NCBI RefSeq assembly: GCF_030167915.1
Contig: NZ_JARGNB010000001.1
Span: 558,001-622,000 of the forward strand
Direction: 5' to 3'
DNA from: Aquabacterium humicola
GTDB lineage: Bacteria; Pseudomonadota; Gammaproteobacteria; Burkholderiales; Burkholderiaceae_C
DNA: 64,000 nt
In this document: in pieces, positions 1 to 64,000 of the stretch
How the letters are laid out: each line of letters starts with the position of its first letter
How positions within the stretch are numbered: position 1 is the first letter of the stretch
The notes under the pieces: model-generated
The model's database searches: none
Told to the model about the DNA's origin: nothing
Seen by the model: only the letters and a program-made list of their open reading frames with translations
Translations under genes and position numbers: made by a program

Positions 1-357
1 GACCTGCCGCCGCGCCTGGTGACCGGCGCGCTGTCGATCTCCGGCGTGTTCGACCTCGACCCGATCCGCCAGGCGCCGTTCCTGCAGGCCGACCTGCAGC
101 TGACGCCGGCGAGCGTGAAGCGCCTGAGCCCGGCCTTCTTCCCGCGGCCGCGCGGGCCGCTGTACGCAGTGGTCGGCGGGCAGGAAAGCGACGAGCACCT
201 GCGGCAGAACCGCCTGATCCGCGACCAGTGGGGCCCGAGCACGGTGCCGGTGTGCGAGACGGTCGTCGGCAAGAACCACTTCGACGTGCTGCACGAATTC
301 GTCGACCCGGCGGCGCGATTGCATGCACTGGGATTGAGGTTGCTCGGCCTCGGTTGA
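1..357 (+). CDS. alpha/beta hydrolase, C-terminal part (kynurenine formamidase-like)
   Basis: This is the 3' end of a gene that begins upstream of the window; the frame is open from base 1. The 118 visible residues begin DLPPRLVTGALSISGVFDL, a pattern typical of arylformamidase-like alpha/beta hydrolases just after the nucleophile region. A probable acid loop (VVGGQESDEH) and a C-terminal histidine (KNHFDVLHEF) complete the catalytic set, while the serine elbow lies off the window. Kynurenine formamidase hydrolyses N-formylkynurenine, but related esterases share the fold and the substrate cannot be decided from this part. A perfect dyad follows 15 bases after the stop. Confidence 0.7.
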   Translation, partial: DLPPRLVTGALSISGVFDLDPIRQAPFLQADLQLTPASVKRLSPAFFPRPRGPLYAVVGGQESDEHLRQNRLIRDQWGPSTVPVCETVVGKNHFDVLHEFVDPAARLHALGLRLLGLG

Positions 358-372
358 CAGCCCGGTCGCCGA

Positions 373-389
373 GGCACAGACTCTGTGCC
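373..389. terminator. 8-bp dyad after the hydrolase gene
   Basis: GGCACAGA-C-TCTGTGCC is a perfect inverted repeat 15 bases after the hydrolase stop. There is no T-tract and the loop would be tight, so it could be a weak terminator or a protein-binding dyad. Confidence 0.35.
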
Positions 390-411
390 AGCTATGGGTA
401 ACTACTTATTC

Positions 412-448
412 ATAGTCATCGGCTATACATTGAATAGAAGCGATGTAT
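412..448 (+). promoter_or_regulatory. OxyR-type operator upstream of rubrerythrin operon
   Basis: Four tetranucleotides with exact 7-base spacing are seen: ATAG-N7-CTAT-N7-ATAG-N7-GTAT. The OxyR consensus is ATAG-N7-CTAT-N7-ATAG-N7-CTAT, so 15 of 16 specified bases match. The site lies in the only AT-rich patch of this intergenic region, 87 bases before the rubrerythrin start codon. OxyR is a peroxide-sensing LysR-family regulator and rubrerythrin reduces peroxide, so the biology agrees. A possible -10 (TATACA, 424-429) lies inside the site. Confidence 0.75.
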
Positions 449-534
449 TGGCTGCAGCGCATCCCGTTTGGTAGCGTTGATTCGTGCCGCCCGAACAGAG
501 GCGGACGCCGACCCACTTTCCAGAGGAGCCTCCC

Positions 535-954
535 ATGAGCCTGAAGGGATCCAAGACCGAGCAGAACCTGAAGGACGCGTTCGCCGGTGAGTCGCAAGCC
601 AACCGTCGCTACCTGTACTTCGCGAACAAGGCGGACATCGAAGGCCAGAACGACGTTGCCGCGCTGTTCCGCTCCACCGCCGAAGGCGAGACCGGCCATG
701 CGCACGGCCACCTCGAGTTCCTCGAGGCCGTGGGCGATCCGGCCACCGGCCTGCCGATCGGCCCCACCCGCGACAACCTGAAGGCCGCCGTCGCCGGCGA
801 GACGCACGAGTACACCGACATGTACCCGGGCATGGCCCGCACCGCGCGCGAAGAGGGCCACGACGAGATCGCCGACTGGTTCGAGACGCTGGCCAAGGCC
901 GAGCGATCGCATGCCAACCGCTACCAGAAGGCACTCGATCAGCTGGTCGACTGA
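535..954 (+). CDS. rubrerythrin (short, rubredoxin-less)
   Basis: A di-iron four-helix-bundle protein of 139 residues, expected to reduce hydrogen peroxide in the cytoplasm. The two half-motifs that bind the metals are visible: E19 with E52-x-x-H55, and E89/E92 with E123-x-x-H126. There is no C-terminal rubredoxin domain, so it needs an outside electron donor; the Fe-S protein encoded next is a candidate. The start at 535 is chosen because AGGAG sits 8 bases upstream and the family N-terminus (MSLKGSKTEQNL) begins there; an in-frame ATG at 484 would add unrelated residues. It is preceded by an OxyR-type site and followed by a strong hairpin, so it may be expressed more highly than the genes downstream. 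Confidence 0.93.
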   Translation: MSLKGSKTEQNLKDAFAGESQANRRYLYFANKADIEGQNDVAALFRSTAEGETGHAHGHLEFLEAVGDPATGLPIGPTRDNLKAAVAGETHEYTDMYPGMARTAREEGHDEIADWFETLAKAERSHANRYQKALDQLVD

Positions 955-974
955 CCTCCGCGACGCACGATGAT

Positions 975-1000
975 CACAAGGGGCTTCGCGGCCCCTTGTG
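975..1000 (+). terminator. Hairpin between rubrerythrin and Fe-S protein genes
   Basis: CACAAGGGGC and GCCCCTTGTG form a perfect 10-bp stem with a six-base loop (TTCGCG). Only a weak T-rich tail (TGCTTCC) follows, so partial termination or mRNA 3'-end protection is likely, allowing lower expression of the two downstream genes. Confidence 0.6.
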
Positions 1001-1039
1001 TGCTTCCGAAGCTCCCCGACGCCAGCCAAAGGCCAGCCC

Positions 1040-2386
1040 ATGCGCGAAGGCAACCTCGAAGCCCCGACCCGGCATCCGATCGACTGGAAGAACCCGCTCT
1101 TCTACGACCGCGACGACTGCAACCGCGAGCTCGAGCGCGTGTTCGACATCTGCCACGGCTGCCGCCGCTGCGTGAGCCTGTGCCAGAGCTTCCCGACGCT
1201 GTTCGACCTGGTCGATGCCACCGAGGACGGCGAGGTGCACGGCGTCGCGAAGGCCGACTACGGCCAGGTGGTCGACCAGTGCTACCTGTGCGACCTGTGC
1301 TACATGACGAAGTGCCCGTACGTGCCGCCGCACCCGTGGAACCTGGACTTCCCGCACCTGATGCTGCGGGCCAAGGCGATCAAGCACAGCCAGGGGCTGG
1401 TCGGCCCCGGCGAGCAGTTCCTCGCGTCGACCGACGTGCACGGCAGCTTCGCCGGCATCCCGGTGGTGGTGCAGGCGGTCAACGCCGTCAATCGCGCGAA
1501 GGTCACGCGCAATGCGCTCGACAGCCTGCTCGGCGTGCACCCGGATGCCTGGATGCCCGAGCTGGCGACCAAGCGCTTCCGCTGGTCGGCGCCGAAGCAG
1601 GGCACCGCGACCGACGTCAGGGACGGCGAGCGCACGCCGGGCCGCGTGGTGATCTTCGCGACCTGCTACGTCAACTACAACGAGCCCGGCATCGGCCATG
1701 ACCTGCTGAAGGTGCTCGAGCACAACGCGATTCCCTACGTGATCGTCGAGAAGGAATCGTGCTGCGGCATGCCCAAGCTCGAGCTCGGCGACCTGCCCGC
1801 GGTCGAACGCCACAAGAACGCCAACATCCCGGTGCTCGCGAAGTACGCGAAGGACGGCTTCGCGATCCTCTCGGCGATTCCCAGCTGCACGCTGATGTTC
1901 AAGCAGGAGCTGCCGCTGATGTTCCCCGACGAAGCCGACGTGCAGCTCGTCAAGGACGCCTTCTACGACCCCTTCGAGTACCTCGTCGCGCGGCAGAAGG
2001 ACGGCCTGCTGAAGACCGACTTCAAGCGCGATCTCGGCAAGGTCAGCTACCACATCCCCTGCCACGGCCGGGTGCAGAAGATCGGCCGCAAGACCGAGGA
2101 GATGTTCAAGCTGATCGGCCAGCAGGTGAAGGTGCAGCTGAACACGGTGGAGCGCTGCTCCGGCCATGCCGGCACCTACGGCGTGAAGACGCCGACGCAT
2201 CCGGTGGCGATGAAGATCGGCAAGCCGGTGTTCAAGGCGATGGCCAAGGACGAGCCCGACTTCATCAGCAGCGACTGTGCGCTGGCCGGCCACCACATCG
2301 CGCAGGGCATGAGCGAAGCGGGCACGCCGCCGAAGGCGCTGCAGCACCCGCTGAGCCTGCTGCGCTACGCCTACGGACTGGAGTGA
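1040..2386 (+). CDS. Fe-S cluster protein, HdrD/GlpC-like
   Basis: A 448-residue cytoplasmic iron-sulfur protein. Two [4Fe-4S] ferredoxin-like motifs are seen near the N-terminus (C38/C41/C44/C48 and C81/C84/C87/C92), followed by two CCG-type domains (ESCCGMP near residue 240 and a later CHGR...CSGHAG pair) as in heterodisulfide reductase HdrD and glycerol-3-phosphate dehydrogenase GlpC. Such proteins carry electrons between donors and redox partners. The start at 1040 (MREGNLEAP) is preferred over 998, which lies in the hairpin's tail. The order rubrerythrin / this gene / DUF3501 recurs in proteobacteria, so it is inferred to be the electron donor or regulatory partner of rubrerythrin; this has not been shown by the sequence itself. 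Confidence 0.85.
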   Translation: MREGNLEAPTRHPIDWKNPLFYDRDDCNRELERVFDICHGCRRCVSLCQSFPTLFDLVDATEDGEVHGVAKADYGQVVDQCYLCDLCYMTKCPYVPPHPWNLDFPHLMLRAKAIKHSQGLVGPGEQFLASTDVHGSFAGIPVVVQAVNAVNRAKVTRNALDSLLGVHPDAWMPELATKRFRWSAPKQGTATDVRDGERTPGRVVIFATCYVNYNEPGIGHDLLKVLEHNAIPYVIVEKESCCGMPKLELGDLPAVERHKNANIPVLAKYAKDGFAILSAIPSCTLMFKQELPLMFPDEADVQLVKDAFYDPFEYLVARQKDGLLKTDFKRDLGKVSYHIPCHGRVQKIGRKTEEMFKLIGQQVKVQLNTVERCSGHAGTYGVKTPTHPVAMKIGKPVFKAMAKDEPDFISSDCALAGHHIAQGMSEAGTPPKALQHPLSLLRYAYGLE

Positions 2387-2391
2387 ACACG

Positions 2392-2973
2392 ATGGCCACC
2401 ATCACCCCCGACACCCTGATGACGCTGGAGGCCTATGCGAAGTACCGCAAGGCCCACAAGCCCGAGATCATCGCGCACCGCCGGCTGCGCAGCGTCTCGC
2501 TCGGCGAGCATGTGCTGCTGCAGTTCGAGGACGAGCAGACCGTCCGCTACCAGATCCAGGAGATGCTGCGCATCGAGAAGATCTTCGAGGAGGACGGCAT
2601 CCAGGCCGAGATCGACGCCTACGCGCCGCTGATTCCCGACGGCACCAACTGGAAGGCGACGATGCTGCTGGAGTATCCCGACCCGAACGAGCGCAAGCGC
2701 GAGCTCGCGCGGCTGATCGGCGTGGAGGACCGCATGTTCGTCGAGGTCGAAGGGCATGAGCGTGTCTACGCGATCGCCGACGAGGACCTCGAGCGCGAGA
2801 ACGCCGAGAAGACCTCGTCGGTGCACTTCGTGCGCTTCGAGCTGACCGCGGCGGCGCGGGACGCGGTGCGCGCCGGGGCCTCGGTGAAGCTCGGCTGCGA
2901 CCACAAGCACTACCCGGCGCACGTGCACATCGCGCCGGAGACGCTGGCCAGCCTGGCGGGCGACCTGCGCTGA
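2392..2973 (+). CDS. DUF3501 family protein
   Basis: A soluble 193-residue protein recognised as DUF3501 by its N-terminus (TLMTLEAYAKYRK), the IQEMLRIEKIFEEDGIQ segment and the C-terminal SVKLGCDHKHYPAH segment, which carries a conserved cysteine and histidines that could bind metal. It starts five bases after the stop of the Fe-S gene and is clearly in the same operon. Its function is unknown; constant linkage with rubrerythrin and the HdrD-like protein suggests a role in peroxide reduction or in assembling or serving those metal centres. Confidence 0.85.
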   Translation: MATITPDTLMTLEAYAKYRKAHKPEIIAHRRLRSVSLGEHVLLQFEDEQTVRYQIQEMLRIEKIFEEDGIQAEIDAYAPLIPDGTNWKATMLLEYPDPNERKRELARLIGVEDRMFVEVEGHERVYAIADEDLERENAEKTSSVHFVRFELTAAARDAVRAGASVKLGCDHKHYPAHVHIAPETLASLAGDLR

Positions 2974-2980
2974 TTGAACG

Positions 2981-3886
2981 TCAGGCCGCCGCCGGCGCGG
3001 CCGCGCCGCGCCGCATCTGCCACAGCCCCTCGGCGCTGTAGACCACCAGCGCCGACCAGATCAGCGCGAAGCCGATGCCGCGCGCCGGATCGAACGGCTC
3101 CTTGTAGAGGAAGACGCCGAGCAGGAACTGGATCGACGGGCCCAGGTACTGCAGCAGCCCCAGCGTCGCCAGCGTCACGCGGCGCGCGCCGTACGCGAAC
3201 AGCAGCAGCGGAATCGCCGTCAGCGGGCCGGCCAGCAGCAGCCAGCCGTCGAGCGCGACGTCGCCTTGCGCGAAGCGGCCGGCGCCATCGAAACCCCCCA
3301 GCGCGAACCAGCCGAGCAGCGCAATCATCAGCGGCGCCATCACCAGCGTTTCCAATGTCAGGCCCTCGATCGCGCCCAGCGGCGCCGTCTTGCGCAGCAG
3401 GCCATAACAGCCGAAGCTCGCGGCCAGGACCAGCGCGATCCACGGCAGGTTGCCGGCGCCGATCGTCAGCCAGAGCACGCCGATCGCCGCGATGGCCACC
3501 GCCGCCCACTGGCCCCGCCGCGGCCGCTCGTGCAGCACGAGGTAGCCGAGCATCACGTTCACCAGCGGGTTGATGAAGTAGCCCAGGCTGGCATCGAGCA
3601 CGCGCCCATGGTTCACCGCCCAGACGTAGACCAGCCAGTTGGCCGACAGCAGCAGCGCGCTGAGCGCGAAGACGCCCAGCGTACGCGGCTGGCGCAGCAC
3701 GTCGCGCAGCCAGGCGAAGCGCCGCATCGCCGCCAGCAGCGCCAGCATGAAGACCAGGCACCACACCGAGCGGTGCGCGACGATCTCCAGCGCCGGCACC
3801 GCTTCGATCTGCTTGATGTACAGCGGGAACAGCCCCCACAGGATGTAGGCGAGGGCGGCGGCGGGCACTCCGGAGCTGATGCGCAA
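2981..3886 (-). CDS. rarD: EamA/RarD family inner-membrane transporter
   Basis: A 301-residue protein with about ten hydrophobic segments and two EamA repeats. The N-terminus (AAALAYILWGLFPLYIKQI) and the RNWLVYVWAVN-like segment (SANWLVYVWAVNHGRVLDAS) are characteristic of RarD, a drug/metabolite transporter superfamily member first linked to chloramphenicol sensitivity; its natural substrate is uncertain. It converges on the DUF3501 gene with only seven bases between stops. It is a single-gene unit, divergent from the ThiS/MoaD-like gene. Confidence 0.88.
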   Translation of the reverse strand: MRISSGVPAAALAYILWGLFPLYIKQIEAVPALEIVAHRSVWCLVFMLALLAAMRRFAWLRDVLRQPRTLGVFALSALLLSANWLVYVWAVNHGRVLDASLGYFINPLVNVMLGYLVLHERPRRGQWAAVAIAAIGVLWLTIGAGNLPWIALVLAASFGCYGLLRKTAPLGAIEGLTLETLVMAPLMIALLGWFALGGFDGAGRFAQGDVALDGWLLLAGPLTAIPLLLFAYGARRVTLATLGLLQYLGPSIQFLLGVFLYKEPFDPARGIGFALIWSALVVYSAEGLWQMRRGAAAPAAA

Positions 3887-4002
3887 GGGGCTCTCTGGTG
3901 GACGAGGGGAAAGGGGCGCATTGTCACAGCGCCCATCCGCTCGACGACGGAACGCACGCCGGTGGCCCGCACCGCCATGGGGCTGTTGCGCCGTCGTCGC
4001 AT

Positions 4003-4008
4003 TACAGT
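4003..4008 (+). promoter_or_regulatory. -10-like hexamer giving a possibly leaderless transcript
   Basis: TACAGT lies six bases before the ATG at 4015. Transcription normally starts about seven bases after a -10, which would place the start at or next to the initiation codon. No Shine-Dalgarno sequence is seen. No convincing -35 is visible, so this is tentative. Confidence 0.35.
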
Positions 4009-4014
4009 CGGCGC

Positions 4015-4284
4015 ATGCCCGTCGTGCGGTTCACGCCCCAGCTGAAGCGCTTCATCGACACGCCCGAGGTCGAGACCGGCGCGGCGACGCTGCGTGCTGC
4101 GCTCGACGCGGTGTTCGAGGGCCACCCGCGCCTGCGCGGCTATGTGCTCGACGAGCAGGGCCACCTGCGCGCGAACGTCGTGGTCTTCATCGACGGCCGC
4201 CGCGTGCTCGACCGCGTGTCGCTGGACGATGCGCTGCAGCCGGACAGCCAGGTCTACGTGCTGCAGGCCCTGTCCGGCGGCTGA
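4015..4284 (+). CDS. ThiS/MoaD-like ubiquitin-fold sulfur-carrier protein
   Basis: An 89-residue protein with the beta-grasp sulfur-carrier pattern (VVVFIDGRRVLD, then D-x-L-pro-DSQVYVLQALSGG) ending in the Gly-Gly tail needed for adenylation and thiocarboxylation. Known relatives donate sulfur in thiamine or molybdopterin synthesis, but the ThiS and MoaD operon genes are absent here. It is followed 42 bases later by a BNR-repeat protein, a pairing found in other Burkholderiales. Start 4015 is chosen because the conserved fold begins there. Confidence 0.8.
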   Translation: MPVVRFTPQLKRFIDTPEVETGAATLRAALDAVFEGHPRLRGYVLDEQGHLRANVVVFIDGRRVLDRVSLDDALQPDSQVYVLQALSGG

Positions 4285-4326
4285 CCCGGCTCCGTTCCAA
4301 GCCCCTCCTCAGGAAGGACCCATCGC

Positions 4327-5412
4327 ATGTCGCAACGCGCCTGGATCGCCACCCGCAAGGGCCTGCTCGAACTGCACCGCGACGGTCCGCGCTGGGCCAT
4401 CGCTCGCGAACACTTCCTCGGCGAGCCGGTGTCGATGCTGCTGCCGCCGCAAGGGGGTTCGGGTTCGGATGGCCGCATGATGGCCGCGCTCAACCTCGGT
4501 CACTTCGGCACCAAGGTGCAGGTGTCGGGCGATGCCGGTCGCGAATGGGCCGAGGTCGCGGCGCCGGCCTATCCGCCGCAGCCCGAGGGCGCGCAAGGGC
4601 CCGCGTGGAAGCTGCAGCAGATCTGGTCGCTGGAGAACATCGGCGGCACGCTGTGGGCCGGCACGATCCCGGGCGGCCTGTTCCGCTCGACGGACTTCGG
4701 CGCCAGCTGGCAGCTCGACGAGACGCTGTGGCACAAGCCCGAGCGCCTGGGCTGGTTCGGCGGCGGCTATGACGCGCCCGGCATCCACTCGATCTGCGCC
4801 CATCCGCAGCGCGCCGGCGAGGTGCTGCTGGGCATCAGCTGCGGCGGCGCGTGGATCACGCGCGACAACGGCGCGAGCTGGGCCCTGAGCGCGCGCGGCA
4901 TGCGTGCCGACTTCATGCCGCCGGAGCAGGCCGGCGAGCAGAACACGCAGGACCCGCACCGCATCGTGCGTTGCGCGGCGCAGCCCGAGGTGCTCTGGTG
5001 CCAGCACCACTGCGGCATCTGGCGCTCGATCGACGACGGTGCGACCTGGACCGAGGTGAAGGGCGCGCCGCTGTCGAGCTTCGGCTTCGCGGTCGGCGTG
5101 CATCCGGCCGATGCGGACACCGCGTGGTTCGTGCCCGGCGTGGCCGACCAGCGTCGCATCCCGGTGAATGGGGCGCTGGTGGTCAACCGCACGCAGGACG
5201 GCGGCCGGACCTTCGAGACCCTGCGCGAAGGCCTGCCGCAGCAGGGCTGCTACGACCTGGTCTACCGGCACGGGCTCGCGGTGTCCGACGACGGCCGCTC
5301 GCTGATGATCGGCAGCACCACCGGCGGGCTGTGGGCCAGCGACGACGGCGGCGAACGCTGGACGACGGTGTCGACGACGCTGCCGCCGATCTACGCGGTG
5401 CGCTTCGGCTGA
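4327..5412 (+). CDS. BNR/Asp-box repeat (sialidase-like beta-propeller) protein
   Basis: A 361-residue protein with at least six Asp-box motifs spread along the chain (SGDAGREW, STDFGASW, TRDNGASW, SIDDGATW, TQDGGRTF, SDDGGERW), the hallmark of sialidase- or VPS10-type beta-propellers. No signal peptide is visible, so a cytoplasmic location is likely. Catalytic residues of true sialidases are not apparent, so enzymatic sialidase activity is doubtful. AGGAAGG precedes the start. Its neighbour is a ThiS/MoaD-like protein ending in GG, which suggests it could be the partner or target of that sulfur-carrier-like protein. Confidence 0.82.
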   Translation: MSQRAWIATRKGLLELHRDGPRWAIAREHFLGEPVSMLLPPQGGSGSDGRMMAALNLGHFGTKVQVSGDAGREWAEVAAPAYPPQPEGAQGPAWKLQQIWSLENIGGTLWAGTIPGGLFRSTDFGASWQLDETLWHKPERLGWFGGGYDAPGIHSICAHPQRAGEVLLGISCGGAWITRDNGASWALSARGMRADFMPPEQAGEQNTQDPHRIVRCAAQPEVLWCQHHCGIWRSIDDGATWTEVKGAPLSSFGFAVGVHPADADTAWFVPGVADQRRIPVNGALVVNRTQDGGRTFETLREGLPQQGCYDLVYRHGLAVSDDGRSLMIGSTTGGLWASDDGGERWTTVSTTLPPIYAVRFG

Positions 5413-5419
5413 TGGCGCG

Positions 5420-5887
5420 CTACGCGCCGGCCAGCGCGTCGACGTAGAACCAGCGGCCGCCTTCGCGCACGAAGTGGCTGGTCTCGTGCAGCCGGTGCGC
5501 GCGGCCGCCCTGCTTGCTGCGGGCAACGAACTCGACGATGGCCGTGTCGCCGTCCGGCCGGTGGCGCCTGACCTCCAGCCCGAGCCAGCGCAGGCCGGGC
5601 TCGAGCTCGAGTGTCGGCGGCCGCGTCGATGGATGCCAGGTGTCGAGCAGGTAGGCGGGCAGCCCGCGCACGAAGGCGCTGTAGCGCGAGCGCATCAGGC
5701 TCTCCGCATCCGGCGCCTGCAGGTGCTGCGCACCGGCATGCCAGCGGCCGCAGCAGTCGGTGTAGGCCGCGGGCCGGCCGCAGGGGCAGGGTGAGGGATC
5801 GTGCTCAGCCGCCGCCGGGCCGCCCCAAGGCGGCTGACGCCCCCCCGGGGGGCAGGAGCGAAGCGACGTGGGGGTCCACTTAACCAA
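5420..5887 (-). CDS. YchJ family (UPF0225) SEC-C-like metal-binding protein
   Basis: A 155-residue product with an N-terminal CPCG...[11 protein letters not shown] zinc-binding cluster, the [27 protein letters not shown] segment (split as [10 protein letters not shown] and [11 protein letters not shown]) and the [25 protein letters not shown] region diagnostic of YchJ. Function is unknown; the zinc cluster resembles the SecA C-terminal motif. The first about 30 codons are read out of an intergenic repeat (5812-5878) and show no family similarity, so the true start may be elsewhere. The start ATG overlaps the stop of the upstream MarR-GNAT gene by a few bases. Confidence 0.85.
5812..5878. repeat. 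GC-rich intergenic repeat of Burkholderiales type
   Basis: A run reading (minus strand) GTGGACCCCCACGTCGCTTC, then GCTCC-TGCCCCCCGGGGGG-CG, then CAGCCGCC-TTGG-GGCGGC. It contains two short dyads (CCCCCCGGGGGG and GCCGCC...GGCGGC). Very similar runs are familiar from intergenic regions of Leptothrix/Rubrivivax/Acidovorax-type genomes. Here it forms the 5' codons of the YchJ reading frame. Confidence 0.55.
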
Positions 5888-6878
5888 GCTCGCGCTCCCA
5901 GACCTCGGCGACGAGGTCGTGGCCGAAGCTGTGGTGCGGTTCGCTGCCGGTGAGCCGGTAGCCGGCCTTGGCGTAGATCGCCCGCGCGGCCGTCAGGTTG
6001 TCCTGCGTCCACAGGCGGATGCGGCGGTAGCCGGCCTGGCGCGCGAAGCGCTCGCACTCGGCGACCAGCCGCGCACCGACGCCCATGCCGCGCGCCGACG
6101 GCTCGACCAGCAGCAGCCGCAGCTGCGCGACGCCGGGCTCCGGTTCGCCGACGTCGTCCTTGCGCGCCTGCACCAGGACCACGCAGCCGATGTTCTCGCC
6201 CTGGCCGCCCGCCAGCGGGCGTTCGGCGATCCAGCAGGCTTCGCGTTTCGCATCGAAGCGTTCGATGAACTGCGCGGCGATGCGCGCGACCAGCGCCTCG
6301 AACTGCAGGTTCCACTGGTACTCGTCGGCATAGATCGCGCCGTGGCGCGAGATCAGCCAGCCGATGTCGCCGGGACGGTGCGCGCGCAGCAGGTAGGGCG
6401 CGCGCTCGGCCGGGCGCGCGCCGAGCAGGCCTTCGATGGTCTGCATCGCCTGCAGCAGCCGGCGCTGGTCGGCCTCCGGCAGTGTCGCCAGCAGGTCGTT
6501 CATCTGCGCCTGCGAGCGCGTGTCCAGCGGTGCGAAGGCGCGGCGGCCGGCGGCGGTCAGCGACAGCAGCTGCTGCCGGGCGTCGCCCTCGGCCGCCTGC
6601 GTGCGCAGCAGCTTGCGTGCCTTCATGCCCTTGAGCAGGCGGCTGAGGTAGCCGGGATCGAGCTCGAGCTCGCGCGCCAGCGCCGCGGCGCTAGCGCCCC
6701 GCGAGCCGTCCGGCAGGTGGGCCAGTTCCCACAGCACGCGCGACTCGGCCAGCCCGAAGCCGGTGCCGAGCAGGCGCTCGTGCAGCACGCCGATGCGGCG
6801 GGTGTAGAAGCGGTTGAAGCCGCGCAGTGCAGCGATACGGTCGGCGGGCTGCGTCGCCGCGGAGGCCGGGGTGTTCAT
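5880..6878 (-). CDS. MarR-family regulator fused to GNAT acetyltransferase
   Basis: A 332-residue two-domain protein. Residues about 10-150 form a MarR winged helix ([41 protein letters not shown]). Residues about 165-332 form a GNAT domain with the acetyl-CoA loop [11 protein letters not shown] and the C-terminal [12 protein letters not shown] strand. Fusions of this type are known as transcription regulators whose acetyltransferase substrate is usually unknown. The start at 6878 is chosen because a possible -35 (TTGCCT) and -10 (GACAAT, 17-base spacing) would start transcription there; ATG at 6887 is an alternative. A perfect dyad upstream suggests autoregulation and control of the divergent hydrolase. 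Confidence 0.85.
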
Positions 6879-6897
6879 GCGACGCATTGTCAACAAT

Positions 6898-6918
6898 ATG
6901 ATTGCCAAAGGCAATCAT
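6898..6918. promoter_or_regulatory. Perfect palindrome, probable MarR-GNAT operator
   Basis: ATGATTGCC-AAA-GGCAATCAT has perfect 9-base arms. It lies 20 bases before the MarR-GNAT start and 80 bases before the divergent hydrolase, and covers the proposed -35 of the regulator. MarR proteins bind palindromes of this size with TTGC/GCAA-type arms, so autorepression is likely. Confidence 0.7.
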
Positions 6919-6997
6919 CTGGTCCTGTGGCGCGGCTGCAGACCCGGTGGCTACACTGGTCCGCCATCAGGGCGACGGCCCGCTGACGGAGATCACG

Positions 6998-7933
6998 ATG
7001 CTCGACCCGCAAGCCCGCGCGCTGCTCGCGCTGATCGCCGAACGCGCCATCCCGCCCACGCACACGCTGACGCCCGACGAGGCGCGCCGCGCCTACCGCG
7101 AACGCCGCTTCTTCACGCAGCCCGCGCCGCTGGTGCTGGCCGACGTGCGCGACCTGGCCGCGCCGGGTCCCGCCGGTCCGGTGCCGCTACGGCTGTACCG
7201 GCCCGAGGGCCTGCCGGCGCTGGCGCCGGTGCTCGTCTACTACCACGGCGGTGGCTGGACCATCGGCGACCTCGATACGCACGACGTGCTGTGCCGCGAG
7301 CTGGCGCAGGGCGGCGACTGCGCGGTGGTGGCCGTCGACTACCGGCTCGGGCCCGAGCACCGCTTCCCGGCCGCCGTCGACGACGCGGTCGCCGCGACCC
7401 GCTGGCTGCAGACGCAGGCCGAGTCGCTGGGCCTCGACGCACGGCGGCTGGCGATCGGCGGCGACAGCGCCGGCGGCAACCTGGCCGCGGTGGTCGCGCT
7501 GTCGCTGCGCGACGGTGGCGGCGACGCCCCGGCCCCGCGGCTGCAACTGCTGATCTATCCGGCGACCGACCAGCGCGCCGGCTCGCCGTCCCACACCGCC
7601 AACGGCGAGGGCTACCTGCTGACGCGCGACTCGGTCGACTACTTCCGCGGCCACTACCTCGAGCAGGCGCAGTGGTCCGACTGGCGGGCGTCGCCGCTGC
7701 TGCATCCGGACCTGTCGAAGCTGCCGCCGGCGCTGGTGCTGACCGCCGGCTACGACCCGCTGCGCGACGAGGGCCGCCAGTACGCCGACGCGCTGTCGGC
7801 GGCCGGCACGCCGGCGCAGTACATCTGCTTCGAACGCCAGATCCACGGCTTCATCACGATGGGCCGCGTCATCGAGGAAGCCCGCACGGCCGTTGACCTG
7901 TGCAGCGCCACGCTGCGCCGTTACCTCGGGTGA
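6998..7933 (+). CDS. alpha/beta hydrolase, hormone-sensitive-lipase (acetyl esterase) family
   Basis: A 311-residue cytoplasmic esterase or lipase. The oxyanion motif HGGGW (H83-G86), the nucleophile elbow GDSAGG with S157, an acid loop near residue 255 (YDPLRDEG) and the catalytic histidine in QIHGF near residue 286 are all visible and in the usual order and spacing. The substrate is unknown; the family hydrolyses short acyl esters. The start at 6998 is chosen from the family length; in-frame ATGs upstream would run into the regulator's operator. It is divergent from the MarR-GNAT gene, whose palindrome lies between them, so its expression is probably controlled by that protein. Confidence 0.88.
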   Translation: MLDPQARALLALIAERAIPPTHTLTPDEARRAYRERRFFTQPAPLVLADVRDLAAPGPAGPVPLRLYRPEGLPALAPVLVYYHGGGWTIGDLDTHDVLCRELAQGGDCAVVAVDYRLGPEHRFPAAVDDAVAATRWLQTQAESLGLDARRLAIGGDSAGGNLAAVVALSLRDGGGDAPAPRLQLLIYPATDQRAGSPSHTANGEGYLLTRDSVDYFRGHYLEQAQWSDWRASPLLHPDLSKLPPALVLTAGYDPLRDEGRQYADALSAAGTPAQYICFERQIHGFITMGRVIEEARTAVDLCSATLRRYLG

Positions 7934-7964
7934 CACCGGCTGCGGGGCGCCGAAGACCGCTGCC

Positions 7965-7970
7965 TACAAT
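7965..7970 (+). promoter_or_regulatory. -10-like hexamer before tolB
   Basis: TACAAT, a good match to TATAAT, lies 46 bases before the tolB start in the gap after the hydrolase. No clear -35 is seen. Confidence 0.4.
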
Positions 7971-8016
7971 GCCCGGCGACGGAACCACCGGGTCGCCTCC
8001 GACTCCATTCCCCCCG

Positions 8017-9303
8017 ATGCGCCTCCAACGACGACGATTCAACGCGGCTCTGGCAGCCGGTTTCGGCCTGCCGCTGTCGACGGCCGCGCTCGCGCAGTTT
8101 CGCGTCGAGATCTCCGGCATCGGCGCGACGCAGCTGCCGGTGGCCATCACGCGTTTCCGCGACGAGGACCGCAGCGGCCAGCCGATCTCGCTGATCGTGC
8201 GCGCCGACCTGGAACGCAGCGGCCAGTTCCGCATCGTGGATTCGAGCGGTGCGCTCGACGAGCGCAGCGCGCCCGAGTTCGCCGACTGGCGCGGCCGCGC
8301 GGCCGATGCGCTGGTCGCCGGCTCGGTCACCCGGCTGCCGGACGGCCGCTTCGACATCCGCTTCAAGCTCTGGGACGTCGTCAAGGGCCAGGAGCTGATG
8401 GGCCAGGCCTATGCGGTGACCGCGGCCGACCTGCGCCTGACCGCGCATCGCATCGCCGACGCGATCCACGAGAAGCTCACCGGCGAGCGCGGCGTCAATG
8501 CCACGCGCATCGCCTACGTCACCAAGGCCGGCGGCCGCTACACGCTGCACATCACCGATGCCGATGGCGAGGGCGGCCAGGTGGCGCTGACCAGCCCGCA
8601 TTCGATCATCTCGCCAGCCTGGTCGCCGGACGGCCGCAGGCTGGCCTACGTCTCGTTCGAGACCGGCAAGGCCGTGGTCATGGTGCAGGACGTGCAGACC
8701 GGCGACCGGCGCGCGCTGGCCAGCTTCCGCGGCTCGAACAGCGCGCCGGCGTGGTCGCCCGACGGCAAGCGCCTGGCCGTGACGCTGTCGCGCGACCGCA
8801 TCTCGCAGCTGTACATGATGGACGCCGAAGGCGGCGAGCCGCGGCGCCTGACGACCACCAGCGCCATCGACACCGAGGCGGTGTTCGCGCCCGACGGCCA
8901 GACGATCTACTTCGTCAGCGACCGCGGCGGCAGCCCGCAGATCTACCGCATGTCCGCCAACGGCGGCAATGCCGACCGCGTGACCTTCGGCGGCAGCTAC
9001 AACATCAGCCCCGCCGTCAGTCCCGACGGGCGCACGCTGGCCTATGTGGCGCGCGACAACGGCAACAGCTTCCGCGTGATGACGCTCGACCTCGGCGGCG
9101 GTGCCGCACCGGCGTCGGTCAGCGATACCACCGACGACGAGAGCCCCAGCTTCGCGCCGAACGGCCGCCTGCTGATGTACGCCACCCGGGCGCAGGGGCG
9201 CGACGTGTTGATGACCACCACCCTGGATGGCAAGATTCGCACGCGCTTGTTGTCGACCGGTGTCGATGTCCGCGAGCCCGCCTGGGGCCCCTTCAGCCGC
9301 TGA
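8017..9303 (+). CDS. tolB: Tol-Pal system beta-propeller protein TolB
   Basis: A 428-residue periplasmic protein of the Tol-Pal envelope complex, which links the inner membrane to Pal during cell constriction. The N-terminus (LQRRRFNAALAAGFGLPLS...ALA) is a signal peptide with consecutive arginines that could be read by Tat. An N-terminal domain (FRVEISGIGATQLPVAITRF) is followed by propeller repeats of the type PAWSPDGRRLAYVS, repeated five or six times. The start at 8017 begins the signal peptide; in-frame ATGs at 7900 and 7969 lie inside or just after the previous gene. pal and cpoB follow; tolQRA must lie elsewhere, since the hydrolase precedes. Confidence 0.95.
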   Translation: MRLQRRRFNAALAAGFGLPLSTAALAQFRVEISGIGATQLPVAITRFRDEDRSGQPISLIVRADLERSGQFRIVDSSGALDERSAPEFADWRGRAADALVAGSVTRLPDGRFDIRFKLWDVVKGQELMGQAYAVTAADLRLTAHRIADAIHEKLTGERGVNATRIAYVTKAGGRYTLHITDADGEGGQVALTSPHSIISPAWSPDGRRLAYVSFETGKAVVMVQDVQTGDRRALASFRGSNSAPAWSPDGKRLAVTLSRDRISQLYMMDAEGGEPRRLTTTSAIDTEAVFAPDGQTIYFVSDRGGSPQIYRMSANGGNADRVTFGGSYNISPAVSPDGRTLAYVARDNGNSFRVMTLDLGGGAAPASVSDTTDDESPSFAPNGRLLMYATRAQGRDVLMTTTLDGKIRTRLLSTGVDVREPAWGPFSR

Positions 9304-9356
9304 CCCGCCACACCGCCCACCGGATTCACCGACCCATAGCCAAGGAGCAGTTCACG

Positions 9357-9902
9357 ATGCATGTCCTCCGCACCACGATCCTGTGCGCCGCCGTCGCCAC
9401 CTTCCTGGCGGGCTGCGGCTCCAACGTCAAGCTCGACGAACAGGCGCCGGTCGAGTCGCGCACCGGCAGCAGCACGACCTCGAGCACCAATACCCGCCCC
9501 GGCACGAGCGGACCTGCGGGCTCGTCGAGCGTGGCGCCGGTGGCCATCGCGGGGGGCTCCGCGACCAGCGCGGGCCTCGGCCGCATCGTCTACTTCGACT
9601 TCGACAGCTTCATCGTCAAGGAAGACTTCCGCGGCATGATCGAGTCGCATGCCAAGGTGCTGTCGACCAACAAGGGCAAGCGCATGCTGATCGAGGGCCA
9701 CACCGACGAGCGCGGCGGCCGCGAGTACAACCTGGCGCTGGGCCAGAAACGCGCCGAGGCGGTGGCCAAGTCGCTGGCGCTGCTGGGCGCGACGGATGCG
9801 CAGCTGGAGGCGGTGAGCTTCGGCAAGGAGCGTCCGGTGGCCGAAGGCCACGATGAATCGGCCTGGGCCAAGAACCGCCGCGCCGAGCTGAAGGACCGTT
9901 GA
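9357..9902 (+). CDS. pal: peptidoglycan-associated lipoprotein Pal
   Basis: A 181-residue outer-membrane lipoprotein. The signal peptide ends in a lipobox LAGC with the lipidated C20. A Ser/Thr/Pro-rich linker (about residues 25-70) leads to an OmpA-like peptidoglycan-binding domain with YFDFDS, EGHTDERGG and NLALGQKRA motifs. AAGGAG lies 8 bases before the ATG. It binds TolB and anchors the outer membrane to peptidoglycan. It lies 53 bases after tolB and two bases before cpoB. Confidence 0.95.
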   Translation: MHVLRTTILCAAVATFLAGCGSNVKLDEQAPVESRTGSSTTSSTNTRPGTSGPAGSSSVAPVAIAGGSATSAGLGRIVYFDFDSFIVKEDFRGMIESHAKVLSTNKGKRMLIEGHTDERGGREYNLALGQKRAEAVAKSLALLGATDAQLEAVSFGKERPVAEGHDESAWAKNRRAELKDR

Positions 9903-9903
9903 C

Positions 9904-10722
9904 GTGACCGGGTGCTACGCGCGTGGCCGGGCCGGCCGGTTCGGCCGCGCGCTGCTGCCGCTGGCCGTGGCGGCCGGCCTGTGCGGCGCGGCCGGCGGTG
10001 CGCGGGCAGGCCTGTTCGACGACGACGAGGCGCGCAAGGCGATTCTTGACCTGCGCGCCCGCATCCAGGCCAGCGACGACGCCTCAAAGGCCCGCAGCGC
10101 CGAGCTGGCGGCCAGCCAGGCGCAGGCGCTCGAGCAGCTGCGCCGCAGCCTCGTCGAGCTCAATACGCTGATCGAGGCGCAGCGCGCGGAGCTCGCGCGC
10201 CTGCGCGGCGTGCAGGAGCAGATGCAGCGCGACGTCGCCGAGCTGCAGAAGCAGCAGCGCGAACGCGTCGGCGTCGTCGAGGAGCGGCTGCGCAAGCTCG
10301 AGCCGCAGCAGGTGTCCGTCGACGGCAAGGAGTTCATGGTCGAGCCCGACGAGCGTCGCATGTACGACGAGGCCGTCAACGTGCTGCGCGGCGGCGACTT
10401 CGACAAGTCCGCGGTCGCGCTGGCCGCGTTCATCCGCCGTTATCCGGCCAGCGGCTACCTGGACTCCGCGCGCTTCTGGCTGGGCAACGCCCTGTACGGC
10501 AAGCGCGACTACAAGGAAGCCATCGCCGTCTTCCGCGCGATGATCTCCTCGTCGCCGGACCATCCGCGCGCCGCCGAGGCGCTGCTGGCGGTCGCGAACT
10601 GCCAGGTCGAGATGAAGGACGTGCGCGGGGCGCGCCGCACGCTGGACGATCTTCTGAAGAGTTATCCGAAGTCGGAAGCCGCCGCCGCCGGCCGTGAGCG
10701 CCTCGGGTCCCTGAAGGGTTGA
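9904..10722 (+). CDS. cpoB: cell division coordinator CpoB (YbgF)
   Basis: A 272-residue periplasmic protein that couples Tol-Pal action with peptidoglycan synthesis at the septum. It begins with GTG directly after the pal stop. A signal peptide ends near AGGARAG, followed by a long alpha-helical coiled coil (about residues 40-130, rich in EL, QAQALEQL, EEQRAEL-type heptads) and C-terminal TPR units (DEAVNVLRGGDFDKSAVALAAF, SARFWLGNALYGKRDYKEAI). The length and order match the family. Confidence 0.93.
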   Translation: MTGCYARGRAGRFGRALLPLAVAAGLCGAAGGARAGLFDDDEARKAILDLRARIQASDDASKARSAELAASQAQALEQLRRSLVELNTLIEAQRAELARLRGVQEQMQRDVAELQKQQRERVGVVEERLRKLEPQQVSVDGKEFMVEPDERRMYDEAVNVLRGGDFDKSAVALAAFIRRYPASGYLDSARFWLGNALYGKRDYKEAIAVFRAMISSSPDHPRAAEALLAVANCQVEMKDVRGARRTLDDLLKSYPKSEAAAAGRERLGSLKG

Positions 10723-10738
10723 TGCCGGTGAGGTTCGA

Positions 10739-11857
10739 ATGAGCGATGCCGAGCTGCTGTCGCTCGGCACCAAGGTGCTGTGGGCGGCGTTTGCACTGGG
10801 CGTGTTGTTCGGCGCGATCGCGCAGCGCACGCACTTCTGCACGATGGGCGCGGTGGCCGACATCGTCAACATCGGCGACTGGTCGCGCATGCGCATGTGG
10901 GTGCTGGCCATCGCCGTCGCGATGCTGGGCTTCAATGCGATGGTCGCGCTGGGCTGGCTGCGTGCGGCCGACAGCCTCTACGCGCCGCCCGCCTGGCTGT
11001 GGCTGTCGCAGGTCGTTGGCGGGCTGATGTTCGGCTTCGGGATGGTGCTGGCATCGGGCTGCGGCAGCAAGACGCTGGTGCGCATCGGCGGCGGGAACCT
11101 GAAGTCGCTGATGGTGTTCATCGTGCTGGCGGTCGCGGCCTTCGCGACGCTGAAGGGCATCACCGCCGTCCTGCGCGTCAATACCGTCGACGCCGTGCGC
11201 GTGAACCTGCCAGCGGCGGGGCAGGACCTGCCGTCGCTCGCCGCGGCGGCCTTCGGCGGCAGCGCGGCGGGTTACGCCGGCTGGCTGGGCCTGGTCATCG
11301 GCGCCGCGCTGATGGCGTGGGTGCTGCTGCGGCGCGAAGGCCGCAGCGCCGACGTGCTGCTGGGCGGCCTGGGCATCGGCGGGGTGGTCGTGGCCGCGTG
11401 GTGGGTGTCGGGCCGGCTGGGCTTCGTGCCTGAACACCCGCAGACGCTGGAGCCGATCTTCCTCGCCACCAACTCCGGCCGCATGGAGGCCTTCAGCTTC
11501 GTCGCACCGCTGGCCTACAGCGTCGACTGGCTGATGTTCTTCAGCGACAAGAGCAAGCTGCTGACGCAGGGCATCGTGATCGTCGCCGGCGTCGTGCTCG
11601 GCAGCGCCGCGGCCGCGCTCGCCGGCCGCTCCTTTCAGTGGGAAGGTTTCCGCGGCGTCGAGGACACCGCGAACCACGTGGTCGGCGCCTTGCTGATGGG
11701 CATCGGCGGCGTCACCGCGCTGGGCTGCACGATCGGCCAGGGCCTGTCGGGCGTGTCGACGCTGTCGATCGGCAGCTTCGTCGCGCTGGCCTCGATCATC
11801 GCCGGCGCGGTCGCCGCGCTGCGCTGGCAGGTCTGGCGCATCGAGCGCCAGGTCTGA
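10739..11857 (+). CDS. YeeE/YedE family sulfur-compound transporter
   Basis: A 372-residue inner-membrane protein with about nine or ten hydrophobic segments. Conserved cysteines occur in the family positions: AQRTHFCTMGA near residue 35, SGCGSKTLVR near residue 105 and ALGCTIGQGLSG near residue 330. Characterised relatives (TsuA) import thiosulfate by relaying it between such cysteines. It starts 16 bases after cpoB and is read in the same direction, though no functional link with Tol-Pal is known. Confidence 0.88.
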   Translation: MSDAELLSLGTKVLWAAFALGVLFGAIAQRTHFCTMGAVADIVNIGDWSRMRMWVLAIAVAMLGFNAMVALGWLRAADSLYAPPAWLWLSQVVGGLMFGFGMVLASGCGSKTLVRIGGGNLKSLMVFIVLAVAAFATLKGITAVLRVNTVDAVRVNLPAAGQDLPSLAAAAFGGSAAGYAGWLGLVIGAALMAWVLLRREGRSADVLLGGLGIGGVVVAAWWVSGRLGFVPEHPQTLEPIFLATNSGRMEAFSFVAPLAYSVDWLMFFSDKSKLLTQGIVIVAGVVLGSAAAALAGRSFQWEGFRGVEDTANHVVGALLMGIGGVTALGCTIGQGLSGVSTLSIGSFVALASIIAGAVAALRWQVWRIERQV

Positions 11858-11864
11858 GCGGGTG

Positions 11865-12656
11865 ATGGGCGCCGGACTTGCGGTCACCGACGAGGCCGAC
11901 CTCGAGCGCCGCTTCGGCGGCCTGCGGCGCTTGTACGGCGAAGCAGGTTATGCCCGCGTGCGCGCGGGCCGCTTCGCGGTGATCGGCCTCGGCGGCGTCG
12001 GCTCGTGGGCGGTCGAGGCGCTGGCGCGCAGCGGCGTTGCCGAGCTCACGCTGATCGACCTCGACCACGTCGCGGAGTCGAACGTCAACCGCCAGGTGCA
12101 GGCGCTCGGCAGCACGCTGGGCATGGCCAAGGCCGAGGCGCTGAAGCGGCGCATCGCCGACATCCACCCCGGCTGCGTCGTGCGCGCGGTGGAGGAGTTC
12201 GCGAGCTCGGACAACTGGCCGGCGCTGCTGCCCGCGCCCGTCGACGGCGTGTTCGATGCCTGCGACCAGGGCCACGCCAAGGTCGCGATGGCGGCCTGGG
12301 CGCTGCGCGAACGCGGCGTCGCCTATGTCTGTGCCGGCGCGGCCGGCGGCAAGCAGGCCGCGCAGCGCGTGGAAGTGGCCGACCTCGCCGAGACGACGCA
12401 CGACCCGCTGCTCGCGACGCTGCGTCAGCGCCTGCGCAAGCAGGGCGCGCCGCGCACCGGCCGCATCGGCCTCGCCTGCGTGTTCTCGCGCGAGGACGTG
12501 CGTGCACCCGCCGACGCCAGCTGCGAGATCGGCGCCGGCGACGGCAGCCTCAACTGCCACGGCTACGGCTCCAGCGTGATGGTCACCGCGACCTTCGGGC
12601 TCGTCGCGGCGGGTGAACTGCTGCGCCAATGCATCGACCGGGCGCGCAGGGCTTGA
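11865..12656 (+). CDS. tcdA: tRNA threonylcarbamoyladenosine dehydratase TcdA
   Basis: A 263-residue E1-like ATP-dependent enzyme that cyclises t6A37 of ANN-decoding tRNAs to ct6A. The nucleotide loop GLGGVGSWAVEALARSG and the SNVNRQVQAL motif are visible, with D115-type acidic residues (FDACDQ) downstream. A GTG directly before the ATG (11862) is an equally possible start. The last codons overlap the promoter of the two following lysine tRNAs, which are themselves t6A-bearing substrates of this enzyme. Confidence 0.92.
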   Translation: MGAGLAVTDEADLERRFGGLRRLYGEAGYARVRAGRFAVIGLGGVGSWAVEALARSGVAELTLIDLDHVAESNVNRQVQALGSTLGMAKAEALKRRIADIHPGCVVRAVEEFASSDNWPALLPAPVDGVFDACDQGHAKVAMAAWALRERGVAYVCAGAAGGKQAAQRVEVADLAETTHDPLLATLRQRLRKQGAPRTGRIGLACVFSREDVRAPADASCEIGAGDGSLNCHGYGSSVMVTATFGLVAAGELLRQCIDRARRA

Positions 12657-12680
12657 GCTCGAAGAATTGCATGCTAGAAT
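12653..12680 (+). promoter_or_regulatory. sigma-70 promoter for the tRNA-Lys pair
   Basis: TTGAGC (12653-12658) and TAGAAT (12675-12680) are separated by 16 bases. The -35 contains the tcdA stop codon. The predicted start lies about 50 bases before the first tRNA. Confidence 0.65.
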
Positions 12681-12738
12681 GTCGTGCTCTACCGCTCGCA
12701 AGGCAAAGAATGAAAGTTCAGCGCCCAGCGCAGCGACC

Positions 12739-12814
12739 GGGTTGTTAGCTCAGTCGGTAGAGCAGCGGACTTTTAATCCGTTGGTCGCAGGTTCGAATCC
12801 TGCACAACCCACCA
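12739..12814 (+). tRNA. tRNA-Lys (anticodon TTT)
   Basis: A complete 76-base cloverleaf with encoded CCA. Acceptor stem GGGTTGT/ACAACCC, D-arm AGCTCAGTCGGTAGAGC, anticodon loop CTTTTAA (TTT reads AAA/AAG), and T-arm with GTTCGAATC are all present. Confidence 0.98.
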
Positions 12815-12845
12815 ACCGTGCCACGGTACAGTTGGAAAGAATTCA

Positions 12846-12921
12846 GGGCTCTTAGCTCAGTTGGTAGAGCAGCGGACTCTTAATCCGTTGGTCGTAGGTT
12901 CGAATCCTACAGGGCCCACCA
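12846..12921 (+). tRNA. tRNA-Lys (anticodon CTT)
   Basis: A 76-base cloverleaf with encoded CCA. Acceptor stem GGGCTCT/AGGGCCC (one G-U pair), anticodon loop CTCTTAA (CTT reads AAG) and standard T-arm are present. It is nearly identical to the preceding tRNA through the D and anticodon arms, so the pair probably arose by duplication. It lies 31 bases after the first tRNA and is probably co-transcribed. Confidence 0.97.
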
Positions 12922-12927
12922 ACAATG

Positions 12928-12957
12928 ACGACCCAGCCGCGCAAGTGGCTGGGTCGT
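12928..12957 (+). terminator. Hairpin terminator after tRNA pair
   Basis: ACGACCCAGCC and GGCTGGGTCGT make a perfect 11-bp stem with an 8-base loop, followed by TGTCATTTC. It begins 7 bases after the second tRNA. Confidence 0.7.
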
Positions 12958-13233
12958 TGTCATTTCAGCGCCCGGATACGCGCGGCCACGCGTCCTTTGG
13001 GAGCTAGAGCCGCTCCGGCCGATGCCCGCCATGGGCGGCCGGTCGGCTCCGCTCGTGTGCTGCCGCCGGCTTCACCGTGCTGCCGCCGGCTTGACCGTGG
13101 CGGCGCCCCGGCGCCCCGGGGCCTGGCCGGCTGCGCGCCGCGGGGTCGTTCTGCGCGGACAATGTGAAGACACTCGGCACGGAACCAGGCCGCCGCTGCG
13201 GCCGTCCTCTCCCGTGCCGCCAGGAGGTTCGAC
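12958..13233. other. Intergenic region with one 20-bp tandem repeat
   Basis: Between the tRNA terminator and the universal stress protein gene. The only structure seen is two adjacent copies of a 20-base unit (13057-13076 and 13077-13096, GTGCTGCCGCCGGCTT-C/G-ACC, one mismatch). No convincing gene or RNA is seen; the promoter of the stress gene is probably here but cannot be identified. Confidence 0.5.
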
Positions 13234-14166
13234 ATGGGTCTGCCTTCCCCGGATGTTCTTCCTCCGGCATCCGCTGCCGCATCCCCGATCGTCGTGGCGA
13301 CCGATTTTTCGGCGCACGCGCGGCATGCCGCGTGGCGCGCGGCGCTGCAGGCGCGTGCCGTCGGCGCGCCGCTGGCGCTGGTGCACACCGTCACCGGGTC
13401 GGCGCTCTCCGACCTGCGCAGGGGGCTGCCCGGCGGGGAGGAGGCGGTGCGTGCGCTGGAGGACGATGCGCGCGCCCAACTGCAGTCGGCGGCCGACGCT
13501 GTCGCCCAGCGCCACGGTGTCGCCGTGCAGCAGCACCTCACCTTCGGGCACCCGGTGGAGCAGGTACCGCGGCTGGCGGAGGAACTGCAGGCGATGCTGG
13601 TCGTCACCGGCACGCGCGGCGCCGGCTTCTCGCGGGGCGTGGTGATCGGCGCGACGGCCGAACGCATCGCCAAGCGTACGGCGATCCCCGTGCTGATGGT
13701 GCGGCAGCAACCGCACGAGCCGTACCGGCGCGTGCTGGTGCCGGTCGATCTTTCGCCGTGGAGCGTCGGCGCCATCACGTTGGCCCGCAGGGTGGCGCCG
13801 GGTGCGCCGCTGGTGCTGCTGCACGTGATCCAGGTGCCTTACGAGGGACGCATGCGGCTGGCCGGCGTGGCCGACGACGCGGTGCAGCGCTACCGGGAGA
13901 ACGCCCGCCAGGAGGCCGGGCAGCGCCTGGCGGGCCTGGCCCGCGAAGCCGGCCTGCGCGCGGACGAACACACGGTGAGCATTGCCGCCGATGCCGATCC
14001 CTGGATGATGATCGTGCGCGCCGAGGTCGAGCACGACTGCGACCTCGTCGTGATGGGCCGGCAGGGCCGCCATGCACTGGAGGAACTGATGCTCGGAAGC
14101 ACCACGCGCATGGTGTCCGCCGAAGGTACGGCCGACCTGCTGATCTCGATCCACCGCTCGACCTGA
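13234..14166 (+). CDS. universal stress protein, tandem UspA domains
   Basis: A 310-residue cytoplasmic protein with two Usp domains (about residues 17-150 and 160-308). The first opens with SPIVVATDFSAHARHA and ends VVTGTRGAGFSRGVVIGATAERIAKRTAIPVLMV; the second opens RRVLVPVDLSPWSVGA and ends LVVMGRQGRHALEELMLGSTT. The G-2x-G-9x-G(S/T) ATP-binding pattern is recognisable in both (GTRGAG..., GRQGRH...GSTT). AGGAGG lies 8 bases before the start. Such proteins respond to starvation or oxygen limitation in many bacteria; the specific role here is unknown. It converges with the porin gene. Confidence 0.9.
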   Translation: MGLPSPDVLPPASAAASPIVVATDFSAHARHAAWRAALQARAVGAPLALVHTVTGSALSDLRRGLPGGEEAVRALEDDARAQLQSAADAVAQRHGVAVQQHLTFGHPVEQVPRLAEELQAMLVVTGTRGAGFSRGVVIGATAERIAKRTAIPVLMVRQQPHEPYRRVLVPVDLSPWSVGAITLARRVAPGAPLVLLHVIQVPYEGRMRLAGVADDAVQRYRENARQEAGQRLAGLAREAGLRADEHTVSIAADADPWMMIVRAEVEHDCDLVVMGRQGRHALEELMLGSTTRMVSAEGTADLLISIHRST

Positions 14167-14226
14167 GCCGGGCAGGCCGCCTGCATCAAGCCGGCGGCAG
14201 CAGGGCGCCAGCCCGGCCGGCGCTGC

Positions 14227-15309
14227 CTAGAACCGATGCCGGATTCCCGTCTCGTAGCCCCGGGACGTGCCTCCTGCGGCCATGCCGGCCAGCCCGTCGC
14301 TGATGACGTAGCGTGCCGCGCCCTCGTTCTTCACCTGCGCCGCGGTGGCGTAGACGGCCGTGCGCTTCGACAGGTTGTAGAGATACCCCAGGCCGAGCTG
14401 GCGCGCGTCGTTGCGGTCGATGATCGTCTGTCCCACCCGACCCGACAGGTCGGCGCGAAGCCACGAGGCCTTCACCTCGTGCAGGCCCCAGGTCGCGACC
14501 GCGCCGAGCAGCAGCATCGCCTGTTTGGCCTCGGCAACCTCGAAGGCGCGCCAGGCGGCCATCAGTCGAACGTTGGCCACGTCGACATGGCCGCCGAGCG
14601 TCGAATCCCGGAAACTGCCTGAGGCGGTCAGGCTGTTCTCGCTGCGCGTCGTCGCGGCCGACACACTGAAGCGCTGGCCCGTGTAGCCGATGCGCAGGCC
14701 CCGCACGCTGGCGCGACCGCTGGCGGCGTCGCCCCCTTCGCGGGCGGCCACCAGCACGCCGCCCTCCAGTCCGCCGAGGCCGCCCGGCACCAGCCATTGA
14801 CCCGCGTTGTCGCTGCGCACGGTGGTATTGGCGTTGGTCCCGAACGCCGCGCGCAGCGGACCGACGGGCGTCGCGGAAACCAGGTTGGCCGAACGAGCGA
14901 CGCCGACGTAGCTGAACGGGTCGTACCGGCTCCAGGCGACGTACGAAGGCACGAAGTCGCGGCCGAGCCGCACTTCGCCGAGCCGCTGGTCGGCCAGGCT
15001 CAGCGTCGAGCGCCGATCCCAGAACTTGTCGGCCGCCGCCGGCGTTCCCAGGTCGGCCAGGATGCCGTGCTCGAGATGGAAGCCGGCGCTCAGGCCGCCA
15101 CCCAGGTCCTCGCGCCCGCTGATGACCAGGCGGCTCGTCGAGTTCGAGCCGCTGACCAGCGACGTGAGCGATCCGACCCCCTGGTTGGACACGCGGCGCA
15201 GCGCGAGATCGACGATGCCGGACACCGTCACGGTGCTCTGGGCCATCGTGGACGTCGCGGACAACGCGCACAGGCAGGCCGCCATCGCGGCGATCGGATT
15301 CAGCGGCAT
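14227..15309 (-). CDS. Gram-negative trimeric porin (Burkholderiales type)
   Basis: A 360-residue outer-membrane beta-barrel. The signal peptide ends ATSTMAQ and the mature protein begins STVTVSGIVDLALRRVSNQG, the usual opening of this porin family; SGSNSTSRLVISGREDLGGG and LGEVRLGRDFVPSYVAW follow, and the chain ends in the membrane-insertion signal RHRF with terminal Phe. It allows diffusion of small solutes. An inverted repeat at 15384-15410 resembling the LysR-gene operator lies about 75 bases upstream, suggesting control by the adjacent LysR protein and a role in uptake for the following catabolic cluster. Confidence 0.92.
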   Translation of the reverse strand: MPLNPIAAMAACLCALSATSTMAQSTVTVSGIVDLALRRVSNQGVGSLTSLVSGSNSTSRLVISGREDLGGGLSAGFHLEHGILADLGTPAAADKFWDRRSTLSLADQRLGEVRLGRDFVPSYVAWSRYDPFSYVGVARSANLVSATPVGPLRAAFGTNANTTVRSDNAGQWLVPGGLGGLEGGVLVAAREGGDAASGRASVRGLRIGYTGQRFSVSAATTRSENSLTASGSFRDSTLGGHVDVANVRLMAAWRAFEVAEAKQAMLLLGAVATWGLHEVKASWLRADLSGRVGQTIIDRNDARQLGLGYLYNLSKRTAVYATAAQVKNEGAARYVISDGLAGMAAGGTSRGYETGIRHRF

Positions 15310-15383
15310 CGATCAGTCTCCGGGTTGTGAGTGGCCCGGATGATCCGCAGTGGTGCACCTGCCGTGAATTGCAAAGACCGCAA

Positions 15384-15410
15384 CGATTGATCTGCTCAGC
15401 GCATCAATCG
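15384..15410. promoter_or_regulatory. Inverted repeat between porin and lysR; probable LysR site
   Basis: CGATTGAT and ATCAATCG form perfect 8-base arms around 11 bases. The core GCTCAG-C-GCATCAAT (15394-15408) is shared, with a two-base difference in spacing, with GCTCAG-TCT-GCATCAAT at 16355-16371 on the other side of the lysR gene. The right arm contains the lysR stop codon. It could also act as a terminator hairpin, but there is no T-tract. Confidence 0.5.
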
Positions 15411-16321
15411 CTTCGGCGCTGCGCGCGCCGCCCCTTCATCTCGGAGAACAGGTCGTAGAGCTGCTGCGCCGCGGGCGACAGCGAGCGGCCGCGCCGGCGG
15501 ATCAGGCCCACCTTGCGGGTGATCACCGGGTCGACCAGCGGCACACTGACGAGCAGCGGATGGTCCGGTCCGGGCATCGCCATCGACGGCACCGCCGCGA
15601 CGCCCAGCCCGGCTTCGACGAGGCCGAGCGTCGTCGTCACGTGCTGCGCCTCGTAGATCGCCTGCGGCCGCCCGGGCACGCCGGCCAGCGCCTGGTCGAG
15701 CAGCACGCGGTTGCCCGAGGCGCGGCCCACCGAGATGTAGTCGTGCGTACCCAGCTGCGCCCAGCTCACGCGGCGCAGCCGCGCGATCGGATGGTCGCGC
15801 CGGCAGGCGGCGACGAATCGCTCCTCGACCAGCGGCTTGAAGTCGAGCTCGCCTTCCTGCGCGCCGATGAAGTTGAGCCCGAAGTCCGCCTCGCCGCGCG
15901 CGACCGAGGCCAGCACCTCGTTCGCGCCGGCGTCGAGCACCTTGACGCGCACCTTCGGCGAACGCTCGTGATAACGCCGGATGACCTCGGAGAGGTAGTA
16001 GTACACCGTCGACGGCACGCAGGCCACCGTGACCTCGCCCATGCGCGTGGCGGCGACGCCGCGGATGCCCAGCAGCGTGGCGTCCAGCTCGTCGAGCAGT
16101 TCGCGCACCTTGCGTTCGAAGTCGCGGCCGACGGCCGTGAGCGTCACGCGCCGGGTCGTGCGCTCCAGCAGCTTCACGCCGAGCGCCTGCTCCAGCTTGT
16201 CGATGCGCCGGCTGAACGCCGGCTGGGACAGGTGCACCGATTCGGCCGCCTTGCGGAAGTTGCTCAGCTCGGCCACCGAGCGGAAGGCCAGCAGGTCGTT
16301 GAGGTCGAAGTTGATGGCCAT
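15404..16321 (-). CDS. LysR-family transcriptional regulator
   Basis: A 305-residue regulator with an N-terminal winged helix (FRSVAELSNFRKAAESVHLS, then QPAFSRRIDKLEQALGVKLL) and a substrate-binding domain beginning near residue 95 (MGEVTVACVPSTVYYYLSEV). It is divergent from the isomerase-receptor-hydratase-transferase-lyase cluster and is its probable activator, responding to a pathway acid. Repeated GATGC/GCATC elements lie in the divergent promoter region and a related sequence lies before the porin gene. Confidence 0.9.
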   Translation of the reverse strand: MAINFDLNDLLAFRSVAELSNFRKAAESVHLSQPAFSRRIDKLEQALGVKLLERTTRRVTLTAVGRDFERKVRELLDELDATLLGIRGVAATRMGEVTVACVPSTVYYYLSEVIRRYHERSPKVRVKVLDAGANEVLASVARGEADFGLNFIGAQEGELDFKPLVEERFVAACRRDHPIARLRRVSWAQLGTHDYISVGRASGNRVLLDQALAGVPGRPQAIYEAQHVTTTLGLVEAGLGVAAVPSMAMPGPDHPLLVSVPLVDPVITRKVGLIRRRGRSLSPAAQQLYDLFSEMKGRRAQRRSD

Positions 16322-16350
16322 CCTGCGCTCCGTTTCCAGGCGTTGCTCAC

Positions 16351-16387
16351 TGATGCTCAGTCTGCATCAATTGATCCCGAAGATGCA
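16351..16387. promoter_or_regulatory. LysR operator region, divergent promoter
   Basis: Overlapping dyads are seen: TGATGC-N7-GCATCA (16351-16369), the palindrome ATCAATTGAT (16366-16375), and TGCATC-N13-GATGCA (16363-16387). Two or three half-sites on one face are typical of LysR activation regions. They lie 30-66 bases before the lysR start and 14-74 bases before the isomerase start. Confidence 0.55.
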
Positions 16388-16424
16388 ATTCTCTTTTGCA
16401 ATGCCGGCGTCCACCATTGCTGCC

Positions 16425-17522
16425 ATGAACCGAGTCATTCCCTGCGTCCTGATGCGTGCCGGCACGTCGCGCGGCCCGTTCTTCCTGCGCGACTGGCTGC
16501 CCGCCGACGAGACGGCGCGCGACGAGGCGCTGATCGGGGCCATCGGCGCGTCGGACCTGCTGCAGGTCGACGGCGTCGGCGGCGGCAGCACGCTGACCAG
16601 CAAGGTGGCGATCGTCTCGAAGTCGGCGGAGCCGGGCTGCGACGTGGACTACCTGTTCGCCCAGGTCGGTGTCGGCCAGCGCTCGGTCGACACGCGGCCC
16701 AACTGCGGCAACATGCTTTCCGGCGTGGCACCGTTCGCGATCGAACAGGGCCTCGTGGGCGCGCAGGACGGCGAGACGACGGTGCGCGTCTTCAACGTCA
16801 ATACGCGCTCGCGCATCGACGTCACCGTGCTGACGCCTGAAAGACGCGTCAGCTACGACGGCGAGACCGGCATCGACGGGGTCGCCGGCACCGCGGCGCC
16901 GATCCGCCTGAACTTCCTCGATGCCTGGGGTGCGGTGACTGGTTCGGTCTTCCCGACCGGCCAGCGCATCGACCTCATCGACGGCATCGAAGTCACCTGC
17001 ATCGACGCGGCCATGCCGTTGGTGGTCATGCGGGCGCACGACCTCGGCCTGAGCGGACGCGAGTCTCCGGCCGAACTGGACGCGAACCTCGCGCTGCTGG
17101 CGCGCATCGAGGCGATCCGTGTCGCCGCGGGCCAGGCGATGGGCCTGGGCGACGTCTCCACCAGCGTCGTGCCGAAGCCGGTGATCGCCAGCGACGGCGA
17201 CGACGAGAACAGCATCACGTCCCGGTACTTCACGCCGCGGCGCTGCCACGCATCGCACGCGGTCACCGGTGCCATCGGCGTCGCGACGGCCTTCGCGCTG
17301 CCGGGCACCGTCGTCAGCGGCGACGAGGGTCGGCCGGGTGCGCGTGTCATCTCGGTGTTGCATCCGCAGGGGCGCATCGACGTGGAAGTCGCCATCGACG
17401 GTGCCGGTGCCGACGCCCGCATCCAGCGCGCAGCGCTCGTGCGCACCGCCCGAAAGATCCTGCAGGGAGAGCTGCATCTCCCGCCCTACGTGTTCACGAA
17501 ACCGATTGAAGGAGACCGTCCG
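16425..17522 (+). CDS. PrpF/GalD-like isomerase, reading in frame into the next gene
   Basis: About 366 residues of the PrpF/4-oxalomesaconate tautomerase family, which shifts double bonds in unsaturated tricarboxylates. The family opening (IPCVLMRAGTSRGPFFLRDW), DGVGGGSTLTSKVAIV, the VDYLFAQV segment, RPNCGNMLSGVAPFAIEQG with its catalytic-region cysteine, and a later HASHAVTGAIGVATAFALPGT-type segment (as HASHAVTGAIG) are all seen. The odd feature is that no stop codon separates it from the downstream Bug receptor: the frame continues through VFTKPIEGDRP straight into the receptor's start methionine. A TGA lies just out of frame at 17501-17503. ATG at 16401 is an alternative start. The physiological substrate is unknown. 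Confidence 0.82.
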
Positions 17523-18482
17523 ATGAAACGCCTGATCGCGCCCGCCGTGGCCGCCGTTGTCGCCGCCACCTCGCCGATGGCGATGGCCTGGCCCGACAAG
17601 ACCATCACCCTCGTCGTGCCCACCGCGGCCGGCGGCGGCAATGACGCGATGGCGCGCACCATCGCGCAGAAGCTCGGGCCGCTGCTCGGCCAGACCATCA
17701 TCATCGACAACCGCGCCGGCGCGAATGGCGCGATCGCCAGCGAGTTCGTCGCGCGCGCCACGCCGGACGGCCACACGCTGATGTTCGGCTACATCGCCAC
17801 GCACGCGATGAACCCGGCGCTGCAGAAGCTGCGCTACGACCCGGTGACCGACTTCGCGCCGATCGGCCTGGTCGGCTACTCGCCGACCCTGATGGTCGCC
17901 AACGGCACCGTGCCGGTGAAGGACGTCAAGGACCTCGTCGCGCAGCTGAAGGCCAAGCCGGACAAGTACACCTACGCCTCCGCCGGCAACGGAACCGCGC
18001 CGCACTACGCCGCAGAGCTCTTCAAGCTCTCGACCGGCACCGTGATGCTGGGCATTCCGTACAAGGGCGCCGCGCCCGGCATCAGCGACACGATCGGCGG
18101 CCAGACGCAGTTCATGTTCCCGAGCCTCTTCACCGCGCTGCCGCACGTCAAGGCCGGCAAGCTGCGAGCGCTGGCCGTCGCGGGCCCGAAGCGCTCGAGC
18201 CTGTTGCCCGACGTGCCGACCCTGAAGGAAGCCGGCGTCGACGGCGTGGACGTGCAGCAGTGGTACGGCTTCTTCGCGCCGGCCAAGACGCCGAAGCCGA
18301 TCATCGACCAGCTCAACAAGGCGCTGAACCAGGTGCTGGCCGACAAGGAGATCATCAAGCGCATCGAGGACCACGGCGCCGACGTCGAGACCGGCACGCC
18401 CGAGCAACTCGGCGCGCTCGTCAAGAGCGAGCTGGTCAAGTGGAAGGGCGTCGTGCAACGCGCCAAGCTGACGGCCGACTGA
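17523..18482 (+). CDS. Bug/TctC-family periplasmic solute receptor
   Basis: A 319-residue tripartite tricarboxylate transporter receptor. A Sec signal peptide ends ATSPMAMA; the mature domain opens WPDKTITLVVPTAAGGGNDA and contains the family segments IDNRAGANG, ASEFVARATPDGHTL, YASAGNGTAPHYAAELFK and PYKGAAPGISDTIGG. Bug proteins bind organic acids, often carboxylates. A strong Shine-Dalgarno (AAGGAGA) 8 bases before the ATG supports independent initiation even though the upstream isomerase frame is continuous with it. No TctA/TctB membrane subunits are in the window, a common situation for Bug receptors. Confidence 0.9.
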   Translation: MKRLIAPAVAAVVAATSPMAMAWPDKTITLVVPTAAGGGNDAMARTIAQKLGPLLGQTIIIDNRAGANGAIASEFVARATPDGHTLMFGYIATHAMNPALQKLRYDPVTDFAPIGLVGYSPTLMVANGTVPVKDVKDLVAQLKAKPDKYTYASAGNGTAPHYAAELFKLSTGTVMLGIPYKGAAPGISDTIGGQTQFMFPSLFTALPHVKAGKLRALAVAGPKRSSLLPDVPTLKEAGVDGVDVQQWYGFFAPAKTPKPIIDQLNKALNQVLADKEIIKRIEDHGADVETGTPEQLGALVKSELVKWKGVVQRAKLTAD

Positions 18483-18509
18483 GGCCGGTCACCCGCACGA
18501 GGAGCACCC

Positions 18510-19370
18510 ATGGACTCGACACTGAACGACCTGAAGGCCTGGATCGGACGCAGCGAAACGGTCGGCGACCGCATCGGCGCGACGCCGGTGAAGGCCCTCG
18601 ACGCGACGCTGGACCATCCGCCGCGGGCGGTGCAGGAAGGCACGCCTCTGCCGCCGCTGTGGCACTGGCTGTATGTCCTGCCGCTGCACCGGCAGAGCGA
18701 GATCGGCCCGGATGGCCACGCCAGGCGTGGCGGCTTCCTGCCGCCCGTGCCGCTGCCGCGGCGCATGTGGGCCGGCAGCCAGTTCGAGTTCCGCTCGCCG
18801 GTGCGCGTCGGCGACGCGGTGGAGCGCACCTCGACGATCGCCGACGTGACGATCAAGGAGGGCCGCACGGGCACGCTGGTGTTCGTCAAGGTGCGGCACG
18901 AATGGCGCTGCAACGGTGCGGCCGAACCCGCGATCGTCGAATTCCATGACATCGTCTACCGCGACGCGAAGCGCCCCGGCGATGTCGAGCCGCCGCCGCA
19001 GCCGGCTCCGACCGCGGCCGCGTGGCAGCGCGAGATCGTGCCCGACGACGTGCTGCTGTTCCGCTACTCGGCCTTGACCTTCAATGGCCACCGCATCCAC
19101 TACGACCGCCAGTACGTGACCGAGGTGGAAGGTTATCCCGGCCTCATCGTGCACGGCCCGTTGATCGCGACGCTGTTGATGGATCTGGTGCGCCGCCAGG
19201 CGCCCGAGGCCGACGTCGCGAGCTTCCGCTTCAAGGCGGTGCGACCGACGTTCGACCTGCATCCCTTCCGCGTCAACGGACAGCTTCAAGCCGACGGCAA
19301 GACCATCCAGCTCTGGGCCCAGGACCATGAAGGCTGGCTGACGATGGACGCGGTCGCCACGCTGCGCTGA
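18510..19370 (+). CDS. HTD2/MaoC-like hydratase (mesaconyl-C4-CoA hydratase-like)
   Basis: A 286-residue protein with a double hot-dog organisation. The N-terminal FAS1-like dehydratase half includes PPRAVQEGTPLPPLWHWLYV and LPRRMWAGSQFEFRSPVRVGD; the C-terminal half has the dehydratase core RYSALTFNGHRIHYDRQYV, followed by GYPGLIVHGPL. This layout matches mesaconyl-C4-CoA hydratase of the 3-hydroxypropionate cycle and its relatives that hydrate branched unsaturated acyl-CoAs. The neighbouring CoA-transferase supports a CoA-thioester substrate. GAGGAG precedes the start. The exact acyl group is not determinable from sequence. Confidence 0.82.
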   Translation: MDSTLNDLKAWIGRSETVGDRIGATPVKALDATLDHPPRAVQEGTPLPPLWHWLYVLPLHRQSEIGPDGHARRGGFLPPVPLPRRMWAGSQFEFRSPVRVGDAVERTSTIADVTIKEGRTGTLVFVKVRHEWRCNGAAEPAIVEFHDIVYRDAKRPGDVEPPPQPAPTAAAWQREIVPDDVLLFRYSALTFNGHRIHYDRQYVTEVEGYPGLIVHGPLIATLLMDLVRRQAPEADVASFRFKAVRPTFDLHPFRVNGQLQADGKTIQLWAQDHEGWLTMDAVATLR

Positions 19371-19382
19371 AGGAGCACTGCC

Positions 19383-20564
19383 ATGCAACCCCTGAAGGGC
19401 CTCACGGTGGTCACGCTCGAGCACGCGATCGCCGCGCCGTTCGCGACCCGCCAGCTCGCCGACCTTGGCGCCCGCGTCATCAAGATCGAACGCCCCGGCG
19501 TCGGCGACTTCGCGCGCGGCTACGACAGCCGCGTGCGCGGCCTCGCCTCGCACTTCGTCTGGACCAACCGGTCGAAGGAGAGCCTCACGCTGGACGTCAA
19601 GCATCCCGAGGCCGCCAAGGTGCTCGAACGCCTGGTGCTGGAGAAGGCCGACGTGGTCGTGCAGAACCTCGCGCCGGGCGCGGCCGCGCGGCTGGGCCTG
19701 GGCTACGAGGTGCTCGCGGCGCGCAAGCCCTCGATCATCGTCTGCGACATCTCCGGCTACGGCGCCGACGGCCCGTACCGCGACAAGAAGGCCTACGACC
19801 TGCTGATCCAGAGCGAGGCGGGCTTCGTGTCGGTGACCGGCACCGCGGACGAACCGTGCAAGGCCGGACCGTCGATCGCCGACATCGCTGCCGGCATGTA
19901 CGCCTATACGAACATCCTGGCCGCGCTGCTGCAGCGCGCCCAGACCGGACGCGGCCAGCACATCGACATCTCGATGCTGGAGTCGCTGGCCGAATGGACC
20001 AGCTACCCGCTGTACTACGCGTTCGACGGCGCGCCGCCGCCGCCGCGCACCGGGGCCGCTCACGCGACGATCTATCCCTACGGCCCATTCCCGACCGGCG
20101 CGGACGGCGGCAGCGTGATGCTGGGCCTGCAGAACGAGCGCGAGTGGGTCAACTTCTGCGACAAGGTGCTGCAACGGTCCGAGCTGGCGCGGGACCCTCG
20201 CTTCGCGGGCAATGCCCGGCGCGTCGCCGAGCGCATCGCGCTGCGCGAGATCATCGTGCAGGTCTTCTCGTCGCTGACGGCCCCCCAGGTCGTCGAGCGG
20301 CTGGAGGCGGCGCAGATCGCCAATGCGCGCGTCAACACGATGCACGAGGTGTGGGCGCATCCGCAGCTCGAGGCGCGTGGCCGCTGGCGCGAAGTCGGCT
20401 CGCCGGCCGGCATGCTGCCGGCCATGCTGCCCCCGGGCACCTGGAACGACGGTCCGCGCATGGACCCGGTTCCCGCGCTCGGCCAGCACACCGACACCAT
20501 CCTCGCCGAGCTGGGCATCGATGCCGAGGACGTGCGCGCCCTGCGCGCCGCGGTGGCGATCTGA
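19383..20564 (+). CDS. class III (CaiB/BaiF) CoA-transferase
   Basis: A 393-residue family III CoA-transferase, which moves CoA between carboxylic acids through an aspartyl-CoA intermediate. The family pattern is clear: LKGLTVVTLEHAIAAPFATR, LADLGARVIKIERPGVGDFA, RSKESLTLDVKHPEA, DVVVQNLAPGAAARLGLGYE and KKAYDLLIQSEAGF, which carries the expected catalytic aspartate. It starts 12 bases after the hydratase stop, and the pair resembles the Mct/Meh pair of Chloroflexus. It presumably activates the dicarboxylate that the hydratase then uses. Confidence 0.9.
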   Translation: MQPLKGLTVVTLEHAIAAPFATRQLADLGARVIKIERPGVGDFARGYDSRVRGLASHFVWTNRSKESLTLDVKHPEAAKVLERLVLEKADVVVQNLAPGAAARLGLGYEVLAARKPSIIVCDISGYGADGPYRDKKAYDLLIQSEAGFVSVTGTADEPCKAGPSIADIAAGMYAYTNILAALLQRAQTGRGQHIDISMLESLAEWTSYPLYYAFDGAPPPPRTGAAHATIYPYGPFPTGADGGSVMLGLQNEREWVNFCDKVLQRSELARDPRFAGNARRVAERIALREIIVQVFSSLTAPQVVERLEAAQIANARVNTMHEVWAHPQLEARGRWREVGSPAGMLPAMLPPGTWNDGPRMDPVPALGQHTDTILAELGIDAEDVRALRAAVAI

Positions 20565-20639
20565 TGTCGCCGCGCCCCCTTCTGTCCACGCCGGGCGACG
20601 CGCCCGGCGCCTGACCCCACCTGCCACCACGGAGCCTCC

Positions 20640-21986
20640 ATGCCCGCCACCATCATCGATTCCGCCATCTTCCAGGGCATCTTCTCGAGCGACGAGATGC
20701 GCCGCGTCTGGTCCGACGAGAACCGCACGCAGAAATACCTCGACATCGAAGCGGCGCTCGCCAAGGTCCAGGGACGCCTGGGCCTGATCCCGCAGGAAGC
20801 GGCCGACGAGATCGTCAGCCACTGCAAGCTCGAGCAGATCGACATGGCCAAGCTGCGCCAGCAGACCGAGCGCATCGGCTACCCGATCCTCGGTGTCGTC
20901 TCGCAGCTCAATGCGCTGTGCCGCGACAAGCTGGGCGAGTACTGCCATTGGGGTGCGACGACGCAGGACATCACGGACACCGCGACGGTGCTGCAGATCC
21001 GCGAAGGACTGGACATCGTCGACCGGGAACTGACCGCGATCTCGGCCGCGATGGCGCGGCACGCCAGGGCGCATCGCGACACACCGATGATCGGCCGCAG
21101 CAACCTGCAGCAGGCGATTCCGGTGACCTTCGGCTACAAGATGGCCGGCCTGCTGTCCGCGATCGAGCGCCATCGCGAGCGGCTGGCCCAGCTGAGGGAA
21201 CGTGTGCTCGTCGGCGAGTTCGCCGGGGCCGCGGGCACGCTCGCGTCGCTGCAGACGGGCGCGATGGAAACGCAGGCCGGCCTGTGCGCCGAGCTCGGCC
21301 TGAAGCAGCCGCTGATCGCCTGGCACACCATCCGCGACAACATCGCCGAGGTGGGCACGTTCCTCGGCCTGGTCGGCGGCACGCTGGGCAAGCTCAGCAT
21401 GGACATCAAGCTGATGATGCAGACGGAAGTGGGCGAGGTCTACGAGCCGTTTGCGCACGGCCGCGGCTCGAGCAGCACCATGCCGCAGAAGCGCAACCCG
21501 ATCTCCTCGTGCTACATCCACGCGGCGATCTCGGTGGTGCGCCAGCATGCCGCAGCCCTGATGGATGCGATGGTGGCCGATCACGAGCGTTCGACGGGGC
21601 CGTGGGAGATCGAATGGATCGTGCTGCCGGAGGCGTTCTGCCTGATGGCCGGCGCGCTGAAGCAGTCGCGCTTCGTGCTGGAAGGTCTCGAAGTGGATGC
21701 CGCGGCGATGCGCCGCAACATCGACCTGACGCACGGGCTCGTGATGAGCGAGGCGGTGATGATGGGGCTGGGGCCCTGGATCGGCCGCGAGTATGCGCAC
21801 GACCTGGTCTACGACATCTGCCGCGAAGCCGTGAAGCAGCAGCGCCCGCTGCTGGACCTGCTGGCGGCTCATCCGGAGATCAACAAGCATCTCGACCGGG
21901 CCGCGCTGGCCAGGCTGTGCGACCCGAGCAACTACCTCGGGCAGTCCGGCGTCATGGTCGACCGGGTCCTCGCCGCCGTCGCTTGA
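20640..21986 (+). CDS. fumarase/aspartase-superfamily lyase (PcaB/adenylosuccinate lyase-like)
   Basis: A 448-residue homotetramer-type lyase. The superfamily signature GSSSTMPQKRNPI is near residue 280, and HWGATTQDITDT (residues about 100-112) is the second conserved region, both shared with adenylosuccinate lyase and 3-carboxy-cis,cis-muconate cycloisomerase. Members eliminate or cyclise substrates that bear a fumarate-like or carboxymuconate-like group. Its place after the CoA-transferase, hydratase and PrpF-like isomerase suggests cleavage of a polycarboxylate rather than purine synthesis, but this is inference. The gene starts 75 bases after the CoA-transferase stop. Confidence 0.85.
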   Translation: MPATIIDSAIFQGIFSSDEMRRVWSDENRTQKYLDIEAALAKVQGRLGLIPQEAADEIVSHCKLEQIDMAKLRQQTERIGYPILGVVSQLNALCRDKLGEYCHWGATTQDITDTATVLQIREGLDIVDRELTAISAAMARHARAHRDTPMIGRSNLQQAIPVTFGYKMAGLLSAIERHRERLAQLRERVLVGEFAGAAGTLASLQTGAMETQAGLCAELGLKQPLIAWHTIRDNIAEVGTFLGLVGGTLGKLSMDIKLMMQTEVGEVYEPFAHGRGSSSTMPQKRNPISSCYIHAAISVVRQHAAALMDAMVADHERSTGPWEIEWIVLPEAFCLMAGALKQSRFVLEGLEVDAAAMRRNIDLTHGLVMSEAVMMGLGPWIGREYAHDLVYDICREAVKQQRPLLDLLAAHPEINKHLDRAALARLCDPSNYLGQSGVMVDRVLAAVA

Positions 21987-22044
21987 GCCGCAGCGACCTG
22001 CCGAAGCCACCCTCATACCGGCCCGGGGCGGGCCGCCGCACGAG

Positions 22045-22050
22045 TACAGT
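22045..22050 (+). promoter_or_regulatory. -10-like hexamer before second lysR
   Basis: TACAGT lies 42 bases before the ATG at 22093 in the gap after the lyase gene. No clear -35 is seen. Confidence 0.3.
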
Positions 22051-22092
22051 CCGGTCGATTCCTGCCTCCGATCGATCCACGCGACTTCGGCA

Positions 22093-22983
22093 ATGGACCT
22101 GCGCGACCTGCGCTACTTCGAGACGATCGCCGAACTGCAGCACCTCGGCCGCGCGTCGGCCCGGCTGCACCGGTCGCAGCCCGCGCTCACCAGCAGCATC
22201 CGGCGGCTCGAGGCGGACTGCGGGGCCGCGCTCTTCGAGAAGGCCGGCCGCGGCATCCGGCTCACGGAAGCCGGCAAGACCTTGCTGCGGTGGGCGCAGC
22301 GCGTGCGCTTCGATGTCGAGGACGCGCGGCGCGAGCTGTCGGCGATCGGCAGCGGGCTGACCGGACACGTGCGCCTGGGCATCGTGCCCACGGCGGCGCA
22401 GTTCGTGTTGCCGTCGGTGGCGCGGCAGCTGTTGCAGGAAGCGCCCGGGGTGACCTTGCATACCGTGGTCGGCCTCATCGACACCCTCAAGCCGCAGCTG
22501 CGCGCGGGCGAGCTGGACATGATGGTCGGCACCGCCAGCGCCCCCGAACCGGGCTACGAGTCCCGGCTGGTCGCCGAGGACATGATCGTCGTGGCCGCGA
22601 GCGAGCGCCATGACGTCTTCAGCAAGCCGGTCACGCTGAAGGACCTGACGGCGTTCCCGTGGGCCCTGCAGCCACCCGGGCTGCCGACGCGCGACTGGCT
22701 GGACCACACGTTCGATCGCAAGGCCCTGCCGCGCCCGCGCGTGCAGGTGGAGTCGACGAGCCTGCTGATGCTGCCCGCGCTGATCGTCGAGACCGGCCTG
22801 CTGAGCTTCGTTTCCCGGCACCACCTGCAGGGTCAGGCGCGCATCCACGGCCTCAAGGAAGTGCCCGTCAAGGGCGCCACGATGCGCAGGCGACTCGTCG
22901 TCACCTACCGCGAGCGCAGCTTCATCTCGCCGGTCGCCGCGCGCCTGATCGAGCTGCTGTCGCGGTCCGCGTCGGCAGCCTGA
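22093..22983 (+). CDS. LysR-family transcriptional regulator
   Basis: A 296-residue regulator with an N-terminal winged helix (LRYFETIAELQHLGRASARL, HRSQPALTSSIRRLEADCGA) and a LysR effector-binding domain starting near residue 92 (TGHVRLGIVPTAAQFVLPSV). It follows the lyase gene in the same direction after 105 bases and may be a second controller of that cluster. It converges on the ccm operon: its stop lies five bases from the ccmI stop. Confidence 0.9.
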   Translation: MDLRDLRYFETIAELQHLGRASARLHRSQPALTSSIRRLEADCGAALFEKAGRGIRLTEAGKTLLRWAQRVRFDVEDARRELSAIGSGLTGHVRLGIVPTAAQFVLPSVARQLLQEAPGVTLHTVVGLIDTLKPQLRAGELDMMVGTASAPEPGYESRLVAEDMIVVAASERHDVFSKPVTLKDLTAFPWALQPPGLPTRDWLDHTFDRKALPRPRVQVESTSLLMLPALIVETGLLSFVSRHHLQGQARIHGLKEVPVKGATMRRRLVVTYRERSFISPVAARLIELLSRSASAA

Positions 22984-22988
22984 TCCGG

Positions 22989-23870
22989 TCAGCGCCGGTT
23001 GGCCGCGATCTCGGCCAGCCGGGCCTCGAGCCAGCGCGCGTCGTCGGAGTCCGGCGGCACCAGCGTCAGCAGGCGCTTCCAGTGCACGGTGGCCACCGCG
23101 AAGTCGCGGCGCTTGTACGCCGCCGTCGCGGCGAGCGACAGTGCCATGGGGTGATCGGGATCGAGCTTCAACGCGGCTTCCACGCGCTTGAGCGGCTCGC
23201 CCTCGATGCTGCCGTTGGCCAGCGTGGCCAGCGCGTCGGCCGACTGGGCCAGCAGCGAAGGGTCGCGCTGCAGCGCGTCGCCGGTGCGCTCGTAGGCCGC
23301 GGCGGCCTCGGCCATGCGCCCCAGCGCGTGGTACGAGCGCGCCAGCATCGCCCAGCCGGCGGCATCGCCGGGGTTCTTCTCGAGCTTGGCCGCCAGGCTG
23401 GCGACCATGCGCTCGACGTCCGGGGGCATGCCGGACGGCGCCGCGCCGTCGCCATGCGGGGAGGGCGCGCCGGCGGTTGCCGCCGACGGGTGCAGCAGCG
23501 CGATCGGCGCGCCCAGCTGCGCATAGAGGCCAGTCGCGACCAGCGGCAGCATCAGCGCGACGACCAGCGCGCTGCGCGGCAGTGGCGCGGCCGGCGCGGG
23601 CGCGCCAGGCGCAGGCGATGCGGACTCGGCCGCCGCGGTGTCGTCGAGCAGCCGGCGCTGCAGCTCCTCGCGCGCTTCCCGGCCGTCCTGCTCGGACAAG
23701 GTGCCGGCCGCGAGGTCGCGTTCGAGCTCGGCCAGCTGGTGGCGGTAGACCGCCGCATTGAGCGCGCCGGCGGACGTGGCGTTGCGGGCCGTGCTGCGAC
23801 GCCATGGTCGCAGCAGCAGCAGCAGCGTCACGGTGATCAGCGCCACGGCGGCGAACAGGAACGCGCCCAT
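22989..23870 (-). CDS. ccmI: cytochrome c maturation protein CcmI
   Basis: A 293-residue protein that holds apocytochromes for heme ligation. Two N-terminal membrane segments (MGAFLFAAVALITVTLLLLL and, after a cytoplasmic stretch with QLAELERDLAAGTLSEQDGR, RSALVVALMLPLVATGLYAQ) are followed by a periplasmic TPR region (MLARSYHALGRMAEAAAAYE, ALKLDPDHPMALSLAATAAY). The start overlaps the ccmH stop by one base (TGATG). It is the last gene of a complete ccmABCDEFGHI operon. Confidence 0.9.
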   Translation of the reverse strand: MGAFLFAAVALITVTLLLLLRPWRRSTARNATSAGALNAAVYRHQLAELERDLAAGTLSEQDGREAREELQRRLLDDTAAAESASPAPGAPAPAAPLPRSALVVALMLPLVATGLYAQLGAPIALLHPSAATAGAPSPHGDGAAPSGMPPDVERMVASLAAKLEKNPGDAAGWAMLARSYHALGRMAEAAAAYERTGDALQRDPSLLAQSADALATLANGSIEGEPLKRVEAALKLDPDHPMALSLAATAAYKRRDFAVATVHWKRLLTLVPPDSDDARWLEARLAEIAANRR

Positions 23871-24394
23871 CACGGCTCTCCTTGCAGAAGCTGGGCGGCA
23901 CGCGCCCGCTCGTCGTCGGTCAGCGGCCGGGCGGCGCCGTCGCCGCCCGCGGGTGCGCGTCGTGCGCGCAGGTGCAGCGCCAGTGCGCCGGCGCCGATCG
24001 CCAGCAGCAGCGCCGGTCCGCCCCACAGCAGCCAGGTGCTCGGCCGCAACGGCGGCCGATAACGCACGAAGTCCCCGTAGCGGGTGACCAGAAAGTCCAG
24101 CACCTCGCGATCGCTCTTGCCGGCCTTGATCAGCGTGCGGATCTCGCGGCGCAGGTCCTGGGCCAGCTCGGCCCGCGAACCGGCGAGCGACTCGTTCTGG
24201 CAGACCAGGCAGCGCAGCTCGTCGGCGATGCCGATCAGGCGCTGCTCGACCGCTTCGTCGTCGGCCAGCGGCTGCGCGTCGCGGGCGTGGGCCGGCGCCA
24301 GGCCGGCCAGCGCGAATACCAGCGCCAGCACCAGCAGCGGCGGCCAGCGCTTCATCAGCGCGATCGGCGAGGCTTCTTGTCGCTGACGGCTCAT
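23870..24394 (-). CDS. ccmH: cytochrome c maturation protein CcmH
   Basis: A 174-residue membrane-anchored thiol oxidoreductase that reduces apocytochrome cysteines. The N-terminal hydrophobic segment (WPPLLVLALVFALAGLAPAHA) precedes the active-site motif LRCLVCQNESLAGS (LRCxxCQ) and the LVTRYGDFVRYRPPL segment; a second membrane helix (LLWGGPALLLAIGAGALAL) is near the C-terminus. The ATG at 24394 forms an ATGA overlap with the ccmG stop, favouring it over an in-frame ATG at 24355. Confidence 0.92.
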   Translation of the reverse strand: MSRQRQEASPIALMKRWPPLLVLALVFALAGLAPAHARDAQPLADDEAVEQRLIGIADELRCLVCQNESLAGSRAELAQDLRREIRTLIKAGKSDREVLDFLVTRYGDFVRYRPPLRPSTWLLWGGPALLLAIGAGALALHLRARRAPAGGDGAARPLTDDERARAAQLLQGEP

Positions 24395-24957
24395 GGCTTG
24401 GACTCCCGCATGAGCTTGCCCACCATGGGCAGGATCTTCTCCTGCATCACCGCCTCGGTCAGCGGGCCGATGTGCTTGTGGCGGATGGTGCCCTGTGCGT
24501 CGATCAGGTAGGTCTCGGGCACGCCGTAGACGCCGTAGTCCATGCCGACGCGGCCGTCGCGGTCGACGGCGGACAGCCGGTAGGGGTCGCCGTGCTGCGC
24601 CAGCCAGCGCTGCGCGTCGGCCGGCGCGTCCTTGTAGTCCAGGCCGATCAGCGGCACGTCGCCGCGCCGGGCAGCCGCCATCAGCACCGGATGCTCCTCG
24701 CGGCAGGAAGCGCACCACGAGGCCCAGACGTTGAGCAGCCAGACCTGGCCGCGCATCGAAGCCGGGGTGAACACGGCCGGGCCGGCCGGGCCGGCGTTCG
24801 CCTGCAGCGTCTGCAGCTGCGGCAACTCGAACAGCGGCGCCTGGCGGCCGACCAGCGGCGACGGGATCTCGTGCGGATCGCGCGACAACCCGCGCGCGAG
24901 GAACGCGGCCAGCACCAGGAACAGCGCCAGCGGGATCAGCAAGGTCGAGCGCTTCAT
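24391..24957 (-). CDS. ccmG: thiol:disulfide interchange protein CcmG/DsbE
   Basis: A 188-residue thioredoxin-fold protein tethered by one N-terminal helix (TLLIPLALFLVLAAFLARGL). The reducing active site is WASWCASCREEHP, with the cis-proline in GVPETYLID. It keeps apocytochrome heme-binding cysteines reduced in the periplasm. Its ATG overlaps the ccmF stop by four bases (ATGA). Confidence 0.93.
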   Translation of the reverse strand: MKRSTLLIPLALFLVLAAFLARGLSRDPHEIPSPLVGRQAPLFELPQLQTLQANAGPAGPAVFTPASMRGQVWLLNVWASWCASCREEHPVLMAAARRGDVPLIGLDYKDAPADAQRWLAQHGDPYRLSAVDRDGRVGMDYGVYGVPETYLIDAQGTIRHKHIGPLTEAVMQEKILPMVGKLMRESKP

Positions 24958-26933
24958 GCGGCGGCTCCTTGCGCGGGCACGCCGCGGCCGGTGGTCGTGG
25001 CCTCTGTCGTGGACGTGGCCGCTCGTTTCAGGCGGTAGCGGCGGTCCGACGCCGCCAGCGCGCCGCCGAGCGCCATCAGCACGCAGCCACCCCAGATCCA
25101 GCCGACGAAGGGCTTGACGTAGGCGCGCACGCTCCAGGCGCCGTTGTCCAGCGGCTCGCCGAGCGAGACGTAGACGTCGCGCGTCAGACCCGAGTCGATC
25201 GCGCTCTCGGTCATCGGCATCTGCGACGATTGGTAGGCGCGTTTCTCGGGATGCATCGTGCGCAGCAGGCGGCCGTCCTGCAGCAGCCGCAGCTCGCCGC
25301 GCTGTGCGGTGTAGTTCGGTCCGGACACGGGGGACACGCCGACCATCTGCAAGCTGTAGGCGCCGATCGCCAGCGTGTCGCCGGGCGCCATGCGCACGTC
25401 TTTCTCGACCTCGTAGCCCTTGACCAGCGTGATGCCGATGACCACGGCCGCGAGCCCGAGGTGCGCGACGTGCATGCCCCAGAAGGCGGGCGGCGGATTG
25501 CCGGACTTCAGGCGGGCCTTCAACTGCATCGCGGTGGACGCGATGATCCACAGCGCCAGCAGCATGCCTAGCGCAACGATCGGCGAGAAGCGGCCCATCG
25601 CCACCGGAATGCCGGCTGCGCCGGCCAGCGCGAAGAGCGCCGCGCCGCGCAGCGAACGCGCCATCGATCGGGGGTCGAGCTGCTTCCAGCGCGCCAGCGG
25701 GCCCAGCGCGACCAGCGCCAGCAGCGGCACGAAGACCGGCAGCAGCACGGTGTTGAAGTAGGGCGGCCCGACGGAGATCTTGCCCAGATCGAGCGCATCG
25801 AGGACCAGCGGGTACAGCGTGCCCAGCAGCACCGAGCCCGCGGCCACCAGCAGCAGCAGGTTGTTGACCAGCAGCAGCGATTCGCGCGACAGCCAGGCGA
25901 AGCGTCCGCCGCCGCCGACGCGGGGGGCGCGCACCGCGAAGAGTGCCAGCGAGCCGCCGACCACCACCACCAGGAAGCCGAGGATGAAGAGGCCGCGCTT
26001 CGGATCGGTGGCGAAGGCATGCACCGAGCTCAGCACGCCGGAGCGGACCAGGAAGGTGCCCAGCAGCGACAGCGAGAACGCCGCGATCGCCAGCAGCACG
26101 GTCCAGTGGCGGAAGGCGCCGCGCTTCTCGGTCACCGCCAGCGAGTGGATCAGCGCGGTGCCGACCAGCCACGGCATCAGCGAGGCGTTCTCCACCGGGT
26201 CCCAGAACCACCAGCCGCCCCAGCCGAGCTCGTAGTAGGCCCACCACGAGCCGAGCGCGATGCCCAGCGTCAGGTTCAGCCACGCCACCGTCGTCCACGG
26301 TCGCGACCAGCGCGCCCACGCGGCATCGAGCCGGCCCGCCAGCAGCGCGGCCACCGCGAAGCCGAAGGCCACCGAGAAGCCGACGTAGCCCATGTAGAGC
26401 ATCGGCGGGTGGAAGACGAGGCCGGGGTCCTGCAGCAGCGGATTGAGGTCGCGGCCGTCGGCCGGCGCCGGCAGCAGGCGCGCGAACGGGTTCGAGGTCA
26501 GCAGCAGGAAGGCGCCGAAGCCCGCGGCCACCAGCCCCAGCACGCCGATCACACGCGCGACCATCGCATCGGGCAGTTGGCGCGACAGCAGGCTCAGCGC
26601 CAGCGTCCAGCCGTTGAGCATCAGCAGCCACAGCAGCAGCGACCCTTCATGGCCGCCCCAGACGGCGGCGGCGCGGTACGGGGTCGGCAGCTGGGAATTG
26701 GAGTGCTGCGCGACGTAGGCCACCGAGAAGTCGTTGGCGATGAACGCGTGCATCAGGCAGCCGAAGGCGAACACCACCAGCGCGGCCTGCGTCTGTGCCG
26801 CCGGCCTGGCCAGCGCGATCCAGCCGCCCCCGCGGTGGTCGCCGCGCTGCGCGCCGATCAGCGGCAAGGTGCCCTGCACCAGCGCGACGCAGAACGCCAG
26901 GATCAGTGCGAGGTGGCCCAGCTCGGCGATCAC
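24954..26933 (-). CDS. ccmF: heme lyase subunit CcmF
   Basis: A 659-residue polytopic inner-membrane protein of the cytochrome c heme lyase. The WWD domain ([20 protein letters not shown]) that receives heme from CcmE, the [15 protein letters not shown] segment and several conserved histidines in periplasmic loops ([15 protein letters not shown]) are seen. Size and topology (about 15 helices) match the family. ATGA overlap joins it to ccmE. Confidence 0.95.
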
Positions 26934-27382
26934 TTCGTCGTCTCCGTCATGGCTTTCCCCTTGTGCGCCTGGTCGAGCGCATGCTGCGCTTCGGGCGGCA
27001 TGTAGTTCTCGTCGTGTTTGGCCAGCACCTCGGTGGCGGCGAAGTGGCCAGTCGGCCCGTTCACGAGGCGGCCCTGCACGACGGCCCCTTTGCCCTCGCG
27101 GAACAGGTCCGGCAGGATGCCGGTGTAGTGCACCGGGATGTCGTGCGCGGTGTCGGTGACGACGAAGCGCACCGTCATCTGCTCGCGCACGATGCTGCCG
27201 GACTTGACGAGGCCCCCGATGCGGAACACGCGGTTGCGCGGCGCTTCGCCGGCGCCGACCTGCGTGGGCGTGTAGAAGAACGCGACGTTGCTGTTCAGCG
27301 CGTTCAGCACCAGGGCCGATGCGCCGCTCACCGCGACGAGGCCGCCGGTGATCAGCAGGATGCGCAGGGTCCGCGGTTTCAT
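26930..27382 (-). CDS. ccmE: heme chaperone CcmE
   Basis: A 150-residue periplasmic heme carrier with a single N-terminal anchor ([19 protein letters not shown]). The OB-fold core is followed by [12 protein letters not shown], where the histidine binds heme covalently and the tyrosine is an axial ligand. It carries heme from CcmC to CcmF. It overlaps both neighbours by four bases. Confidence 0.95.
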
Positions 27383-27582
27383 CGAGGGTTCTCCTGTCCG
27401 CGCGACGCGCGGCGTGCCGACAGCCGGCGCTGCATGCGCACGTCGTTCAGCGCGGCGCGATGCCGCCGAGCGACCAGCCAGGGCTCGAGGGCCATCGCCG
27501 CGGCGCAGGCGCCCACGCTGCCCCAGACGTAGAGGGCGTAACCGCCCATCGCGAAGAACTCGCCGACGCTAGTCCACTGCAT
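27379..27582 (-). CDS. ccmD: heme exporter subunit CcmD
   Basis: A 67-residue single-helix protein ([20 protein letters not shown]) with a basic cytoplasmic tail ([14 protein letters not shown]). CcmD releases holo-CcmE from CcmC. It overlaps ccmC by 14 bases and ccmE by four. Confidence 0.9.
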
Positions 27583-28351
27583 GCTTCACCCAGTCGGTAT
27601 GCCGTTCGCGCTCGAGGATGATGGCGCGCACCCGGGCCAGCGCGACGGCCACCGAGTACATCCAGAAGGCCAGCGCCACCAGCAGCATCGCCAGCAGCAT
27701 GGTCTGCGCCATCGACGGCGACTTCGTCAGCGACACCGACGCCCCCTGGTGCAGCGTGCTCCACCACTTCACCGAGAAGTAGATGATCGGGATGTTGACG
27801 ACGCCGACGATCGCGAGGATGGCGCCGGCCTTGTCGGCACGCCGCGGCTCGTCGATCGCCGCCTGCAGCGCGAGGAAGCCGAGGTACAGGAACAGCAGCA
27901 GCAGCTCCGAGGTCAGCCGCGCGTCCCACACCCACCAGGTGCCCCACATCGGCTTGCCCCACAGGCTGCCGGTGATCAGCGACAGCGCGGCGAAGAGCGC
28001 GCCGGTGGGCGCCAGCGCCGAGGCCATCATCGACGCCAGCCGGATGTTGAAGGCCAGCCCCACCGCGGCCCAGAACGCCATCACCAGGTAGACGAACATC
28101 GACAGCCAGCTCGCCGGCACGTGCACGAAGATGATGCGGTAGCCCTCGCCCTGCTGCGCATCGGTGGGGGCGACGAAGAAGCCGATCCACAGCCCCGCGA
28201 TGGCCAGCAGCGCGGCGGCGGCGGCGAACCATGGCGCCAGGCGGCCGGCCAGCGGGTAGAAGCTCGCCGGCGACGAGAAGTGGTTCAGGCGCCAGCGCCG
28301 CGGCCGCGGCGCGGCATCGGCGCGGGGGGCAGGGTACGTCGTATCGGCCAT
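27569..28351 (-). CDS. ccmC: heme exporter/handling protein CcmC
   Basis: A 260-residue protein with six hydrophobic segments and the tryptophan-rich domain GTWWVWDARLTSELLLLFLY, which presents heme to CcmE. Flanking periplasmic histidines (FVHVPASW, WWSTLHQGA) are conserved. It lies six bases after the ccmB stop. Confidence 0.95.
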   Translation of the reverse strand: MADTTYPAPRADAAPRPRRWRLNHFSSPASFYPLAGRLAPWFAAAAALLAIAGLWIGFFVAPTDAQQGEGYRIIFVHVPASWLSMFVYLVMAFWAAVGLAFNIRLASMMASALAPTGALFAALSLITGSLWGKPMWGTWWVWDARLTSELLLLFLYLGFLALQAAIDEPRRADKAGAILAIVGVVNIPIIYFSVKWWSTLHQGASVSLTKSPSMAQTMLLAMLLVALAFWMYSVAVALARVRAIILERERHTDWVKHAVD

Positions 28352-28357
28352 CTCCGG

Positions 28358-29095
28358 TCACTCCATCGCAATGCGCAGGGCCGCGGTGATCGCCCACGGC
28401 GCGAAGACCGCTGCCAGCAGCAGCATCGCGGCCAGCACCGACCAGTGGCCCTCGACGCCCAGGCCGCTGATGTACGCGTCCACCGAGCCGGCGCCGAAGA
28501 CCAGCGCCGGGATGAACAGCGGCAGCACCAGCAGCGACAGCACGACCGCTGCGCCGCGGATGCCCAGCGTCAGCGCCGCGCCGATCGCGCCGAGCAGGCT
28601 CAGCAGCGGCGTGCCCAGCAGCAGCGAGCCGGTCAGCACCGCCAGCTCGTCGCCCTGCAGGCCGAACTGCAGCCCCAGCAGCGGCGCCAGCAGCACCAGC
28701 GGCAGGCCGCAGGTCAGCCAGTGCGCGATCACCTTGCCGATGACCTGCAGCGCGAAGGACTGCGATGCCAGCGCCATCTGCTCCAGCGTGCCGTCGGCAT
28801 GGTCGGCGGCGAACAGCCGCGGCAGCCCCAGCAGCGTGGCCAGCATTGCAGCCACCCACAGCACGCCGGGCGCGATGCGGCGCAGCAGCGCCGGCTCGGA
28901 GCCGATGCCCAGCGGGAACAGGCTGACGACCACGACGAAGAAGAACAGCATCGTCAGCAGCTCGCTGCGGCGGCGCGCGGCGAGCAGCAGGTCGCGCTTG
29001 AGCGAAACGGCGATCGCACCGGCCGGCCGCGCGGCGCGCGCGCCCGGCGAGCATGCATCCATCGACGGCAGCACGATGTCGGCGGCCGGCGTCAT
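28358..29095 (-). CDS. ccmB: heme exporter membrane subunit CcmB
   Basis: A 245-residue membrane protein with six predicted helices and the CcmB segments KRDLLLAARRRSELLTMLFF and LFAADHADGTLEQMALASQS. It carries about 25 extra N-terminal residues relative to typical CcmB, so a later start is possible. It works with the ATPase CcmA to release holo-CcmE. ATGA overlap with ccmA. Confidence 0.93.
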   Translation of the reverse strand: MTPAADIVLPSMDACSPGARAARPAGAIAVSLKRDLLLAARRRSELLTMLFFFVVVVSLFPLGIGSEPALLRRIAPGVLWVAAMLATLLGLPRLFAADHADGTLEQMALASQSFALQVIGKVIAHWLTCGLPLVLLAPLLGLQFGLQGDELAVLTGSLLLGTPLLSLLGAIGAALTLGIRGAAVVLSLLVLPLFIPALVFGAGSVDAYISGLGVEGHWSVLAAMLLLAAVFAPWAITAALRIAME

Positions 29096-29763
29096 GTCGC
29101 GGGCTCCAGGCGCGCGGCGTCGGCAGCGGCCGCGCGCGAAGCGCCGGCGTCGGGCCGCTGCAGCGTCAAGGCCAGCCCGTTCGGCAGGTCGACCGGCTGG
29201 TGGCTCGTCAGCACGACGATGCCGCCGCGTGCGAGCTGGCCGGCAACCAGGGCGTTCAGCAGGCCGATGCCTTCGGCATCGAGCGCGGCGAAGGGCTCGT
29301 CGAGCAGCCAGAGCGCTGCCGGCCGCAGCATCAGCTTCGCCAGCAGCACGCGGCGCTTCTGGCCGGCCGACAGCTGGCGCACCGGCAGGTGCTCGCGGCC
29401 GGCCAGGTGCAGGTGCTCGAGTGCGTCGAGCAGCGCGTCTTCCGTCGGGCAGAGGCCGTCGAGCGCCAGCATCAGCGCGAGGTTCTCGAGCGCATCGAGC
29501 TCGTCCTTGAGCGCGGCGGCGTGGCCGATGTAGATCAGCGCGCGGCGGTAGTCGGCGCCGGCACGGGCGATCGGCGTGCCGTGCCAGCGCAGTTCACCGT
29601 GATCGGCGCGGGCCAGGCCGGCGATCGTGCGCAGCAACGTCGTCTTGCCGGCGCCGTTCTCGCCCTGCAGGTGCAGCCAGCAACCGGGGCCGATCGCGAA
29701 CTGCAGCGGCGCGAACAGCGGCCGTTCGCCGCGGCTGCAGACGAGATCGGTGGCGGTCAGCAT
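29092..29763 (-). CDS. ccmA: heme exporter ATPase CcmA
   Basis: A 223-residue ABC ATPase. Walker A (GENGAGKTTLL), signature (QLSAGQKRRVLLAKL) and Walker B (ALWLLDEPFAALD) with the H-loop (VVLTSHQP) are all present. ATG at 29763 fits the family start (MLTATDLVCSRGERPLF); in-frame ATGs at 29796 and 29817 are less likely. It is the first gene of the ccm operon, which supplies the many c-type cytochromes encoded upstream on the same strand. An FNR-like box lies 57 bases before it. Confidence 0.93.
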   Translation of the reverse strand: MLTATDLVCSRGERPLFAPLQFAIGPGCWLHLQGENGAGKTTLLRTIAGLARADHGELRWHGTPIARAGADYRRALIYIGHAAALKDELDALENLALMLALDGLCPTEDALLDALEHLHLAGREHLPVRQLSAGQKRRVLLAKLMLRPAALWLLDEPFAALDAEGIGLLNALVAGQLARGGIVVLTSHQPVDLPNGLALTLQRPDAGASRAAAADAARLEPAT

Positions 29764-29819
29764 GTCGGCATGGCGTGATTGGCTGGCAGCGATCATTCTG
29801 CCGGGACCGGGATGCAAGG

Positions 29820-29833
29820 TTGATCCCCGTCAA
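29820..29833 (-). promoter_or_regulatory. FNR/Anr-type box upstream of ccmA
   Basis: TTGATCCCCGTCAA matches the FNR consensus TTGAT-N4-ATCAA in nine of ten positions. It lies between frdD and ccmA, 57 bases before ccmA, a usual place for an activator site. Confidence 0.55.
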
Positions 29834-29892
29834 ATCCGGGGCCGCATCGGCCTCCGGGCCTTCCAGCGGGCCGCGGCGCGCGGCCGGCCGCT

Positions 29893-30264
29893 TCAGCCGA
29901 TCGCCAGCAGGCAGGCCGCAGCCGCCAGCGTGATCAACAGCGCGCTGCCGTAGCAGGCCAGCCGGGCGAGGGCGCCGGTGTGCAGGCCGAGATCGTGCAG
30001 GCTGTGGAACAGCCGATGCGCCGCGTGCCAGGCGAACAGCGCGATCACCGCCAGCAGCGCCAGCTTGCCCAGCGGATGCTGCGCGAAGCGCAGCACGCGG
30101 GCAGGGTCCGCCAGCCCGGGCAGCAGCCCCAGCGGCACCAGCAGCCCGGTGATCAGCACCAGCACTGGCCCGAGCAGCGCCGACAGCATGCCGCCGGCGC
30201 CGAACAGGGCCCAGAAGATCGGCGCGTTCGAGCGACGGGGGGCGGGCGTCGTGGGGCGCTTCAT
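29893..30264 (-). CDS. frdD: fumarate reductase membrane anchor FrdD
   Basis: A 123-residue protein with three transmembrane helices (FWALFGAGGMLSALLGPVLV, then a second near residue 60-80 and a third at the C-terminus). FrdD together with FrdC anchors the catalytic subunits and provides the quinol site; HAAHRLFHSLHDLGLH carries conserved histidine and leucine positions of the family. ATGA overlap with frdC. No heme-ligand arrangement as in diheme anchors is evident, so this is the E. coli-type heme-free anchor. Confidence 0.88.
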   Translation of the reverse strand: MKRPTTPAPRRSNAPIFWALFGAGGMLSALLGPVLVLITGLLVPLGLLPGLADPARVLRFAQHPLGKLALLAVIALFAWHAAHRLFHSLHDLGLHTGALARLACYGSALLITLAAAACLLAIG

Positions 30265-30656
30265 CGTCCGATCCACCAGGCCAGCGCCAGCACCACCAGC
30301 GTCACCACCGCGGCCACCGCCAGCCCGCTGCGCGTGATGGTCGCCGCGGCCACCCGCTCGCCGCGCACGAACAGCAGCGGCATCGTCTTCGGCATGATCT
30401 GGAACCAGCTCAGCGTGTGGTAGGCCATCGCCGCCAGCAGCAGCGCATGCAGCAGCAGCGACGGCACGCTGCGCAGCACCTGCAGCCAGGCCGTGAACGC
30501 CGCTTCGCCCTGGCTCAGCCGCCACAGGCCGACCAGCAGCACGATGGCATAGGCGGCGACGCCCAGCGCGGTGGCCTCGCGCCACATGTAGCGCACGAAG
30601 AACGGGTCGCGGCGCCACCAGTTGGTCATCGGCCGCACGTAGGGACGCGGTCTCAT
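30261..30656 (-). CDS. frdC: fumarate reductase membrane anchor FrdC
   Basis: A 131-residue protein with the FrdC opening RPYVRPMTNWWRRDPFFVRY and three hydrophobic helices, including HALLLAAMAYHTLSWFQIMP, the family's conserved quinone-region helix. It couples quinol oxidation to fumarate reduction. It overlaps both frdB and frdD by four bases. Confidence 0.92.
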   Translation of the reverse strand: MRPRPYVRPMTNWWRRDPFFVRYMWREATALGVAAYAIVLLVGLWRLSQGEAAFTAWLQVLRSVPSLLLHALLLAAMAYHTLSWFQIMPKTMPLLFVRGERVAAATITRSGLAVAAVVTLVVLALAWWIGR

Positions 30657-31471
30657 GTCTTGGCCCCCTTGTCCGTTGCCTTGTCCGTGGCCTTGTCCGC
30701 CCCGTTGTGGGCCCCTTTGGGCGCGACGAAGCGCAGGAAGTAGTCCTTCGCGCTCTCGACCTTGTTCTGGTTCACCGCGTTCGCCGGGTCGACGCCTTTC
30801 GGGCAGACCTCGCTGCAGTAGCCCACCGCGGTGCAGCTCCAGACGCCTTCTTCTGCGTGCAGCTGCTGCATGCGCTGCACGCGCGCGCCGTCGCGCGAAT
30901 CGGCGTTGTAGCGGTGCAGCAGCGCGATCGCCGCGGGGCCCAGGAACTGGTCGTCCAGTCCGTACTGCGGGCAGGCGGCGTAGCACAGCAGGCAGTTGAT
31001 GCAGGAGCTGAACTGCTCGAACATCGCCAGCTGCTGCGGCGTCTGCAGGTACTCGCCGTCGTCCGGCGAGCGGGCTTGCTTCGGCACGATGTACGGCGTG
31101 ATGCCTTCGAGCTTGCCGATGAAGTCGCGGATGTCGACGACGAGGTCGCGCTCGATCGGGAAATGCGCCAGCGGCTCGATGCGCAGCCGCCCGGCGTGCG
31201 CGTAGTCGCGCAGGAAGGTCTGGCAGCCGAGCTTCGGCACGCCGTCGACCATGACGCCGCAGCTGCCGCAGATGGCCATGCGGCAAGACCAGCGGAAGCT
31301 CAGCGAGCCGTCGAACTGGTCCTTGATCGCCTGCAGGCCCTGCAGCACCGACATGTCGTCGCTGTAGGGCACGTCGAAACCCTGCCAGCGCGGGGCGCGG
31401 TCGCGCTCGCCGTCGTAGCGCATCACCTCGATGCGGATGGTGCGGGCGGGGGGCTGGCCTGGGGTGCTCAC
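30653..31471 (-). CDS. frdB: fumarate reductase iron-sulfur subunit FrdB
   Basis: A 272-residue electron-transfer subunit with three cluster motifs: [2Fe-2S] in SCRMAICGSCGVMVDG with a distant cysteine in KLGCQTFL, and [4Fe-4S]/[3Fe-4S] in SSCINCLLCYAACP and YCSEVCPKGVDP. It starts with GTG, overlapping the frdA stop (GTGA). The C-terminus is extended by a short repetitive tail (ADKATDKATDKGAKT) encoded by three 12-bp repeats (30667-30702). Confidence 0.92.
   Translation of the reverse strand: MSTPGQPPARTIRIEVMRYDGERDRAPRWQGFDVPYSDDMSVLQGLQAIKDQFDGSLSFRWSCRMAICGSCGVMVDGVPKLGCQTFLRDYAHAGRLRIEPLAHFPIERDLVVDIRDFIGKLEGITPYIVPKQARSPDDGEYLQTPQQLAMFEQFSSCINCLLCYAACPQYGLDDQFLGPAAIALLHRYNADSRDGARVQRMQQLHAEEGVWSCTAVGYCSEVCPKGVDPANAVNQNKVESAKDYFLRFVAPKGAHNGADKATDKATDKGAKT
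30667..30702. repeat. Three tandem 12-bp repeats in the 3' end of frdB
   Basis: Units CCTTGTCCGTTG, CCTTGTCCGTGG and CCTTGTCCGCCC follow one another. On the coding strand they give repeated (A/T)DK tripeptides plus a spacer at the FrdB C-terminus; copy number could vary between strains. Confidence 0.7.
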
Positions 31472-33261
31472 TTCGCGGGCTCCGCAAGGGATCGTCGTGC
31501 CTGCTCGGCCTGTTCGCCGGCGGCCCCGTAGGCGCGCGTGCCGGGTGGACTGCGGGTGATCACGACGTCCTGGTAGGTGATGCGTGGTGCGTCGCTGCCG
31601 CTCCAGGTGGCCAGCGTGTGCTTCAGGAAGCGCGCATCGTCGCGCGCCTCGAAGCCGTCCAGGCGCTGGTGCGAGCCGCGCGACTCGCGGCGCTCGAGCG
31701 CGGAGTGCACCATCGCCTGCGCCACGTCGAGCAGGAAGCCGAGCTCGATGGCCGTCAGCCACTCGGTGTTCCAGGCGCGCGAGCGGTCGTCCAGGTGCAC
31801 CTGCCGGAAGCGCTGCTTCAGCTGCGCGATCGTGTCGCAGGTGGCCTGCATCTGGGCGGCGCTGCGGTAGATGCCGCAGCCTTCTTCCATGCTGCGCGCC
31901 ATCTCGCCGCGCAGCGTGGCGATGCGGTCGCGGCCGGGCTGGCCGACCAGCGCCAGCGCGCGGGCTTCGGCATCGCGCGCCTGCGCCGCCAGCAGCGCGC
32001 TGCGTGCGGGTTGCGCCTCGCGGGCGTGGCGTGCGGCCTCGATGCCGGCGATCTTGCCGAAGACGAGCAGCTCGGTCAGCGAGTTCGAGCCGAGCCGGTT
32101 CGCGCCATGCAGGCCGACGCTGGAACACTCGCCGGCCGAGTACAGCCCGGACAGCGGCGACGCCGTGCGTGCGTCGGCGGCGATGCCGCCCATCGTGTAG
32201 TGCACCGCCGGCAGCACCGGGATGGGGGCCAGCGCCGGATCGATGCCCAGGTACTGCTCGGCCAGCTCGCAGATCTGCGGCAGCCGCTCGCGCAGCTTCT
32301 TGTGGCCGAGGTGGCGCAGGTCCAGGTGCACCACGTCGCCGTGCTTGGTGGCGATCGTGCGGCCCTTCTGCTTCTCGTGCCAGTAGGCCTGGCTCAGGCG
32401 GTCGCGCGGGCCGAGCTCCATCGCCTTGTTGCGCGGTGTCGGCTCGGCGGGGCCCAGCCCGTAGTCCTGCAGGTAGCGGTAGCCGTCCTTGTTCAGCAGG
32501 AAGCCGCCTTCGCCGCGGCAGGCTTCGGTGAACAGCAGGCCGGTGCCGGGCATGCAGGTGGGGTGGTACTGCACGAACTCCATGTCGCGCAGCGGCACGC
32601 CGTGGCGGTAGGCCAGCGCCATGCCGTCGCCGGTGACGATGCCGCCGTTGGTGTTCTCGCGGAATACGCGGCCGGCGCCGCCGGTGGCGATGATCACCGA
32701 GGGGGCCTCGATGCAGCGGAACTCGCCGCTGGCGATGTCGATGGCGACGATGCCCTGCACGCGGCCGTCGTCGACCAGCAGGTCGGCGACGAAGTGCTCG
32801 TCCAGGCGCTCGATCTGCGGGTACTTGATCGAGGTCTGGAACAGCGTGTGCAGCATGTGGAAGCCGGTCTTGTCGGCGGCGAACCAGGTGCGCTCGATCT
32901 TCATGCCGCCGAAGGCGCGCACGTTGACGTGGCCGTCGTCCCGGCGGCTCCAGGGACAGCCCCAGTGCTCCATCTGCACCAGCTCGCGGTGCGCTTCGCC
33001 GACGAAATGGTCGACCACGTCCTGGTCGCTCAGCCAGTCGCCGCCGGCAACGGTGTCGTGGAAGTGGTGCTCCAGGCTGTCGTGGGCCTGCGTCACCGCG
33101 GCGGCGCCGCCTTCGGCCGCGACGGTGTGGCTGCGCATCGGGTAGACCTTCGAGACCAGCGCGATGCGCAGCCCCGGATCGGCCTCGGCCACGGCGATCG
33201 CCGCACGCAGCCCGGCACCGCCGGCGCCGACGATCACGACATCGGTCTGCAAGGTGTCCAT
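31468..33261 (-). CDS. frdA: fumarate reductase flavoprotein subunit FrdA
   Basis: A 597-residue FAD subunit of quinol:fumarate reductase. The FAD-binding opening VVIVGAGGAGLRAAIAVAEA, the covalent-flavin histidine in MRSHTVAAEGGAAAV, the VQYHPTCMPGTG active-site segment and TACRGEGG-like (TEACRGEGGFLLNKDGYRY) region are seen, with the catalytic arginine region ELGPRDRLSQAY. Length and pattern are FrdA rather than SdhA. It lies 22 bases after rquA, with which it is probably co-transcribed, pointing to rhodoquinol as its reductant. Confidence 0.94.
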   Translation of the reverse strand: MDTLQTDVVIVGAGGAGLRAAIAVAEADPGLRIALVSKVYPMRSHTVAAEGGAAAVTQAHDSLEHHFHDTVAGGDWLSDQDVVDHFVGEAHRELVQMEHWGCPWSRRDDGHVNVRAFGGMKIERTWFAADKTGFHMLHTLFQTSIKYPQIERLDEHFVADLLVDDGRVQGIVAIDIASGEFRCIEAPSVIIATGGAGRVFRENTNGGIVTGDGMALAYRHGVPLRDMEFVQYHPTCMPGTGLLFTEACRGEGGFLLNKDGYRYLQDYGLGPAEPTPRNKAMELGPRDRLSQAYWHEKQKGRTIATKHGDVVHLDLRHLGHKKLRERLPQICELAEQYLGIDPALAPIPVLPAVHYTMGGIAADARTASPLSGLYSAGECSSVGLHGANRLGSNSLTELLVFGKIAGIEAARHAREAQPARSALLAAQARDAEARALALVGQPGRDRIATLRGEMARSMEEGCGIYRSAAQMQATCDTIAQLKQRFRQVHLDDRSRAWNTEWLTAIELGFLLDVAQAMVHSALERRESRGSHQRLDGFEARDDARFLKHTLATWSGSDAPRITYQDVVITRSPPGTRAYGAAGEQAEQARRSLAEPAK

Positions 33262-33283
33262 CGCTGGGGCTCGCCGTCAGGCC

Positions 33284-34009
33284 TCAGCGCGTGTAGACGA
33301 GCTGCTGGTACAGCCCGCCGAACCAGGTGCGCTTGCACGCAGGCGCGGGGGTGCCGGCCGGCATGAAGGTCTGCACGTCGTGGCGCCAGAGGTCCATCGC
33401 ATACGGTTCGAGCTTGTCGAACACCAGCCGCATCAGCGGCCGCAGCGGATGCAGCGCGGCCGGGCGGTGGTAGTCGACGATCACCAGCTTGCCGCCGGGC
33501 TTGAGCACGCGCATCGCCTCGCTGAGCGTGGCGCGGCGCACGGATTCAGGCTGCTCGTGCAGCAGGAAGAACAGCAGGACCTGGTCGTAGCGCGCGTCCT
33601 CGCAGGCCAGCGACGACGAATCGCCCTGCAGCAGCGCGATCCGCTCGTCGGCCGGCATCTTCTTGCCGAGGTTGTGCAGCTGCACCGGCAGCACGTCGAC
33701 GACGTCCAGCCGCGCATCGGGTGCCAGGCGCTCGCGCAGCCGGGGCGTCAGGTTGCCGTAGACGCAGGCCACCTGCAGCGTATGGCCGCGCACTTCGGCG
33801 CCCAGCTCGGCCAGGGCCGCGTCGCGCAGCCGGCCGTAGTTGTTGAACAGGATCAGGTTGACCAGCCACTCGCGCTCGAACAGCTGCACCGCGTTCGGGT
33901 GCACGTAGGCCCACCAGTACACCTGCTCGAGGTAGCCCGGGGTCGGCACGGTACGGGGCGCGGCCAGGGTCATCGGCTCCAGCGCGGCTTCGATCGGACG
34001 AGAGGACAT
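33284..34009 (-). CDS. rquA: rhodoquinone biosynthesis methyltransferase-like protein RquA
   Basis: A 241-residue protein recognised as RquA by YLEQVYWWAYVHPNAVQLFE, REWLVNLILFNNYGRLRDAA and by a modified motif I (LQVACVYGNLTPRL) in place of the usual methyltransferase GxGxG. RquA replaces a methoxy group of ubiquinone by an amino group, giving low-potential rhodoquinone, which permits fumarate reduction. It stands directly before frdABCD, so operon context supports the call. A perfect FNR box lies 83-96 bases before its start codon. Confidence 0.88.
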   Translation of the reverse strand: MSSRPIEAALEPMTLAAPRTVPTPGYLEQVYWWAYVHPNAVQLFEREWLVNLILFNNYGRLRDAALAELGAEVRGHTLQVACVYGNLTPRLRERLAPDARLDVVDVLPVQLHNLGKKMPADERIALLQGDSSSLACEDARYDQVLLFFLLHEQPESVRRATLSEAMRVLKPGGKLVIVDYHRPAALHPLRPLMRLVFDKLEPYAMDLWRHDVQTFMPAGTPAPACKRTWFGGLYQQLVYTR

Positions 34010-34091
34010 GCGGGCAACCTTTCCGGTTGGGACGCTTCACGGCGCCCACGTTGACGTGCCGATCAGCGTATGAGTCGCCGCCCGTGACCGC

Positions 34092-34105
34092 TTGATCGGC
34101 ATCAA
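34092..34105 (-). promoter_or_regulatory. Perfect FNR/Anr box upstream of rquA-frdABCD
   Basis: TTGATCGGCATCAA is an exact match to TTGAT-N4-ATCAA. It lies in the 118-base gap between the heme lipoprotein gene and rquA, and would place rquA-frd under oxygen-limited activation. Confidence 0.8.
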
Positions 34106-34127
34106 CAAACGGCACGCCGTCGGCAGT

Positions 34128-35174
34128 CTACTTCCCGAACACCATGAACAGCGCGTCGTCGCCGGTGGCATGGCGGACCTGGGCGTTGTCGAAGGCCGCG
34201 AAGCCGAAGGCGTAGCGCGCGTCGAGCTTGTCGAACTGCACGTCGAACTTGCTGCCGGTGACCAGCCTGCGGCTGAGGACCGAGGTGTGCACACCGTCCT
34301 TCCAGCTCACCGCGACGCGGATGTCGGCGCGGTCGCCCTGCAGCGGGTTGACGATGTACGAGGCCACCTCGTCGCCGGCCTTGAAGCGGCTGTCGTCGAA
34401 CGGCACCTCGTCGCCGCGCTTGATGTACGGCGTTCCGCCGGCGGTGAGGGCCCGCGCCTCGCGGCTCATGTACTGCGGCTTGCCGTTCGCCAGGCCGAAG
34501 GCCGCGTACTCGGGACCGCCCGGATCGCTCTTGCGGCCGGCATTGGGGCTCGTCTTCGCGTCGTAGCGGGTGTGGTCCACGTACTGGTCGTCGACATGGC
34601 CCAGCGGCGCGGTGCGGCTGCCCTTCATGTGCCACATGTCGCCGATCTCGCCTTCGTTGGTCGTGTACTTGTTGCCATAGGGCTTGCCCTGGCCCTTGTG
34701 GCACAGCGCCGCGCAGCCCTGATCGTCGAAGCCCTTGATCGAATTTGCGATCGGCCAGATGAACGCCCACTTGTCCTCGTAGTAGGTGTTCTCGTCGCCG
34801 CCCTTGTTGGCCGCGTCCTTCAGCTGCAACCAGCTGCCGTCGGCCTGCTTCTGGTACGGCCCGCGGCGGATCGAGTGGGTCGGGTCCTTGTACTGCACCA
34901 GCATGTACAGCGTGTCGCCAGTGTAGGCGGCGCGCAGCGTGGCGGTTGTCGAGCCGGTGCCGCCGAAGTTCGCGCCGTCGCTCAGCGCCACTTCCAGCGG
35001 CAGCGCCCTGGACCACACCGGGTCCGCGGCGCCTGCGGCCGGGTTGGGCGCCGTGCCGGTCTTCAGCGCAACCAGCGTATTGGGCGGCGCCTTCTGGGGC
35101 GGTGAAGGCGACTCGCAGGCCCCCAGCAGGGCGAACGAAGCCGCGACGGCCAGCGTCGTGAGTCTCGGTGTCAT
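34128..35174 (-). CDS. ethylbenzene-dehydrogenase-gamma-like heme-binding lipoprotein
   Basis: A 348-residue protein with a lipoprotein signal (FALLGACES). The body matches the EB_dh heme-binding fold (VWSRALPLEVALSDG, TLRAAYTGDTLYMLVQYKDP, then a C-terminal SRRLVTGSKFDVQFD strand pair). A cysteine motif GCAALCHKG is of the unusual CX3CH form, which could bind c-type heme. It is the last gene of the mtr-like cluster, 20 bases after the MtrB gene. It might pass electrons at the outer membrane, but no substrate is known. Confidence 0.8.
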   Translation of the reverse strand: MTPRLTTLAVAASFALLGACESPSPPQKAPPNTLVALKTGTAPNPAAGAADPVWSRALPLEVALSDGANFGGTGSTTATLRAAYTGDTLYMLVQYKDPTHSIRRGPYQKQADGSWLQLKDAANKGGDENTYYEDKWAFIWPIANSIKGFDDQGCAALCHKGQGKPYGNKYTTNEGEIGDMWHMKGSRTAPLGHVDDQYVDHTRYDAKTSPNAGRKSDPGGPEYAAFGLANGKPQYMSREARALTAGGTPYIKRGDEVPFDDSRFKAGDEVASYIVNPLQGDRADIRVAVSWKDGVHTSVLSRRLVTGSKFDVQFDKLDARYAFGFAAFDNAQVRHATGDDALFMVFGK

Positions 35175-35194
35175 GAGGTCCTCCTCGGGACGGG

Positions 35195-37267
35195 TCAATA
35201 GCGATAACGAAGCAGCAGGCTCAGCAGGTGCACCGTGCCTCTCGGCGGTTGTTCGCCGAAGGCGAGCAGGTTGGGAACCGTGGCCGGCTGCACGCCGTCG
35301 AGCTGCCAGTCGGTGGCCGCGTGGTGCTCGACGCGATAGCTGCCGCTCAGGGTCAGCGTGTCGCTGAAGCGCCAGGCGGCCGTGAGCTTCAGGCTGTCGA
35401 GCGCGCCGGTGGCGGTCGGCAAGCCGGGCGCCGACGCACCGGTGCGCACGAGGGTCTGGCTGCGTGCGCGCGAGATCGCGGCCTGCGCGCCGAGCTCGAG
35501 CTTGCCCTTCAGCGCGGCGTGCGTGAAGCCGGCGCCGATCAGGCCGAAGCGGTCCTTCACGTGGCCGGTCCAGTCCGGCTGGGTCGCGGTCTGGCTTCCG
35601 GCCTGCTGCGACTGCACCGCGTCGCCCTGCGCGAACAGCGTCAGGCGCGTGTTGTCGCCGATGGCCCAGCCGAGGTCGATCGACAGCCCGGCGCTGCGCG
35701 CATCGGTCAGTCCCACCGCCGAGCGCGTGTAGTCGTCGGCCGCGCCTTCGGCGGCGATGCCCAGCGCGACGGTCTCGCCGAGCGTGATGTCCGCGCGCAC
35801 GGACGCGCTGCTGCGCCGGCGGTCGGCCATCGAGAACCGGCGCAGCAGCGGGTTCTCGGGCGGATCGATGCCGGGCAGCGCCTGCCAGGCCGAGGCGTCG
35901 CGCTCGGCGCGCAGCAGCTTGACCGTCACGCCGAGGTTGTCCAGCGGCCGCAGGCTGCCGCGCAGCCACAGCGTGTCTTCACGCGTGGTCGCCACTTCCT
36001 GCAGCGTGCGCGCGATGCGCTCATGCTCGGCGCCGGCGTCCAGCTTGAAGCTGCCGGGGCCGCGCCAGTCGGCGCCCAGCTTGATGCGGTCGCGCGTGAA
36101 GCCGTAGGGCAGCGTTGCGCGCGAGCCGGGCAGCACGAAGAGGTCCGTGGCCACCAGCGGCATCGCCAGCGCCGGCGTGCGGTTGTCGCGCTCGTTCCGG
36201 GACAGGCTCGCATGCACCCGCAGCGTGGGCAGCGCATGCGCGCTGACGCGCAGGTTCGCATCCAGCGTGTCGACGCGGCCGTGCAGCGAGCTTGCGGGCA
36301 GTGAAGGCACGGCGAGCGCCGGATTCAGCGTCGAGGCCACGAACGGCGTGTTCTGCGTCAGCCGGCCGACGGCAACGTCGCCGCTCACGCGCGCCTGCGG
36401 GCCGATGGCGTAGGCGGCATTGGCGAACAGCTGGTGCAGCTCGTTGTCCGGTGCCAGCGCCAGCTGCCCGGTGCCGCCGCCGAGCGCGCCGCTGGCGAAC
36501 GGGTTCGACCAGGTCAGCGCCTGCTTGTCGTTGCGGAAGATCGACGCGTGGTAGCCCACCGTCGCCTGCAGCGCACGGCCGCCGTAGGTGGCGGCGAGCT
36601 CGACCTGGTCGGTCAGGTCGTCGACCGGCAGCACCAGTTGCGCGGCGGTCGAGAAGAACGAGCCGGCGCCTGCCTGCGTGCCGGCACGGCGCTCGTGCCG
36701 GATGTCAGCGCGCAGCGTCCAGGCGCCGGTGGGCACGCTGGCGCCGGCATCGATCGTCTCGCGGTCGTAGCCGATGTCGACCCGCCGCAGCGTGGTGGCC
36801 AGCGGCATCGCCGCCGTGACCGGCGCCGGGAAGCCGGCGGGCAGCGTCAGGACGCTGCTGCCGACGCCGTTGAACGGCGTCGCGGCGCTGCTGCTCAAAT
36901 GACGCGGCAGCGCGCTGTAGCCCAGGCGCAGCACGTACCGGCCCTCGTGGCCAAGCTGGACGGCGAGCGCGCGGCTGTCCAGGCCCAGGTCCTCGGCGTT
37001 CGCGTCGACGCGGAAGCCCTCGGCACCGCGGTGGCTCAGCGTGCCGCCGAGCACCGCGCGGGCGCCGGAGCGGTCGTAGCCGGTGAAGTCGGCGAAGCGG
37101 CGCGTGCGGCCGGACTGCACCGCGATGCCGGCGTCGATGCTGCCGGTGGTGCCGGGCTCGTCGAACGGGCAGGTCGAGCAGGTCCAGGCCGAGGTGTCGA
37201 CCGCGAGGGCGGGGCTGGCCAGCGCGCCGAGCGCCGCGAGCAGCCAGAGGGGGAGGATCGGCTTCAT
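35195..37267 (-). CDS. mtrB: MtrB/PioB-family decaheme-associated outer-membrane porin
   Basis: A 690-residue beta-barrel. The signal peptide ends SPALAV; a CxxC pair follows in WTCSTCPFDE, typical of MtrB, and the rest shows alternating beta-strand patterns ending in the aromatic terminus LLRYRY. MtrB surrounds MtrA to make a wire across the outer membrane for extracellular electron transfer. It lies 12 bases after the MtrA gene. Confidence 0.9.
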   Translation of the reverse strand: MKPILPLWLLAALGALASPALAVDTSAWTCSTCPFDEPGTTGSIDAGIAVQSGRTRRFADFTGYDRSGARAVLGGTLSHRGAEGFRVDANAEDLGLDSRALAVQLGHEGRYVLRLGYSALPRHLSSSAATPFNGVGSSVLTLPAGFPAPVTAAMPLATTLRRVDIGYDRETIDAGASVPTGAWTLRADIRHERRAGTQAGAGSFFSTAAQLVLPVDDLTDQVELAATYGGRALQATVGYHASIFRNDKQALTWSNPFASGALGGGTGQLALAPDNELHQLFANAAYAIGPQARVSGDVAVGRLTQNTPFVASTLNPALAVPSLPASSLHGRVDTLDANLRVSAHALPTLRVHASLSRNERDNRTPALAMPLVATDLFVLPGSRATLPYGFTRDRIKLGADWRGPGSFKLDAGAEHERIARTLQEVATTREDTLWLRGSLRPLDNLGVTVKLLRAERDASAWQALPGIDPPENPLLRRFSMADRRRSSASVRADITLGETVALGIAAEGAADDYTRSAVGLTDARSAGLSIDLGWAIGDNTRLTLFAQGDAVQSQQAGSQTATQPDWTGHVKDRFGLIGAGFTHAALKGKLELGAQAAISRARSQTLVRTGASAPGLPTATGALDSLKLTAAWRFSDTLTLSGSYRVEHHAATDWQLDGVQPATVPNLLAFGEQPPRGTVHLLSLLLRYRY

Positions 37268-37279
37268 GGCGGTTCGTCT

Positions 37280-38245
37280 TCAGCGCATCAGCTTGCTGCC
37301 GGCCGGGTGGTTCGATCCGTGCACGCGCGAATGGCAGTTGGTGCAGCTGCCCGCCAGCAGGAAGACCGAGGCTCCGCCGGCCGTGCCGCCACCGGAGGTT
37401 GCCGGCAGTGCGGCGCCCGTGCGCGCCACCGCCGGATGGCCGGCCACGCTGTGGCACTGCTGGCACAGCAGCGGCGGGCTCTTGGCCAGCAGCGCGGGCC
37501 GCGGCGAGCCGTGCGCGCTGTGGCATTGCGTGCAGTCCTCGGCCACCGGCGCGTGTTCCCACAGGAAGGGACCGCGCTTGTCGGCATGGCAGCTCTGGCA
37601 GGCCTGCAGCGTCGTCGGCTTGTTCAGCAGCGCACTCGCGCTGGTGTCCGCGTGCGCGTTGTGGCAATCGGAGCACGCCATCTTGCCTGCCTTCACCGGA
37701 TGGGCCGAGGCCTTGTGGAAGTCGGCGCGCTGCGCCTTGTGGCAGGCGAAGCAGACCTCCGGCTGGCTCGCCTTGGCCTTGACCGGATCGTTGCCGGTGT
37801 GCAGCTTGTGGCAATCGGTGCAGGCGACGTCGCCGCGCGCATGCGGGCCGTCGTGCCACGCGCTGCGGCGGTCGGCCTGGTGGCACTGCAGGCACGCGGC
37901 ATTGCGCTCGGCCACGGGCAGGAAGGAGTCGGGCCGGAAGCTGATCGTCGTCAGCTTCTTCTTGCTGCCGCTGGCCGAGTGGCGGCCGCCGGGGCCGTGG
38001 CAGGCCTCGCACTGCAGGCCGCCCTTGCCGAAGGGCGTGCCGGCATGGCCGCGCTGCGCATGTTTGCTCTTGAAGATGCCGTTGGTGGTGTAGGTGGCCG
38101 TGTCGCTGTCGGTGTCGTGGCACTCCAGGCAGGTGTCGGCGCCCTTCTTGCTGTACTCGGTGTCGTGCGGGGTCCAGTCGGCGGCGTGCGCGCCGACGCC
38201 GACGGCCATCAGCCACAGGGCGAGGAGCAGGTGGAGTGGCTTCAT
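37280..38245 (-). CDS. mtrA: decaheme periplasmic c-type cytochrome MtrA/DmsE
   Basis: A 321-residue cytochrome with a signal peptide ending GVGAHA and ten CXXCH motifs (CLECH, CEACH, CLQCH, CTDCH, CFACH, CSDCH, CQSCH, CTQCH, CQQCH, CTNCH). Length and heme number match MtrA, PioA and DmsE, which sit inside MtrB and pass electrons across the outer membrane. ATGA overlap with the preceding OmcA/MtrC gene. Confidence 0.93.
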   Translation of the reverse strand: MKPLHLLLALWLMAVGVGAHAADWTPHDTEYSKKGADTCLECHDTDSDTATYTTNGIFKSKHAQRGHAGTPFGKGGLQCEACHGPGGRHSASGSKKKLTTISFRPDSFLPVAERNAACLQCHQADRRSAWHDGPHARGDVACTDCHKLHTGNDPVKAKASQPEVCFACHKAQRADFHKASAHPVKAGKMACSDCHNAHADTSASALLNKPTTLQACQSCHADKRGPFLWEHAPVAEDCTQCHSAHGSPRPALLAKSPPLLCQQCHSVAGHPAVARTGAALPATSGGGTAGGASVFLLAGSCTNCHSRVHGSNHPAGSKLMR

Positions 38246-40530
38246 TTGACGCGGTGCACCGTCTTGACGTCGAACACGCGGCCCTCGCCGTGGCACAGCG
38301 TGCAGGCCTCGGTGTTCGAGGCGAGCGCGCTCTGCGTGGCGCCGAAGCGGCCGCCGTTGGCCGGGTCCTGCATGTGCAGCTTCGCCACCGCGCCGTCGTG
38401 GCAGGACGCGCACACCGCCACCGTCGGCGACGTGCGCAGGTTGTCCGCGGCATCGGTTCGCGAGGTGCCGGACGAGGTGGTCGTGCCGAGCAGGCCCGCG
38501 CCCACCGGCGCCGCCCACGCGCCGGTCAGGCGATAGGTCTCGCCGACGTGGCAGGTGGCGCAGTCCGACAGGCGGCCGGGGAAGTTGACATGGCCGAAGT
38601 CGTTGACGCTGCCGCCGAAGCCGTAGACGACGAGGCCCTTGTCGCGCACGCCGCCCTTGTCGGCCTGGCCCGCATGCAGGCCGTGGATCATGGTCTTGAA
38701 GTCGATCGACTCCTCCGGCTTTCCGTCGGCGCCGCCGGTGAGCACGCCGTTGGCCGACGGCCGTCGCCCGCCGTCGGTCGCGTTCGGGTTGTGGCAGACC
38801 GTGCAGGCGCCGATCTCGTTGCTGCGGTTGTTGCCGTGCAGGCTCAGCACGTCGTGGCAGACATTGCACTTCGCGACGTCGACGACGGTGCGCCGCGTGA
38901 CGACGGTGCCGGTGACGGCCGTGTCCCTGAACGCGGTCTTCACGGCGAGGCGGTCGGTGTACCGGCCCGGGGTCGTCACGTCGCCCGCCGGGTGGCCTTC
39001 GAGGGTGGCGCGCAGGGTGCCCGTCAGCCCCACGGGCAGCGTGACCGGCGACGTCACCGTGTAGGTGCCCGCCGCGCCCGCCGGCGCCGCCGCGGTCAGC
39101 GCGTTGATCGTCACCGGCTGGCCGAAGGCCTGGCCGCTGCCGTCGTTGCCGAACTCGGCGGTGGTCCACGCGATCTTCACCGCCAGCGTGCTGGCGCCGC
39201 CGGCCGCGGTGAAGTGCGGATCGGCCTGGATGTCGTACGGCGCGCCGCCGGCCGTCGGATCGGTGACGGAAAAGGTCACGACCGGCTTCGCGCCCGGCGT
39301 GGTGCCGCTGACCGAGACGATGTTCAGCTGGAAGCGCGCCGCGGCGGCCTTCAGGCGCGCCGGGTAGTCGTGCGCGATCGCCACGTCCTTCGCATCGTTG
39401 AACTTGCCCGCCGCGTGGCACAGCGTGCAGGTGCTGTTGTCGGTCGCGACGCCGCCCGAGTGCGCGCGGGTCTGGTACGGCTTCTTCGCGTCGGGCGTGC
39501 GGCCGAAGTAGACGTCGTCGTGGCAGCTGCCGCAGGCCGCGATGCTGGGCTGGCTCTTCCAGTGGTCGCCCTGCGGCGTCGCGTTGGCGGCGCCCGGCGT
39601 GCCGTCGTGGCAGCGCGTGCAATTGCGCACGTCCTGCGTGAAGCGAACGGCCGAGTAGTCGTGGCCGCCGACGGTGTACGGCGTGCCGGCGCGCACGCTC
39701 GGCAGCGCGGCGCCGCCGGCGTTGTAGTGGATGCGGTGCACCAGCACCTTGAAGTCGATGTTGGCGCCGCCCGCGGCCGAGGTGCCGCCGTTGTGGCAGG
39801 TCACGCACAGCTTCGTATCGGTGCGGTTGCCGTGCGCCTTCAGCACGTTGTGGCAGGAGTTGCAGGTGGCGCTGGCGGCGATGTCGCGCTGCAGGCTCAC
39901 GCCGCTGCCGGCGCCGAGGCTCGGCACGAGGTCGAGCACGCCGGTAGCCTCGGGGTAGCTGCGGTTGGCCTGCTGCACCGTCACGCGGTGCGTCAGTGCG
40001 GGATCGAAGCGCAGGTCCAGCGGCCGGCCGTCGGCGCCGGTGCAGGGCGCGGGGCAGGGGTTCTTCGCCGCATCGGCGATGTCGGTGGCGAAGGTGTAGC
40101 GGTAGCGGCCGCTGCCCAGGCGCTCCAGCGAGCCGAAGGCGTAGCCGCTCGACGACCGTTCCTGCGTGCCTTGCACCAGGCCGTTCGATGCGCGGTTGAT
40201 GTAGTTCTGCCAGCGCGCGGGCTCGCCGTTGCCGATGGGCACCAGCTTGGCGACGTTGAAGCGCAGGTCCGCCGGCTGCAGGCCGGTCATGCCGGCGCCG
40301 GCCTGGTTGGTCACGGTGAACTCGATCACCGGCTTGCCGTCGAAGCGCGCGCTGTCGACGCGGATCGACAGGGATTGCGCCGCCGCGAGCGCGGCCGGGC
40401 CGGTGTCGATCGTCGGCGGCAGCGACGGATCCGCGGGTGGCGGGCTCGCGGCGCCACCGCCGCCGCCGCAGCCGGCGAGGGCGGCCGCGAGCGCAGCCGC
40501 AGCCAGCAGCGACGATAACGCCCTAAACAC
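38242..40530 (-). CDS. OmcA/MtrC-family decaheme outer-membrane lipoprotein (copy 1)
   Basis: A 762-residue surface-type cytochrome. The lipobox is ALAGC, followed by a poly-Gly linker. Ten CXXCH motifs fall in two groups of five (CNSCH, CVTCH, CTRCH, CGSCH, CTLCH; then CNVCH, CTVCH, CATCH, CASCH, CTLCH) separated by a beta domain, as in MtrC. The motifs NVLKAHGN and DVLSLHGN mark the repeated pentaheme domains. It overlaps the HHH gene by eight bases and mtrA by four. Confidence 0.93.
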   Translation of the reverse strand: MFRALSSLLAAAALAAALAGCGGGGGAASPPPADPSLPPTIDTGPAALAAAQSLSIRVDSARFDGKPVIEFTVTNQAGAGMTGLQPADLRFNVAKLVPIGNGEPARWQNYINRASNGLVQGTQERSSSGYAFGSLERLGSGRYRYTFATDIADAAKNPCPAPCTGADGRPLDLRFDPALTHRVTVQQANRSYPEATGVLDLVPSLGAGSGVSLQRDIAASATCNSCHNVLKAHGNRTDTKLCVTCHNGGTSAAGGANIDFKVLVHRIHYNAGGAALPSVRAGTPYTVGGHDYSAVRFTQDVRNCTRCHDGTPGAANATPQGDHWKSQPSIAACGSCHDDVYFGRTPDAKKPYQTRAHSGGVATDNSTCTLCHAAGKFNDAKDVAIAHDYPARLKAAAARFQLNIVSVSGTTPGAKPVVTFSVTDPTAGGAPYDIQADPHFTAAGGASTLAVKIAWTTAEFGNDGSGQAFGQPVTINALTAAAPAGAAGTYTVTSPVTLPVGLTGTLRATLEGHPAGDVTTPGRYTDRLAVKTAFRDTAVTGTVVTRRTVVDVAKCNVCHDVLSLHGNNRSNEIGACTVCHNPNATDGGRRPSANGVLTGGADGKPEESIDFKTMIHGLHAGQADKGGVRDKGLVVYGFGGSVNDFGHVNFPGRLSDCATCHVGETYRLTGAWAAPVGAGLLGTTTSSGTSRTDAADNLRTSPTVAVCASCHDGAVAKLHMQDPANGGRFGATQSALASNTEACTLCHGEGRVFDVKTVHRVK

Positions 40531-40897
40531 GCGGCTTCCCTTTCGGCGCAGCGACGGGCTTGGCGATGATGCGGCCCTTGATCTGCAGGTACACGCCCGC
40601 GGGCAGCGCCTTCGTCAGCACCAGGTCGGCCTTGGTCTGGTACGGCCGGTGGGCGACGATGCGATCGGCCTCGGCATCGCCGATGCCGGGCAGCTTCTTG
40701 AGCTCGGCGCGGCTGGCGCGGTTGATGTCGACCAGCGGTTGCGCCGGCGGCGCGGCGACCTTGGCGCGGGCCGCTGCCGGCGCGGCCGGGGCCGCGGTGG
40801 TGGCTGCGGTGGTGGCCGAGACGGTGGCTGCCGGCGCGGCCGCGGCGACCGCCGCGACGAGCACGGCCGCCACCGCGCCGATGGTGAAGCGTTGCAT
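40523..40897 (-). CDS. ComEA-like helix-hairpin-helix protein, exported
   Basis: A 124-residue protein with an N-terminal signal or anchor (FTIGAVAAVLVAAVAAAAPA), an Ala/Thr/Pro-rich linker and a ComEA-type HhH domain (VDINRASRAELKKLPGIGDA, EADRIVAHRPYQTKADLV). ComEA binds DNA in the periplasm during uptake. Here it sits between two decaheme genes and may instead serve as a small structural or assembly protein. A GTG (40900) directly before the ATG is an alternative start. Confidence 0.85.
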   Translation of the reverse strand: MQRFTIGAVAAVLVAAVAAAAPAATVSATTAATTAAPAAPAAARAKVAAPPAQPLVDINRASRAELKKLPGIGDAEADRIVAHRPYQTKADLVLTKALPAGVYLQIKGRIIAKPVAAPKGKPRV

Positions 40898-40907
40898 CAC
40901 GGCCGGC

Positions 40908-43670
40908 TCACTTCTCGTGCATCACCTTGATGTCGGCGACCTTGCCCTGCGCGTGGCACAGCATGCACTGCTCGCCGCTGGCGAGCGCGCTGCTGCGCGG
41001 GGCGTAGAACGAGCCGCCGTTGGCGCGGATGTGCGACAGGGCCAGGGCCGAGTCGTGGCACGAGACGCAGGCGGTGGCGATCGGCGAGTTCACCAGCGTC
41101 GTCGGCGCCGCCGGCGTGGTGGCGCCGGTGCCGAGGTTGAAGCTGAAGCCGGCGCCGTAGTTGACGTCCTTCGTGATGTACGGCGACATCTGGAACAGCG
41201 CCAGCGCATTGGCGGTCGAGCTGAACGTGCCGGCCGCCGTCGTGCGGTACAGCCGGTTCGGCAGCGCGTTGGCCGAAGCCGTGTTGCTGAAGTCGTAGCT
41301 GCCGGGGACGTGGCAACCCTCGCAGTTCTTCAGCACGCCGGGGAAGCCGATGTCGGCGAACGACTCGGTGGTGCTGAGCGCATGCCAGGTGAACGGCGCC
41401 TCGCGCTTGGCGCCGGCGTGGATCGCGTGAACGAAGCTCGTCGAGTCGGCTGACCAGGCGCTGCTGGCGCGGTTGGGCGTGTGGCACCACGAGCAGGTCG
41501 TGCCGTCGTTGCGCTGGCCGCCGTGGAAGGCCTCTTCGGTGAAGGTGCCGAGTTCCTGGTGGCAGTTGTTGCAGCGCTTGTCCTCGACGACCGCGCGGCG
41601 TCCGGTGAAGCCGTCGGCCACCTTCTGCACGTTGGGCGCGATGACGATCAGGCCGCCGGTCTTGTTCGGCATCGCCGGGTTCAGGCCCGTGGTGGCCGTG
41701 GCCGCCGCGATCGGATAGTCCTCCAGGTTGGCCTGCGTCAGCGGCAGCGTGTTGACCACGTTGTACGAGTAGCCGAGGCCGCCGGTCAGCATCACCGCGT
41801 TGGCGGGGATCGTGGCGCCGGTCAGCGTGGCGGTGTAGTAGCCGTCGGCGTCAGGTCCGGTGAGCGTGCCCTTGCCGGTGCCGCTCGCGCTGCCGTTCCA
41901 CAGGCTGCGCAGGTAGCTGGAGACGCTGGCGTTGAAGTCGGCCGGCGCGGCGACGTCGTCCTGCGGCACCGCGAAGACGAAGTACACGCTGGGCGCGCCG
42001 ACGAAGTTGTCCCAGATCTCCGTCTTGCCCGTGCCCGGCGCATTGAGGTCCGCGCGCGCGCCGTTCTGCAGGATGCGGAACACCATCATCGGGTTGCGGC
42101 TGGCATTGAGGGACACGCTCTTCAGGTCATAGCTGACCTTGATCGCGCCCGGCGGCAGCCGGCTCGTGTTCGACGCGATCCACGCGGCGTTGCTGTTCGC
42201 GTTGGTGCCGCCGGCCAGCAGCGCATTGCTGGCGCTGGGCGGCGTGACCGGCAGGTGGTTCAGGTCGATCGCGGCAGGCTTGTGGCACAACACGCACAGC
42301 GAGTCGTCGGCCTGCGCACCGCCGACGTGGCCGTGCTCGCTGGTCGACAGGCCCTTGACCGCGTCGGCGATCGTGACGCCCTTGCCGGTGGCGAAGTTGA
42401 TGCCGTCGTGGCAGGACCCGCAGGCCAGCCGGCTCGGCACGTTCTTCCAGTTGTCGCCCTGGGCGGTCTTCGCGCTGGAGGTCGCGCTGCCGTCGTGGCA
42501 CTTGGTGCAGTTGCGGATGTCCTGCGGGAACTTCACGTGGTTGTACTGCACGCCCGCGTAGTTGTAGTTCTTCTTCGCCAGCATCCCGCCCATGTGGGTC
42601 TTGTGGATGTTGTTGGGCATGTCGCCGAGCGCGCGGCCGTCGACGAGCTCGGTGGACGTGCCCGTGAACGTGCGCGTGGCGGCGTCGTACTTCGCTTCGC
42701 TGCGGCCGTACTTGCGCTGGTCGGTGTGGCAGACCACGCAGTAGCGCGTCTCGTTGCGGCTGCCGCCGTGGAAGCCGGCGGCCGAGCTCTCGGGGCTGTC
42801 GCCCGGGATGCCGCCCAGCTTCTGGTGGCACTCGTTGCACTTGGCGGTGGCGACGATCTCGCGGCTCGCATCGCTGGCGCTGACCGGCTTGCCGGTGGCC
42901 GGGATGAAGTCGTAGATCGCGTCGACGGGCTTGGTCATCGGCACGCCGGGCACGACCGTCGCGCCGGTGGCGGTGTTGTTGCCGGTGCCGGGCGCGTTGC
43001 CGGACAACTGCAGCGTCAGCCGGTGCGTCAGGCTGGCGTCGTAGGTGAGGTCGCCCAGGTCGGCCTTGTTGTTGGTGCCGCTGACCGTCATGCCGGCCAC
43101 CTGGTCCTTGACCTTGGTGATGTCGCGGTAGAACGTGTACTTGTAGGTGCCGTTCCGGTTGTCGACCAGCGTGCCGGTGTTGTCGGTGCTCGGGCGCGTC
43201 GGCGCGGCGGCGGCGGTGGTGGTGGGCACCGTCGTGACGATGTAGCTGACCCACCTGCTCGGGCTGCCGTTGCTGCCCGGAACCAGCTTGGCGAGCGAGA
43301 ACGCGATGTTCGGATAGCTCGCCACCGTGGCGGTGGCGGCCTTGCTGGTGCTGCCCAGTCCGATGATCGCGTTGCCGTCGACGTCCGTGACCGCGAAGTC
43401 GACCGTGGGCGGACCGCCCGCGATCGTGACCTTGCCGATCGTCACCTTCGGCGCCAGCGCAGCGAAGGTCGCCGGCGGCGTGTTCGCGGTGATCGTGATC
43501 GGCGAGGTGCCGGTGGGCACCTGCACCGGCGGCGGCTCGGATGGTGGCGGCGTCACCGGCGGCGGGGCCGGTTCGCTGCCGCCGCCTCCTCCTCCGCAAC
43601 CAGCCAGCATCGCAACGATGCCGAAGGCCATCGAGGCCGCCAGGCCCCATGAGGTCAACGTACGCTTCAT
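40908..43670 (-). CDS. OmcA/MtrC-family decaheme outer-membrane lipoprotein (copy 2)
   Basis: A 920-residue surface-type cytochrome with lipobox MLAGC and a Gly/Pro-rich linker. Ten CXXCH motifs are seen: CNECH, CVVCH, CTKCH, CGSCH, CVLCH, then CNNCH, CSWCH, CEGCH, CVSCH, CMLCH. It is about 160 residues longer than copy 1, mostly in the N-terminal and central beta domains. HQKLGG and HQELGTF mark the duplicated pentaheme halves. It is the first of the tightly linked omc-HHH-omc-mtrA-mtrB set. Confidence 0.93.
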   Translation of the reverse strand: MKRTLTSWGLAASMAFGIVAMLAGCGGGGGGSEPAPPPVTPPPSEPPPVQVPTGTSPITITANTPPATFAALAPKVTIGKVTIAGGPPTVDFAVTDVDGNAIIGLGSTSKAATATVASYPNIAFSLAKLVPGSNGSPSRWVSYIVTTVPTTTAAAAPTRPSTDNTGTLVDNRNGTYKYTFYRDITKVKDQVAGMTVSGTNNKADLGDLTYDASLTHRLTLQLSGNAPGTGNNTATGATVVPGVPMTKPVDAIYDFIPATGKPVSASDASREIVATAKCNECHQKLGGIPGDSPESSAAGFHGGSRNETRYCVVCHTDQRKYGRSEAKYDAATRTFTGTSTELVDGRALGDMPNNIHKTHMGGMLAKKNYNYAGVQYNHVKFPQDIRNCTKCHDGSATSSAKTAQGDNWKNVPSRLACGSCHDGINFATGKGVTIADAVKGLSTSEHGHVGGAQADDSLCVLCHKPAAIDLNHLPVTPPSASNALLAGGTNANSNAAWIASNTSRLPPGAIKVSYDLKSVSLNASRNPMMVFRILQNGARADLNAPGTGKTEIWDNFVGAPSVYFVFAVPQDDVAAPADFNASVSSYLRSLWNGSASGTGKGTLTGPDADGYYTATLTGATIPANAVMLTGGLGYSYNVVNTLPLTQANLEDYPIAAATATTGLNPAMPNKTGGLIVIAPNVQKVADGFTGRRAVVEDKRCNNCHQELGTFTEEAFHGGQRNDGTTCSWCHTPNRASSAWSADSTSFVHAIHAGAKREAPFTWHALSTTESFADIGFPGVLKNCEGCHVPGSYDFSNTASANALPNRLYRTTAAGTFSSTANALALFQMSPYITKDVNYGAGFSFNLGTGATTPAAPTTLVNSPIATACVSCHDSALALSHIRANGGSFYAPRSSALASGEQCMLCHAQGKVADIKVMHEK

Positions 43671-43733
43671 GTCGTCCTCCGTCGGTGCGGAACGGGCAGC
43701 GGCGCCGTTGCCGCTGCCCGGGGCTGTCTCATG

Positions 43734-44072
43734 TCATTGCGCGAGGATCCAGCTCACGAGGTTCTTGATCTGCGCGTCGTCCTTGGACTTCACGGCGCCG
43801 TGCTCTTCCTCGGAGCCGTCGTCGAGCTTGACCTTGGTGGTCTTGGTGATCAGGTCGCGCAGCTTGCCTTCGCCTTCGGCCGTCTTGCCCTTGTACTTGG
43901 CGGAGGTCTTCTGGAACGACGGTCCCTTCTTCGACTTGTCGATGCCGTGGCATTTCATGCAGCCGCTGTCCTTGGCGAGCTTCTGCGCTGCATCGGCGTC
44001 CGGCGTGGCCTGCGCGGGATTCGCCAGCACGAGGGTCGTGGCCAGCATGGCCAGCAGGGCGGGGATCTTCAT
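43734..44072 (-). CDS. monoheme class I cytochrome c (copy 1)
   Basis: A 112-residue periplasmic cytochrome with signal peptide ending NPAQA and heme motif GCMKCHGIDKSKKGPSFQK. The methionine ligand is not obvious in the C-terminal part, which instead is acidic and lysine-rich (DDGSEEEHGAVKSKDDAQIK) and ends LVSWILAQ. It closely resembles the cytochrome at 46234-46593, so the two are paralogues. An FNR-like box precedes it. It could shuttle electrons from inner-membrane donors to MtrA. Confidence 0.9.
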   Translation of the reverse strand: MKIPALLAMLATTLVLANPAQATPDADAAQKLAKDSGCMKCHGIDKSKKGPSFQKTSAKYKGKTAEGEGKLRDLITKTTKVKLDDGSEEEHGAVKSKDDAQIKNLVSWILAQ

Positions 44073-44125
44073 GCATGTCTCCTTGCGGTCCTGGTCGAGT
44101 GTTCTCGCCGTGGTGGTGGTTTGGG

Positions 44126-44139
44126 TTGATGAATATCAG
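44126..44139 (-). promoter_or_regulatory. FNR-like box upstream of monoheme cytochrome and omc-mtr genes
   Basis: TTGATGAATATCAG matches TTGAT-N4-ATCAA in nine of ten positions. It lies 54 bases before the cytochrome start and overlaps the 3' end of the DUF2231 gene. Confidence 0.5.
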
Positions 44140-44741
44140 TCGGTGGTGCGGGCGACGGCGCGACCGTGGTGACGGCGCCTCACGAGCAGCGCGATCAGCG
44201 GCAGCCCGAGCGCACCGGCCGCGATCGCCGCCACCATCGGGTTCGGCACGTAGAAGGTGTCGTAGACGTTCCAGCCGAGGGCGTCGAACATCAGCGACAC
44301 GGCGGTCGGGTTGCCCGCGATGTGCCCGCCGACCGTGCCGGTCACCGTGACCAGCAGCGTGCCCAGGCCCGCCAGCGCCAGCATCAGCCAGCGGTTGCCG
44401 CCCTGCCAGGCGCTGTTCCCCAGCCGCCACACGGTGACGAGGAAGACGCTCCAGTAGGCGATCGACCAGGCGCCGGCCAGGATGTGGTTGCGGATCAGCG
44501 GCGAGGCGCTGGCGGCCGTCAGCGAGAAGATGAAGAAGCCGGCGGCGAACGCCGCGATGCCCGAGGCCACGCCCAGCGCGACCAGCAGCGGCAGCACGCG
44601 GCCCGCGGCGCTGGCGGTGGGGCCGTCGAACAGCGCGCGGAATACGACGACCAGCGACACCGTGGTCCAGATCGCCACGGGGAAGTGCACCAGCACCGCA
44701 TGGAACGGTGCCAGCAGGCGGATGAAGACCTCATAGTTCAT
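44136..44741 (-). CDS. DUF2231 membrane protein
   Basis: A 201-residue protein with four or five hydrophobic segments. The opening LAPFHAVLVHFPVAIWTTVS and later GTVGGHIAGNP are typical of DUF2231, where the histidines may bind heme. Function is not known. It overlaps the preceding EB_dh-like gene by 11 bases, suggesting the two form an inner-membrane unit. Confidence 0.85.
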   Translation of the reverse strand: MNYEVFIRLLAPFHAVLVHFPVAIWTTVSLVVVFRALFDGPTASAAGRVLPLLVALGVASGIAAFAAGFFIFSLTAASASPLIRNHILAGAWSIAYWSVFLVTVWRLGNSAWQGGNRWLMLALAGLGTLLVTVTGTVGGHIAGNPTAVSLMFDALGWNVYDTFYVPNPMVAAIAAGALGLPLIALLVRRRHHGRAVARTTD

Positions 44742-46152
44742 GCTGGGCTCCCGGTCGCGGCAGCAGGAGGTTCAGCGCGAGGCCGAAGCCGGCGATCAAG
44801 GCCAGTCCGGACACCAGCGTCGATACCCACTGGCGGAAGATCTCGTCGGCGAACACCGCCTCGACGCTGTAGTGCGAGAGTTGCTTCTCGCTGTGCCGGA
44901 ATTTCACCGGCACGCCCTTGTCGATGTACTTCGATCCGGCGTGCTTGGCGCTCGACAGCGTGGCCCACGCGATGCGGCCGGGGAAGAACAGCGTGACGTC
45001 GCTCCACGGCTGCTCCCACTTCGGCGCCTCGCCGGTGGGGATGTTGACGGCGTTGATCTGCGCCTCGCGGTCCAGCCCCAGCGTGGCCGGCAACGACACG
45101 TAATGAAAGCGGCTGCCGTCGGTGGTGCGGTGCAGGCCGAAGGCGATCGTGTAGACGCCCTTGTCGAGCATCGCCTTGTCCTCGTCCGGATGACCGGTGT
45201 TCAGCGCGCGTGTCAGCGTGACGTCGCGCAGGCCGTTGGCCCAGGTCGGCGTGCCGTGCACGGTGACGTCGCCGGCAGACCCTTCGCTGGGGCGCATCAC
45301 GCGGCGCGGGATGGTGTCGCCATCCTTCCACGCCTGCGCCGCATCGAACGCCACCGCGTCCTCCTGGCGCAGGTAGGTGTCGGCATCGGCGAGCTTGCCG
45401 CTGGTGACCTCGCTCCACGCCAGCGCGCGGCGGCCGCCGCTCTTCTTCGGGTCCAGCATCCAGCGCGGCTGCCCGGCCTTGTTGTCCCAGTTGGTCGAGA
45501 ACAGCACGCCGCGGCCGGTGTCGCTGTAGCGCGCCTCGGCGATCACGCCGTCGTCGGCCTTGCCGATCGGGTTGGTGCGGTTCATGTGCCACTGCCACAG
45601 GTCGACGAAGTAGCCGGCGGCGCGCAGCCGCGCGAGCTCCGGCTCGGGCACGACGGTCGACCAGTCGCCCGGGCGCTGCCGCGTCGACGGCAGGTACTTG
45701 CCGACCTCGCGCTGGCCCTTCTTCGCGCCCAGGTAGGGGTGCGCGGCGACCTCCTCCTCGCCCCCGTCGTCGCCGCTGGACCACATGCGCACGTTGGCCA
45801 TCACGTAGGCGCCGTAGCGGCCGAACTCGGGCACGCTGCCGTCGTCGATCATCATCGCGACGCGGTCCTCGTAGTCGCCCTCCGACTTGGCCTGGCCTTC
45901 GCGGATCCACTTGCCGCCCTCGTGGCGCAGCATGTCGACCTCGATGTTGCGCTTGGGCGTCGGCCAGCGGTAGCGCACCCAGATGCGCTGGCCGTCGAAC
46001 GCGGCCTTGACCTGCAGCGGCACCGTGCGCTCGGCGGGGATCTCGATGCCGCGGGCCGGGTCGTTGCGGATGATGCCGCGCCCGTGCGTGAGCCAGGCGG
46101 CGGTCAGCAGCGCAAAGAAGACCACGACGCAGCCGTACATCCAGCGTCTCAT
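44731..46152 (-). CDS. membrane-anchored ethylbenzene-dehydrogenase-gamma-like protein
   Basis: A 473-residue protein with an N-terminal helix (MYGCVVVFFALLTAAWL), a large periplasmic EB_dh domain (PLQVKAAFDGQRIWVRYRWP, MANVRMWSSGDD, FGLHRTTDGSRFHYVSLP) and a C-terminal helix (WVSTLVSGLALIAGFGLALN). Ethylbenzene dehydrogenase gamma binds heme b through Met and Lys. No CXXCH is present, so any heme would be noncovalent. It is one of two such proteins in the island; neither has a molybdopterin catalytic subunit nearby, so a role as an electron carrier is inferred. Confidence 0.8.
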   Translation of the reverse strand: MRRWMYGCVVVFFALLTAAWLTHGRGIIRNDPARGIEIPAERTVPLQVKAAFDGQRIWVRYRWPTPKRNIEVDMLRHEGGKWIREGQAKSEGDYEDRVAMMIDDGSVPEFGRYGAYVMANVRMWSSGDDGGEEEVAAHPYLGAKKGQREVGKYLPSTRQRPGDWSTVVPEPELARLRAAGYFVDLWQWHMNRTNPIGKADDGVIAEARYSDTGRGVLFSTNWDNKAGQPRWMLDPKKSGGRRALAWSEVTSGKLADADTYLRQEDAVAFDAAQAWKDGDTIPRRVMRPSEGSAGDVTVHGTPTWANGLRDVTLTRALNTGHPDEDKAMLDKGVYTIAFGLHRTTDGSRFHYVSLPATLGLDREAQINAVNIPTGEAPKWEQPWSDVTLFFPGRIAWATLSSAKHAGSKYIDKGVPVKFRHSEKQLSHYSVEAVFADEIFRQWVSTLVSGLALIAGFGLALNLLLPRPGAQHEL

Positions 46153-46233
46153 GATGGGGCTCCCGCGGGCCCGCGGCCCGGTTCCACCGACAGGGAATTC
46201 GCCCCTTCGGGCGGCCGTGCGGCGCTCACGATC

Positions 46234-46593
46234 TCACTGCGCCAGGATCCACTGCACCAGGTTGCGGATCTGTGCCGCGTCCTTGGTGTCGACGGTGTCG
46301 TGCTCCTCCTCGGTGCCGTCCGGAAACTTCACGCGCGGCGAGGTCGTCAGGTGGGTGATCAGCTTCTCCTCGGCGTCGGACTTGCCGCGGAACTTCGCGG
46401 CCGTCTTCTGGTACGACGGACCCTTCTTCGACTTGTCCGCCGCATGGCACTTGGTGCAGCCGCTGGCCTTGGCCAGTTTCTCCGCCGCGGCCGCATCGGG
46501 GGCGGCGGCGGCAGGCACCGCAAACGCACAACAACAGGCAAAGACAGCGGCCAGTGCGCCGAGGCCGCGGGGGGAAGGTGCCGTCGATGTCAT
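46234..46593 (-). CDS. monoheme class I cytochrome c (copy 2)
   Basis: A 119-residue periplasmic cytochrome. The signal peptide is unusually cysteine-rich (AAVFACCCAFAVPAAAA); the heme motif is SGCTKCHAADKSKKGPSYQK, nearly the same as in copy 1 at 43734-44072, and the C-terminus (AQIRNLVQWILAQ) also matches. It lies 34 bases after the nonaheme-cytochrome b gene, and is a likely acceptor for it. Confidence 0.9.
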   Translation of the reverse strand: MTSTAPSPRGLGALAAVFACCCAFAVPAAAAPDAAAAEKLAKASGCTKCHAADKSKKGPSYQKTAAKFRGKSDAEEKLITHLTTSPRVKFPDGTEEEHDTVDTKDAAQIRNLVQWILAQ

Positions 46594-46627
46594 GGTGGTC
46601 TCTCCATCTGAACCGCATGGATGACGG

Positions 46628-48553
46628 TCATGCGCCCATGCTGCGCAGGAATCCCTTGCCGATCAGGACCAGCAGCACGAGGCCGCAGCCGATCAGGAAG
46701 AAGCCGAGCGCGTGCGACGCCAGCGTCATCGGCCGCGACGGCGCGTCGACCAGGTGCTTGTGCAGCTCGCCGTTCTCGACCAGGCGGCGGTACTGCACGC
46801 CGTGCTCGCGCGCGAAGTGCTCGATCGGCATCGAGCCGGTGAACATCACCGGGTCGAACGGGAACTTGTCGGGCCGGAAGTGGTTGTTGAAGAAGTGCAC
46901 GGTGAACAGGAACACCGCGGCCAGGAACGCTTCTTCGCCGTGCGCGATGGTCGCGACGTTGAACACCCAGCCCGGCAGGACCTTCGCCGTGGCCTCGGGG
47001 AACCACATCATGAAGCCACTGACGCCGACGATCGTGACGCCCCAGAACGGCGCCCAGTAGTCGAACTTCTCCCAGTAGGTCCAGCGGTCGAAGATCGGGC
47101 GCGGGCCGCGGCCGACGAACCACTTGAACATCGCGACCACGTCCTTCAGGTCCTGCAGGTTCGGGATCAACGAGTCGGGGCCGAAGATCCTGAACGTGCG
47201 CCAGTTCCGCACCAGGTAGACCACGATGTAGACGAGGTGGATCACGAAGATCGCCGAGAAGACGATCGCCGAGACGCGGTGGATCAGCCCCGCGACCTTC
47301 GGGCCGCCGAGCGCGCGCACCACCACCGGCGCCCACTCGCTGCCGGCGTACATGAGCGTCATGCCGGTCAGCGTGAGCAGCATCAGGCTGACGGCGAACA
47401 GCAGGTGGCCCAGGCGCCACCACGCGTTGAAGCGGTGCACCGCCTTGCCGGGCGGCAGCCCCAGCGAGGAGACATCCACGTGCGGCGCGCGCTTGCCGTG
47501 GCGGCGGTCCTGGATCTCGCGGTACAGCCACATCAGCAGGTGCACCCAGAAGAACGCGAAGGTGCCCAGCAGCAGGCCGGCCATGAACTTGGTGGCCAGC
47601 CACACCTGTGGGTAGCGTTCGAAGTCGTGGCTGGTCGCGTGCGGCTGGAAGCTGACGAAGCCGGCGGTCGCCTGCTTGTGGCACTTCTGGCAGGTCTCGA
47701 GCCGGTTGTTCAGGTGGATCTTGGAGGTCGGGTCGTCCAGCTTCTTCACGGCATGGTTGTCGTGGCAGCTGAAGCACTGCGCGGTGTTCGTGTAACCCAG
47801 CGCGGTGACCTGGCCGTGGTAGGTGTCGGTGTAGGACTTGCCGCGTTCCTGGTGGCAGCCGATGCAGGCCTGCGTGGTGTGCAGCTTGGCCGATGGCTGC
47901 GACATGCGGTCGACGCCGTGCGGGTTGTGGCAGTCGGCGCAGATCGCGGCCTTGGCATCGCCCTTGGCGATCTTGGCCCCGTGCACCGAGCCCTGGTAGT
48001 CCTCGAGCTGCGTGTCGTGGCAGGTGCCGCAGGCGGCGGGCACGCCCAGGCGCCAGGCCGTGCGCTCAGGGCCCTCCTTCGGAATGCGGCGGAAGGCATG
48101 CGCGTTGTGACAGCCGGCGCAGGTGGCGTTGGCCTTGTCCGGCTCGTCGGTGTTGGGCTTCGAATGCACCGATCGCTTGTAGGCCTCGGCCTGGTCCAGC
48201 ACCAGTTTGACGTCCGGCCGCGACGCGTCGCGGCCATCCTTCTTCAGCTGCTCCCACAGGTTCTGGTGGCAGCTCACGCAGTCGGGCGGCGCCACGCCGG
48301 TCTTCTTGTGCGGCGTCTGGTTGTCGACGACGTCCTTGTGGCAGTCGTTGCATTCCAGGTAGGTGTGGGTGCTCCTGGCGAGCGCGGACTTGTGCACCGG
48401 CTTGAGCTCGCGCTTCTTGCCGTCTTCGCCGGTGGCCTGCAGCGTCTTGCTGCCGTCGTGGCAGTTCAGGCATGCGGCGCTCGTGCCATCGGCCGCCTGG
48501 ATGCCGGGCGCCGCGAGCAGGAAGACGAGCAGCGCGAGAATGCGGAAGTTCAT
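46628..48553 (-). CDS. nonaheme cytochrome c / cytochrome b fusion protein
   Basis: A 641-residue membrane protein. After a signal peptide (LALLVFLLAAPGIQA) nine CXXCH motifs follow in residues about 28-350 (CLNCH, CNDCH, CVSCH, CAGCH, CGTCH, CADCH, CIGCH, CFSCH, CQKCH). The C-terminal half is a cytochrome b561-like unit with four main helices (FMAGLLLGTFAFFWVHLLMW, GHLLFAVSLMLLTLTGMTLM, AIVFSAIFVIHLVYIVVYLV, AAVFLFTVHFFNNHF) and paired histidines. Such fusions can move electrons between the quinone pool and periplasmic carriers. ATGA overlap couples it to lutC, tying it to lactate oxidation. Confidence 0.88.
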   Translation of the reverse strand: MNFRILALLVFLLAAPGIQAADGTSAACLNCHDGSKTLQATGEDGKKRELKPVHKSALARSTHTYLECNDCHKDVVDNQTPHKKTGVAPPDCVSCHQNLWEQLKKDGRDASRPDVKLVLDQAEAYKRSVHSKPNTDEPDKANATCAGCHNAHAFRRIPKEGPERTAWRLGVPAACGTCHDTQLEDYQGSVHGAKIAKGDAKAAICADCHNPHGVDRMSQPSAKLHTTQACIGCHQERGKSYTDTYHGQVTALGYTNTAQCFSCHDNHAVKKLDDPTSKIHLNNRLETCQKCHKQATAGFVSFQPHATSHDFERYPQVWLATKFMAGLLLGTFAFFWVHLLMWLYREIQDRRHGKRAPHVDVSSLGLPPGKAVHRFNAWWRLGHLLFAVSLMLLTLTGMTLMYAGSEWAPVVVRALGGPKVAGLIHRVSAIVFSAIFVIHLVYIVVYLVRNWRTFRIFGPDSLIPNLQDLKDVVAMFKWFVGRGPRPIFDRWTYWEKFDYWAPFWGVTIVGVSGFMMWFPEATAKVLPGWVFNVATIAHGEEAFLAAVFLFTVHFFNNHFRPDKFPFDPVMFTGSMPIEHFAREHGVQYRRLVENGELHKHLVDAPSRPMTLASHALGFFLIGCGLVLLVLIGKGFLRSMGA

Positions 48554-49161
48554 CGAATGCCTCGTTGATTGTTCTGATGCGGCATCGCCACCACGGTGAG
48601 CGTGCGAATGCCTTGCGCGCCGCGGACCAGCACGCCCTCGATGTCCGCGGTGGCCGATGGGCCCGTCATCAGCGCCGCGTAGCCCGCGTCGAAGAACGCG
48701 CGCTCGCGGTAGGCGTGGTGCAGGTCGGGCAGGATGCAGGCCGGATCGAGCAGCACCACCAGGTGCTGCGACAGGAAGCCGAGCGCGTTGACGCCGAGCT
48801 CGCGTTCGCTCAGCGCCACCGAGCCCGTCTCGGCGATGCCGAAGGCCGCGCGCACGACGCCGACATCGACGTCGTCCAGCGTCGCCGGTGCCAGCGCCGG
48901 GTCGAGCCGGCGCGTGCCGCCGGCTTCCGGCACGGCCGAGCACATCACGCGGGCACCGGGGAAGGCATCGCGCAGCCAGGCGTCGAGCGACTGGCCCGGC
49001 GCGGGCGTGCCGACCGCGCCGCCCATGCGCGTGAGCGCGGCCGTGAACGCGTCCCACGGCGATGCCGCGGCGCGGTGGAAGTCGGGCAGCGCCGGCAGCG
49101 GCTCGGCCGGCGGCAGGTTCGCGCGGACGCGCGCCAGCACCAGGTCGCGGCTGCCGATCAT
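48550..49161 (-). CDS. lutC: L-lactate utilization protein LutC (LUD domain)
   Basis: A 203-residue LUD-domain protein. The motifs VVRAAFGIAETGSVALSE and LGFLSQHLVVLLDPACILPD are diagnostic. LutC acts with LutA and LutB in oxidising L-lactate to pyruvate. It overlaps lutB by four bases and the nonaheme cytochrome gene by four, so the four genes are translationally coupled. Confidence 0.9.
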   Translation of the reverse strand: MIGSRDLVLARVRANLPPAEPLPALPDFHRAAASPWDAFTAALTRMGGAVGTPAPGQSLDAWLRDAFPGARVMCSAVPEAGGTRRLDPALAPATLDDVDVGVVRAAFGIAETGSVALSERELGVNALGFLSQHLVVLLDPACILPDLHHAYRERAFFDAGYAALMTGPSATADIEGVLVRGAQGIRTLTVVAMPHQNNQRGIR

Positions 49162-50549
49162 GTCGGGCCTCCACGTGCCTTCAGGTACCACTGGCGGAAG
49201 GTCTGCGGCGGTGCGGCCGGCACTTCGCGCTGGCGCCCCCATGCGTTGAAGGGGTTGTAGACCAGCGATCGCGGCAGGTGGTCGATGCCGGCGGCCGCCG
49301 CTTCGACCGCGGCGCGGTACAGGCGCGGCCGCGCCAGGATCTTGCCGGCCACGCGCATCGCCTCGCGCTTGACCAGCGGCAGCTGGCGCCGCTCGGCGAT
49401 GACCTGGCGCCACTTGTAGATCTGCTCGTGGATGTTGATCTTCACCGGGCAGACGCTGGTGCAGCTGCCGTTGAGCGTGCTGGCGAACGGCAGCGCGCTG
49501 TACTTGCGCAGGTCGAAGGTCGGATCGATGATCACGCCGATCGGGCCCGAGTACGTTGCGCCATAGCTCAGGCCGCCGGAGCGCCGGTAGACCGGACAGG
49601 TGTTCATGCATGCGCCGCAGCGGATGCACTTCAGCGAGTACCAGAAGTCGGCCATGCCCAGCCGCTCCGACCGGCCGTTGTCGACGAGCACCACGTGCAG
49701 CTCGGTGCCCGGCCGCGGCGCGCGGAAGTGCGAGGTGATCTGTGTGATCGGCGACCCCAGCGCACTGCGCGACAGCATGCGCACGAAGACGCCCAGGTGC
49801 TCCAGCGTCGGGATCAGCTTTTCGATGCCGATCGAGGCGATGTGCAGCGGCGGCAGGTTGGCGCTCAGGTCGGCATTGCCCTCGTTGGTGCAGACCACGA
49901 AGCTGCCGGTCTCGGCGATCGCGAAGTTCGCGCCCGTCAGGCCGGCGCCGGCGGCCAGGTACGCGGGCCGCGTATGGCGGCGCTGGCTCTCGGCCAGGTA
50001 GGGCACGTCGTCGTTCTCCGGATCGGTGCCCAGCGCGGGGCCGATCGTGCGGCCGAAGACCGCGGCGACGTCGCCGCGCAGCTTGTGCACCGCCGGCACG
50101 ACGATGTGGCTGGGCGGTTCGTCGTCGAGCTGCTGGATGCGCTCGCCGAGGTCGGTCTCCATCACGGTGATGCCGCGCTGCTCGAGATACGGCCGCATCT
50201 CGCATTCGTCGGTCAGCATCGACTTGCTCTTGACCAGCAGCGTGACGCCGCGCTCGTCGAGCAGGCGGTGCACGATCTCGTTGTGCTCGGCCGCGTCGCG
50301 CGCCCAGTGCACGACGATGCCGTTGGCCTGCGCGTTGCGCTCGAACTGCTCCAGGTAGTCGGCCAGGTGCGTCAGCGTGTGCGCCTTGATCGCCGAGGCC
50401 AGCTCGCGCAGCGTCTCCCACTCCGGCAGGCCGTGCGCCTCGCGGTCGCGCTTGCCGCGCAGGTCCCACAGGCGCCGGTCGTGGAACGCGGCATGGCTGC
50501 TGGCCGCGATGAACGTCGACGACGCCTCGGCGTGGTCGACCCGCTTCAT
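49158..50549 (-). CDS. lutB: L-lactate utilization iron-sulfur protein LutB
   Basis: A 463-residue protein with a LUD domain (KSKSMLTDECEMRPYLEQRG, GANFAIAETGSFVVCTNEGN) followed by a ferredoxin-like region with KCIRCGACMNTCPVYRR and SCTSVCPVKINIHEQI, each binding a [4Fe-4S] cluster. The order LutA-LutB-LutC is standard. ATGA overlap with lutC and with lutA. Confidence 0.93.
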   Translation of the reverse strand: MKRVDHAEASSTFIAASSHAAFHDRRLWDLRGKRDREAHGLPEWETLRELASAIKAHTLTHLADYLEQFERNAQANGIVVHWARDAAEHNEIVHRLLDERGVTLLVKSKSMLTDECEMRPYLEQRGITVMETDLGERIQQLDDEPPSHIVVPAVHKLRGDVAAVFGRTIGPALGTDPENDDVPYLAESQRRHTRPAYLAAGAGLTGANFAIAETGSFVVCTNEGNADLSANLPPLHIASIGIEKLIPTLEHLGVFVRMLSRSALGSPITQITSHFRAPRPGTELHVVLVDNGRSERLGMADFWYSLKCIRCGACMNTCPVYRRSGGLSYGATYSGPIGVIIDPTFDLRKYSALPFASTLNGSCTSVCPVKINIHEQIYKWRQVIAERRQLPLVKREAMRVAGKILARPRLYRAAVEAAAAGIDHLPRSLVYNPFNAWGRQREVPAAPPQTFRQWYLKARGGPT

Positions 50550-51289
50550 GCCGGGTCCCCGTTCAGGACCTGCGCGATGTGCCGGAACTTCAGCGGCAGC
50601 CCGGCCCGCTCGGCGCAGCCCTTCTGGTGCATCAGGCAGGACATGTCCGGCGAGACGACGTAGTCGGCGCCGGCGTCGCGGTGGTCGGCCACCTTGTCAT
50701 GCCCCATGCGGCCGGACACGGGTTCCTCGAACACCGAGAACGTGCCGCCGAAGCCGCAGCATTCGTCGGGTCGCCGCGGTTCGACGAACTGGATGCCGCG
50801 CACCGACTCGAGCAAGGCGCGCGGCTTGTTCCAGCGCGGCTCGCCGATCTCCGAGCACTGCGCCTCGTTCAGCCCGCGCAGCGTGGCGCAACCGATGTGC
50901 AGGCCCACCTTGTGCGGGAATCGGGCCCAGGGGAACTCGCGCACCTCCAGCACGTCGTGCAGGAACTCCACCAACTCCCAGGTCCGTGCGCGCACCTGCG
51001 ACACCACCGGCGTCTGCTCGATCGCCGTCAGGTGCCTGCGCACGTGGTGCGCACAGCTGCCCGAAGGCGTGACGATGAAGTCGTGCGCCGCGAAGTTGCG
51101 CACGAAGAGCGCCTCGGCCCCGCGGGCATCCTCTTCGCAGCCGCTGTTGGCCATCGGCTGGCCGCAGCAGGTCTGGTCCAGCGGGTAGTCCACCTCGCAG
51201 CCAACGCGCTCGAGCAATTCGAGCGTGGCGATGCCGACCTCGGGGAAGAAGGCATCCACGTAGCAGGGGATGAACAGACCGACCTTCAT
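50546..51289 (-). CDS. lutA: L-lactate utilization protein LutA (CCG-domain Fe-S protein)
   Basis: A 247-residue protein with two CCG domains: DQTCCGQPMANSGCEEDA and PDECCGFGGTFSVFEEPVSG, with histidine and cysteine in SGSCAHHVRRH. It is cytoplasmic and works with LutBC in lactate oxidation; GlpC-like proteins share the motif, but the LutBC context settles the call. It lies 119 bases after the flavoprotein gene; the gap holds an inverted repeat (51385-51399). Confidence 0.93.
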   Translation of the reverse strand: MKVGLFIPCYVDAFFPEVGIATLELLERVGCEVDYPLDQTCCGQPMANSGCEEDARGAEALFVRNFAAHDFIVTPSGSCAHHVRRHLTAIEQTPVVSQVRARTWELVEFLHDVLEVREFPWARFPHKVGLHIGCATLRGLNEAQCSEIGEPRWNKPRALLESVRGIQFVEPRRPDECCGFGGTFSVFEEPVSGRMGHDKVADHRDAGADYVVSPDMSCLMHQKGCAERAGLPLKFRHIAQVLNGDPA

Positions 51290-51384
51290 CCGGAACTCCT
51301 GTGACGCCGGGACTGCGTTGCCGTTGGCCCCACACTGGCGTCGGGGTGATCCGACTGTCGGCTTGCAGGCGACACCGCACGTTG

Positions 51385-51399
51385 AGGTTTCGCAAACCT
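51385..51399. promoter_or_regulatory. Inverted repeat upstream of lutA
   Basis: AGGTTT-CGC-AAACCT lies 96 bases before the lutA start. It is part of TTGAGGTTTCGCAA, a poor FNR-box match (seven of ten), so it may be a site for another regulator, for instance of lactate use. Confidence 0.35.
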
Positions 51400-51408
51400 G
51401 CGCGGTGC

Positions 51409-53040
51409 TCAGCGCAACTCGGGCACCATCTCGATCGCCCCGCACGGACACTCGGCAACGCACAGCCCGCAGCCCTTGCAGTAGTCGAGCTTGAACTCGA
51501 AGCCCTTGCCCGGGCCGAGCTTGGTCACCGCGTTGTCGGGGCAGACGCCATAGCAGTTGTCGCACTCGAAGCAGTTGCCGCACGACAGGCAGCGGCGCGC
51601 CTCGAACAGCGCATTGCCCTCGTCGAGCCCGCCCTGCACCTCGTCGAAGCTGGACTGGCGCCGGATCAGGTCGAGCTGCGGGCGCACGGTCTGCGGGGCG
51701 TCGGCGTAGTACCAGGTGTTCAGCAGCTCGAAGCGGGCCAGCGCGGGCTTGGGTGCCGGTTCCAGCTCGGCGCCGCGCAGCCACGCATCGATGTGGCGCG
51801 CGGCCTTCTTGCCGTGGCCGATGGCCACGGTGACGTTGCGCTCGGCCGGCACCATGTCGCCGCCGGCGAAGATGCCGGGGTGGCCGGTCATCATGCGCTG
51901 GTCGACCTGCACCACGCCGTCGTCGATGGCGAGACCGGGCACGCCGTGCAGCAGCGACAGGTCGACGTCCTGGCCCAGCGCCAGCACCAGCGCATCGGCT
52001 TCGAGCGTCTCGAGCTCGCCGGTCGGCTGCGGGAAGCCGCTGGCGTCGAGCACCATGCGCTCGACGGTGATGCTGTGGTCGCCGGCCTCGCGGATCGTCG
52101 ACAGCCACTTGACCGTCACGCCTTCCTCGAGTGCCTCCTCGAGCTCGAAGTCGTGCGCGGGCATCTTCTCGCGCGTGCGGCGGTAGACGATGAGCGCCTC
52201 GGTGGCGCCGAGCCGGCGCGCGGTGCGCGCGACGTCGATCGCGGTATTGCCGCCGCCGTAGACGACGACGCGCCGGCCGAGCAGTGGCGGAGCCTCGCCT
52301 TCCATCGAGCGCAGCACCGACAGCGCATCCATCACCCGGGCCGAATCGCCGGCCGGGATGAAGGCGCGCCGGGCGATGTGCGCGCCGACGGCGAGGAAGG
52401 CGGCGTCGAAGCCGCCCTCTTGCATCGTGTCGAGGATGCGCTCGACCTTGCGGCCGAGCTCGATGCGCACGCCCAGCGCGGCGATGCGCTGCACCTCGGC
52501 ATCGAGCACGTCGCGCGGCAGGCGGTACTTCGGAATGCCGAAGCGCATCATGCCGCCGGGGCGCGGGCCCGCCTCGTGGATCGTCACCGCATGGCCGAGC
52601 CGCGCCAGGTGGTAGGCCGCGGACAGCCCCGACGGCCCGGCGCCGACGATCAGCACGCGCCGACCGCTGGGCGGCGGCGGGGCATCGAAGGCCCAGCCGC
52701 GGCGAATCGCCTCATCGCCGAGGAAACGCTCGACGGCGTTGATGCCCACCGGTGCGTCGAGCCGGCCGCGGTTGCACTGGCTTTCGCAGGTGTGATAACA
52801 AACGCGGCCCATGATCGCCGGGAACGGGTTGTCCCGTACCAGCCGGCGCCAGGCGGCTTCGTAGCGGCCGGCCTCGGCTTCGTAGAGCCAGCCCTGGATG
52901 TCCTCGCCGGCGGGGCATTCCTGGTTGCATGGCGGCATGCGGTGCACATAGACCGGCCGCTCGGTGCGCCACGAGCCGGTGTGATTGGCCAGCGACGAGC
53001 CGACATCCAGCGTGATCGCGAACGGCTTGGGTGCGCTCAT
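51409..53040 (-). CDS. NAD(P)-binding Fe-S flavoprotein, GltD-like, subunit of 2-oxoacid oxidoreductase
   Basis: A 543-residue protein. An N-terminal Fe-S domain (MPPCNQECPAGEDIQGWL, VCYHTCESQCNRG) precedes a FAD domain (VLIVGAGPSGLSAAYHLARL) and an NAD(P) domain (VVVYGGGNTAIDVARTARRL), all as in the glutamate synthase small subunit. Two further [4Fe-4S] motifs are at the C-terminus (CDNCYGVCPDNA, CKGCGLCVAECPCGAIEM). It resembles PadH, the NADH-linked subunit of phenylglyoxylate oxidoreductase, and here overlaps the beta subunit by four bases. It likely passes electrons from the oxidoreductase to NAD(P) or another carrier. Confidence 0.87.
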   Translation of the reverse strand: MSAPKPFAITLDVGSSLANHTGSWRTERPVYVHRMPPCNQECPAGEDIQGWLYEAEAGRYEAAWRRLVRDNPFPAIMGRVCYHTCESQCNRGRLDAPVGINAVERFLGDEAIRRGWAFDAPPPPSGRRVLIVGAGPSGLSAAYHLARLGHAVTIHEAGPRPGGMMRFGIPKYRLPRDVLDAEVQRIAALGVRIELGRKVERILDTMQEGGFDAAFLAVGAHIARRAFIPAGDSARVMDALSVLRSMEGEAPPLLGRRVVVYGGGNTAIDVARTARRLGATEALIVYRRTREKMPAHDFELEEALEEGVTVKWLSTIREAGDHSITVERMVLDASGFPQPTGELETLEADALVLALGQDVDLSLLHGVPGLAIDDGVVQVDQRMMTGHPGIFAGGDMVPAERNVTVAIGHGKKAARHIDAWLRGAELEPAPKPALARFELLNTWYYADAPQTVRPQLDLIRRQSSFDEVQGGLDEGNALFEARRCLSCGNCFECDNCYGVCPDNAVTKLGPGKGFEFKLDYCKGCGLCVAECPCGAIEMVPELR

Positions 53041-54038
53041 GCCACTGCTCCTGCCGCGTCCATCTGGTGATAGCGGCGGATGTTGCGATCGGCCAGCGCC
53101 TGCAGCCGTTCCAGCGTCTGGACATCGGGCTGCGCGCCGAACAGGTGGGCGAAGCGCTTCTGCGGCTTCAGGTAGGCCTCGACCGGCACCTGGCGCCGGA
53201 TCTTCGAGCTGCCGGTCAGCTCGCCGTTCATCGCCTCGAACACCGGGAACAACCCGCTCTCGTGCGCCAGGCGCGCCAGCCGGATCGTTTCCTGCGAAGG
53301 CGCGCCCCAGCCGAGCGGGCAGGGCACGAGGATGTGGATGTAGCGCGCGCCGCGCAGGGCCATCGCGCTGCGCACCTTGCGTTCGAGGTCGTGCAGCTCG
53401 GCCACCGTGGCGGTGGCGACGTACGGTATCTCGTGCGCCATGGCGATGCGAGGCAGGAACTTGCCCTGGCCGAAGTTGTTGCCGGGCCGCTCTCCGACGG
53501 CCGGGGTCGTCGCGGTGCGCGCAGCCATCGGCGTGGCCGACGAGCGCTGCACGCCGGTGTTCATGTAGGCCTCGTTGTCGTAGCAGATGTAGAGCACGTC
53601 GTCGTTGCGCTCGAACATGCCGGACAGGCAGCCGAGGCCGATGTCGGTGGTGCCGCCGTCGCCGCCCTGGGCCACCACGCGCACGTCGTCGCGCCCCTGC
53701 ACCCGCAGCGCCGCCGCGATGCCGGTGGCCACCGCCGCGACGTTGCCGAACAGCGAATGGATCCACGGGATCTGCCAGGAGGTCTCGGGGTAGGGCGTCG
53801 AGAACACTTCGAGGCAGCCGGTGGCATTGGCGGCGATCAGCCGGCCCCCGGCGGCGCGCATCGCCGCATCGATGGCGTAGCGCGCGCCCAGCGCTTCGCC
53901 GCAGCCCTGGCAGGCGCGGTGGCCGGAGTTCAGCGCGTTGCTGCGCTCGGGCGAGGCCTGCTCGCTGCGCTGCTGCGGCGACAGCAGCCGATTGCCGACC
54001 GTGAACGTGCCGGTCTGGTAGAACTTGATCGCTTCCAT
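53037..54038 (-). CDS. 2-oxoacid:acceptor oxidoreductase, TPP-binding beta subunit
   Basis: A 333-residue subunit. The cluster-linked opening RACQGCGEALGARYAID, the thiamine diphosphate motif GDGGTTDIGLG and YDNEAYMNTGVQRSSATP are characteristic of pyruvate and 2-oxoacid oxidoreductases (PorB, PadI). It decarboxylates the oxoacid and forms the CoA thioester with the alpha and gamma subunits. It begins four bases after the alpha subunit. Confidence 0.92.
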   Translation of the reverse strand: MEAIKFYQTGTFTVGNRLLSPQQRSEQASPERSNALNSGHRACQGCGEALGARYAIDAAMRAAGGRLIAANATGCLEVFSTPYPETSWQIPWIHSLFGNVAAVATGIAAALRVQGRDDVRVVAQGGDGGTTDIGLGCLSGMFERNDDVLYICYDNEAYMNTGVQRSSATPMAARTATTPAVGERPGNNFGQGKFLPRIAMAHEIPYVATATVAELHDLERKVRSAMALRGARYIHILVPCPLGWGAPSQETIRLARLAHESGLFPVFEAMNGELTGSSKIRRQVPVEAYLKPQKRFAHLFGAQPDVQTLERLQALADRNIRRYHQMDAAGAVA

Positions 54039-54042
54039 GGTG

Positions 54043-55296
54043 TCATCCGATGCGCGAGGCCACCGTGCCGATGTCGCGCAGCACGCCCTCGGCGATGGGG
54101 CCGGAACGACGGGTGGCGCGCTCGCGCGCCAGCACGCGCTCGACGAGCTCGTGGTCGAGGTCGAGGAAGGTCAGCGGCTCGAGCCGGTCGGCCATCGCAT
54201 CGAGCAGCAGGCGCTGCAGCGAGGCCTGCGTGATGGCGCGGCCGCCCAGGCCCGCCACCACCGCCAGCACCGGCAGCGGGTGCTCGCGCAAGGCCATGCG
54301 CACATCGCGCGAGACGATGCCGCCGATGCCGACCGCGAAGCACTTCTCGATCACGACGACGCGCCGGGCCTGCGCCAGCGCTGCCTGCAGCGCCGCGATC
54401 GGGAACGGGCGGAACGAGGTGATGCCGACCGCGCCGATGCGGTGGCCCTGTTCGCGCAGCGCATCGACCGTGTCCTTGATCGTGCCGAGCACCGAGCCGA
54501 GCGCGATGACGATGGTCTCGGCATCGTCGTCACGGTAGCGGCTGATCAGGCCGCCGGCGGCGCGGCCGAAGCGGGCGCGGAATTCGGCGGCCACCTGCGG
54601 GATCAGGTCCAGCGCCTGCAGCTGCTTCGCGTGCGCCAGGTAGCGCACCTCGGTGAAGGCCTCGGGCCCGACCATCGCGCCGATGCTCACCGGCTCGGCC
54701 GGGTCCAGCACCTGGCGCGGCTCGTAGCGCGGCAGGAACGCGTCCACCGTCGCCTGGTCGGGCAGGTCGACGCGCTCGACCGCATGGGTCAGGATGAAGC
54801 CGTCCATGCACACCATCACCGGCAGCGACAGCTCCTCGGCGATGCGGAAGGCCTGGATGTGCAGGTCGACCGCATCCTGGTTCGATTCCGCGAACAGCTG
54901 GATCCAGCCGGCGTCGCGCATCGCCATGCTGTCGCTGTGATCGTTCCAGATGTTGATCGGCGCGCCGATCGCGCGGTTGGCGATCGTCATCACGATCGGC
55001 AGGCCGAGCCCGGAGGCGTTGTAGACCGCCTCGGCCATGAACAGCAGCCCCTGGCTGGCGGTGGCGGTGTAGGCGCGCGCGCCGGTGGCCGATGCGCCGA
55101 TGGCGACGCTCATCGCCGCGAACTCGGATTCCACGTTGATGAATTCGCAGGGCTGCAGCGCGCCGGTCTTCACCAGCGCGCCCAGGCCCTCGACGATGTG
55201 CGTCTGCGGCGAGATCGGGTAGGCGCAGATCACCTCGGGGCGGCAGGCGGCCACCGCCCGCGCGACCGCATGCGAGCCTTCGCATTGTTCAAGCAT
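54043..55296 (-). CDS. 2-oxoacid:acceptor oxidoreductase, alpha subunit
   Basis: A 417-residue subunit with ICAYPISPQTHIVEGLG, EFINVESEFAAMSVAIGASA and TATASQGLLFMAEAVYNASG, the pyrimidine-binding pattern of PorA/PadG, and a C-terminal domain (VVVIEKCFAVGIGGIVSRDV). The substrate could be pyruvate, phenylglyoxylate or a related acid; the adjoining lactate-oxidation genes favour pyruvate. It overlaps the gamma gene by eight bases. Confidence 0.91.
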   Translation of the reverse strand: MLEQCEGSHAVARAVAACRPEVICAYPISPQTHIVEGLGALVKTGALQPCEFINVESEFAAMSVAIGASATGARAYTATASQGLLFMAEAVYNASGLGLPIVMTIANRAIGAPINIWNDHSDSMAMRDAGWIQLFAESNQDAVDLHIQAFRIAEELSLPVMVCMDGFILTHAVERVDLPDQATVDAFLPRYEPRQVLDPAEPVSIGAMVGPEAFTEVRYLAHAKQLQALDLIPQVAAEFRARFGRAAGGLISRYRDDDAETIVIALGSVLGTIKDTVDALREQGHRIGAVGITSFRPFPIAALQAALAQARRVVVIEKCFAVGIGGIVSRDVRMALREHPLPVLAVVAGLGGRAITQASLQRLLLDAMADRLEPLTFLDLDHELVERVLARERATRRSGPIAEGVLRDIGTVASRIG

Positions 55297-55879
55297 CGGC
55301 GGCCTCCGCGGGTTGCCGTTGCTGCTGCAGGACGAACCGGTGCGCGGCCGTGGCGGCGTTGATGTTGCCCCGGGCCAGGGCACCGCTGAAGCGCGCCTCG
55401 ATGGCGGCCACCACGTCCGCCAGCAGGATCGGACCGCCCAGCGCCGCGAAGGCGCCCAGCAGCGCGGCATTCGGCAGCGGGCGCCCGACGTGGTCGAGGG
55501 CCAGCTCGGTCGCGGGCACCGTCAGCACCCGCTCGGCCCGGAAGCCGGCCGCGAATTCGCCGATGCCCAGCGCCTCCAGGCTGCGTGCGCTGTTGATCAG
55601 GATCGTGCCGTCGCGCTGCAGGCCGCTGAAGACGTCGACCTGGTGCAGCAGCGTCGGGTCCTGGATGATCAGCGCGTCGGGCGCGACGATCGGCTCGCGC
55701 GTGCGGATCGGCGTGTCGGCTATGCGGCAGAAGGCCACCACCGGCGCGCCCGTTCGTTCGGAGCCGAAGCTGGGAAAGGCCTGTGCATGCCGTCCGCCGA
55801 CGAACGCGGCGACCGACAGCATCTCGGTTGCGCTGACCACGCCCTGGCCGCCACGGCCATGAATGCGCACCTGGTACAT
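55289..55879 (-). CDS. 2-oxoacid:acceptor oxidoreductase, gamma subunit
   Basis: A 196-residue subunit with the family motif IHGRGGQGVVSATEML and FPSFGSERTGAPVVAFCRI. The ATG at 55879 is preferred because GGAGG stands 5 bases upstream; an in-frame ATG at 55909 has none. It opens the gamma-alpha-beta-flavoprotein operon, with a perfect FNR box about 90 bases upstream. Confidence 0.9.
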   Translation of the reverse strand: MYQVRIHGRGGQGVVSATEMLSVAAFVGGRHAQAFPSFGSERTGAPVVAFCRIADTPIRTREPIVAPDALIIQDPTLLHQVDVFSGLQRDGTILINSARSLEALGIGEFAAGFRAERVLTVPATELALDHVGRPLPNAALLGAFAALGGPILLADVVAAIEARFSGALARGNINAATAAHRFVLQQQRQPAEAADA

Positions 55880-55966
55880 GCTGCCTCCGGCTTCCGTGCA
55901 GATGCGCATGCTGGAGCGTTGGCGGCGGCGCCGGCTTGCGAACCCTCAATGTCGGTGCTGCACGGG

Positions 55967-55980
55967 TTGATGGCGATCAA
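55967..55980. promoter_or_regulatory. Perfect FNR/Anr box between oxidoreductase operon and small membrane gene
   Basis: TTGATGGCGATCAA is an exact match to TTGAT-N4-ATCAA. It lies 87 bases before the oxidoreductase gamma start (minus strand) and 63 bases before the small membrane gene at 56044 (plus strand), and could serve either or both. Confidence 0.78.
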
Positions 55981-56043
55981 CCCCCGCGGACGCCCGCTGC
56001 GCGACCATCGCCGCCACATCAGCCCTGATCCGGGAGCCGCGAC

Positions 56044-56205
56044 ATGGACGAGAAGGACCTCGAGCGCAGGCAGTGCCTGGGCGTGATCGGCAGCCTGCTG
56101 ATCGCCGCGGTGGTCGTTGCGCTTGCCGTGTCCGGCGCGCCGGGTGTGGCGCAGCCGGCCGCGCCCGCGGCCGCAGCAGTTCCGACGACGGCGTCGGGGC
56201 GCTGA
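56044..56205 (+). CDS. small single-helix membrane protein
   Basis: A 53-residue open frame starting with ATG, with GGGAG nine bases upstream. After a charged opening (MDEKDLERRQ) comes a hydrophobic helix (LGVIGSLLIAAVVVALAVSG) and a Pro/Ala-rich tail. No family is recognised. It lies divergent from the oxidoreductase operon with a perfect FNR box in between, so it may be expressed under low oxygen. Confidence 0.5.
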   Translation: MDEKDLERRQCLGVIGSLLIAAVVVALAVSGAPGVAQPAAPAAAAVPTTASGR

Positions 56206-56518
56206 CCCACCCGGCGACTCATCCGCCGACCCCGCCGCGATCCCTGGGGCGCCCCCCCGGCGACCCCGCCGCGAACCCTCTGCGTCCCCGTCGCCGACTC
56301 CTCCGGCGACCTCACCGGCGATCCCGCCGGCGACGACTCCGCCTGCCCCGTGGCTCTTCGGCCGCCGCCCCGGATGGCCCATCCGGGCGATGTCGCCCGA
56401 CCCTGCGTTTCCTAAAGTGTGCTGCAACTCGTTCACGCCGCGCCGGGCTTCGTGCCAGATCTGCCCGTGGCTCCGGCGCGTAGACGAATCGACTTTCGAA
56501 CTTCCAAGGCAGCACACG
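56206..56518. repeat. Intergenic stretch with degenerate C/G-rich repeats
   Basis: About 313 bases without a recognisable gene. From 56211 to 56345 imperfect units of the type CCGGCGAC(C/T)(C/T)C recur, seen as CCGGCGACCC, CCGGCGATCC and CCGGCGACGA. Frames through it on either strand are low-complexity Pro/Arg/Ala/Gly and have no family features. The remaining 150 bases hold no clear structure; the promoter of the diheme cytochrome is presumably here. Confidence 0.5.
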
Positions 56519-57427
56519 ATGAAACGCTGGATCAAGATCACCCTGGGCACCGTCATTGCGCTGGTCGCCGCCGGCGCCGCCACCGTCGGCATCGCCGAGC
56601 ACCGCGGCACGACGCTGCAGTCGCGCACCGTCGACATCGCGCGGCGGCCGCTCGCGTTCAGCGACGACGCCGCGACGCTGGAGCGCGGCCGCTATCTCTA
56701 CCTGTCGCGCGGTTGTGCCGACTGCCACGGCGCGAACGCCGGCGGCCGCACCTTCGTCGACGATCCGAAGAGCGGCCTGAAGCTGGCCGGTCCGAACATC
56801 AGCCCGCGGCCGGACGGCGTCGTCGCCCGCTACCGCGGCGAGGACTGGGAACGCGCGCTGCGCCACGGCGTCAAGCCGGACGGCAAGCCGCTGATGGTGA
56901 TGCCCTCGCAGGACTTCGCGCGCTGGACCGATGGCGACGTGGTCGCCGTCGCCTCCTACCTGCGCTCGGTGCCGGCGGTGGACGGCGGCGCGGCGGTGAT
57001 CCAGCTGCCGCTGCCGGTGCGCGTGGCCTACGGCCTGGGCGTGATCGAGGATGCCGCGGCGCGCATCGACCACCGCCTGCCGCCGGCCCAGCCGGTGCCG
57101 GAGGGCGTCACCGTGCAGCACGGCCAGTACGTCGCACAGAGCTGCATCGGCTGCCACGGCCCCGGGCTGTCGGGCGGCAAGATCACCGGCGCGCCGCCCG
57201 ACTGGCCGGCCGCCGCGAACCTGACGCCGGGCGAAGGCAGCGCGATGGCCCGCTACGCCAGCGCCGAGCAGTTCCGCCGGATGATGCGCAGCGGCAAGCG
57301 GCCCGACGGCAGCGCGATCAGCCCGGTGATGCCCTTCGAGGCGCTGGCACAGATGAACGACGTCGACCTCGACGCCGCCTTCCTCTACCTGAAGTCGGTT
57401 CCGCCGCGCGCCGCGGGCGGGCACTGA
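56519..57427 (+). CDS. diheme cytochrome c
   Basis: A 302-residue periplasmic protein anchored by an N-terminal helix (ITLGTVIALVAAGAATVGIA). Two cytochrome c domains carry RGCADCHGANAGG and QSCIGCHGPGLSGG, each followed by a probable Met ligand (LMVMPSQDF; SPVMPFEAL). This layout resembles the cytochrome subunit of alcohol or aldehyde dehydrogenases, but no dehydrogenase gene adjoins, so its partner is unknown. It lies just outside the minus-strand respiratory island and could deliver electrons to a terminal oxidase. Confidence 0.88.
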   Translation: MKRWIKITLGTVIALVAAGAATVGIAEHRGTTLQSRTVDIARRPLAFSDDAATLERGRYLYLSRGCADCHGANAGGRTFVDDPKSGLKLAGPNISPRPDGVVARYRGEDWERALRHGVKPDGKPLMVMPSQDFARWTDGDVVAVASYLRSVPAVDGGAAVIQLPLPVRVAYGLGVIEDAAARIDHRLPPAQPVPEGVTVQHGQYVAQSCIGCHGPGLSGGKITGAPPDWPAAANLTPGEGSAMARYASAEQFRRMMRSGKRPDGSAISPVMPFEALAQMNDVDLDAAFLYLKSVPPRAAGGH

Positions 57428-57511
57428 AGGCGGCGCGATCCGTCCGGCCCACGGAACTGCGGCGCGGCGGCGATCATCGGACCCTCATCCGCCGATTCCC
57501 GGAGTGCCGCC

Positions 57512-57988
57512 ATGCACCGTCTCGTCGTCGCGACCACCTTACTCGTCCTGCTCGCCGGCTGCGCCGTGCCGTTCCGCGCCGGCCAGACCGAAAGCGAGCT
57601 CGCTGCCGCCGCCGGCCGCCCGACCGGCCGCTATGCGATGCCCGACGGCACCACCCGGCTCGAGTACGCGACCGGACCGATGGGCCGCATGACCTGGATG
57701 GTCGACCTCGACAGCCAGGGCCGCGTGCTGCGCTGGGACCAGGTGCTCGACGAGGCGCACTTCGCGGCCATCACCGACGGCATGCCGCGTGACGTGCTGC
57801 TGCGCACGATCGGCCGGCCGGCCCACCGCGCCGGCGAGTGGATGAACCGAGAGACCTGGTCGTGGCGCTACCCGACCAACGACTGCCTGTGGTTCCGCGT
57901 CACGCTGTCGCCCGAGGGCAAGGTGATCAGCGGCGGCGGCTACATGCCCGACCCGATGTGCGACGCCCCGTCGCGCGACCGCGAGTGA
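57512..57988 (+). CDS. lipoprotein with BamE/SmpA-like repeats
   Basis: A 158-residue protein with lipobox LLAGC (C16 or close). Two similar halves follow, GQTESELAAAAGRPTGRY...RLEYATGP and DGMPRDVLLRTIGRPAHRAG...TWSWRYP, the G-x-t-x-x-e-v-x-x-x-x-G-x-P pattern seen in the SmpA/BamE fold. It is probably an outer-membrane lipoprotein of unknown function; true BamE is shorter. Confidence 0.75.
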   Translation: MHRLVVATTLLVLLAGCAVPFRAGQTESELAAAAGRPTGRYAMPDGTTRLEYATGPMGRMTWMVDLDSQGRVLRWDQVLDEAHFAAITDGMPRDVLLRTIGRPAHRAGEWMNRETWSWRYPTNDCLWFRVTLSPEGKVISGGGYMPDPMCDAPSRDRE

Positions 57989-58032
57989 AGCGGCGCGCCG
58001 GTCGGCCGTGATCGGCCGCGATACTTGCCGGG

Positions 58033-58389
58033 ATGAGCATCACCCTCTACGGCATTCCGAACTGCGATACCGTCAAGCGCGCCCGCGCCTGGTTCGCCGA
58101 GCACCGCATCGACGTGGCCTTCCATGACTACAAGAAGGCCGGCGTGCCGGCCGACCGGCTCGATGCCTGGATGCTTGCGCACGGCTGGGAGCGCCTGCTG
58201 AACCGCCAGGGCACCACCTGGCGCAAGCTCGATGACGCCACGCGCGCGGGGGTGACCGACGCGGCCAGCGCGAAGGCCTTGATGCTGGCGCAGCCCAGCG
58301 TGATCAAGCGGCCGGTGGTCGAGTGGCGCGGCGGCGCGTCGAGCGTCGGCTTCGACGCCGCCGAGTTCGAACGGCACGCCGCGCGCTGA
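58033..58389 (+). CDS. ArsC/Spx family (YffB-like) protein
   Basis: A 118-residue thioredoxin-fold protein opening ITLYGIPNCDTVKRARAWF with a single active-site cysteine (Cys11 region, NCDT), and with SVIKRPVVEW near the C-terminus. YffB-type members resemble glutathione-dependent arsenate reductase but have no proven arsenate activity. A single-gene unit is likely. Confidence 0.88.
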   Translation: MSITLYGIPNCDTVKRARAWFAEHRIDVAFHDYKKAGVPADRLDAWMLAHGWERLLNRQGTTWRKLDDATRAGVTDAASAKALMLAQPSVIKRPVVEWRGGASSVGFDAAEFERHAAR

Positions 58390-58477
58390 CCGGCGCGCCG
58401 CGCAGGCGGCCACGCCGGCGTCTTCCGCTCGCGCGTCGAGACGCTGGCCCCACCGCTGCCGGCAACGGCTGCTGCGC

Positions 58478-58495
58478 CCCCCGCGTTCGCGGGGG
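58478..58495 (+). terminator. GC hairpin after ArsC-like gene
   Basis: CCCCCGCG-TT-CGCGGGGG forms a stem of up to eight pairs about 90 bases after the stop, without a T-tract. It lies in a 175-base gap that otherwise shows no feature. Confidence 0.4.
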
Positions 58496-58564
58496 TCAAG
58501 CTTCCCCGCGACCCCGCCGATATCCCGATGTCGGCCGAGGGGGCCGAGGTGAGGAGTCTTCCCG

Positions 58565-59293
58565 ATGATCCGTTCGATGATGGCCGCGCTGGCGGCCGCG
58601 CTGAGCCTCGTCGCGCTCGCGCCGGCCGAGGCCAGCGTGATCACGATGCACACGCGCCACTCCGACGCTGCGGCGCCGAACCTCGGCAGCGATGCGGCGA
58701 ATGCCGAGTACTACCGGGCGCTGCTGGAGTCGGCGATCGCCGTCGCGCCCACCGCCGGCTATTGCGACGCGTCGCCGCTGGCCTACGCCGGCCTGGCGAA
58801 CCACGTGCAGTGCGGCGGTGGCGTGCAGGAACTGGCCTTCGCCTTTGTCGTCGACTTCCACACCAGCGGCGGCCAGGGCGATGACTTCGGTCTGCGCATC
58901 GGCCCGGATTTCGGCCGCGGCGGCGCGCTGTTCCTCGACGGCCAGCTGCTGGCCGTGCGCACCAGCGACATGTGGTGGGCCGGCAGCTTCGGCCAGCCCG
59001 CGCAGATCTTCCAGGCCCTGGGGCTGGACCTCGACGACGGCGCCCACCGGCTGGTGGCCTACGGCCTCGAAGGCTGCTGCGACGGCGCGCAGCAAGGGGA
59101 GTTCCGGCTCGGCGCCAGCGGCGCCTGGACGGTGTTCTCGACCAGCGACGCGCTGCAGCGGCCCGCGGTGGCCGTGCCGGAGCCGGGCAGCCTCGCGCTG
59201 CTGGCCGCGGCCCTCGCGGCGCTGGCCTGGCGGCCTCTGCGTCGCCGGTTCGACCGGCAACTCGATCGCACGTTGCACGCGCGACAGCGCTGA
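58565..59293 (+). CDS. PEP-CTERM sorting-domain protein
   Basis: A 242-residue exported protein. It has a signal peptide (MMAALAAALSLVALAPAEAS) and a C-terminal PEP-CTERM tripartite signal: VPEPGS, a hydrophobic helix (LALLAAALAALAW) and an arginine-rich end (RPLRRRF). The signal is normally cut by an exosortase in species that make exopolysaccharide. A Cys-Cys pair (EGCCDGAQ) and two further cysteines lie in the mature part. The tail after the arginine cluster is longer than usual (about 13 residues). No exosortase is in the window. Confidence 0.85.
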   Translation: MIRSMMAALAAALSLVALAPAEASVITMHTRHSDAAAPNLGSDAANAEYYRALLESAIAVAPTAGYCDASPLAYAGLANHVQCGGGVQELAFAFVVDFHTSGGQGDDFGLRIGPDFGRGGALFLDGQLLAVRTSDMWWAGSFGQPAQIFQALGLDLDDGAHRLVAYGLEGCCDGAQQGEFRLGASGAWTVFSTSDALQRPAVAVPEPGSLALLAAALAALAWRPLRRRFDRQLDRTLHARQR

Positions 59294-59355
59294 AGGCCGC
59301 GCGCGGCTCAGAATCGGCCTCGTCGGGCATGTTCGCCCGAGGAGACCGATTCCCC

Positions 59356-60159
59356 ATGAACGACCGCGTCCGCATCACCTTCACCGAGCCCGGCATCGCC
59401 GAGGTCTGCCTGACCCGCGGCGACAAGATGAACGCGCTCGACTTCGAGATGTTCGACGCGCTCGCCGGCGCGATCGACACGCTGCGCGACACGCCCGGCC
59501 TGCGCGTCGTCGTGCTGCATGGCGAGGGCCGCGCCTTCTGCGCCGGCCTGGACATGCAGCGCATGAGCCGCATCGGCGCCGGCGAGCCCGGCGGCACGCG
59601 CGACCTGCGCGCCCGCACGCACGGCCCGATGAACTCGGCGCAGTACATCGGCGGCGGCTGGCGCGAATTGCCGGTGCCGGTGATCGCCGCGGTGCACGGC
59701 GTGGCCTTCGGCGGCGGCCTGCAGGTGGCGCTGGGCGCCGACCTGCGCTACATCGACGCGGCGACCAAGCTGTCGGTGATGGAGATCAAGTGGGGCCTGG
59801 TGCCCGACATGGCCGGCATCGTGCTGATGCGCCATCTGCTGCGCGACGACGTCGTGCGCGAGCTGACCTTCAGCGGCCGGGTCGTGGTCGGCGAGGAAGC
59901 GGTGACGCTGGGCCTCGCGACGCGCGTGTGCGCCGATCCGCTGGCCGATGCCCGCGCGCTGGCCGCCGAGCTGGCGCAGCGCAGCCCCGATGCGCTGCGC
60001 GCCGCGAAGCGCCTGCTGAACGCGGCCGCGCGCGGCGATTCGGACGCGGCGCTGTTCCAGGCCGAGTCCGACGAGCAGGTGGCGTTGATGGGCGCGCCGA
60101 ACCAGATGGAGGCGGTGCGCGCCAACCTGGAGCAGCGCGCGCCGCAGTTCAAGGCCTGA
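59356..60159 (+). CDS. enoyl-CoA hydratase/isomerase (crotonase) family protein
   Basis: A 267-residue crotonase-fold protein. The oxyanion-hole segments VVLHGEGRAFCAGLDMQRM and AAVHGVAFGGGLQVALGADL are present. The usual first catalytic glutamate position in the second segment region is replaced by neutral residues (GVAFGGGLQ), and an acidic residue is found later (VPDMAGIV), as in several isomerase- or hydrolase-type members. The substrate is unknown. A ten-base gap separates it from the Nudix gene, suggesting co-transcription. Confidence 0.88.
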   Translation: MNDRVRITFTEPGIAEVCLTRGDKMNALDFEMFDALAGAIDTLRDTPGLRVVVLHGEGRAFCAGLDMQRMSRIGAGEPGGTRDLRARTHGPMNSAQYIGGGWRELPVPVIAAVHGVAFGGGLQVALGADLRYIDAATKLSVMEIKWGLVPDMAGIVLMRHLLRDDVVRELTFSGRVVVGEEAVTLGLATRVCADPLADARALAAELAQRSPDALRAAKRLLNAAARGDSDAALFQAESDEQVALMGAPNQMEAVRANLEQRAPQFKA

Positions 60160-60169
60160 CGGACCCCCG

Positions 60170-60829
60170 ATGCGCACCGACGCCGCCCTGGAGTTGCTGC
60201 TGCGCGAGCGCCTGGCGGCCTGGCCGCGGCAGGCGATCGATGCGCCGGACCTGCGGCGCGCCGCGGTGGCGATCGTCGTGCTCGACGAAGGCGAGGGCGC
60301 GCAGCTGCCCGGGGTGACCGAGCCGGCCGGCTGGAGCGATGCGCCGGCGCTGCTGGTGACCTTGCGCGCCACTTCGCTGCGCCAGCACGGCGGCCAGTTC
60401 GCGTTCCCGGGCGGGCGCATCGACGAGGGCGAGACGCCCGATGCCGCGGCGCTGCGCGAGCTCGACGAGGAGGTCGCGCTGCACCTGCCCGAAGCCGCGA
60501 TCCTCGGCCGGCTCGATGACTACGAAACCCGCTCCGGTTATGCGATCACGCCGGTGGTCGTCTGGGGCGGCGCGGTGCGCACGCTGCGGGCCAATCCCGA
60601 CGAGGTGGCCAGCCTGCACCGCATTCCTATCGCCGAATTGCAGCGGCCGGACGCCCCGCTGCTGACGCAGGAGGCCCCGGACGAGCCGCCGGTGCTGCGC
60701 ATGCCGATCGGCGACGGCTGGATCGCCGCGCCGACCGCCGCGCTGCTGTACCAGTTCCGGGAAGTCTGCATCGAAGGCCGCGCGATGCGCGTCGCGCACT
60801 TCGGGCAGCCGCGTTTCGCGTGGCGCTGA
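60170..60829 (+). CDS. Nudix hydrolase, CoA pyrophosphatase-like
   Basis: A 219-residue protein with the Nudix box FPGGRIDEGETPDAAALREL followed by DEEVAL, and the upstream segment LRQHGGQFAFPGG typical of CoA diphosphatases (NudL type), which split CoA into 4'-phosphopantetheine and ADP. It follows a CoA-ester enzyme by ten bases, consistent with a role in CoA turnover. Confidence 0.88.
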   Translation: MRTDAALELLLRERLAAWPRQAIDAPDLRRAAVAIVVLDEGEGAQLPGVTEPAGWSDAPALLVTLRATSLRQHGGQFAFPGGRIDEGETPDAAALRELDEEVALHLPEAAILGRLDDYETRSGYAITPVVVWGGAVRTLRANPDEVASLHRIPIAELQRPDAPLLTQEAPDEPPVLRMPIGDGWIAAPTAALLYQFREVCIEGRAMRVAHFGQPRFAWR

Positions 60830-60904
60830 ACGGCCGACGACAGCTGGCCGAACGGCCGGCAACAGCCGATGCGGCCGGTCGCGAATGCAGCAGCGCTCCG
60901 GCGC

Positions 60905-60910
60905 TACAGT
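60905..60910 (+). promoter_or_regulatory. -10-like hexamer, short-leader promoter of MFS gene
   Basis: TACAGT followed by CGGCGCT, ten bases before the ATG at 60921. The same TACAGTCGGCGC string occurs before the ThiS/MoaD-like gene at 4003. A very short leader without a Shine-Dalgarno sequence is implied. Confidence 0.35.
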
Positions 60911-60920
60911 CGGCGCTCCG

Positions 60921-62537
60921 ATGAGCCCGCGCGACACCGCCTCCCCGTCGAGCACCGCGTCGCCGTCCGTCTGGCGCACCCTGCACCACGCCGTGTTCCG
61001 CGGCATGTGGTTCGCGAGCGCCGCGTACTTCATCGGCAACGCGATGCAGGGCATGGCGGCGGCGTGGTTCATGGTCGAGCGCACCGATTCGACCTTCCTC
61101 GTCGCCTCGGTGCAGACCGCGGTGTTCCTGCCGATGTTCGTGCTGGCGCTGCCGGCCGGGGTGCTGGCCGATACCACCGACCGGCGCCGCCTGATCCTGC
61201 TGGCGCTGTACACGCAGGCGGCCTCGGTGGCGCTGCTGGCGCTGCTGGTGCTGACCGGCTGGGCCGGGCCGGCGACCATCCTCTTCTTCACCGCCCTGAT
61301 CGGCTGCTGCACCGCGATGATGTCGCCGGCGTGGAACTCCACCGTCGGCGAGATCCTGCCGCGCGAGGAGCTGCCGCAGGCCATCGTGGCGATGAGCATC
61401 GCCTACAACGCGGCACGCGCGCTGGGGCCGGCGCTGGCCGGCGTGGTGTTCGCGTTCGCCGGCGGCGCCTCGGTGTTCGGCCTCGCGCTGCTGGGCACCG
61501 CGGCGATGGCGCTGGCGATCCGCCGCTGGCCGCCGCGCGCGCACCCGCCGAGCCGGCTGCCGGCCGAACGCCTGTGGGGCGGCACGCTGGCGGGGCTGCG
61601 CTATGCGCGCCATTCGCAGACCATCCTGGCGCAGCTGGTGCGCACAGCCGCCTATGGCGCGTCCGGCTCGGCGCTGTGGGCCCTGCTGCCGGTGATCGGC
61701 CAGCAGCGGCTCGGGCTGGGCGCCGAAGGCTTCGGCCTCCTGATGGGCTGCCTGGGCGCCGGCGCGGTCGCCGTCGGCCTGGTGATCGGCCCGCTGCGCC
61801 ACAAGGTGGGCCTGGAGCGCCTCGTCGGGACGAGCTGCGTGATCTTCGCCGCGGTGATGCTGGTGGCCGCGTTCTCGCGCTGGGCGCTGCCGGTGTACAT
61901 CGCGCTGGTGGCCGCCGGTGCGGCGTGGATGGCGGTGATGTCGACCTTCAACACCGCGACGCAGACCAGCGCGCCGCCGTGGGTGCGCTCGCGAGCGACC
62001 GCGATGCACGTGCTCAGCGCGCTCGGCTCGTTCGCGATCGGCTCGGCCTTCTGGGGCATCGTCGCCGGCGTGTTCGGGCTGCAGGCGGCGCTGTGCATCG
62101 CCGCGGCGCTGATGTTCGCCGGGCTGCTGCTGGTGAAGCCCTTCCCGTTGCGCATGGGAGCCGCGTCCGAGGTGACGCAGGCGCCGCACGTGCCCTTCGA
62201 GGACCTGCTGGTCGCCGACGAGCCTGACCCGGAGGCCGGCCCGGTGGCGGTGGAACTCGGCTACCGCATCCGCCCGGTCGACACCGCCGAGTTCCTCGAC
62301 ACCGTCGCGCTGCTGCGCGCGCCGCGCCAGCGCGACGGCGCCACCTTCTGGCGCCTGTACAAGGACCTCGGCGACCCGTCGCGCTACGTCGAGCGCTTCA
62401 TCGTCACCTCGTGGGCCGACTACCTGCACCAGCGCGCCCGCGCGACGCTGGCCGACCAGGCGCTGGAAGCGCGCGTGCGCGCCTTCGTGATCGACGGCGA
62501 GACGGTGTCGATGCAGCACTACATCGCCGAACGCTGA
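60921..62537 (+). CDS. MFS transporter (MFS_3/EntS-like) with C-terminal cytoplasmic domain
   Basis: A 538-residue inner-membrane exporter. The first about 410 residues form twelve helices with the motif-A region ALPAGVLADTTDRRRLILLA between helices 2 and 3. The last about 110 residues are soluble (VAVELGYRIRPVDTAEFLDT, GATFWRLYKDLGDPSRYVER, VTSWADYLHQRARATLADQA) and resemble the antibiotic-biosynthesis-monooxygenase-like ferredoxin fold found at this position in this transporter family. Substrate is unknown. Confidence 0.88.
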   Translation: MSPRDTASPSSTASPSVWRTLHHAVFRGMWFASAAYFIGNAMQGMAAAWFMVERTDSTFLVASVQTAVFLPMFVLALPAGVLADTTDRRRLILLALYTQAASVALLALLVLTGWAGPATILFFTALIGCCTAMMSPAWNSTVGEILPREELPQAIVAMSIAYNAARALGPALAGVVFAFAGGASVFGLALLGTAAMALAIRRWPPRAHPPSRLPAERLWGGTLAGLRYARHSQTILAQLVRTAAYGASGSALWALLPVIGQQRLGLGAEGFGLLMGCLGAGAVAVGLVIGPLRHKVGLERLVGTSCVIFAAVMLVAAFSRWALPVYIALVAAGAAWMAVMSTFNTATQTSAPPWVRSRATAMHVLSALGSFAIGSAFWGIVAGVFGLQAALCIAAALMFAGLLLVKPFPLRMGAASEVTQAPHVPFEDLLVADEPDPEAGPVAVELGYRIRPVDTAEFLDTVALLRAPRQRDGATFWRLYKDLGDPSRYVERFIVTSWADYLHQRARATLADQALEARVRAFVIDGETVSMQHYIAER

Positions 62538-62597
62538 TCGCCGCGAGCGGCCCGGCGACCGGTCCGAGACCGGCGCGTGGGGGCTTCTGTCGCGACC

Positions 62598-62603
62598 TAT
62601 CAT
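62598..62603 (+). promoter_or_regulatory. -10-like hexamer before tldD-family gene
   Basis: TATCAT lies 33 bases before the ATG at 62637 in the 99-base gap after the MFS gene. No convincing -35. Confidence 0.3.
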
Positions 62604-62636
62604 CGTCGTCCCACAAGACAACCTCAGGGAACAACG

Positions 62637-63986
62637 ATGTCCTCCGCATTGCAGTCCCCCTATCGGGAAGTGCGCCGCCACGAGCTGCGCAAGAACCGCA
62701 TGCTGATGGTCGACGGCAACCTCGTCGTCAACCAGCGCATGAGCGAAGGCGGCCTGTCCAGCCGCGTCTACGACGGCGGCTACTGGGGCTTCGCGTCGGC
62801 GCCCGGCGGCGATGCCGCCGAGCTGGAGCAGCAGGCGCTGCGCAACGCGCGCGCGATGGCCCGCTTCGGCGCCCGCCAGCCGCACGCGCTGCCCGGCGGC
62901 GCCTACCGCGGCGAGCACCGCTATGCCGGCAAGCCCGCGATGAGCGCCGGCGACTGCAGCGACCGGCTGGCCGCGCTGCATGCGCACTGCAAGCAGCGCT
63001 ACCCGGGCCTGAAGTCCACGCGCTTCGTGCTGCTCGAGGAAGAACACGTCAAGCGCCTGACCACCAGCGTCGGCGGCGAATCGCTGGCATCGATCCAGCG
63101 TGCGCTGTGCTACCTGACGCTGATCGGCGAGGACGAGCAGGGCACGCCGATCGAGGTCTTCGAGCCGCTGTCGTGCAAGGGCAGCCTGGCCGAGATCGAC
63201 TTCACCGTCGACGCGCTCGCGCCGCTGCTGGACAGGATGCACGGCCACCTGCAGGCCAAGCGCCATGCGGTGCAGGCCGAAGGCGGGCTGCACACGGTGG
63301 TGATGGCGCCCAAGCTCGCCGGCATGCTGGCGCACGAGGCGATGGGCCATCCCTGCGAGGCCGACATCGTGCTCGGCGGCGCGATCACCGGCGACCTGGT
63401 CGGCCAGCGTGTCGCGAGCGACCTGGTGTCGATGGTCGATTTCGCGCACAGCGTCGACGGTGCCGAGGCCATGGTGCCGGTCTACGTCGACGACGAAGGC
63501 ACGCCGGCACGCGACGCCGTGCTGATCGAGCGCGGCATCCTCAAGGGCTTCATGAGCAGCCGCGAGACCGCCGCCAGGCTCGGCATCGAGGCGACCGGCA
63601 GCGCGCGCGCCTTCGGCCCGAACGACGAGCCGCTGGTGCGCATGCGCAACACGGCGATCCTGCCCGGACGGGACAAGTACGAGGACATGATCGCCGGCGT
63701 CGAGCGCGGCTACCTGCTGCTGAACACCGCCAACGGCCAGGCCGACTCGACGACCGAGTTCATGTTCGGCATCACGCTGGCCTACGAGATCCGCGACGGG
63801 CGGATCGGCCGCGCGGTGCGCGACACCACGCTGTCGGGCAGCGCGATCAAGGTGCTGCAGAGCGTCGACGCGGTGTCCGACGACATGTACTGGGACTGCT
63901 CGGGCTACTGCGGCAAGAAGCAGACGATGGTCGTCTCGATGGGTGGCCCGGCGCTGCGCGCGCAGGCCCACCTCGGAGGGCAGTGA
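62637..63986 (+). CDS. TldD/PmbA-family metalloprotease subunit (TldD-like)
   Basis: A 449-residue protein. The zinc-binding HExxxH motif of TldD is present in LAHEAMGHPCEADIVLGG (near residue 240), with a later cysteine-rich end (YWDCSGYCGKKQTM). TldD forms a heterodimer with PmbA/TldE and cleaves unfolded peptides entering the cavity. It diverges from the usual E. coli TldD, so it may be the paralogue often found as a second tldD-pmbA pair. The start at 62637 follows AGGGA by about nine bases. The next gene begins three bases after its stop. Confidence 0.87.
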   Translation: MSSALQSPYREVRRHELRKNRMLMVDGNLVVNQRMSEGGLSSRVYDGGYWGFASAPGGDAAELEQQALRNARAMARFGARQPHALPGGAYRGEHRYAGKPAMSAGDCSDRLAALHAHCKQRYPGLKSTRFVLLEEEHVKRLTTSVGGESLASIQRALCYLTLIGEDEQGTPIEVFEPLSCKGSLAEIDFTVDALAPLLDRMHGHLQAKRHAVQAEGGLHTVVMAPKLAGMLAHEAMGHPCEADIVLGGAITGDLVGQRVASDLVSMVDFAHSVDGAEAMVPVYVDDEGTPARDAVLIERGILKGFMSSRETAARLGIEATGSARAFGPNDEPLVRMRNTAILPGRDKYEDMIAGVERGYLLLNTANGQADSTTEFMFGITLAYEIRDGRIGRAVRDTTLSGSAIKVLQSVDAVSDDMYWDCSGYCGKKQTMVVSMGGPALRAQAHLGGQ

Positions 63987-63988
63987 CG

Positions 63989-64000
63989 ATGGCCGCGACC
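63989..64000 (+). CDS. start of next gene, possibly the TldE/PmbA-like partner (truncated)
   Basis: ATGGCCGCGACC begins two bases after the TldD-like stop, with GGAGGG twelve bases upstream. Only four codons (MAAT) are in the window, so identity rests on the common pairing of TldD-like and PmbA-like genes. Confidence 0.4.

Follow-up and report, generated by a model that had tools for sequence, protein, structure and literature searches.

Why should rquA, the gene for rhodoquinone synthase, lie in one block with genes for a fumarate reductase and an outer-membrane electron conduit, and on which quinone would such a conduit draw? Gene calling over the window, i.e. the whole 64-kb stretch of DNA analysed here, places 32 genes between 22989 and 55879. 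All of them lie on the minus strand, as the first-pass annotation had claimed, and the next called genes, at 22093-22983 and 56044-56205, are on the plus strand. The answer I favour, with a probability of roughly 0.57, is an anaerobic module whose fumarate reductase and extracellular conduit both draw on rhodoquinone.

The gene block

Family profile scores agree with the earlier naming of Ccm, Frd, RquA, MtrAB, OmcA/MtrC and the cytochromes, and a recount of CXXCH motifs returns the 41 hemes then reported (10 in MtrA, 10 in each of two OmcA/MtrC proteins, 9 in the nonaheme-cytochrome b protein and 1 in each of two small cytochromes). The features are listed below, with G532 denoting a sister species; papers are cited by PMC number.

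55967..55980, no strand: perfect FNR/Anr-type box upstream of porC; same place in G532 (L164:4169)
55289..55879, minus: PorC, 2-oxoacid oxidoreductase gamma subunit; TIGR02175 176 bits, cut-off 81
54043..55296, minus: PorA, alpha subunit; NF040682 E 1.2e-133, below cut-off; PF01855 over cut-off
53037..54038, minus: PorB, beta subunit; NF008819 E 1.1e-99, below cut-off
51409..53040, minus: GltD-like NAD(P)/FAD domain fused to PorD-type ferredoxin (delta subunit); NF009410 761 bits, cut-off 516; PorD-like at 484-541
50546..51289, minus: LutA-like; C-terminal part of NF045670, E 4e-38, below cut-off
49158..50549, minus: LutB-like; TIGR00273 375 bits, missing the cut-off of 445
48550..49161, minus: LutC-like; PF02589 LUD domain over cut-off
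46628..48553, minus: CbcL/MtrH/MtoC-type quinol dehydrogenase; nine CXXCH and a cytochrome b domain; family in PMC6295460
46234..46593, minus: small monoheme cytochrome c (cytc2); PF00034; recurs beside CbcL/CymA, in 48 of 80 CbcL loci
44731..46140, minus: membrane-anchored EB_dh-domain protein; PF09459 124 bits
44136..44741, minus: DUF2231 membrane protein; PF09990 E 1.2e-4, below cut-off
44126..44139, no strand: FNR-type box with one mismatch, upstream of cytc1; overlaps the DUF2231 gene end by four bases
43734..44072, minus: small monoheme cytochrome c (cytc1); PF00034
40908..43670, minus: larger decaheme OmcA/MtrC lipoprotein; TIGR03507 466 bits, cut-off 209; start reset to 43670, lipobox-like
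40523..40897, minus: helix-hairpin-helix protein; PF12836; recurs in related clusters
38242..40530, minus: decaheme OmcA/MtrC lipoprotein; TIGR03507 486 bits, cut-off 209
37280..38245, minus: MtrA, decaheme, DmsE family; TIGR03508 280 bits, cut-off 192
35195..37267, minus: MtrB outer-membrane barrel; PF11854 495 bits; TIGR03509 (MtrB/PioB) 433 bits, cut-off 240
34128..35174, minus: EB_dh-domain lipoprotein with one CX3CH motif; PF09459 132 bits
34092..34105, no strand: perfect FNR-type box upstream of rquA; identical box in G532 (L130:1091)
33284..33973, minus: RquA, rhodoquinone synthase; NF038261 293 bits, cut-off 175
31468..33261, minus: FrdA; NF006686 1035 bits, cut-off 854
30653..31471, minus: FrdB; NF009051 402 bits, cut-off 333
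30261..30629, minus: FrdC; NF003445 80.6 bits, below cut-off 143
29893..30264, minus: FrdD; NF003977 135 bits, cut-off 60
29820..29833, no strand: FNR-type box with one mismatch, upstream of ccmA; same place in G532 (L129:16526)
22989..29763, minus: ccmABCDEFGHI, cytochrome c maturation system I; family profiles

CcmA, B, C, E, F, G (DsbE) and I each score over a curated cut-off, CcmH is named by similarity to NrfF under that model's cut-off, and CcmD (27379-27582) is assigned from its position and from a match in G532 only (69%). The first-pass annotation did not include the two EB_dh-domain proteins, the DUF2231 membrane protein, the helix-hairpin-helix protein or the NAD(P)-binding domain fused to the delta subunit.

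The consensus of the FNR/Anr box is TTGATNNNNATCAA, and boxes of this type precede four operons in the window, two perfect and two with one mismatch, where 0.27 sites with at most one mismatch are expected per 64 kb. Three of the four stand at the same places in the sister species, and their positions fit a predicted co-induction of the four operons at low oxygen.

The conduit and its quinol dehydrogenase

The MtrCAB conduit genes, for the MtrB/PioB barrel, the decaheme MtrA and the decaheme surface lipoproteins, form one cluster with all scores over the cut-offs (TIGR03509, TIGR03508 and TIGR03507), and both large cytochromes (OmcA/MtrC) begin, as judged by eye, with a lipobox-like sequence. 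The CbcL-type protein carries nine CXXCH motifs N-terminally and a Ni_hydr_CYTB-like domain C-terminally (E 7e-7, just under the cut-off), and among solved structures it has a single weak match (E 0.004). Each of 81 aligned sequences of this type has 8 or 9 CXXCH motifs, and their membrane part shows hydrophobic stretches and conserved His residues. Of the 299 family genomes, 12 have a full-length protein of the type, 51-55% identical outside the window's own genome; MtrB is present in all of these and RquA over cut-off in 10. The sister species has a NapC/NirT (CymA-like) protein in its cluster and lacks CbcL. The quinol dehydrogenase is not unique to the island, as at least 442 relatives occur in genome contigs (80 loci were retained for comparison) and the family is in print (PMC6295460).

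rquA and the quinone pool

RquA exceeds its cut-off in 13 of the 20 family genomes with MtrB over cut-off versus 6 of the 279 others (299 genomes, Fisher p 1e-13), and at genus level MtrB occurs in 15 of 141 genera, RquA in 15 and both in 11 (p 2e-10). Outside the family, 41 genomes have an MtrB match, and RquA is over cut-off in four of these, in two of them barely; only in G329 is it near mtr genes. RquA-like proteins scoring about 103-119 bits were left out of the RquA counts, and their neighbourhoods in eight genomes held no respiratory genes recognisable by eye. The RquA of the window is 85% identical to that of the sister species and carries ACVYGN as its putative SAM-binding motif I, and a motif of such form is present in 47 of 51 RquA rows; motif I is described as altered in RquA (PMC5953543).

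A profile search of the window's genome (G000) gave no match to MenB or MqnC. The scan for these two proteins covered 59 genomes, namely the 26 of the family in which MtrB or RquA is over cut-off and 33 of the 41 that have an MtrB match elsewhere in the order (left out were G123, G145, G170, G201, G355, G358, G364 and G396). RquA and MenB are never found together over cut-off in these 59 genomes, which I dropped as proof of exclusivity because it falls short of significance (p 0.08); MenB-family matches of 292-323 bits, under the cut-off of 343, occur in six rquA genomes (G587, G512, G598, G415, G542 and G329), and in five of the 20 family MtrB genomes (G424, G493, G547, G627 and G668) none of RquA, MenB and MqnC is over cut-off. 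Rhodoferax ferrireducens is stated to make rhodoquinone, and potentials of +100 mV for ubiquinone, -63 mV for rhodoquinone and -80 mV for menaquinone are given in the same source (PMC6529003).

Within 10 kb of rquA, 11 of the 19 rquA genomes of the family have a quinol dehydrogenase of the CymA or CbcL type, where 0.13 are expected. These 11 represent 10 genera; the corresponding P of 3.6e-20 presumes independent genomes and uniform gene placement and so overstates the surprise. Co-occurrence and linkage counts together rule out chance clustering. Four of the 11 have no frd genes alongside, and no CymA, CbcL or Mtr match is near rquA in five of the 19 (G405, G542, G423, G516 and G615). Beside rquA, E. 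coli-type frd genes are present in 9 of the 19 genomes, and frd-like genes in 12 if a distant type is counted (G542, G423 and G516), so that the counts for frd and for the quinol dehydrogenases are about equal and the notion that frd is the less constant neighbour was discarded. Seen from the other side, rquA is present in 8 of the 80 CbcL loci and in 4 of the 12 titled Rhodoferax, in stretches many of which are short. Twenty rquA loci from outside the order, hand-picked from 59 genomes that lie outside the family and have RquA over cut-off, show no match to CymA, CbcL or MtrAB in the stretches examined, several of which end at contig ends. The first-pass annotation did not contain this tie of rquA itself to extracellular quinol dehydrogenases.

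In a tree of 51 RquA rows (G103, a split match, and G555, a fragment, were excluded), the linked genes are not one clade, and the starred branches force at least two changes; a division of the linked genes into two clean clades did not hold either, and gene order differs among the linked loci. The long branches of G381, G688 and G516 make the deep forks unsure, and the label 'linked' includes G457 (frdA cut by the ends of C45, with CymA, and C46, with rquA, which were not joined), G415 (mtrB only), G329 (Omc-MtrAB about 4-16 kb off, with other genes between) and the window itself (CbcL 12.7 kb from rquA).

Which quinone, and in which direction?

The favoured reading builds on gene content, boxes, conservation of the block, the lack of a MenB or MqnC match and the repeated linkage of rquA to CymA, CbcL or mtr genes, all of which are observed. 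The island would be an oxygen-responsive (FNR/Anr-type) module for anaerobic respiration, in which RquA would convert ubiquinone to the low-potential rhodoquinone, and rhodoquinol would have two outlets, one through FrdABCD from fumarate to succinate and the other through the CbcL/MtrH-type quinol dehydrogenase, the small periplasmic cytochromes and MtrA-MtrB to the two decaheme surface lipoproteins, with the Ccm operon loading the hemes. Gene context suggests that the quinol dehydrogenase would use rhodoquinol, and electrons would presumably flow outward. At slightly less than even odds I place the broader proposal that Mtr-type extracellular respiration works with rhodoquinone in Burkholderiales without menaquinone, that rquA was drawn into such clusters more than once, and that a rhodoquinone hub links fumarate reductase with the conduit. 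The link may run both ways, in which case electrons from outside could also be used to reduce fumarate.

The linkage could instead reflect shared anaerobic control, with rhodoquinone serving Frd only, the conduit running on ubiquinol and FNR-controlled genes moving together. The tight rquA-frdABCD operon of the window (22-bp gap) fits this, FNR-type boxes would explain the co-location, frd-like genes accompany rquA in the 12 genomes counted above, and rquA has been seen before near complex II and other respiratory genes, including cytochrome genes (PMC5953543). However, rquA stands beside CymA without E. coli-type frd in the stretches examined of G598, G512, G431 and two loci of G587, and directly follows the CbcL gene in L044, L053 and L095, again without frd in the stretch examined; moreover, a ubiquinol donor at +100 mV would leave little driving force towards ferric minerals. 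I regard a shared neighbourhood without a shared quinone as rather unlikely. Still less probable is that the conduit imports electrons, from ferrous iron, Mn(II), a cathode or partner cells, with CbcL reducing quinone and fumarate or oxygen at the end. A cytochrome of the family of PccH, a Geobacter cathode protein, lies beside rquA in G512, and genes for CbcL, CymA, Omc, MtrA and Ccm stand together at locus L067 of strain RBP-1. Fe(II) oxidisers are among the carriers of CbcL/MtoC homologs (PMC6295460), oxidative extracellular electron transfer (EET) has been attributed tentatively to Ramlibacter lithotrophicus RBP-2, and frdABCD was suggested to support EET both ways (PMC8805035). Against import, rquA is absent from the stretches examined of L067 and of four loci titled Gallionella, Gallionellaceae or Sideroxyarcus (L077, L085, L086 and L101), donor-like enzymes share the block in the window, and Fe(II) would be hard put to reduce rhodoquinone.

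The donor genes

LutABC and a 2-oxoacid oxidoreductase had been proposed as integral parts of one straight path from lactate to the outside. The families are recognised, but LutB, PorA and PorB miss their equivalog cut-offs: the Lut proteins are here called Lut-like, PorA and PorB do not reach the pyruvate-specific scores, and PorC is over its subfamily cut-off. A dedicated lactate pathway would accord with the 4-base overlap of lutC and the CbcL gene, with the lutABC genes and LctP lactate permease kept in the G532 cluster, and with oxidoreductase genes nearby in G532, L029 and G405. On the other hand, among the loci examined lutABC is in the cluster only in the window and in G532; L029 has oxidoreductase and conduit without lutABC between the oxidoreductase and CbcL; no match to the lutABC of the window occurs in any of the 80 loci with CbcL, each covered for up to 10 kb to either side; and because of its NAD(P)-binding subunit the oxidoreductase probably feeds NAD(P)H. 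The straight path seems doubtful to me, and the lactate and oxidoreductase genes are best read as accessories, the Lut-like proteins and the NAD(P)-linked oxidoreductase being putative additional donors to the module.

Relation to known systems

Model metal reducers respire via menaquinone; Geobacter works with it, and the Shewanella oneidensis system is menaquinone based, with a CymA of the NapC family and a cluster that is not known to include rquA or FrdABCD. Most betaproteobacteria have ubiquinone only, the potential of which is ill suited to mineral respiration. The window shares with S. oneidensis the set of quinol dehydrogenase, periplasmic carrier and MtrA-MtrB-MtrC (PMC8805035). It resembles Geobacter sulfurreducens, by description only, in that CbcL there has nine c-type hemes and an inner-membrane cytochrome b domain (PMC9129911), whereas Geobacter uses outer-membrane complexes of the Pcc type (PMC6295460). 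A further similar case is the cluster of R. ferrireducens, an Fe(III)-reducing betaproteobacterium, with the CbcL-family MtrH, CymA homologs and mtrABC together; the string 'rhodoquin' does not occur in the accessible text (PMC6295460).

The combination in this block had been thought uncommon, yet mtrCAB beside ccmA-I, and often frdABCD, with a CymA or MtoC-type quinone oxidoreductase nearby, is already published for the Group 4 clusters of Burkholderiales, together with a pattern of passenger genes (PMC8805035, mBio 2022). That paper names menaquinone genes as needed, proposes that frd may serve heme synthesis or bidirectional EET, and in its accessible text has no occurrence of 'rhodoquin', 'rquA' or 'lutABC'. 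In the available part of PMC5953543, rquA neighbourhoods likewise hold complex II, respiratory and cytochrome genes, with no link to extracellular electron transfer. The element that looks new is rquA. That several related bacteria keep it with electron-export genes suggests a possible power source for extracellular respiration without menaquinone. If rhodoquinone fills this gap, it would explain the recurrence of frdABCD beside mtrCAB in Burkholderiales, left open in PMC8805035, extend the role of rquA beyond fumarate respiration, provide a gene marker that may tell metal reducers from metal oxidisers with the same conduit, and point to a component that transfer of the Mtr pathway into other laboratory bacteria may require.

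Placement of the block

The sister species has the island on contig C2 and its homologs of the two flanking genes of the window on C23, so the block appears to be kept as a unit at another chromosomal place, as judged from contig placement in this one species. Composition gives no sign of recent import, since the GC content of 2-kb windows of the island (0.67-0.74) is within the range of the remaining window, and tRNAs occur in the window at 12739-12921 alone. The end of the island given previously, 55980, is the last base of the perfect FNR-type box at 55967-55980.

Results and discussion

Between 22989 and 55879, gene calling found 32 genes, on the minus strand throughout and flanked by plus-strand genes at both ends. 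NCBIfam and Pfam scans assigned them to the following families (CcmD by position).

Genes of the island, all on the minus strand, in order of transcription
Genes 1-4: PorC, PorA, PorB and a GltD-PorD fusion (the oxidoreductase)
LutA-, LutB- and LutC-like proteins
46628-48553, nonaheme cytochrome b protein, followed by a small cytochrome c
44731-46140, EB_dh protein, followed by a DUF2231 membrane protein and a second small cytochrome c
Two decaheme OmcA/MtrC proteins, with a helix-hairpin-helix protein (40523-40897) in between
MtrA, MtrB and a second EB_dh protein (34128-35174)
RquA, then FrdA, FrdB, FrdC and FrdD
CcmA to CcmI

The single-strand block and the parts that the first-pass annotation had named are thus borne out, the Lut proteins as "-like", and a motif count returns the 41 CXXCH hemes it had given; the EB_dh lipoprotein at 34128-35174 carries one CX3CH motif beyond these. 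The island is real and coherent. That its combination of genes is uncommon holds only in part, as the mtr-frd-ccm core is of a known kind: in the Burkholderiales (Group 4), frdABCD often adjoins mtrCAB, sometimes with ccmA-I too, the role of frd being left open (PMC8805035). The terms 'rhodoquin' and 'rquA' are absent from the text of that survey. It is the proposed rhodoquinone link, supported as genomic context, that deserves attention. A literature search outside most subscription journals found no paper joining rhodoquinone with a multiheme cytochrome, CymA or an outer membrane cytochrome, nor one joining rquA, cytochrome c and Rhodoferax; it found three that join rhodoquinone with extracellular electron transfer and two that join it with iron-reducing bacteria or conditions. 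PMC12314917, PMC5946492 and PMC10715153 bring up rhodoquinone in the titles of cited works or in a comment about phototrophs.

Across 299 genomes of the family, RquA exceeds the cut-off in 19, MtrB in 20 and both in 13 (odds ratio 84). Among the seven MtrB genomes without RquA over the cut-off, a fragment of RquA lies at the end of a G555 contig and G592 has MenB, while in G424, G493, G547, G627 and G668 RquA, MenB and MqnC are all below the cut-off or absent. In 11 of the 19 rquA genomes (G532, G264, G638, G562, G446, G598, G512, G587, G599, G431, G522), rquA has a CymA-like or CbcL-like gene at most 10 kb away, where gene numbers and genome sizes predict 0.13; the window (CbcL-rquA distance 12.7 kb) and G457 (split contigs) were left out and would add two. 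MtrA or MtrB is as close in 8 of 19 (the window, G532, G264, G638, G587, G415, G431, G522). By gene context, rquA is tied to the conduit. No CymA, CbcL or Mtr match was found near rquA in G405, G542, G423, G516 and G615, the first of which has a CbcL-Mtr-Ccm cluster about 250 kb away. Outside the family, Omc-MtrA-MtrB lies about 4 to 16 kb from rquA in G329, with other genes intervening, and has no match near rquA in G152, G381 and G103; CymA, CbcL and MtrAB all went unmatched (E 1e-8) in 20 rquA neighbourhoods picked elsewhere in the phylum.

An E. coli-type frd adjoins rquA in 9 of 19 genomes (the window, G532, G264, G457, G638, G562, G405, G599, G522), G446 has an frdA fragment there, and G542, G423 and G516 have distant FrdA/FrdB-like genes (36-38% and 23-31% identical). 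By these counts, rquA has fumarate reductase beside it about as constantly as quinol dehydrogenase. What separates the two is the set of loci with rquA beside CymA or CbcL: in G598, G512, G431 and two G587 loci, rquA has a CymA-like neighbour and the stretch contains no E. coli-type frd, and in L044, L053 and L095 (the last in a stretch that ends soon after) rquA directly follows the CbcL gene.

The nonaheme cytochrome b protein has the make-up of CbcL, MtrH and MtoC, to which quinol oxidation or quinone reduction in extracellular electron transfer has been ascribed (PMC6295460, PMC9129911). Full-length relatives occur in 12 of the 299 family genomes, all 12 with MtrB over the cut-off. In 80 loci kept among at least 442 relatives, many in stretches that end at contig ends, its neighbours include a small cytochrome (48), MtrA (30), MtrB (26), RquA (8) and FrdA (8). 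With 8 of these 80 loci, and 4 of the 12 titled Rhodoferax, rquA is a neighbour of CbcL in a minority.

The block recurs in the sister species G532, its matched genes 58-94% identical, with a NapC/NirT (CymA-like) tetraheme protein in the cluster and no match to the nonaheme cytochrome b protein, the EB_dh proteins, the DUF2231 protein or one small cytochrome. There, an LctP lactate permease precedes lutCBA, and two histidine-kinase-like genes lie between lutA and the oxidoreductase. The block is on contig C2 and homologs of two window flanking genes are on C23, which indicates that it is passed on as one unit and has changed place. In G409, G614 and G683, three further members of the genus, MtrB has no match and no protein reaches the cut-off for RquA. 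In a further relative, L029 from the Burkholderiaceae isolate BURC, the stretch examined has oxidoreductase genes, EB_dh/DUF2231 and CbcL together with the conduit and the other EB_dh protein, and no lutABC between them; it ends there, 4.3 kb short of the contig end.

In a tree of 51 RquA proteins, the linked rows (rquA near CymA, CbcL or mtr genes) do not all group together; starred branches require two changes or more, and five are needed on the best tree. Fourteen Rhodoferax-like linked rows form a supported clade (99/100) amid rows from outside the order, and here frd, where present, precedes rquA. The others (the window, G532, G264, G522, G415, G431, G587, G599, G329) show no resolved clade of their own and are interspersed with unlinked rows such as G405 and G615; in those that have E. 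coli-type frd (the window, G532, G264, G522 and G599), it comes after rquA. A single gain and a single loss would also account for two changes; the differing gene order favours separate assembly of the linkage, which would have more than one origin. A second RquA-like family (L222-L229, e.g. L224:9679-10488; about 103-119 bits to NF038261) has an N-terminal hydrophobic segment and CAFGN in place of ACVYGN. It occurs in 10 of the 299 genomes, 8 of them with MtrB over the cut-off, and no respiratory neighbours were recognised by eye in L222-L229.

As to the quinone, MenB exceeds the cut-off in 7 and MqnC in none of 59 genomes (26 of the family with MtrB or RquA, 33 of the order with an MtrB match), and at E 1e-60 neither is matched in the window's genome. 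No genome has both RquA and MenB over the cut-off, a pattern without statistical significance (p 0.08), and in six rquA genomes MenB-family matches fall short of it. According to PMC6529003, the potential of ubiquinone is +100 mV, that of rhodoquinone -63 mV and that of menaquinone -80 mV, and R. ferrireducens makes rhodoquinone.

Most genes of the island overlap or lie less than 40 bases apart, with larger gaps of 119, 93, 154, 129 and 63 (twice). Perfect copies of the FNR-type box TTGATNNNNATCAA precede porC (55967-55980) and rquA (34092-34105), and one-mismatch copies precede ccmA (29820-29833) and a small cytochrome gene (44126-44139, sharing four bases with the upstream gene's end). The whole window holds one further site at up to one mismatch (59776), and about 0.27 such sites in all are expected per 64 kb (30 simulated sequences); at up to two mismatches there are 16, with 3.3 expected. 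G532 has boxes at matching places before porC, rquA and ccmA, and no counterpart of the fourth was found there. The 119-base gap before lutA holds no such box, so that por-lut-cbcL may be one transcript. In G512 (L138:9989-12503), a gap with a perfect box parts rquA from a divergent group made up of a small cytochrome, a CymA-like gene and a PccH-family cytochrome, and ccm genes lie behind rquA.

Under the mechanism I propose, low oxygen would turn on the island operons through FNR/Anr, and RquA would convert ubiquinone to rhodoquinone. Rhodoquinol would be oxidised inside by Frd, and also by CbcL, or by CymA in G532, which would pass the electrons on to MtrA-MtrB and from there to the surface cytochromes. 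Electrons from the Lut-like proteins may enter at the quinone level; the oxidoreductase has an NAD(P) domain and would supply NAD(P)H, its electrons presumably relayed by complex I. CbcL and MtrA occur without rquA in the stretches examined of L077, L085, L086 and L101 (titled Gallionella, Gallionellaceae, Sideroxyarcus) and L067 (Ramlibacter lithotrophicus); these five loci, picked with hindsight, would be in line with rquA as a mark of outward electron flow and are no test of it.

In G1023, from another class, RquA is encoded in one direction with a DUF2231 protein and an EB_dh protein that shares 47% identity with the one at 44731-46140 (L213:9577-12423); this pair of membrane proteins may make up a heme module linked to rhodoquinone. 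The EB_dh-domain lipoprotein between mtrB and rquA (34128-35174) has a 73% identical counterpart near the oxidoreductase genes of G405 (L163). The helix-hairpin-helix fold is usually tied to DNA binding and is odd among OmcA/MtrC genes, of which the protein at 40523-40897 is a recurrent neighbour in related loci. At 535-2973, the window encodes a CCG-domain protein, a DUF3501 protein and one that by eye resembles rubrerythrin; this trio has a 70-89% identical counterpart next to CbcL in L136 and also in L073/L166, the latter two probably one contig.
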